Virus record (IMG/VR): IMGVR_UViG_3300033148_001312
Coordinates: 2,159-24,948 of that record
Source: a virus
DNA length: 22,790 nucleotides
Direction: 5' to 3' (one strand)
The notes below the pieces were generated by a model, which did not search any database, was not told the origin of the DNA, and saw only the letters and a program-made list of their open reading frames with translations. Made by a program: the position numbers and the translations under genes. This document shows, one piece after another, positions 1-22,790 of the stretch. Position 1 is the stretch's first letter. Each line of letters starts with the position of its first letter.

Positions 1-3000
1 ATACCACTTCGTTCAGAAAGAACCACAGTTCCATCTGCACCGAATCGCATGAACAATCCATTCTCTTGGTTGAACCAGTAAATTACATCCTTACCTCCTG
101 GGCTTGAGCCTTTTATAATACTCCATATATGGCTTGTTCCATAAGATGATAGTGTTTGACCATCCCTTGATAAAACAGAACCGTCACCAATTAAGACCTC
201 AACACTTTGGCTTGTGCCTTGAAGTTGACCTCTTGAATTGAAATACTGAGATTGGTATTTTCTTGGCTGTAATGTAAACAGTTCTCCATTTATATTATCC
301 ACAGATATTATCTCCCCAAAAGTGCTATCTAAATCATGTCTGTTTATTGGGAAAAACAAAGTCATACTGTCGGAAAGAGAAGAGTATAAATCTCTTGCGC
401 TGTATATTATTCTTGAAGGTACGTCTGCTAATAATTCATCATCCTCTTGATCATACGCTTCTCTCAATAATGTCTCAAGACCGTATGTGTATCTTTCGTT
501 GTAAAATTGAGAATATCTACCTGGTCCAAAACCATCTTGCGTTGGTATATCGGTCCATCTTCTAAGTCTTTCCGTCATTGAACCTGTAAAGGTTTCTGGA
601 TAAGATATAAATCCATCTCTAACACTTACCAACTCAGAGTTCATTGATGTCTGAGCAAAGTAGGTCATTCCTACATGAGAACCGACATTCAATATACTGT
701 CTAAACTTCCTGGTCCCCCAGCTAATGGATTGTCTGCTTGACCCTCTTTAGCAAATCTTTGCCTTATTAAATTCTTTGTCGTAAAACTTTCCCCTAAGAA
801 TACAGAAAGCTTAGTGGATACGTTTTTTAAATCAGACGTTGGGAAACTTTGAGAATAAGGTCTGTATTTTGTTGTGTCTTTATCTCCATACTTATCTACA
901 CCACCGTCCCTAAATAATTGAGCGTAATAAATTCCAAAATCAGAATTTTCTGATTGCCAATAGTTTGAAGAAAATGGAAATACATCTGAATCTGTTCTTA
1001 TGGCTATACATTTATCATGTGATATCTCAAACTCAGGATATATGAAATCACCTAAATTTGGCAATGAATCTTCCTTGTGAAATAAATTTATGTCAACACC
1101 GTCAAGTATTATATGTTCTCCAGGATTTAAAATAGAAGCATCTTGTATGTTATATTGAGATACTCCATCTGAGTTAGCTAAAGAATTTTGAGATGGCGTT
1201 GCGTGAGGGAAAGCTATGTATTCTGCAACTTGAGATGGAAGCATTTTATCTCCATTTGGGACTCCAGCAACAGAACCTCCATCTATTAAATTTCCATTCT
1301 GATCTAATCGTAACTGATTATAGTTGTCAAAAGTTGTCCTATAGTAAGACCTTCTTAACGGATAAAACACATTTAAACGATCTCCAGATTTGTACTCATA
1401 ATCATCAAGTTTACCCATAGATATATCTGGAGAGTAAAAAAAACAAGTTCTTCTTGCAGCAGTAAACTGCTGTGGGTACTCTTGCTCTGTTCCAATATAC
1501 TCAACACTACCTGCGTAAGGGTTAGATGTTGATGACTGCTGAGTGGCTTGCTTGTAAGTACCAATCCAATCTAAATACTGACCATGATAACCTGCTGGGT
1601 ATGATCTCTTCATACCTATTACAGATTGATCTAATATTATAGGGCTTGTTTCAGTCTCTCCTTCAACACCCATAATGACAAATCCAGAAGCTAATACTTC
1701 TTTCTCTCTAAATTCTGCTTCAAGTTCAGCAACTCTAAACCTAACATTTGAAATTAGATTTCTTAATGGAACCCCATCTATTGAAAAATCAATATCTATG
1801 TTAGAGAATTTAACGTATGGAACTTTTATACTGTAATTAGAGTCATTGTTATTCAGGGCATAATTTGGAAGACCTCCATTTGCAATTCTTCTATTGTCTG
1901 TTATGTTCGCTTGATTTGACCCAAGCGTGTCTATTCTAATATCGTCAATCCAAAAAGTAGGAGAAATAGTTCCGTCTTTGTACGTTACATCAATTCCAAA
2001 CCTATACGTTTCATACAACGTTAGGGATGGGTAGTTAAATACGTTGCTGGGATTTAAGTACCCTCCAAGTTTTTCATCTACAATATCTCCAAGCCCACCT
2101 ATATTAAAATAGTCAAGCTCGTGAGTGAATGTTTTAGCCCAATCTTCAAGGTTACTTACGTTTGTGTATGCGATATTACCCATAACTAACCTCTTGTCAA
2201 TTATGCATAAATCTCCAGCTTTGTTTATTGATGAAAAAGAATTTAAAGATAACGCAAGCTCACCAACGTCTAAGGGTATTTGCTCCTCTTCATCTCCTTG
2301 ATGAGAGAAATTTAATGACTGAGTTTCGCTCGAAAGAGTGTCATCTCTGAATATAGTACCAGTTAGACCTCCAGCATCGTCTGACTCTATTACCGCAAAT
2401 TCAACCTTATCGTAAAGACCTTGAGGAATGCCTTCAAGTCTCAGGTTAACCACCTTCGTTGTTTCTGAGTCACTAACGTCAGAACCTTTAAGCAATACAG
2501 CGTCATCTGTAAGTGATCTGTTTATAACAGGTATAGCCTTGGTTGGGTCTGCCCAATTTGTAAATGAGCCTTCAGCATCTTTAAATCTAAAAGTGTAGTA
2601 TTTATTTCCACCAAGCAGAAAACCTCCTGAATCTGACTGACCTACATAAGTTATCTTGGTGTCTAAGGAGCCTATAGTGTTATTAAATATGTTTGACTGA
2701 ACGCTAATCTGGTCATATATGTATTGATTAAGACTGTTTACAGCCTCAATAGCACCATCTAAAATATAATCACCTATGTATTGAAAGTTCCTTGGTGCAT
2801 TGTACTTGTCAGTATAGTAAAGTATTTTCCTCTTTCCTTTGATTCTACCGTCTATTCCTCTTTGATGTTTATTTGAAACAAAGTTTAACTCGACACTTCT
2901 AAGAAGTCTGGTGTAAGTCCAAGAGTCTGTTGAGTTGTTTTTTTGAGCTACACCTATTTCTCCAATACCTGTTGGGTGTATGAATACCTTTTCTTGACCA

Positions 3001-3854
3001 ACAATGAATGTAGGATGCGAAGCCCCCCATGCAGTGTCAGTCACTATTTCTACACCTATGGTTGAAGTTACATCGTGAACTACAAATGTTCCATTTAACC
3101 AAGGAGCGTTTGAGTCTGTTATTCTTATCCACTGACCTTCTTGAAGACCGTGTGGTGCGTTGAATGTAAGAGATGTAAGAGGACCTACAAGTAAATTGTT
3201 GGGCGGTGGTGTTGGATTAGGACCTATCGGACCAACCCCAATAATTTCAGCCTCTAATTCGGTAGGTTCGTTATCTTGAGTTGTACTGAATACGAACAGG
3301 TCACCAAGCAAATCGTAAGAGCCAATGTCTTTCAAAGGACCTGCAAGGTCTGTTGGAATCGCTTCCTGAATACATACAACCTCTACATCATCATCCCCAA
3401 CACTTTCTAAATACCATTGATAATATGGATAAGGAGCTAATTCAAACTCCATTGTGTTTCCAGATACAGACACTTGGAATGCCCCTGGAAGGTTTGATGA
3501 GTTGAAGGCTGACTGAAGAGATGATATTGTTCCATTGAACTCTACCTCTCCGTTAGGTCCTGTGCCTGTCGTAATTCTATAGTCTCTTTTTGTTGACAGG
3601 AACTTTAATGCATGATTCTTTGTTGCGTCACCATCTACAGTAACACGATACTTCTTGTTCTGTGCCTGAACACTACCTAATGAGAATGCGTGTTTGTTTC
3701 TCTTTGTAGGTTGTATTGTTCCTGACACCTGACCCTCATCATCCTGCTTGATTACGTCAAGCGCATCAGTGTAGTTACCCTTACCTATAAGCTTGTACTC
3801 AGAGTCTTTATCAAGGTTTCCGAGCGGTGTAAATCTTACTGGTTGATCAGCCAT
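1..3854 (-). CDS. Very large virion structural protein, partial (muzzle/tail-hub-like?)
   Basis: Reading the minus strand from the ATG at 3854 gives an uninterrupted frame of 1284 codons to the left edge, so the C-terminus is missing. The start MADQPVRFTPLG follows the preceding gene through a TAATG overlap. Visible: a region near residues 225-280 with the pattern 'PHGLQEGQ...LNGTFVVHDV', a small beta domain common in phage tail and connector proteins, then long stretches rich in Asn, Ser, Thr, Tyr and Gly, as in beta-structured virion proteins. There is no obvious transmembrane or long coiled-coil segment, so it does not look like a tape measure. It is last in a run of connector-like genes, which in podovirus-type and crAss-like genomes is where large tail-hub or muzzle proteins sit. 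That role is inferred from position and size; that it is a structural CDS is well supported. Confidence 0.85.
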   Translation of the reverse strand, partial: MADQPVRFTPLGNLDKDSEYKLIGKGNYTDALDVIKQDDEGQVSGTIQPTKRNKHAFSLGSVQAQNKKYRVTVDGDATKNHALKFLSTKRDYRITTGTGPNGEVEFNGTISSLQSAFNSSNLPGAFQVSVSGNTMEFELAPYPYYQWYLESVGDDDVEVVCIQEAIPTDLAGPLKDIGSYDLLGDLFVFSTTQDNEPTELEAEIIGVGPIGPNPTPPPNNLLVGPLTSLTFNAPHGLQEGQWIRITDSNAPWLNGTFVVHDVTSTIGVEIVTDTAWGASHPTFIVGQEKVFIHPTGIGEIGVAQKNNSTDSWTYTRLLRSVELNFVSNKHQRGIDGRIKGKRKILYYTDKYNAPRNFQYIGDYILDGAIEAVNSLNQYIYDQISVQSNIFNNTIGSLDTKITYVGQSDSGGFLLGGNKYYTFRFKDAEGSFTNWADPTKAIPVINRSLTDDAVLLKGSDVSDSETTKVVNLRLEGIPQGLYDKVEFAVIESDDAGGLTGTIFRDDTLSSETQSLNFSHQGDEEEQIPLDVGELALSLNSFSSINKAGDLCIIDKRLVMGNIAYTNVSNLEDWAKTFTHELDYFNIGGLGDIVDEKLGGYLNPSNVFNYPSLTLYETYRFGIDVTYKDGTISPTFWIDDIRIDTLGSNQANITDNRRIANGGLPNYALNNNDSNYSIKVPYVKFSNIDIDFSIDGVPLRNLISNVRFRVAELEAEFREKEVLASGFVIMGVEGETETSPIILDQSVIGMKRSYPAGYHGQYLDWIGTYKQATQQSSTSNPYAGSVEYIGTEQEYPQQFTAARRTCFFYSPDISMGKLDDYEYKSGDRLNVFYPLRRSYYRTTFDNYNQLRLDQNGNLIDGGSVAGVPNGDKMLPSQVAEYIAFPHATPSQNSLANSDGVSQYNIQDASILNPGEHIILDGVDINLFHKEDSLPNLGDFIYPEFEISHDKCIAIRTDSDVFPFSSNYWQSENSDFGIYYAQLFRDGGVDKYGDKDTTKYRPYSQSFPTSDLKNVSTKLSVFLGESFTTKNLIRQRFAKEGQADNPLAGGPGSLDSILNVGSHVGMTYFAQTSMNSELVSVRDGFISYPETFTGSMTERLRRWTDIPTQDGFGPGRYSQFYNERYTYGLETLLREAYDQEDDELLADVPSRIIYSARDLYSSLSDSMTLFFPINRHDLDSTFGEIISVDNINGELFTLQPRKYQSQYFNSRGQLQGTSQSVEVLIGDGSVLSRDGQTLSSYGTSHIWSIIKGSSPGGKDVIYWFNQENGLFMRFGADGTVVLSERSG

Positions 3855-4540
3855 TATCTATCGTTTCTGTCAGATGTTATCCACGCATTTAGAATGGCGG
3901 CTATCTCACGTTTGTTCTCTTCAAATCTCTCACGTTGGCTCATGCCTTTCAGATGCTGCTTCTGATTCTTCCAGGTTCTTTGGTACTCTTGTCTTATGTT
4001 GACAGGATAGTTTTCAAAGAAACTTAGCGTGAACTGATAGCACAAGTAAGCCTCAATACCTCTCTCGTGTCTCTCAGACATCAACATCAATCCGTCATCG
4101 TCCACGGTCCTTGAGATGTATGCGATACGAATCTTGTTCGTTTCAAGGTCTGAAGGTGCGTGGAAGACGATATAGCCTTCTTGTATTTGAAAGGGATTGT
4201 TGAATCCGTTGTTTATGTTAGCCACATTCTCACACCCACAATCTGTTAGGAAAGGTAGGTCAAGGTACGGCTGCTCAAAGCAGTTACCGTTGGAGTCGGA
4301 CATTCTTGCTCCTAAAAGACGAATAAAGCCCATAGGAAGCTTCGCACGACCATCAACGATGTCAAGTGTACACGCACGTTTTGCGTAGGTTGTATCGTCA
4401 CCTATATGGCGCATAGCCTCGTCTGCCTTTCTTAGCAGGAAGCCATCGAACTCTGTCGTGTCCTGAATACGTAGCATCTCCTTTGCAGACTCAACTGCCT
4501 CTTGGAGACTTATGATGCTATATTTACCTACCTCTATCAT
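3854..4540 (-). CDS. Head-tail connector / ring-like protein
   Basis: 228 aa. Mostly helical N-terminus (SLQEAVESAKEMLRIQDT, then 'FLLRKADEAMRHIG') followed by beta-rich segments ('ACTLDIVDGRAKLPMGFIRLLGAR'). An N-terminal helix pair followed by an 'x-LPxGFxRLL' strand is typical of small adaptor/ring proteins that bind beneath the portal in Bacteroidota phages. The C-terminal third is helical and basic (YQRTWKNQKQHLKGMSQRERFEENKREI). The ATG at 4540 overlaps the previous gene's TGA as ATGA, and its own TAA overlaps the next ATG as TAATG, so it should be translationally coupled on both sides. The connector function is inferred from position and fold impression; no catalytic motif is visible. 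Confidence 0.75.
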   Translation of the reverse strand: MIEVGKYSIISLQEAVESAKEMLRIQDTTEFDGFLLRKADEAMRHIGDDTTYAKRACTLDIVDGRAKLPMGFIRLLGARMSDSNGNCFEQPYLDLPFLTDCGCENVANINNGFNNPFQIQEGYIVFHAPSDLETNKIRIAYISRTVDDDGLMLMSERHERGIEAYLCYQFTLSFFENYPVNIRQEYQRTWKNQKQHLKGMSQRERFEENKREIAAILNAWITSDRNDR

Positions 4541-5196
4541 TTCGTTTGAACGTCACGTTTAATGTTGGAGTCCTCTGCTGAGTTTGATATCTTGTTGATA
4601 GGCATTCTCATAGAGTCTACTATCGTTCCCCTTCTCACAAGGTCTTCGATACGCTTCATTGCATCGTTAGTGATAGGATACTCATCGTGGTCAAAGCTGA
4701 ACTGAGGAACACTCGTAGGGTCTTCAAAGATACCTTCTACCAATGGGTATTTAACCTTTGGGTCGTGTATCTCCAAGTAGCCTCGTGTAGTGTCGTACAG
4801 AAAGTGTACGTGCTTGTTCATAGCCAGCTTGTGTACCCTTTGGTTGCCACGAGAGCTTAACTGCATACGTGTACGAATCTTCCAAAAAGCCTCGTCACCT
4901 TTGATGCTTCCTACATACATAAGACCGTCCATCTTGTCGTTGATTTCAACTGTACGTGGAATCTCGAACAGGTTGTAGCAGTCTGACTGCTGGATAGCCT
5001 CCTTGTACTCAGGATATACTCTCTGAATGAAGTTAGGGTGTACCCTTGTGTTCTTACGGTACATCTCGGTAATGGCAAATGCCCTTGCAGCGTTCAATAC
5101 TGTAAGCATCGTACCAACATCGTAGCGTGACTCATCGGTGAAGATTCCACCTTCGTCAGCCATCTGTATCAATTCTATGCACTCAAGCGTCTTCAA
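4537..5196 (-). CDS. Connector / ring-like virion protein (TTG start)
   Basis: 219 aa if started at the TTG at 5196; an in-frame ATG gives a shorter product from 5163 (MADEGGIFTDESRY). I prefer the TTG because the extra residues form the start of an amphipathic helix (TLECIELIQMADEGG) leading into 'RYDVGTMLTVLNAARAFAITEMYRKN', a pattern seen in phage adaptor proteins whose N-terminal helices pack on the portal. An in-frame TAA five codons upstream of the TTG rules out a longer form. The TTG lies inside the last codons of the tiny upstream ORF, consistent with coupled re-initiation. The C-terminal 40 residues are charged and probably flexible. Its end overlaps the next gene as ATGA. The role is inferred from context. 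Confidence 0.72.
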   Translation of the reverse strand: MKTLECIELIQMADEGGIFTDESRYDVGTMLTVLNAARAFAITEMYRKNTRVHPNFIQRVYPEYKEAIQQSDCYNLFEIPRTVEINDKMDGLMYVGSIKGDEAFWKIRTRMQLSSRGNQRVHKLAMNKHVHFLYDTTRGYLEIHDPKVKYPLVEGIFEDPTSVPQFSFDHDEYPITNDAMKRIEDLVRRGTIVDSMRMPINKISNSAEDSNIKRDVQTK

Positions 5197-5284
5197 TGTA
5201 CTCGTATATTAGTTCTTCAAACATTTCTTCGTAGGTCACATCGACCTCCCAATCTATGAATATTTCTCCCGATATATCCATCAT
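5183..5284 (-). CDS. 33-aa acidic ORF between two connector genes
   Basis: ATG at 5284 overlaps the TGA of the upstream gene (ATGA), and the frame runs 33 codons (MMDISGEIFIDWEVDVTYEE...) to a TGA at 5183, past the TTG start of the next gene. The product is strongly acidic with aromatic residues. It bridges what would otherwise be an 84-base gap in a block where genes nearly touch, and the overlaps at both ends are what coupled genes show here. It could be a real small protein or a leader keeping ribosomes moving to the TTG of the next gene. No homologue recognised. Confidence 0.45.
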   Translation of the reverse strand: MMDISGEIFIDWEVDVTYEEMFEELIYEYIEDA

Positions 5285-6393
5285 GGGTTATCTATCATCT
5301 CCCTATCTGCAATCTGATACTGATTAGGGTCACGTACTTCTTGGTAGAACATCTTGACAGCCTCATCTGTAAGCCTGTTCAATAGTGTCTCGCTGTAGAA
5401 TAGTGATAGGTCACGAACATTATCGGTAACATCTATTACTACTTCAGGCTTTCTAATGTAGTCAACACTTACAGCACGACACACAGCACCTTGAGGATGC
5501 ATGAGCATAAAGTTCCTGTGCTGATTGAATCTTGGCTCATCGATACTCGGCTCACCAGACTTTGATATCCTTCGGTCACTCTGTAGATACTTAGCCCAAT
5601 TAACTTCAACCTGCGCTATATCGACTATTGAATCAATTTGAGCTTGGCTTAATGTGACAGGAGTATTGAAGTTAGGAGGGTAAGCTGCTGCGTAAATCTC
5701 ATACTTGAACTCACTTACCTGTCTCACCAAAGCATATCCTACATCTGTAGGTACTGTCTGAAACACAGAGGCGAATATAAAGTCCTTGTCTCTTAGCTTA
5801 GTAGGTCTAAAGAACTCTATTACTCCAGGAGTTCCAGGGTATCCTTTGTAGACAGGAATAGCTTCATCGCTCTCATACATATAAGCCTCTATAGCCAATA
5901 CGTGAAGATAATCTCCAAGCATATTTCTGAATCCTGTTGTCTGAGCAACAGTAACAATGGAGCCGTTATCTGCGTCTGTAATGGCGGTAATAGGCGTTGC
6001 AACATCAACAATTGTAGGAGAAGTTACAGTAACAACCGTAAACGTATCTCCAAGGTTGGGATATCCTGTAGGTCCTTCAACCGTAAACTGATCACCAACT
6101 ATCAAGTTGTGTTCTGCCGAGAACGTAAACACACCAGCAGCAGTTGCGGAAGCAATTGGAACTGGAGTTGTTCTGAATCTGTTGTTGTTGATTACAAGAA
6201 ACTCATCTATGACCATCAACTCAGACAGTTCATCGAACTCCTTCTGAGTATCCATACCACGATACTTGTTCTCAATAATACGTAGGAACGCATTGTCAAA
6301 CGCACGTTGCATCTTTGCATCGCTGACGTAATCCGAGTAGCTGTTATCAATCTTGTCCTCGAATAATTTTTGAAGATCTAATCCTGTGACCAT
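5281..6393 (-). CDS. Large connector-like virion protein with inserted beta domain
   Basis: 370 aa. The N-terminus is helical (residues 1-65, 'LQKLFEDKIDNSYSDYVSDAKMQRAFDNAFLRIIENK'). Residues about 87-135 form a compact beta insert with the pattern 'FSAEHNLIVGD...GYPNLGDTFTVVTV'. The C-terminal part ('VDYIRKPEVVIDVTDNVRDLSLFYSETLLNRLTDEAVKMF') is typical of Bacteroidota phage head-completion/adaptor proteins. The gene lies directly after a terminator and has a -7 element TATCTTTG four bases before its ATG, so it likely starts a new transcription unit for the neck genes. Virion role is well supported by context; the exact ring position is not known. Confidence 0.78.
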   Translation of the reverse strand: MVTGLDLQKLFEDKIDNSYSDYVSDAKMQRAFDNAFLRIIENKYRGMDTQKEFDELSELMVIDEFLVINNNRFRTTPVPIASATAAGVFTFSAEHNLIVGDQFTVEGPTGYPNLGDTFTVVTVTSPTIVDVATPITAITDADNGSIVTVAQTTGFRNMLGDYLHVLAIEAYMYESDEAIPVYKGYPGTPGVIEFFRPTKLRDKDFIFASVFQTVPTDVGYALVRQVSEFKYEIYAAAYPPNFNTPVTLSQAQIDSIVDIAQVEVNWAKYLQSDRRISKSGEPSIDEPRFNQHRNFMLMHPQGAVCRAVSVDYIRKPEVVIDVTDNVRDLSLFYSETLLNRLTDEAVKMFYQEVRDPNQYQIADREMIDNP

Positions 6394-6397
6394 AGAA

Positions 6398-6405
6398 CAA
6401 AGATA
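6398..6405 (-). promoter_or_regulatory. -7 element TATCTTTG, leaderless
   Basis: On the minus strand TATCTTTG matches the Bacteroidota -7 consensus TAnnTTTG exactly and ends four bases before the ATG at 6393. A TTT, not TTG, lies at the expected -33 distance, so the upstream element is weak. It follows directly after a terminator, which supports a new start of transcription here. Confidence 0.55.
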
Positions 6406-6423
6406 CGCAATGTTATGGACACA

Positions 6424-6450
6424 TAAAAAGAAACCCCGACCTTACGGGGT
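6424..6450 (-). terminator. Intrinsic terminator after the 309-aa virion gene
   Basis: Minus-strand hairpin with a 6-bp stem (ACCCCG / CGGGGT, 6433-6450) and 6-base loop, followed by a T-rich run (TTTCTTTTT). It lies about 30 bases after the stop codon of the gene ending at 6480 and before the promoter of the next gene. Confidence 0.8.
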
Positions 6451-6479
6451 CAGGGCTGCTTTAATTGGTTGTCCGATTA

Positions 6480-7409
6480 TTACTCAGACAGCTCTATACC
6501 ATTCTCCTCCTCATAAGCGTGGATTCGTTCAATCGCCTTATCAAGGTCGTTAGGGAACTTACCCTTTAGCTTATATTTCTTGTATAGCTTCATAAAGTGC
6601 GCTCTTTTTTCGGCAGGAGTGATGTCATCTTCCTCGACCTCATTTAGTTCGTTGAAAGCTGTGTCATCTCCACTGTCTGCAAGCGAACGTACAAGGTTAT
6701 CATACATCTGTGGGTTATCCTTGAAGAACAATGCAATGTCATCCTCATCCTTACCGATAAGAACGTCACCGATGTAGAACTTATCTGCATCTTCTGTAAC
6801 AAAGCCAGATACAATTCCCTTGTTAACGTACACCAACATCTCAACCTTCTTGGCTACTGAACTCTTGTTCAACGAACCGAATGTCTCAATGAATCTTGAT
6901 GTGTTAGGCTCTCTAAGAAGTAGACCTCCCTCAATGTCAACAAGTTCAAGCGTGATGTCATCGTCAGACATATCTCTTGGGTCTTGCTTGAAGAAGTACA
7001 TTACATCCTTTCTCTCAGCCTCTGTCATTCCGTAAATGGTTGATACTACACGGTTTACGCTTACAGTCTTGGCTCTCTTCTTCTCTTTGGTAGCCTCAAT
7101 CACTTCGATTGTGAACCTGGCTCCGTCCTTACCTGTTCCGTTGACATCTTCAACCATTGGGTGGTTCATCCAAAAACTGATTTGGTCTTCAACCTCCTCA
7201 ACTGACTCACCGAAAATCTTGCTCTCTGTTGCAAGTTCCCCTGCGAATCGGATGTCTCCTCTGTTGGTAGTTAGGTTTCCAGACTTGACCTCACCGTACT
7301 GATTGAGCGAGATGTTTCTACCCTTCAAGTTGTAAGTTGCAGTAAGCGTTACAGCTTGTTTAATGTGATTTACGCCCTTTGGCTTAATCACCGCAATTTC
7401 TCTTTCCAT
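6480..7409 (-). CDS. Virion-block protein of unknown function
   Basis: 309 aa, starting MEREIAVIKPKGVNHIKQAV with the ATG at 7409. The first half has alternating beta strands ('AVTLTATYNLKGRNISLNQYGEV', 'ARFTIEVIEATKEKKRAKT') and the second half is helical and acidic ('FFKDNPQMYDNLVRSLADSGDD', 'EVEEDDITPAEKRAHFMKLYKKYKLKGK'). It sits alone between two minus-strand terminators (7443-7472 and 6424-6450), so it is probably transcribed as a single gene; an imperfect TATCTTTA lies at 7436-7443. Its place, two genes after the capsid protein, would suit a neck, tail or auxiliary head protein, but I recognise no family motif. Confidence 0.7.
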   Translation of the reverse strand: MEREIAVIKPKGVNHIKQAVTLTATYNLKGRNISLNQYGEVKSGNLTTNRGDIRFAGELATESKIFGESVEEVEDQISFWMNHPMVEDVNGTGKDGARFTIEVIEATKEKKRAKTVSVNRVVSTIYGMTEAERKDVMYFFKQDPRDMSDDDITLELVDIEGGLLLREPNTSRFIETFGSLNKSSVAKKVEMLVYVNKGIVSGFVTEDADKFYIGDVLIGKDEDDIALFFKDNPQMYDNLVRSLADSGDDTAFNELNEVEEDDITPAEKRAHFMKLYKKYKLKGKFPNDLDKAIERIHAYEEENGIELSE

Positions 7410-7442
7410 TTTAAAGTATTAGTTAATTAACAACGTAAAGAT

Positions 7443-7472
7443 AAAAAAAAGAGGTGACAAAACTGCCACCCC
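7443..7472 (-). terminator. Intrinsic terminator downstream of the capsid cluster
   Basis: On the minus strand GGGGTGGC pairs with GTCACCTC (8 bp with G-U wobbles, 6-base loop), followed by eight T residues. It lies about 28 bases after the stop of the gene ending at 7500 and probably ends the transcript that begins upstream of the scaffold gene. Confidence 0.82.
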
Positions 7473-7499
7473 TTTTTAGAATAATCAACTGAATGTTAT

Positions 7500-8273
7500 T
7501 TACACGTTAGAACCCAAAAGTTCAGCAGCAGTGTAAGTACCATCAATTACATCATCAATCACAGCATCAAGAGCAGCCCAACCAGCAGCACCTTCGTCAG
7601 CGTAAACCTTCAAAAGAACAGCTTGATCACTTGTCTGCTCGTTGAATCCTCCGTTGCCTTTAGGCATCATAAGTTCAAAGCAGTACTCACTGTAAGAAAG
7701 ACCAACAACAGGAAGAGCTGCGGCAGATCCAACAGCAGGGAAAGAGTCTACAATACCCTCTGCAAGAAGGTCTGCGCCTCTTCCAACAGGAGCTACAGGA
7801 GCTTGGTTCACAACGATACCTGCAAGAGAAATCTCCTGAGTTGTCAAGTTGAAGTTATCAACTGAAGAAGCTACAAGAGTAAGAGTAGTAGTTCCACCTG
7901 CTGTAACCGCAAGTCTACCAGCATTAACGTGAGCGTTAATTACAGATCTCCATGCGTCACAAACAACGTCAGCAGTAGCAGGAGCGGTATCACCACTCAC
8001 AAAAACGATTTGCTCTGTGATGATTTCGTCATCCATCTCTTGAGTTAGGTAGAAACTGTACTCTGTGTTTGCAGCTAAAGCACCTGGAGTGATGGTATAT
8101 TGACCAGCAGCACCAGCAGCACCAGTAGTCTTAGAAGTAGCCTGAAGCTTTTTCCAAGGAAAGGTGTACTGTACGTCAGCAGCTTTTAGGATTCTACCTA
8201 AACCGTCTACAAAGTCTACAGCAGTAGCTACAGTCTCAGCGGTAGTAAGAATAATATTGATATCTCGATTCAT
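7500..8273 (-). CDS. Ala/Thr-rich beta-structured virion protein
   Basis: 257 aa, directly downstream of the major capsid gene and before a terminator. Composition is Ala, Val, Thr and Gly rich. Residues about 57-145 alternate beta strands with an Ala-rich helix: 'YTITPGALAANTEYSFYLTQ', 'GDTAPATADVVCDAWRSVI', 'AGGTTTLTLVASS'. That strand-helix-strand layout recurs in phage tail-tube, sheath and capsid-decoration proteins. The C-terminus is helical (AALDAVIDDVIDGTYTAAELLG). An abundant virion protein such as a decoration or tail-type protein is likely because it shares the transcript of the major capsid gene; the precise identity is open. Confidence 0.72.
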   Translation of the reverse strand: MNRDINIILTTAETVATAVDFVDGLGRILKAADVQYTFPWKKLQATSKTTGAAGAAGQYTITPGALAANTEYSFYLTQEMDDEIITEQIVFVSGDTAPATADVVCDAWRSVINAHVNAGRLAVTAGGTTTLTLVASSVDNFNLTTQEISLAGIVVNQAPVAPVGRGADLLAEGIVDSFPAVGSAAALPVVGLSYSEYCFELMMPKGNGGFNEQTSDQAVLLKVYADEGAAGWAALDAVIDDVIDGTYTAAELLGSNV

Positions 8274-8299
8274 TTTTTCTAAGTTTTAAGAGTTATAAA

Positions 8300-9667
8300 T
8301 TAAGCTACCAATTCAATCAATCCACTGAACTTACCGATCATGTCGATTCCGTTATCAGCCATGATGTCACATCTGTGAGCATCTACTGAACTTACGATAT
8401 CTACACTGTAATCTGCGAAGTTATCAACAGTTGGTACACCTGCGTCAGCCATACCTTTGATGTAACCTGCGTAGAACTCAGAAGGTCCTCGGTAGATTTT
8501 TTCGATAGCAGGAGCAAGACCTCCACCTTTCACTTCGATTGGATCTAAGTCAAGTGCGAAGCAAGTGTGCTGCTGACGGTATGGGTTGCTAAGTCCAGCA
8601 ACTGAAGTCAACTCTGGGAAGAACTCAGTATCGTTAAGAACTGGAAGCTCTACCATTGCAACTTCAACACCAGCGATAGCGTACATACGTACATCTACAC
8701 CTTTTACTTCTTGACCACCGAATGTGTTCATAGAACCAGCATTCTCAATGTATCCGTCAGTGAAAGTTCTTTGGATGTGCTGCATCATTCCACGACCCAT
8801 GAACAATGTGATAGGAGTAGAACGACTTGCCTTACGGCTCCATACGTTAGCAAGGAAGTTGTCGAACTGAGCCTGAGTCAAAGCAGAAGCAAGTGGAAGG
8901 TACTCACCACCTCTGTTGATGATAGACCATCTTACACCACCGTTCATGTCAGAAAGACCACCTACTTGAGAAGTCCACTGAGCTTGGTTTGAGAATAACA
9001 TCTGCTTCTCCATCTGACGAAGGAATCGCTGTACCATCAAGTCCAACTGAGCATCTCCCCAGAACTTGTCCTTGTAGTAGATACGAGACTTGATGTTCTC
9101 TCTTCGAGAAGCCAAGTAAGTATCACGCTTAACAGCAGAGTAGTTGTAAATCAACTCTGGGAACTCATATAGTGGAGATTTTCCGTCAGAGTAGAAGTTT
9201 GGAGAACTATCTCCCAATACCTTAACGTAAGTTCCAGCAGTTGAGAACGCAGTGTTCATTGCAGCAAGAGTAGACTCAGTTGCCTCCAAAGTAATAGAAC
9301 CTGGAGTAGCTGCGATTACTTTACCTGATACACTGTGGTCAGCAGCAACTACAACGTCACCAACACGGAAAGTGTCAACTGGTGCAGGAGGAGTTCCCTG
9401 TGGCTGAAGTGTAAGAACAAGTGTGTTACCAGCGATTGCACCAGCAGCTACTTGAGCAATAACGTGTCCACGACCCATTACTGATTTCTCGTACTGGTCA
9501 GTATCGAACTGCTTACCGCCTCCGAAAGGCATATTCAAGATGTTAACGATCATTCCGAACTTGTTATAACCTCCTGAAAGGTCATACACGTTACGGAAAT
9601 CGTTACGATCAGACAATGACCGAATAGTCAAGTTGTCTGCAACGTTTAAAGGGCTATTTTGTGCCAT
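8300..9667 (-). CDS. Major capsid protein (HK97-fold, inferred)
   Basis: 455 aa. The start MAQNSPLNVADNLTIRSLSDRNDF and the following 'VNILNMPFGGGKQFDTDQYEKSVMGRGHV' look like major capsid proteins of Bacteroidota phages, and the gene directly follows a scaffold-like gene in the order terminase-portal-scaffold-capsid. Residues about 77-153 form a separate beta-rich insert ('NTLVLTLQPQGTPPAPVDTF', 'GDVVVAADHS', 'GKVIAATPGSITLEA'), as a capsid surface domain would. A P-domain-like helix follows ('QLDLMVQRFLRQMEKQMLFSN'). The leader is A-rich without Shine-Dalgarno, normal for Bacteroidota. The main alternative, another abundant head protein, is unlikely given the gene order. Confidence 0.86.
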   Translation of the reverse strand: MAQNSPLNVADNLTIRSLSDRNDFRNVYDLSGGYNKFGMIVNILNMPFGGGKQFDTDQYEKSVMGRGHVIAQVAAGAIAGNTLVLTLQPQGTPPAPVDTFRVGDVVVAADHSVSGKVIAATPGSITLEATESTLAAMNTAFSTAGTYVKVLGDSSPNFYSDGKSPLYEFPELIYNYSAVKRDTYLASRRENIKSRIYYKDKFWGDAQLDLMVQRFLRQMEKQMLFSNQAQWTSQVGGLSDMNGGVRWSIINRGGEYLPLASALTQAQFDNFLANVWSRKASRSTPITLFMGRGMMQHIQRTFTDGYIENAGSMNTFGGQEVKGVDVRMYAIAGVEVAMVELPVLNDTEFFPELTSVAGLSNPYRQQHTCFALDLDPIEVKGGGLAPAIEKIYRGPSEFYAGYIKGMADAGVPTVDNFADYSVDIVSSVDAHRCDIMADNGIDMIGKFSGLIELVA

Positions 9668-9690
9668 TTTAGATTTCTTTTAAATTTTTA

Positions 9691-10884
9691 TCAAAGAGTT
9701 ATGTTCCCTCCATTAACCCCTCTTCTTCCTGCGGCATCGCCTCTTGCCTTCAAGTATGCGTTGTAATCATTCGTTCTGCCTCCTACTTTTGTGGTTTTTA
9801 AACCCGTTCTCTTCGGTGCAGCACGTTTGATGAACTCTGCCTTCTGACCTTTGACCTTTCCCTGTTGAACTTTATTCTGAAGGACATCCTTCTTGAACAA
9901 ATCCCAGGCGGCAAAGTCAAACATCTTATTGACATTCACAGTACCATCTGCATTAACGAAACCTATCTTACCTGAGACTACGTGATCGTGAATGGCTTTG
10001 GTCATGTCTTCGGTGAGATTTAAACCGTAATAACCCTTACCCTTCATTGAATTAGTAAGTCCCACGAATTGTTCGTGATTTTTTCTTTGTATCTCTTGCA
10101 TTTTCTTCTGCTGCTCAACCGACTGTTCGTTGGTTTCAAACGCAACATTCTTGATTCTATTCTCCTGCTCTGACTTCATCTCTGCTCGCATCTTCCGAAC
10201 TTCAATCTTTCTCTGTGCAGGTGAAAGGTCATCAAACCTATCCATCTCGTACTCAATCTCTTCCTCTGTTAGGTCAAGTTTCTTGATGCCCATTTCATAT
10301 ACCTTCTTGTCAGGCATGGCATCGTAGTCTTTGTCTAACTCAAAAGACTTTAAGTATTCTCTGAAGTTACCGTTACCAGACTGCTTGAACTTTAAGTACC
10401 CATCAATCAATGGGTCGCTTAGTACAGACTCAGCCTGTGCAACCTTTTGCTCCATCTCTTGAAGCTTTTGGCTCTCAGTAACTTTAGGTTCTTCTTTGGC
10501 AGGTTCGTTGTCAAACGAGAATGGGTCTTTCAAGATTGACTCTTGCTTAGACTCCTCTTCCTCTTGGAGTACAATCTCCCAAGCCTCTTCATCGGAAAGT
10601 TCGGAGTTACCCTCACGTTCTTTTACAGCATCGATTTTCTTCAAGTCCTCAACCGCCTGATTCTTTTTATCATCAAGCATCTTTGACTTTAACTCCTCGA
10701 TCTGCTCGGAGAGTTCATCCTCTTCCTTGCCTGGGTTTTCCTCCATGAGCTTTGAGATGATGGATTGCTCCTCATCTTGCTCAAGAGATACCTCTACATC
10801 GTAATTCAAAGAACCCTGTTCCTGTCCTTCTTCCGTGTTCGCATTGTTGTCTTCCTGAACAACATCGTCCTTCATTTCTTCCAT
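9691..10884 (-). CDS. Scaffold-like / head assembly protein
   Basis: 397 aa. The N-terminal 130 residues are extremely acidic (many EE, DE and EEE runs). A coiled-coil-rich middle follows ('ESQKLQEMEQKVAQAESVL', 'QRKIEVRKMRAEMKSEQENR', 'QSVEQQKKMQEIQRKNHEQF'), and the C-terminus is strongly basic ('KGQKAEFIKRAAPKRTGLKTTK', then GRRGVNGG). Acidic coiled-coil protein with a basic capsid-binding tail, encoded just before the capsid gene, is the usual profile of a scaffolding protein. No protease motif was seen, so how the scaffold is removed is not visible here. The gene has its own consensus promoter ending four bases before the ATG, so capsid genes can be expressed separately from terminase and portal. 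Confidence 0.78.
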   Translation of the reverse strand: MEEMKDDVVQEDNNANTEEGQEQGSLNYDVEVSLEQDEEQSIISKLMEENPGKEEDELSEQIEELKSKMLDDKKNQAVEDLKKIDAVKEREGNSELSDEEAWEIVLQEEEESKQESILKDPFSFDNEPAKEEPKVTESQKLQEMEQKVAQAESVLSDPLIDGYLKFKQSGNGNFREYLKSFELDKDYDAMPDKKVYEMGIKKLDLTEEEIEYEMDRFDDLSPAQRKIEVRKMRAEMKSEQENRIKNVAFETNEQSVEQQKKMQEIQRKNHEQFVGLTNSMKGKGYYGLNLTEDMTKAIHDHVVSGKIGFVNADGTVNVNKMFDFAAWDLFKKDVLQNKVQQGKVKGQKAEFIKRAAPKRTGLKTTKVGGRTNDYNAYLKARGDAAGRRGVNGGNITL

Positions 10885-10888
10885 TTTA

Positions 10889-10918
10889 CAAAGTTATATA
10901 TAATTTATTGATTTACAA
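10889..10918 (-). promoter_or_regulatory. Bacteroidota-type promoter for scaffold and capsid genes
   Basis: Minus strand TTG (10916-10918), 19-base spacer, TAACTTTG (10889-10896), then four bases to the ATG at 10884. Both boxes and the spacing fit the TTG / TAnnTTTG consensus. Transcription should begin at or within about two bases of the start codon. Confidence 0.75.
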
Positions 10919-10920
10919 CA

Positions 10921-13206
10921 CTATGCACCCATACCACCAAGACCCTCCTCCTGTCTTTGCTGTTCATAGGTAAGTTCAGCTTCTTTATCTGCAACTGGCT
11001 GCATTGTTTTTTGCTGAAGTTTAGCAGACTCTCTTGCGTTTCTGCCTTGCTCTGCCATCTCCTGCTGCTGCAATGCAAACTGACGCTGACGCTCCTGCTC
11101 CGCTTGTTGCTGTAGCATCATCATCTGCTGCTGCTGCTCTTGTTGCATCTTACGCTTCTTAATCTTGAGGGTCATCTTATCCTTCAGCTCACCGTATGTA
11201 CGTGCAGTTTCAAGTTCGATGTAGTCATCAAAGTCGAACCCTGTCTTGTCTGCATTCTGAGCCATAGCCTGTGCGATGGTCAACAGTCTCTGTCTTGACT
11301 GCTCATCGATAACATCTTCAATGTCAACCTTGACCATCATATCTTCCAACTGGAACTCGGTGGTGTTCTTGAAGAACTTGATAGCATCTTCAGACAGCAT
11401 TACGTCTGCCGCCTCTTCACCATCCATATCCATCAACATGATCTTAGCCTTGTTAAGGATGTACTGAAGTAGATAGGTGTAGTATGTCATAAACCCATCG
11501 TAGTATGTTGCCATACCCAACTGATTCTGACTTATAGACTGCTGCTGCGATCCGTAACCTACATAGCTTGTCAACTGACCCATAGATACTTTAGATGCGT
11601 TGATGATTTCTTTCATCATTCGCTCCTTCTCTTGAATCAACTGCGTGTAACGAATTACGTTTTGGTCAAGCGTCATATCGACTGTCTCAACCATTCTCTG
11701 TCCGTCAAGTACGTTAGGGTCTTCACCGTCCGAACCGTCTGTGACGTGCATTCCATACTTCTTCAAGTTGGCTACAAGTTCACGTACAGTATCTCCTTCT
11801 CCAAGCTTATGTCCGTTAATCAAGTAAACCTTTCCAAGGTCTTTACCGATGTTCTGACGAATCTTGTACTCGTATGCATCGATGTCATCCTGTAGCTTCT
11901 TCATTCTGTCAACTACAGAACGGTTCATTCCCATCATCATGTTAGGGATGAATGTACGTACAGGTAGCATAGGGCGGCTTGGGTTCATTGAGTCATAAAC
12001 CACGTTGTAGTCCTGACCGTAATCTGTAAGGATAGCGTTGCCGATCATAGTGGCTCTGTCTATTCTTAGGTATGTGTAACGCTCTGAGTCGTTTCCGTGG
12101 ACAGGAGTAATGTCTTTACCGCCTTTCTTTTTGTTTACTTTTTTATCTTCTGGAACCTCTGTAATCCAAAATCCTGTAACAACAGCTACCTGTCTGTAGT
12201 TTCTTCCGTCAGGACCGCCCCACCAGTTAAATCCGATGTCCGATCCGCTTGAACCGTTGTAGTGGTTTAGAAGTTCAAATCCGATGCCAGGCGTAGTAAT
12301 AGACATCTCCTTCACTAATTCACGCTCCTCGTCTGTAAGGTCGTATCTGTAGTAAATCTCTTCGGGTGTCATAAACGTAACCCAACCGACAAACTCTGCT
12401 GTCTCGTTGTAGTCTGAGTCGTTGCTGAAGTCTACGATAAGATTGTAAGGTGGAATAACCTCTGTGTATGGTCTTCCGTGCATCTCGTCCACATACACTC
12501 CGCAGTATCTTCCTACAGCGCAGTCTGTAAACGCTCTCATCATCTGATCCTTCAGCCTGTTTCTGTTTACGATGTCGTTGATAAGGTCAAGACCGTACTC
12601 CTCCATCTCATCGATTGGAGACTTCATAACCTTCTCTACAGCCTCGTCAAGGTCGATATTGTTTCCGATACCCTCTGGGAAGAACCCCATACCGAACTGC
12701 TCTTGCGTCTGATTGAAGAACTCAGCAAGGTCTTTCTTGAGCTTTATCATCTGAACCTTCTCAAGCTTCTTTGAGATTTTAGACGGCTCAAGGCTCTCTA
12801 TGGCAATCTTAGTTGAGTTGAGGACCTTTCTGATCCCTCCACGCATATACTCGATCAACTCAAATATCTGCTCTCCCTTTACGTAAGGGGCAGGAAGCTC
12901 ACCGCCTTTATCATCCTCCGTTAGGTACGCAAAGTTGAAGTTCTCCTGCGTACCCATAAAGTATCTGTAGTTGTTGATGATCTGATCTACTGGAGATGCC
13001 TCTGCCCATCTCTTTGTGCTTCTCTTACCCTCTCTCTTTACCTCGTCTGTGTTTGAGGCTATGTTGTAGTGGGTGGCTATGTATCTTACATTCTGAGCGT
13101 ACCAGTTCTCAATAGACCCATACTCTTCCTCTATTTTTTTCTTGTCAAAATAGCTGTCTGGTCTGTCGTAAACTATTTCAAGACTGTGGCTGTTGTCCAG
13201 TATCAT
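10921..13206 (-). CDS. Portal protein
   Basis: 761 aa, the right size for large portals of Bacteroidota phages, placed between terminase and scaffold. It has a helical N-terminus with an aromatic 'NNYRYFMGTQENFNFAYLTE' segment near residues 78-96. A mixed alpha/beta core contains 'RPYTEVIPPYNLIVDFSND' and 'VGWVTFMTPEEIYYRYDL', and a later run 'PMLPVRTFIPNMMMGMNRSVVDRMKKLQDDIDAYEYKIRQ' looks like the wing-to-stem transition. From about residue 680 the tail is strongly Gln/Met-rich ('MQQEQQQQMMMLQQQAEQER'), likely a helical barrel or disordered crown. Portals form the dodecameric DNA channel at the capsid vertex. The start at 13206 overlaps the small gene before it by 29 bases. Confidence 0.85.
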   Translation of the reverse strand: MILDNSHSLEIVYDRPDSYFDKKKIEEEYGSIENWYAQNVRYIATHYNIASNTDEVKREGKRSTKRWAEASPVDQIINNYRYFMGTQENFNFAYLTEDDKGGELPAPYVKGEQIFELIEYMRGGIRKVLNSTKIAIESLEPSKISKKLEKVQMIKLKKDLAEFFNQTQEQFGMGFFPEGIGNNIDLDEAVEKVMKSPIDEMEEYGLDLINDIVNRNRLKDQMMRAFTDCAVGRYCGVYVDEMHGRPYTEVIPPYNLIVDFSNDSDYNETAEFVGWVTFMTPEEIYYRYDLTDEERELVKEMSITTPGIGFELLNHYNGSSGSDIGFNWWGGPDGRNYRQVAVVTGFWITEVPEDKKVNKKKGGKDITPVHGNDSERYTYLRIDRATMIGNAILTDYGQDYNVVYDSMNPSRPMLPVRTFIPNMMMGMNRSVVDRMKKLQDDIDAYEYKIRQNIGKDLGKVYLINGHKLGEGDTVRELVANLKKYGMHVTDGSDGEDPNVLDGQRMVETVDMTLDQNVIRYTQLIQEKERMMKEIINASKVSMGQLTSYVGYGSQQQSISQNQLGMATYYDGFMTYYTYLLQYILNKAKIMLMDMDGEEAADVMLSEDAIKFFKNTTEFQLEDMMVKVDIEDVIDEQSRQRLLTIAQAMAQNADKTGFDFDDYIELETARTYGELKDKMTLKIKKRKMQQEQQQQMMMLQQQAEQERQRQFALQQQEMAEQGRNARESAKLQQKTMQPVADKEAELTYEQQRQEEGLGGMGA

Positions 13207-13399
13207 CTGTTATGAATTTTAAAGCGGCTAAAGGAAGTTCAAATACTCTTCCATCTATGTGTCTTATTACTATTGCGTAAGTGTTTAGTCCATTATTTAT
13301 ATCACCCCTGTACCCCACTGCAAGGAACTCACCTGTTTTATCGTTCCCATCTCTTCCTACCCACCTTACGCTTCTTCCTTTGGCGTTCTTGTGTTCCAT
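13178..13399 (-). CDS. Small SH3-like beta protein between terminase and portal
   Basis: 73 aa. The only ATG in frame is at 13399, inside the 3' end of the terminase gene (34-base overlap), and the stop lies inside the start of the portal gene (29-base overlap). The sequence reads as a small beta barrel: 'SVRWVGRDGNDKTGEFLAVGY', 'NTYAIVIRHIDGRVFELPLAALKFI'. Without this ORF there would be a 159-base gap between terminase and portal in a tightly packed block. No family recognised; a terminase- or portal-associated factor is only a positional guess. Confidence 0.68.
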   Translation of the reverse strand: MEHKNAKGRSVRWVGRDGNDKTGEFLAVGYRGDINNGLNTYAIVIRHIDGRVFELPLAALKFITDDTGQQPQS

Positions 13400-15300
13400 A
13401 TTCCTATACCTGTTTTTGCAGGAAACTCTTCTCCAACTTCAAATATCGGAATTTTCTTCCACTTTGTTACCCTTCTACCTGATTCATCGGTAGTTACATA
13501 ACTAACCTCCTTGTACTTTACAGACATCTTTTTGTTGCTCTTCTTGTACTCATCTCTGTCGTACAGTTCACAGGCAACCAACGCATCTAAAAGGTCGGTG
13601 TTGCTAACGTGGAAGTCTGGTAGTTGATTGATTATCTCCAAGAACCATATCCTGTCTGCGTGATTTCTAAGGTACTCGAAGAATAGATTGTATATCGTGT
13701 CCCTGTTCCACCTATCCTTGTGGAATCCCTTTGCAGCCTTCCTGTCAAATGACTTGGCTCCTGTGATTATTGGTTGGTTTGCTATGTATGCCCAGGTTCC
13801 GTGTTGCCTGTACTGATCCATCAAAACCCTACCCTCGTTACGCTCGATCATGTTCTTACAGTCGTTGTAGTAACGCTGTAGCATCATAGTCTCTTGGTAT
13901 ATCGTAATAGGGTCGTTTGTTCTTCGTTGATAGAACGCAACGTACTCTTGTGTGCTTGGACGCTTTACTATGGTGGAGTGTACGGAACGCTTACCACTGC
14001 TCAACGCTTTTTTAGTATCCATACTGTCCGTGTCTACCATAGGGATAGGGTCAGTTCCAGCTCTGTAATCTTCGCCTGTTACAGGGTGTTCAAGTATCGT
14101 GTAATTGCCTTTGGTGTTAGCTATGGCTACAACCCTCCCTCCCTGCTCAACAAGGTCGTATGTGTTTACAGGTCTTGGTGACTCTACTATGACTTTTTTC
14201 TGTGCGTTTATCTTTGGTAATATGTCTTCAGGAATAATACCTACATTATTCATCTCAAAGATGTCATCGATAGATAGAGGGTATGACTTTACGAAACCTA
14301 TGTAGTCACGCTTATCGTCAGACCTATCAAGATATTCTCTACGCTTCTCTACCCACTCTTTTGCGCCATCCTGATCAGACCATCCGTTCGGACAGAAGTC
14401 GTAGAACTTGCCTGTCTGGTGTCCGTTCTCATCGAACTCAGGCGCACGACTGATACCCATTGTTCCAGGGATAAATACAGTCCTAACATTCAGAGCTTCG
14501 GCTTCCTTCCACATCATCTCTGCCTCCTTGATACCCTCTTCCGACACGATGCCAGCAGAACCACCGAACACTACAGGCGCAATCTTTTCAAAGTCATCCA
14601 TCAGACAAGCCTGTATGGACTGACGTACCTCTGATGCGTAGTCATGCAGGAATAACTCATCGATAAATGCGTGTGCCGCACGTTCCGATTCAAAGTTGGC
14701 TGCATCCTTACGACTATCGCTTGTCTGTCTTGCGAGGATGTTTGAGAAGTTACCAGTGGTCATACCCTCGTTGTCCTTAATGTCTATGGTCATGTAGCCT
14801 GTAAGTCTTTGAGACTTCTTCTCAGGCTTTACCCACTCATCGAACTTGTCGTATGCTACGGCTACCTTTTCGTTGAATAGCTTTTCTGTTTTACTTCTGT
14901 TATTTGATGTCAGGAGCGATGTCGAACCTGGGCTTGTCATAGCCTTCCATAGCGACACTCCTGCCCCAAACAAAGCAGACAGTCCTATACCCCTACGCTT
15001 GTAGATACACAGATCCTGTCCAAGTCTTGTGGCTTCGTAGTATTCATCGATAACCCACTCGTCAACATCTCTCCACCAAGGGTGTATCAGTTGACCTCTC
15101 GGCTGTTTTATCTTTATCTGAGTTAGATAGAAGTAGTGTAGACCCTTTAGCCCTGCGTGTCCTTCCACCCATCTTTCTTGTTCCTGTAACCACCACTTGG
15201 CTTCTTCAGCCTTTGTCATCTTTGGCTTGCCCTCCCACACGAACTTCGGTGGCTTTGGGTTTCCGTTGATGATTATTTCAGGACCCTTCCCTTTGGTCAT
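13366..15300 (-). CDS. terL: Terminase large subunit (ATPase + RNase H-like nuclease)
   Basis: 644 aa, the DNA-packaging motor that binds the portal, translocates DNA with its ATPase and cuts with its nuclease. Visible motifs: a Walker A-like loop KRRGIGLSA (residues 101-109), which lacks the usual Lys before Ser; Walker B 'AAHAFIDELF' with D214-E215; a coupling segment 'VVFGGSAG' (243-250). In the C-terminal nuclease, a first acidic residue lies in 'AGTDP' (D417) and the last in 'NTDLLDAL' (D569/D572), with 'VAFYQRRTND' between as a core strand. The start MTKGKGPEII at 15300 is the first gene of the minus block. A -7-like TATTTTTG at 15319-15326 may promote it, but no TTG lies at the right distance. 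No small-subunit gene is apparent in the window. Confidence 0.92.
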   Translation of the reverse strand: MTKGKGPEIIINGNPKPPKFVWEGKPKMTKAEEAKWWLQEQERWVEGHAGLKGLHYFYLTQIKIKQPRGQLIHPWWRDVDEWVIDEYYEATRLGQDLCIYKRRGIGLSALFGAGVSLWKAMTSPGSTSLLTSNNRSKTEKLFNEKVAVAYDKFDEWVKPEKKSQRLTGYMTIDIKDNEGMTTGNFSNILARQTSDSRKDAANFESERAAHAFIDELFLHDYASEVRQSIQACLMDDFEKIAPVVFGGSAGIVSEEGIKEAEMMWKEAEALNVRTVFIPGTMGISRAPEFDENGHQTGKFYDFCPNGWSDQDGAKEWVEKRREYLDRSDDKRDYIGFVKSYPLSIDDIFEMNNVGIIPEDILPKINAQKKVIVESPRPVNTYDLVEQGGRVVAIANTKGNYTILEHPVTGEDYRAGTDPIPMVDTDSMDTKKALSSGKRSVHSTIVKRPSTQEYVAFYQRRTNDPITIYQETMMLQRYYNDCKNMIERNEGRVLMDQYRQHGTWAYIANQPIITGAKSFDRKAAKGFHKDRWNRDTIYNLFFEYLRNHADRIWFLEIINQLPDFHVSNTDLLDALVACELYDRDEYKKSNKKMSVKYKEVSYVTTDESGRRVTKWKKIPIFEVGEEFPAKTGIGIWNTRTPKEEA

Positions 15301-15374
15301 TAAGATTTTGCTTTGTTACAAAAATAGTTATTTGATTTGACATTATGATTTTATACATTGCCAAAAATTTAGAT

Positions 15375-15545
15375 ATGACTTACAGTTACAAGTGCCAAGG
15401 AAAGTGTAAGATGGTTCAAGACCGTGTTCACGGAATGAACGAGAATCCTGTATTTATGTGCTGCGGAAAGCAGATGAAGAAGTTCTTCGGAACCCCACCG
15501 ATAGGTATTCACGGTGCTAACACTGGCAACAGAAAGGGTACGTAA
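15375..15545 (+). CDS. FmdB-like zinc-ribbon protein
   Basis: 56 aa from ATG 15375. An ATG at 15345 would add ten residues, but FmdB-family proteins usually begin 'M-x-x-Y-x-Y-x-C', which fits MTYSYKC here. Cysteines sit as C-x3-C (CQGKC) and a CC pair in 'FMCCGKQMKKFFGTPP', forming a putative single zinc ribbon; the usual CxxC spacing is altered. The tail 'GIHGANTGNRKGT' is flexible and basic. Such small zinc ribbons are common phage passengers with no firm function. It is divergent from the terminase gene and is followed by a strong terminator at 15599. Confidence 0.72.
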   Translation: MTYSYKCQGKCKMVQDRVHGMNENPVFMCCGKQMKKFFGTPPIGIHGANTGNRKGT

Positions 15546-15563
15546 ATGCTTTGTTATTTTTAC

Positions 15564-15571
15564 TATCTTTG
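15564..15571 (+). promoter_or_regulatory. Orphan -7 element TATCTTTG just before a terminator
   Basis: An exact TAnnTTTG match lies 28 bases before the terminator stem at 15599. The nearest TTG is 10 bases upstream, too close for a consensus -33 element, so this is a weak call. If active, it would produce a transcript of only about 50-60 bases, pyrimidine-rich, ending at the terminator. Confidence 0.3.
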
Positions 15572-15598
15572 TCCTGTTCCTTTCCTTTCTCCTTCCTT

Positions 15599-15631
15599 GG
15601 GGTAGTGCTTTCGAGTACTGCCCCTTTTTTT
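15599..15631 (+). terminator. Strong intrinsic terminator with TTCG tetraloop
   Basis: GGGGTAGTGCT (15599-15609) pairs with AGTACTGCCCC (15614-15624) through 11 bp including two G-U wobbles, closed by a TTCG tetraloop, and is followed by seven T. It ends the FmdB-like transcript and insulates the phosphoesterase cassette. Confidence 0.9.
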
Positions 15632-15645
15632 ATTGACAAAAGTAT

Positions 15646-15653
15646 TATCTTAG
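15646..15653 (+). promoter_or_regulatory. -7-like element TATCTTAG before the phosphoesterase gene
   Basis: TATCTTAG differs from TAnnTTTG at one base and ends four bases before the ATG at 15658, the same spacing as other promoters in this window. It lies directly after a terminator, so a promoter is needed here. No TTG sits 17-23 bases upstream. Confidence 0.45.
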
Positions 15654-15657
15654 CGGC

Positions 15658-16752
15658 ATGGCAAACAAAAGAATGAGACTGTCTCCAGAGGAGATAGATT
15701 TGATAAACGAACACAGAGGCTCAAGCGTTACAAACATCAACAGTAACACAGCCCTTGACCTCCACCTCGCAGAGCGTGGAATAGAAAAAGAAGACGTTGT
15801 ATCTGTCAAGCATTGGCAGACATCAAGTGGTGAACTAAGGTTCTCTGTAGTCACCAAAGAAGATAATCAAGTAAGCACCAAGATTCTTGAAAATACATTT
15901 GACGATATACTTGAGGATATCAAGCAGTGGTCACCTGTTTTCAAGAAGATGGAAAGAGTAACATCGGAAGACCCACATTGCTTGGTTGTAGACCCTGCTG
16001 ACATACACGTTGGCAAGTTGGCTTCAATCAGTGAGACAGGTCAATCCTACGATATGCAGAAGGCAGTGCGTCAAGTAGATTGGGCTATCGATGGAATACT
16101 CTCTAAGGCTTCTGGGTTCAGTATCGACAAGATATTCTTTGTCATTGGCAACGATGTTCTTCACGTAGACACCCCAAGAAGAACCACCACAAGCGGAACT
16201 CCCCAAGACACAAGTGGAATGTGGCACGAGGCTTTCCTTGAGGCTAAGACGATGTATGTAAGAGCTATTGAGAAGATGCTTCCAGTGGCAGATGTACACG
16301 TTATATTCAACCCCTCCAATCACGATTATATGTCAGGTTGGATGCTGGCTCAGACCTTAGAGGCTTACTACAGATTTCATCCAAACGTCACGTTCGATGT
16401 TAGTATCGCTCATCGTAAGTACACTTCCTACGGAGTAAATCTTATTGGAACCAACCACGGAGATGGAGCAAAGCTTGATAGTCTACCTTTAATCATGGCG
16501 CAGGAAGCACCTGACCTTTGGGTGAGCTGCCCTATGAGATATATCTACTGCCATCACATACATCACAAGCAGACACATAAGTTTCTGTCTGGAAAAGATT
16601 TTGTAGGCGTTACAGTGGAATATTTAAGAACCCCGAGTCCTGGAGACTCTTGGCACAGTAAAAATGGCTACATAGGGGCTAAGAAGGCTGTAGAGGCGTT
16701 TGTACACAGTAAGAGACACGGACAGGTAGCACGTATAACTCACAACCTATGA
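15658..16752 (+). CDS. Calcineurin-like metallophosphoesterase
   Basis: 364 aa. The two-metal phosphoesterase motifs appear in order: 'DPADIHVGK' (D112, D115, H117), 'IGNDVLHVD' (N165-D166, in place of GD), 'NPSNHDY' (N221-H222-D223), 'GTNHGDGAK' (H267, D269) and 'YCHHIHHK' (299-303, in place of GHxH). This gives a complete set of metal ligands like those of SbcD/Mre11 and related phosphoesterases. The N-terminal 100 residues ('RLSPEEIDLINEHR', 'SVKHWQTSSGELRFSVV') look like a DNA-binding or recruitment module. Similar proteins occur in phages of Bacteroidota; substrates may be DNA or nucleotides. It heads a three-gene plus-strand cassette, and its TGA overlaps the next ATG. Confidence 0.87.
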   Translation: MANKRMRLSPEEIDLINEHRGSSVTNINSNTALDLHLAERGIEKEDVVSVKHWQTSSGELRFSVVTKEDNQVSTKILENTFDDILEDIKQWSPVFKKMERVTSEDPHCLVVDPADIHVGKLASISETGQSYDMQKAVRQVDWAIDGILSKASGFSIDKIFFVIGNDVLHVDTPRRTTTSGTPQDTSGMWHEAFLEAKTMYVRAIEKMLPVADVHVIFNPSNHDYMSGWMLAQTLEAYYRFHPNVTFDVSIAHRKYTSYGVNLIGTNHGDGAKLDSLPLIMAQEAPDLWVSCPMRYIYCHHIHHKQTHKFLSGKDFVGVTVEYLRTPSPGDSWHSKNGYIGAKKAVEAFVHSKRHGQVARITHNL

Positions 16753-16868
16753 TGTCAAGGGAAACGAGGAGACTCGTTAACAATTCACTTATGATTCTTA
16801 TCCTTATCTTTGCCTCAGCCGCTATTTGGCTGTTAACCCTCTATATGGCAGGAATAATATGGAAATAA
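16749..16868 (+). CDS. 39-aa single-pass membrane protein
   Basis: ATG at 16749 overlaps the phosphoesterase stop (ATGATG with an internal TGA). The product has a basic N-terminus (MMSRETRRLVNN) and one hydrophobic segment, about residues 14-37 (SLMILILIFASAAIWLL...), ending GIIWK, so it should be a small inner-membrane protein with N-terminus inside. The coupled start and the next gene's ATG inside its last codons support a real gene. A holin-like or anchoring role is conceivable but not shown by sequence. Confidence 0.62.
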   Translation: MMSRETRRLVNNSLMILILIFASAAIWLLTLYMAGIIWK

Positions 16869-17032
16869 AAATCGACCCTAAGAAAAAGAAGATCGTAATC
16901 AAGTACGATATTACGGAAGAATCAAAGAAGATCCTTTCTCAGGCTCAATCTCTTGCTGAGTCTCTTCCTGAGTATCTTGTGAAGATTCTCCCATTCTCAA
17001 AGAATAAGAAAGATAAAGGAAGTCAATCCTAA
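16859..17032 (+). CDS. 57-aa lysine-rich charged protein
   Basis: I chose the ATG at 16859 (MEIKIDPKKKKIVIKYDITEE); a TTG at 16826 would extend it but lies deep in the previous gene. The N-terminus is a basic beta strand pair, followed by a helix 'SKKILSQAQSLAESLPEYLVKIL' and a basic tail. It overlaps the membrane-protein gene by 10 bases, so it is probably co-expressed with it. Its last 122 bases overlap a convergent minus-strand gene, an unusually long antisense overlap. No family recognised. Confidence 0.55.
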   Translation: MEIKIDPKKKKIVIKYDITEESKKILSQAQSLAESLPEYLVKILPFSKNKKDKGSQS

Positions 17033-17255
17033 TATCTTCCCCCGTCTTTATCATTACGATTCCATTAACGCAGTCTTCAGCGGCTTCGTGCTGAGATACC
17101 CTTTCCCACATATTCTTTATTACACGTTTTAAGTCAGCTATAGACGGTGTTACACCGCCCCAATAGGCTTTTATGCTCTTATTTGACCTAATAATGTGCT
17201 TTACGTGCGAATAATCTATTGATTCAATGAAAGCTTGTGCTATATTTGTGTCCAT
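16911..17255 (-). CDS. 114-aa orphan, convergent with the preceding gene
   Basis: Starts MDTNIAQAFIESIDYSHVKHI at ATG 17255. Residues 1-80 look like a folded small protein ('KAYWGGVTPSIADLKRVIKNMWERV', 'GIVMIKTGEDIRIDFLYLSY'), reminiscent of hypothetical proteins in Bacteroidota phages. The last 35 residues are Gln/Glu/Ser-rich and lie antisense to the plus-strand gene, so the tail may be a recent extension. A near-consensus -7 (TAATATTG) ends five bases before the ATG. Its ATG and the ATG of the divergent gene overlap in the same CATG. Function unknown. Confidence 0.65.
   Translation of the reverse strand: MDTNIAQAFIESIDYSHVKHIIRSNKSIKAYWGGVTPSIADLKRVIKNMWERVSQHEAAEDCVNGIVMIKTGEDIRIDFLYLSYSLRMGESSQDTQEETQQEIEPEKGSSLILP
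17219..17248 (+). promoter_or_regulatory. Consensus promoter for the 72-aa plus-strand gene
   Basis: TTG (17219-17221), 19-base spacer, TATATTTG (17241-17248), then five bases to ATG 17254. Full match to the Bacteroidota consensus. The promoter lies entirely inside the start of the minus-strand gene, and it decides the start at 17254 over an ATG at 17227. Confidence 0.75.
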
Positions 17256-17472
17256 GATTGCAATATTACAAAAAAGTTTCCTGTGGATGAACCCAGGTAC
17301 TGTATTTAATTTAAAGGCTCACGAACAACGTGCAGATATTGAAGTATTTGTATGTGAAGAGCCTGACGATGAAGGAAAGGAGTTCTGGCTCTCTAAAGGG
17401 TTTATCCTCGGAGAGTTTGAAGATGGCTACAAGCCGTTATGCTGGACTCAAGACCTATTCCTCGTCATCTGA
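17254..17472 (+). CDS. 72-aa orphan under its own promoter
   Basis: Starts MIAILQKSFLWMNPGTVFNL; the promoter octamer five bases upstream supports this ATG, not the in-frame ATG at 17227. A later ATG (17287, MNPGTVF) is possible. The body alternates strands ('DIEVFVCEEPDDEGKEFWLSKGFIL') and is acidic, ending 'CWTQDLFLVI'. It looks like a small soluble alpha/beta protein. The end overlaps the convergent minus-strand gene by 18 bases. Family not recognised. Confidence 0.6.
   Translation: MIAILQKSFLWMNPGTVFNLKAHEQRADIEVFVCEEPDDEGKEFWLSKGFILGEFEDGYKPLCWTQDLFLVI
17261..17268 (-). promoter_or_regulatory. Near-consensus -7 element for the 114-aa gene
   Basis: TAATATTG on the minus strand (one mismatch to TAnnTTTG) ends five bases before the ATG at 17255. 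A TTC sits 20 bases upstream instead of TTG, so it is probably a weak promoter. It mirrors the plus-strand promoter at 17219-17248. Confidence 0.35.
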
Positions 17473-17661
17473 TACAGTCTTAGGCTTTTCAATCCACCAA
17501 ACAGCATCAGGCTCCTTTACAGGTCTTCCTGATGTCTTTCTGTACACTGAATTGTCAGAGCCTAAGAACCCATCAAAGTAACGCTTACCGTCACTCCATA
17601 CACAGTTTTTGTGTACGTCTGGTCTGTTCCAAAACACAATATTCCAAGACTTATTATTCAT
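17455..17661 (-). CDS. 68-aa orphan
   Basis: MNNKSWNIVFWNRPDVHKNC at ATG 17661. Trp-rich with two 'W...' strand segments ('CVWSDGKRYFDGFLGSDNSVY', 'AVWWIEKPKT') and an acidic end. It is downstream of a TTG-N18-TAACTTAG promoter that overlaps the end of the HNH gene, leaving a short untranslated leader, unlike its leaderless neighbours. The 3' end overlaps the convergent plus-strand gene. No function suggested. Confidence 0.58.
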   Translation of the reverse strand: MNNKSWNIVFWNRPDVHKNCVWSDGKRYFDGFLGSDNSVYRKTSGRPVKEPDAVWWIEKPKTVSDDEE

Positions 17662-17678
17662 GGCTGTGATTTATTCTG

Positions 17679-17707
17679 CTAAGTTACTGAAAATTAGGCA
17701 ATTACAA
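17679..17707 (-). promoter_or_regulatory. Promoter for the 68-aa gene
   Basis: Minus strand TTG (17705-17707), 18-base spacer, TAACTTAG (17679-17686, one mismatch to TAnnTTTG). The TTG overlaps the stop codon region of the HNH gene. The predicted leader to the ATG at 17661 is about 14 bases. Confidence 0.5.
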
Positions 17708-18109
17708 AAGACTATGCTTCAGTAGCTCTATCAGTCTCTCGTTGGCAGGGTAAATCTTCATAGACTTCTTATCTCCGAACTCCCACTTCTGATGGCACTC
17801 CAGGCATAAAATGTTGATGTTGTCCTTATTGTGTCTAAGTTTTGGTTGAGAACCCTTAGACAAAATGTGTGAGAACATATAGCGTTCCCAGTTTTTACCT
17901 AAATCCTTGTCGCACTCCTCGCAGTAGTGGGGTCTTTCTGACCAAAGCTCCTCGTAGAACTTAGTATCAAGGTCGATTTTATCCTTCGCCTTCTTAGACG
18001 GACCCAGCTTCTTGTATGATTTGGACGCACAGGGCTTACATCTTCCTTTACTCCAAATGTAGTCTTCCTTGCCACACTCCTTACAGGTCTTCTTCTTTCT
18101 TGGTATCAT
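17702..18109 (-). CDS. HNH endonuclease with N-terminal zinc finger (NinG-like?)
   Basis: 135 aa. N-terminal treble-clef/zinc ribbon: CKEC at residues 9-12 and CKPC after 'WSKGR'. A basic linker follows ('SYKKLGPSKKAKDK'), then the HNH core: 'HYCEECDKDLG', 'FSHILSKGSQPKLRHNKDNI', 'NILCLECHQKWE'. Together these give two CxxC pairs, the catalytic-type His in SHIL and a final His. HNH proteins of this build in phages include NinG-type recombination factors and packaging-associated nucleases; I cannot decide between these and a free-standing homing enzyme. It follows a terminator and has a -7-like TATATTTA four bases before its ATG, so it can be expressed alone. Confidence 0.8.
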   Translation of the reverse strand: MIPRKKKTCKECGKEDYIWSKGRCKPCASKSYKKLGPSKKAKDKIDLDTKFYEELWSERPHYCEECDKDLGKNWERYMFSHILSKGSQPKLRHNKDNINILCLECHQKWEFGDKKSMKIYPANERLIELLKHSLL

Positions 18110-18113
18110 ACAG

Positions 18114-18121
18114 TAAATATA
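18114..18121 (-). promoter_or_regulatory. -7-like element TATATTTA before the HNH gene
   Basis: One mismatch to TAnnTTTG, ending four bases before the ATG at 18109. The nearest TTG is 16 bases upstream and lies within the terminator hairpin, so the -33 side is uncertain. Confidence 0.4.
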
Positions 18122-18150
18122 AAAAGAAAACCCCCGCCAAGGGGCGAGGG
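18122..18150 (-). terminator. Strong intrinsic terminator, GC-rich stem
   Basis: Minus-strand CCCTCGCC (18143-18150) pairs with GGCGGGGG (18131-18138) through 8 bp with one U-G wobble and a CCTT loop, followed by TTTTCTTTT. It ends the unit of the two small genes upstream and any RNA started at 18205-18234. Confidence 0.88.
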
Positions 18151-18200
18151 CTTCCTAAACAGCAATGAAAACAAAAACAAAAGCAAAGAACTTTTGAGAG
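18122..18200 (-). ncRNA. Candidate small RNA between a promoter and a terminator
   Basis: A consensus promoter (TTG-N19-TAAATTTG, 18205-18234) sits at the very end of the gene stopping at 18218 and is followed, after about 75 bases with no ORF of useful size on this strand, by a strong terminator. The predicted RNA starts near 18198-18201, is U-rich (runs of TTTTG and TTTTTG) and ends in an 8-bp GC hairpin. It could be a regulatory small RNA or a leader with an attenuator in front of the HNH gene. The 5' end is an estimate from promoter geometry; no covariation evidence is available. Confidence 0.4.
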
Positions 18201-18204
18201 TGAG

Positions 18205-18234
18205 CAAATTTAGTAATTCAGTTGAGAAACACAA
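18205..18234 (-). promoter_or_regulatory. Consensus promoter for the candidate small RNA
   Basis: Minus strand TTG (18232-18234), 19-base spacer, TAAATTTG (18205-18212), an exact match to the Bacteroidota consensus and ideal spacing. No start codon follows within reach on this strand before the terminator at 18122-18150. Confidence 0.65.
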
Positions 18235-18427
18235 AATAAAGCTTGATTAATCTCTCTAATTCTACTATCCCCTGCTCGGTAGTGGCAGCGAACTGCATAT
18301 TATCATCGTAGAGCTTTACAAAGCCAAAGTCGTGCAGGAACATTATCTCCTCGTGATGCTCGTGATCCCAAACATCCTTACCGAACATAAGTTCCTTCAG
18401 TAGGCTCATTTTTAGCTCATCCTTCAT
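18218..18427 (-). CDS. 69-aa orphan, winged-helix-like
   Basis: MKDELKMSLLKELMFGKDVW at ATG 18427, overlapping the end of the upstream gene by 11 bases. The layout helix ('LKMSLLKELMFGKDV'), helix ('HEEIMFLHDFGFVKLYDDNMQF'), strand and helix ('TTEQGIVELERLIKLYF') resembles a small winged-helix fold in which 'GFVKL...FAATTEQGIVEL' would be the wing, as in small phage regulators; this is only a visual impression. It forms a two-gene unit with the upstream gene under one promoter. Confidence 0.6.
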   Translation of the reverse strand: MKDELKMSLLKELMFGKDVWDHEHHEEIMFLHDFGFVKLYDDNMQFAATTEQGIVELERLIKLYFVFLN

Positions 18428-18662
18428 CTCCCAGGTCGTAGTTCTTGTATCTTATGTCAAACTTCCTGTTCTGCATCTTCTCTACGAATTTTCTTCTCGC
18501 CTCGGCAGGATCGGTGTCTTTGCTAACGTAAATGGTCGTGTTCCTGTCGATTACTACACGCTGTAGGTCGTTAAGGTCTGGAGACATCATCTCAGACACT
18601 TTTAGAGCCTTGTTACGCAATTCCTTCAGCTCTTCATTTCTTACTGCACCCTCTTTTTGCAT
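18417..18662 (-). CDS. 81-aa charged orphan
   Basis: MQKEGAVRNEELKELRNKAL at ATG 18662. A helical N-terminus rich in Glu/Lys, a short strand 'RVVIDRNTTIYVSKDTD' and a helix 'PAEARRKFVEKMQNRKF'. A TTG-N20-TAACTTTA promoter ends five bases before the ATG, supporting this start. It is first gene of a two-gene minus unit ended by the terminator at 18122-18150. No family recognised. Confidence 0.6.
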   Translation of the reverse strand: MQKEGAVRNEELKELRNKALKVSEMMSPDLNDLQRVVIDRNTTIYVSKDTDPAEARRKFVEKMQNRKFDIRYKNYDLGDEG

Positions 18663-18667
18663 ACTTC

Positions 18668-18698
18668 TAAAGTTAGTGGTTTAAAATTGTTTTTTCAA
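18668..18698 (-). promoter_or_regulatory. Promoter for the 81-aa/69-aa gene pair
   Basis: Minus strand TTG (18696-18698), 20-base spacer, TAACTTTA (18668-18675, one mismatch to TAnnTTTG), five bases before ATG 18662. Confidence 0.6.
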
Positions 18699-18751
18699 AT
18701 AGGGTCGCAATGTAGAAACTATTCCTAAATTAGCAAGCAAATAATTATCAA

Positions 18752-19219
18752 ATGGATATAAGAAAAGCTAAACCAACAGAAGGGTATCAGATAGAGAGCC
18801 TGGTGCAGATATGCGCTGAACAGTCTGGTATGATGATGATAGACGCTGTAGACGCTCACGGCACTATATCTAAGTCTGTTTTATCGCCTCATTGCCACGT
18901 TTATGTTGCGATTATAGACGATTCGATAGTAGGTGTCATAATAGGCATACAAGGTGCAATGTTCTCCAACCTACACAACATGGAGGTGATGATGTGCGTA
19001 AACCCGACTGACTCAAGGATGGGCGTAGGTTCTATGCTAATGGAACACTTTCTACTGGAACACGGATGGAGAAATGTGTATGCGGAGGTGGTAAGCGACA
19101 ACGAGCCTATCATACATTTACTTCTAAAACATAACTACAAGCTTGTATGCTCACTACCTAAGTTCGTGAACACAAGAAGAGGATTCAGAGACAAAATGAT
19201 ATTTACATACAATGGATAA
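18752..19219 (+). CDS. GNAT-family N-acetyltransferase
   Basis: 155 aa, the normal length for a single GNAT domain. The fold is readable: the beta1-alpha1 region 'MDIRKAKPTEGYQIESLVQICAEQ', central strands 'HVYVAIIDDSIVGVIIGIQG' and 'NMEVMMCVNP', then the acetyl-CoA pyrophosphate loop 'SRMGVGSMLMEHF' (R89-x-x-G-x-G style) and 'NVYAEVVSDNEPIIHLLLKHNYKLV' with N117 in the usual place. The acceptor substrate is unknown; phage GNATs can modify host or virion proteins or small molecules. It heads a two-gene plus-strand cassette. A weak TAAATTAG at 18726-18733 may be its -7 element, but no TTG is at the right distance. Confidence 0.87.
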   Translation: MDIRKAKPTEGYQIESLVQICAEQSGMMMIDAVDAHGTISKSVLSPHCHVYVAIIDDSIVGVIIGIQGAMFSNLHNMEVMMCVNPTDSRMGVGSMLMEHFLLEHGWRNVYAEVVSDNEPIIHLLLKHNYKLVCSLPKFVNTRRGFRDKMIFTYNG

Positions 19220-19436
19220 ACCAAAGAACTTCAAGGAACTGAAGAAGAGACTTCAGCCATTCGTCAACATGAATAACCAAATAAGGTTAAACAAAGAGTC
19301 TACAATAACCAATGTTGGTTATATGATAAGCACTCACGTTGAAATGCTTGAGGCTAACCCTGGAAACAGGACGTTTATGCCCTACTACGACAGGCTTATA
19401 GTGTTGCTAACACTCCTTGAGGCGGGGTGGGAATAG
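19212..19436 (+). CDS. 74-aa helical orphan following the acetyltransferase
   Basis: ATG at 19212 overlaps the acetyltransferase stop by 8 bases (ATGGATAA), so it is likely coupled. The protein is helical: 'NFKELKKRLQPFVNMNNQIRL', 'TNVGYMISTHVEMLEANP', 'YYDRLIVLLTLLEAGWE'. A small helical protein paired with a GNAT could be an accessory or regulator, though type II toxin-antitoxin pairs normally have a ribbon-helix-helix antitoxin upstream, which is not what is seen. Its end overlaps the convergent minus-strand gene by 41 bases. Confidence 0.65.
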   Translation: MDKPKNFKELKKRLQPFVNMNNQIRLNKESTITNVGYMISTHVEMLEANPGNRTFMPYYDRLIVLLTLLEAGWE

Positions 19437-19782
19437 TAAATCGCTCAGGATCTATCTTCTTACATCTCTCAAGTATCAGTACAGACACCTTCTTGAATGC
19501 CATTCTCTCGGCAGGTGTAGTCTCAGTACCTATCTCGGTGTTGAGTCCAGCATCCAGCTCAAGTAGAATGTCTACCGCAGCCTTGTGTGGTGACTTCGTT
19601 CCTGACGTATCCAAAGCCCTCTTCAGATACTTAGCAGTATCAAGAACTTCTTCGTATGCGTGTTGAAGCCATTCTTCCTTGGAGTAGTCTTCCCTATCTA
19701 CGGTTACACCGTACTCCTGCTTTCCTTTGATGTCTGAGGATACAAGGTCCTCGAATATTCGCTTACTCGTGTTGCTTTCCAT
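19396..19782 (-). CDS. MazG-superfamily-like nucleotide pyrophosphohydrolase
   Basis: 128 aa from ATG 19782. The frame is open further upstream to 19872, but the promoter TATATTTG four bases before 19782 and the loss of sensible sequence upstream fix this start. Residues 19-57 carry the phage signature 'KGKQEYGVTVDR' then 'WLQHAYEEVLDTAKYLKRAL', with the acidic EExxD (E44, E45, D48) that binds metal in all-alpha NTP pyrophosphatases. Such enzymes hydrolyse (d)NTPs and can shape nucleotide pools during infection. The C-terminal half ('AAVDILLELDAGLNTEIGTE', 'AFKKVSVLILERCKKIDPERF') is a helical extension of unknown role. Confidence 0.75.
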   Translation of the reverse strand: MESNTSKRIFEDLVSSDIKGKQEYGVTVDREDYSKEEWLQHAYEEVLDTAKYLKRALDTSGTKSPHKAAVDILLELDAGLNTEIGTETTPAERMAFKKVSVLILERCKKIDPERFTIPTPPQGVLATL

Positions 19783-19786
19783 TTTC

Positions 19787-19818
19787 CAAATATAAGGGTT
19801 ATCTTTGTTATATGGCAA
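19787..19818 (-). promoter_or_regulatory. Promoter for the MazG-like gene
   Basis: Minus strand TTG (19816-19818, inside the start of the divergent gene), 21-base spacer, exact TATATTTG (19787-19794), four bases before ATG 19782. Confidence 0.7.
19800..19807 (+). promoter_or_regulatory. -7 element for the basic-protein gene
   Basis: Exact TATCTTTG on the plus strand, four bases before ATG 19812. The nearest TTG is 25 bases upstream, outside the usual range. It lies five bases from the opposing -7 element, so the two promoters must compete. Confidence 0.55.
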
Positions 19819-20051
19819 AGCGTAACTACAAAAAAGAGTACAAGAAAAAACGTGCTGCACGTAACAAGGCAAGACGCAAAGCCGTAAAGAAGGGTACTGT
19901 CAAGAAGGGTGACAAGAACGATATGTCACACACAAAGAATGGGGTAGTAAAAAAGCCCCGATCCGTAAACCGAGGCTCTAAAAAAGATATGCCTGGCGAT
20001 AAACGTGCCAGGGGTAAGGGTCAAAAGAAACGTCAGCCTAAGAAAAAGTAG
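19812..20051 (+). CDS. Highly basic 79-aa protein
   Basis: Over 40% Lys/Arg, almost no hydrophobic residues: 'MAKRNYKKEYKKKRAARNKA', then 'SHTKNGVVKKPRSVNRGSKKDMPGDKRARG'. Proteins ending with this 'NRGSKKDMPGDKRARG'-type segment are, to my knowledge, widespread among unrelated phages; their role is not established, but nucleic-acid binding is the obvious reading. The promoter TATCTTTG four bases upstream fixes the start. The 3' end overlaps the convergent resolvase gene by 14 bases, and a minus-strand terminator lies inside its coding sequence. Confidence 0.75.
   Translation: MAKRNYKKEYKKKRAARNKARRKAVKKGTVKKGDKNDMSHTKNGVVKKPRSVNRGSKKDMPGDKRARGKGQKKRQPKKK
19949..19977 (-). terminator. Antisense terminator inside the basic-protein gene
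   Basis: On the minus strand AGCCTCG (19971-19977) pairs with CGGGGCT (19954-19960) through 7 bp with one U-G wobble and a 10-base loop, followed by TTTTTT. A second perfect 6-bp hairpin (CCTGGC/GCCAGG, 19992-20012) lies just before it. Positioned 60 bases after the resolvase stop, it probably ends the right-hand minus operon. Confidence 0.68.
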
Positions 20052-20571
20052 CCTTAATAAGCCATTCAAATTCCTTTGTTCGCATTCCTGCATACATTAC
20101 ACCAATCGAATCAGCCATGTGTTCCTGCTTCATTAGTGGGAAGTCATTCCTAACAAGCCACGGAGCCTCTGGGTGCTGCTCGTAAGCCCACTCGATCATC
20201 TCCTTCTTACTGGCATTCTTTCTTCCTACACTTGCCATCTTAACTTCGTGTGGAGTTACTTCCAAACATCTGTCTGGTAATGATGCAAGCAGAAAGCAAC
20301 TAACACCGTAGTTCTTCATCCCACTCGCACTCTGACTACCGCTTGGTGTCTCTGCGAAGATAATCTGTGGTCTGTAACGCTCTACGAACTGCTTAGAACC
20401 CCTGTAAAGGTCCACACATCTCTCAATGAGGTCTGAGGACGCTCTAATCTTCTTGTTAGGGTTCTTTTGGGTCGTTACAGTAACTGAATCGATGACAATG
20501 AGCCTGTCACTAACATCAAAAGCAGTAAGACACGTATTACTTAGACTCGGATCTATTGCTACTGCTATCAT
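20038..20571 (-). CDS. RuvC-like Holliday junction resolvase
   Basis: 177 aa, RNase H-fold nuclease. Motifs: 'IAVAIDPSLSNT' with the first catalytic Asp (D7), 'IIFAETPSGSQS' with Glu E74, a Lys-rich segment 'VGRKNASKKEMIEWA' (about 116-129), and the last motif 'HMADSIGVMYAG' (H151, D154). This is the order and spacing of RuvC/phage resolvases that cut branched DNA before packaging. The ATG at 20571 lies inside the preceding small gene (35-base overlap). It is the last gene of the right-hand minus operon, ending opposite the basic-protein gene. Confidence 0.85.
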   Translation of the reverse strand: MIAVAIDPSLSNTCLTAFDVSDRLIVIDSVTVTTQKNPNKKIRASSDLIERCVDLYRGSKQFVERYRPQIIFAETPSGSQSASGMKNYGVSCFLLASLPDRCLEVTPHEVKMASVGRKNASKKEMIEWAYEQHPEAPWLVRNDFPLMKQEHMADSIGVMYAGMRTKEFEWLIKATFS

Positions 20572-20692
20572 AAACGCTTAATCTTTTCTGTTTAGAAGAT
20601 ATTATTCTCAGAGACTTCTCGTAAGACATTCTAAGTCTCTCGTATTCACTCATGGTAGTTAAACCAAAAGCAGTAAGTATCTTGTTTTTCAT
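20537..20692 (-). CDS. 51-aa helical orphan
   Basis: ATG at 20692 (MKNKILTAFGLTTMSEYERL) lies 13 bases after the previous gene's stop. The same frame stays open upstream but there it is a shadow of the previous gene. The product is one long helix with coiled-coil character ('SEYERLRMSYEKSLRIISSKQKRL') and a Ser-rich tail. Its end overlaps the resolvase start by 35 bases. It fills an otherwise empty 134-base gap in the operon. Confidence 0.5.
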   Translation of the reverse strand: MKNKILTAFGLTTMSEYERLRMSYEKSLRIISSKQKRLSVYDSSSNRSESK

Positions 20693-20705
20693 TCTTAACG
20701 TCAGT

Positions 20706-21089
20706 TTATTGGTTGACAATTTGGTCGTTTTCGTCAGTCTGGAGTTCTTCTCCTGTAAGTGCAAAGTATAGGTTTTGGAGGGTGTGGACGTAAAATATTT
20801 CAATACATGGAATGTCAAGACCCAACCTTTTAAAGTTAAATGAATCGTCATCTCCACTAATTTCACACGACCACATTGATTCTTCATGCTCCCAAATACC
20901 ATCATTTTTCTCAAACCCAAACTTCACCAACCATTCTTCTGTTAGGGGGATTGGTTCAAGTTCTTCAATTGACCATAATCTTCCAGCAACTTGTTGGAGA
21001 TTTCCTATGCTTTCTACTTGCCATTCATTAGTAGTTGGAACATCTTTTATTCTTACCCAATTCCCGATGCGTAGTTCTTCTGCTTTCAT
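20706..21089 (-). CDS. Bacteroidota-phage hypothetical protein, 127 aa
   Basis: Starts MKAEELRIGNWVRIKDVPTT and carries 'PLTEEWLVKFGFEKNDGIWE' in the middle and 'FYVHTLQNLYFALTGEEL' near the end. I recognise this set of segments from a hypothetical protein found repeatedly in Bacteroidota phages and prophages; no function is established. It supports the host assignment. The ATG overlaps the preceding TGA as ATGA, so it is coupled to the zinc-ribbon gene upstream. Confidence 0.78.
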   Translation of the reverse strand: MKAEELRIGNWVRIKDVPTTNEWQVESIGNLQQVAGRLWSIEELEPIPLTEEWLVKFGFEKNDGIWEHEESMWSCEISGDDDSFNFKRLGLDIPCIEIFYVHTLQNLYFALTGEELQTDENDQIVNQ

Positions 21090-21358
21090 GCTTCTACGTC
21101 TTTATTTCTTGTTGGAGTTTCTCTCTTGTATCCGCACACCTGACACTTCTTACCACCGTTGAGGTAGTCCTTGCGCCATACGTGGTTCTTGCAGCGTCTC
21201 TGTCGCATAAGTCTTACGTTCTCGTCTGCCTTACGGACGAACTCCTCAGCTTCGTCTCCTTCAAGTGTTGGTATGAACGCATTGGAGAGTTCCTTGTCAA
21301 CAGCTTCAGAAGCTTTATCTAACGAATCCTTGTCGTACCAGAATTTTGCTTTACTCAT
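21086..21358 (-). CDS. 90-aa protein with zinc-ribbon-like CxxC tail
   Basis: MSKAKFWYDKDSLDKASEAV at ATG 21358. An acidic helical N-terminus and a central helix 'DEAEEFVRKADENVRLMRQRR' precede a small metal-site candidate 'CKNHVWRKDYLNGGKKCQVCGYKRE', with C, H and CxxC as possible zinc ligands. It could bind nucleic acid or protein. Both ends overlap neighbours as ATGA, typical for this operon. No family name. Confidence 0.68.
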   Translation of the reverse strand: MSKAKFWYDKDSLDKASEAVDKELSNAFIPTLEGDEAEEFVRKADENVRLMRQRRCKNHVWRKDYLNGGKKCQVCGYKRETPTRNKDVEA

Positions 21359-21543
21359 CTTGACTTAATTATCTCGTTACACTTCTCGTAATCCTCCACA
21401 GACTCGTAGTAGCTCAACACTACATCTGGGTCTTCGTGGTTCTCAGGCAGGTAGAACACCTCCTGCTCTGCAAGCTTGTCGTAGTCTGTAGCACCTATCA
21501 ATAGCTGGTAGGCGTTGTAGTAGCACTCTTCAGTCTCGGTCAT
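21355..21543 (-). CDS. 62-aa acidic orphan
   Basis: MTETEECYYNAYQLLIGATD at ATG 21543. Strongly acidic and Tyr-rich ('EVFYLPENHEDPDVVLSYYESVEDYEKCNEI'), helical. It ends in an ATGA overlap with the next gene. Small acidic phage proteins often act as inhibitors of host proteins, but nothing in this sequence shows that. Confidence 0.6.
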   Translation of the reverse strand: MTETEECYYNAYQLLIGATDYDKLAEQEVFYLPENHEDPDVVLSYYESVEDYEKCNEIIKSR

Positions 21544-21558
21544 CTTATTTGTTTTGTT

Positions 21559-21852
21559 TTAGTGATTTTTCGAGTTCAACCTTACTTCAAGTGAATCAAT
21601 AGCGTCTTGCCACCCTTCATTGTATTGAGAATAACTTTCACGGTTTCCTGATTCTTTGTAAGGGTGCAACCTTCTAACTTCATCAAAAGCCGCCTCTATC
21701 AGTCCGTTGTCTTGGAGGGTGTTTTCTATCAGTTCGGTTGCTATTGCCTTTGCTTCAATCATTCCCATTGCCTCCCGTTCAAGGTTGTTTTTATTGCAAA
21801 CATCAATCTTCTTTTCAAGCCGTTCAATCAATTCTTGTAGTGGTGTTTTCAT
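21559..21852 (-). CDS. 97-aa helical phage hypothetical protein
   Basis: MKTPLQELIERLEKKIDVCN at ATG 21852. The first 45 residues form a helix/coiled coil, and the later segment 'YSQYNEGWQDAIDSLEVRL' is a second helix. This start and the 'EAKAIATELIENTL' segment resemble small proteins seen across Bacteroidota phages. Its start lies 29 bases inside the preceding gene. Function unknown. Confidence 0.68.
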   Translation of the reverse strand: MKTPLQELIERLEKKIDVCNKNNLEREAMGMIEAKAIATELIENTLQDNGLIEAAFDEVRRLHPYKESGNRESYSQYNEGWQDAIDSLEVRLNSKNH

Positions 21853-21988
21853 CTCTTTCTTCTTTTAACTCTACCTCATCCTCCTTCTTCATCGCACAGT
21901 TCATACAGCACATATTGCTGGTATGGTTCTGCTCCATCGGGTAGATGATGGATATAAGCGATAGTAGGGTTGTCATAAATGATTTCAT
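21824..21988 (-). CDS. 54-aa membrane-anchored or secreted cysteine-rich protein
   Basis: ATG 21988 overlaps the nuclease stop codon as ATGA, which fixes this start although the frame is open ten codons further. Residues 4-16 are hydrophobic (FMTTLLSLISIIY), short for a membrane span but adequate for a signal-like anchor. A Cys cluster follows ('NMCCMNCAMKK') and then a highly charged tail ('EDEVELKEERDENTTT'). The Cys could bind metal or a lipid; no clear lipobox is visible. Role unknown. Confidence 0.55.
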   Translation of the reverse strand: MKSFMTTLLSLISIIYPMEQNHTSNMCCMNCAMKKEDEVELKEERDENTTTRID

Positions 21989-22443
21989 AGTGATCTTAAT
22001 TGATTTTGGCTTAAGCAATAACCTTTTCCGTGACCTAAATCTTTCATGTTGGACTTTTGTATGAGTTCATCCTTCAAAGCCCATCCAGCAAATGTTACCG
22101 TATTATCTTCAATTATAGCGAGTATATACATATCAACATCTGGATTAACTTTCAGCGTGGACAATAACTTTCCAGTTTTGTACCTCGTAGACTTTATATC
22201 GTACCTGTAATCCTTATATACGCCATCGTAACTTCCGCTTCTCGGAGATAAACCTATATCTGGGAATACATTGAATTGTTTTGCAAAGGCATACTCAGCA
22301 ATTACCCCGTCAACATCAGCAGCCATACCGTCATGGCTTCCTATTTTAGCATCTTTTACACCAGCGTTTCTTGCTATCAATGTTCTCATTCTTCCTATCA
22401 TCTCACAAACTGTGATTTCGTCAGGTCTTAGCGTTACTTTCAT
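21985..22443 (-). CDS. PD-(D/E)XK-type nuclease (putative)
   Basis: 152 aa. Core motifs: a conserved Glu in 'DGVIAEYAFAKQFNVFPD' (E50), then 'SGSYDGVYKDYRYDIKSTRYK', where D73 and D82-I83-K84 form the D...DxK active site, followed by a strand 'DMYILAIIEDNTVTFAGWAL'. This arrangement recurs in phage-encoded PD-(D/E)XK proteins. The substrate is not known; a role in host DNA breakdown or in processing phage DNA would be plausible. ATGA overlaps at both ends tie it to the neighbouring small genes. Confidence 0.7.
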   Translation of the reverse strand: MKVTLRPDEITVCEMIGRMRTLIARNAGVKDAKIGSHDGMAADVDGVIAEYAFAKQFNVFPDIGLSPRSGSYDGVYKDYRYDIKSTRYKTGKLLSTLKVNPDVDMYILAIIEDNTVTFAGWALKDELIQKSNMKDLGHGKGYCLSQNQLRSL

Positions 22444-22652
22444 TCCAATATCTTCAGTGTTCCGTCAGCCTTCACTATGTACACACAGTTCGGGTTCTCA
22501 ATGATCCTGACGATCATACTCGCCATCTTCTCAGGCATACTACCTTGCCTTACAAGGTTCTTGAAAAACTTACGATGCTGCTTGCCTTTGGGTGGGTAAA
22601 CTTCAAAGCATCTTGTCAATACTCTCTCTACGTGTTCTTGCGGTGCTATCAT
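22440..22652 (-). CDS. 70-aa orphan
   Basis: MIAPQEHVERVLTRCFEVYP at ATG 22652, three bases after the stop of the metallopeptidase. Basic, with a helix 'HRKFFKNLVRQGSMPEKMASMIVRIIE' and a C-terminal beta hairpin 'CVYIVKADGTLKILE'. It ends in an ATGA overlap with the nuclease gene. No family recognised. Confidence 0.65.
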   Translation of the reverse strand: MIAPQEHVERVLTRCFEVYPPKGKQHRKFFKNLVRQGSMPEKMASMIVRIIENPNCVYIVKADGTLKILE

Positions 22653-22655
22653 TTC

Positions 22656-22790
22656 TTAGTTCATTTCATACAGTAATATCGTGTCCTTCGCCATCTTGGC
22701 TATGAACTGCTCGTACTCATCGTACTCCTCATCTTCAGCCTGGGGAAAGGCTATGTGCAACAACTCATGCACTATAGACTCCTCGTCCAA
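22656..22790 (-). CDS. C-terminus of a HExxH metallopeptidase, cut by the window edge
   Basis: Reading in from the right edge gives 44 codons to a TAA at 22656; no start is in the window. The visible part begins with 'EESIVHELLHIAFPQ', where HELLH is a zincin active site, followed by an acidic stretch and 'EYEQFIAKMAKDTILL'. A HELLH followed some 20 residues later by Glu within a helix is typical of small phage-encoded putative metallopeptidases. Only the C-terminal end can be judged. Confidence 0.6.
   Translation of the reverse strand: MDEESIVHELLHIAFPQAEDEEYDEYEQFIAKMAKDTILLYEMN

Follow-up and report, generated by a model that had tools for sequence, protein, structure and literature searches.

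In the window analysed here, a 22,790-base stretch of the 24,948-base viral record IMGVR_UViG_3300033148_001312, nine genes begin with an ATG placed only four or five bases after the octamer TAnnTTTG. We consider it very probable (roughly 0.87) that these octamers belong to promoters used by the primary sigma factor (sigma-ABfr type) of a Bacteroidota host and that they give leaderless or near-leaderless mRNAs. The nine starts had been listed in an earlier note on this DNA, and all of their positions check out, with five exact elements and four that carry one mismatch. A TTG 19-21 nt upstream had been reported at four starts and is indeed there, near -33, at 10884 (19), 17254 (19), 18662 (20) and 19782 (21), and thus at only 4/9 starts of the window; this and the four mismatched elements weigh against the promoter reading. 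The putative promoter elements and predicted terminators are as follows.

6391-6405, minus strand: exact -7 element TATCTTTG (6405-6398), 4-nt gap, ATG 6393; heads a multi-gene run
6432-6457, minus strand: intrinsic terminator immediately before the 6393 promoter; counterparts in G014, G003, G006, G007 and G016
10882-10896, minus strand: exact -7 element TAACTTTG, 4-nt gap, ATG 10884, TTG 19 nt upstream; first in a run of three genes
15564-15631, plus strand: promoter-terminator unit lacking an ORF, with TATCTTTG, a CU-rich stretch, a hairpin and a T-run
15599-15624, plus strand: intrinsic terminator immediately before the 15658 promoter; paired stem changes
15646-15660, plus strand: -7 element TATCTTAG (one mismatch), 4-nt gap, ATG 15658; exonuclease-family gene
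17241-17256, plus strand: exact -7 element TATATTTG, 5-nt gap, ATG 17254; inside an opposite-strand gene
17253-17268, minus strand: -7 element TAATATTG (one mismatch), 5-nt gap, ATG 17255; CATG in common with 17254
18107-18121, minus strand: -7 element TATATTTA (one mismatch), fused with a terminator T-tract, 4-nt gap, ATG 18109
18125-18156, minus strand: intrinsic terminator, stem ending 15 nt before ATG 18109
18660-18675, minus strand: -7 element TAACTTTA (one mismatch), 5-nt gap, ATG 18662, TTG 20 nt upstream
19780-19794, minus strand: exact -7 element TATATTTG, 4-nt gap, ATG 19782, TTG 21 nt upstream
19800-19814, plus strand: exact -7 element TATCTTTG, 4-nt gap, ATG 19812; 29 bp from the divergent gene 19782

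The gene at 15658-16752 matches phrog_704, a DNA repair exonuclease family, and the gene at 18109 is HNH-type. A small basic protein is encoded at 19812-20051 (+), and the gene that occupies this place in L042 and L013 is HNH-like by weak PHROG matches. A tenth start that nearly matches the geometry is at 15345 (+), where TTGATTTG stands five bases before the ATG of a small protein containing cysteine. Terminase relatives at 82-92% identity comprise 17 viral contigs, the longest of 64 kb. In the phage collection, a near-match search gave no relative and the terminase gave one weak match only; no relatives were recovered by tblastn with capsid and portal or by a terminase search of genome_contigs, and the portal gene matches a phage portal family.

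A comparison of the motif with shuffled sequence had been proposed in advance, and both the window and its relatives stand well above the shuffles. With genes called by a simple codon-usage script, the exact motif ends four or five bases before the start of 4/31 window genes (shuffle mean 0.056, max 1 of 500), and forms with at most one mismatch do so at 8/31 (mean 0.68, max 4); the caller put the 17254 start later, so that the exact case there is absent from the window count. Among 566 genes of the related contigs, which are kin to one another and therefore do not yield independent counts, 55 carry the exact motif (0.67 in shuffles) and 104 a form within one mismatch (11 in shuffles), and the signal is still clear despite kinship when one gene is taken per cluster (7/207 exact, 0.22 expected). 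Counts that make no use of annotation gave 22 exact motifs for the window, and an ATG follows 4 of these after a four-base gap (0.37 expected); they gave 458 for the relatives, with 56 at a gap of four and 29 at a gap of five (8.8 expected). The distance profile peaks sharply at 4-5, with few cases at 6-13, and the exact motif followed by four bases and an ATG (N4) has 58 matches, or about 141 per Mb, across the 18 records of related viruses, the reversed control having 3. Chance in an AT-rich genome, aided by choosing starts by eye, could draw on the two free positions of the motif and on the commonness of one-mismatch forms (165 on one strand, 148 on the other), but it is effectively ruled out by the shuffles, the annotation-free counts, the reversed control and conservation in relatives.

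That conservation, which the earlier note had named as a further check, concerns both the element and its spacing: across relatives the gap length is fixed and the gap letters vary. The exact motif at a gap of four is found in 14/14 contigs each for 19782 and 19812, in 12/12 relatives for 10884 and in 7/7 for 6393, where the gaps read ttct, ctat, ttgt and ttca. All 10 orthologues of 15658 are within one mismatch at the same gap, with differing mismatches, while 18662 has the geometry in 11/14 orthologues, 17255 keeps its spacing in 12/12, and the fusion of element and T-tract at 18109 recurs in G006, G007 and G017. In some relatives the 19782 and 19812 proteins fall to 36-49% identity and both spacings are still 4, with the element-to-element distance varying among relatives. 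Spacing is also kept at two genes of the next-closest group (L151/L085, L152). In distant homologues of the exonuclease (L163, L164, L182, L203, L221), TAnnTTTG lies three bases before an upstream ATG. We also considered that the motif might be a property of particular genes, and rejected this because the homologues of 19782 in distant phages are mostly in operons without it; the motif follows position.

Where the motif occurs within gene order bears on what it does. It stands four or five bases before 42/50 divergent genes with gaps of at most 40, and before only 6/219 operon-internal genes. It thus marks the heads of transcription units and, because it is nearly absent from operon-internal genes, appears to be a promoter rather than a ribosome site. 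At 106 leaderless-type starts, G at the two nn positions has frequencies of 0.01 and 0.02, and no Shine-Dalgarno-like word is seen; overall, such words are missing or no more frequent than by chance. TTG is over-represented at a spacer of 19, with 4.76 of 22 clusters (0-1.6 at other spacers). Upstream of internal genes, positions -12/-11 and -7 are rich in A. An element that works in RNA, binding ribosomes or enhancing translation just before the start codon while transcription starts further upstream, would account for the fixed distance to the ATG, and an unusual signal is conceivable in a host group without Shine-Dalgarno sequences (PMC6847099). However, operon-internal genes also need translation signals, and their near lack of the motif led us to reject a ribosome-binding element; the TTG 19 bp upstream and the missing G at nn are promoter traits, and three of the starts have a terminator stem ending 15-33 nt ahead of them, all of which makes the RNA-level explanation very unlikely.

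Of the four terminator-like sites that a terminator scan ranked highest, three end shortly before 18109, 15658 and 6393, at stem-to-ATG distances of 15, 33 and 33 nt, and their counterparts are conserved. The mRNAs that contain these three ATGs must therefore begin within the short gap, barring read-through. Further, the N-terminal residues are conserved from Met1 and at 6/9 starts the next 24 codons or more contain no second Met, and the first ATG must therefore be in the mRNA. It could still be that the promoters are real and that the leader has a few nucleotides, or that some genes lose part of their first ATG and begin translation at a later codon. This alternative would fit the somewhat variable distance from element to start in F. 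johnsoniae (PMC6847099), the gap of three in some of the distant exonuclease homologues and the nearness of the next Met at 10884 (codon 4), 15658 (codon 6) and 17254 (codon 12). We regard it as highly improbable, given that the sharp peak at 4-5 fits a start on the ATG and that conserved N-termini are combined, at most starts, with the lack of a nearby alternative Met.

Leaderless or near-leaderless mRNAs from sigma-ABfr-type promoters are also the reading to which the pair at 17254 (+) and 17255 (-) points. In 14/14 contigs, TATATTTG-N5-ATG on one strand is matched by an ATG on the opposite strand with CATG in common, and each promoter lies inside the coding sequence of the other gene. Synonymous sites are invariant in codons 3-14 of the 17255 gene, which the promoter of the other gene overlies (11/11, compared with 25/80 downstream, p 1e-5), and in codons 3-8 of the 17254 gene (6/6, compared with 10/49, p 3e-4); for the other window genes the same test of early codons gave fractions of 0-0.5 and no comparable constraint. 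The pair might even form a mutually exclusive switch, in which polymerase bound at either promoter shuts out the other and occupancy alone picks the gene, but this we consider doubtful.

The earlier note had also held that leaderless starts serve single-gene cassettes, which stands in part: 17254, 17255, 18109, 19782 and 19812 look single, whereas the other four head larger units. These are the three-gene structural run at 10884, the run at 6393, a two-gene unit at 18662 and the 15658 gene with a small overlapping ORF behind it. Leadered spacing is kept at the terminase gene, 15300, with an exact motif 18 nt upstream, and the phage, judged by its spacings, uses both the leaderless-type arrangement and the leadered one (the terminase and some others).

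The sigma-ABfr promoters of F. johnsoniae, F. psychrophilum and B. thetaiotaomicron (TTTG / TAnnTTTG) have the same -7 sequence as the phage elements, and the likeness extends to avoidance of G at nn, a TTG about 19 bp upstream in some cases and a start 4-5 nt downstream. In F. johnsoniae, G is avoided at nn and transcription starts 4-5 nt after the -7 element (PMC6847099), so that leaders of 0-1 nt should be expected from the same element in the phage. The lack of a Shine-Dalgarno signal and the A-rich positions before internal genes likewise agree with the description of that species (PMC6847099), and together these traits suggest a Bacteroidota host. No phage-encoded bS21 was found in 12 records. 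Spacing, comparative genomics, terminators, synonymous constraint and the F. johnsoniae distance together strongly support the original proposal of a sigma-ABfr-type promoter with its start at or next to the ATG. The host primary sigma factor would recognise the -7 element, transcription would begin on the A of the ATG or one base before it, and ribosomes would initiate on the 5'-terminal AUG without a ribosome-binding site; we infer that leaderless translation of this kind takes place in the phage. The gain would be compactness, since a promoter could directly follow a terminator and divergent genes could lie 29 bp apart or have a CATG in common, and at such close divergent pairs polymerase would presumably occupy one promoter at a time.

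The rarity of leaderless mRNAs in the Bacteroidota measured so far counts against the leaderless reading (PMC9723704, PMC7366714): 5.5% are leaderless in F. psychrophilum (PMC9723704), about 3.7% have leaders shorter than 10 nt in B. thetaiotaomicron (PMC7366714), and in F. johnsoniae 87% of leaders exceed 10 nt (PMC6847099). Host mRNAs are thus mostly leadered, whereas in the phage leaderless spacing is the commonest among exact elements. Leaderless genes of lambda, Actinobacteria and Deinococcus-Thermus resemble those of the phage in that a promoter element stands immediately before the start codon and leaves no space for a leader (PMC3160421). The same survey found leaderless genes in 1/37 Bacteroidetes/Chlorobi genomes (2.4% of that genome's genes) and sought only Pribnow-like boxes; the phage element is of the Bacteroidota type (PMC3160421). 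We rejected a general host habit on the basis of ten Flavobacteriaceae genomes (36.5 Mb), in which N4 shows little excess (950 matches, 26 per Mb, vs 809 in the reversed control; 914 vs 691 at N20), and leaderless-type spacing appears to be a trait of the phage lineage. Isolated cases of the same spacing, a few starts per phage, occur in Polaribacter P12002L, Nonlabens P12024L, Flavobacterium 6H and snusmum9-1, Cellulophaga phi14:2, crAss001 and B40-8. P12002L has four such starts; in the other cultured Bacteroidota phages enrichment is much weaker, and the capsid and portal genes of the cultured phages are unrelated to those of this one. The literature searched contained no paper on leaderless transcripts of Bacteroidota phages.

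The ORF-less unit at 15564-15631 is a candidate small RNA, with a predicted transcript of about 55 nt that ends just upstream of the 15658 promoter. It is present in 13/15 contigs searched, runs opposite to the exonuclease gene in two of them, G010 and G009, and has 4 pairs of its hairpin stem changed on both sides among relatives. In a scan of the collection it turned up in this phage group alone, and it has no Rfam match. The CU-rich unit has short CU words in common with the end of 16S rRNA, which may be chance, and a search for its targets among phage start regions did no better than shuffled tails. A second promoter-terminator unit at 18212-18118 (-), of about 85 nt (TAAATTTG, a U-rich stretch and a terminator), ends at the leaderless-type promoter of 18109, and similar units occur in G006, G007 and G017.

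Bacteroidota ribosomes ignore Shine-Dalgarno sequences (PMC9976891), and start-codon choice in this group is incompletely understood; a phage lineage with frequent leaderless starts would offer natural test mRNAs. TAnnTTTG-N4/5-ATG may serve as a simple signature by which to search uncultured Bacteroidota phages for promoters and true starts, and the arrangement would allow divergent genes to be packed without intervening space.
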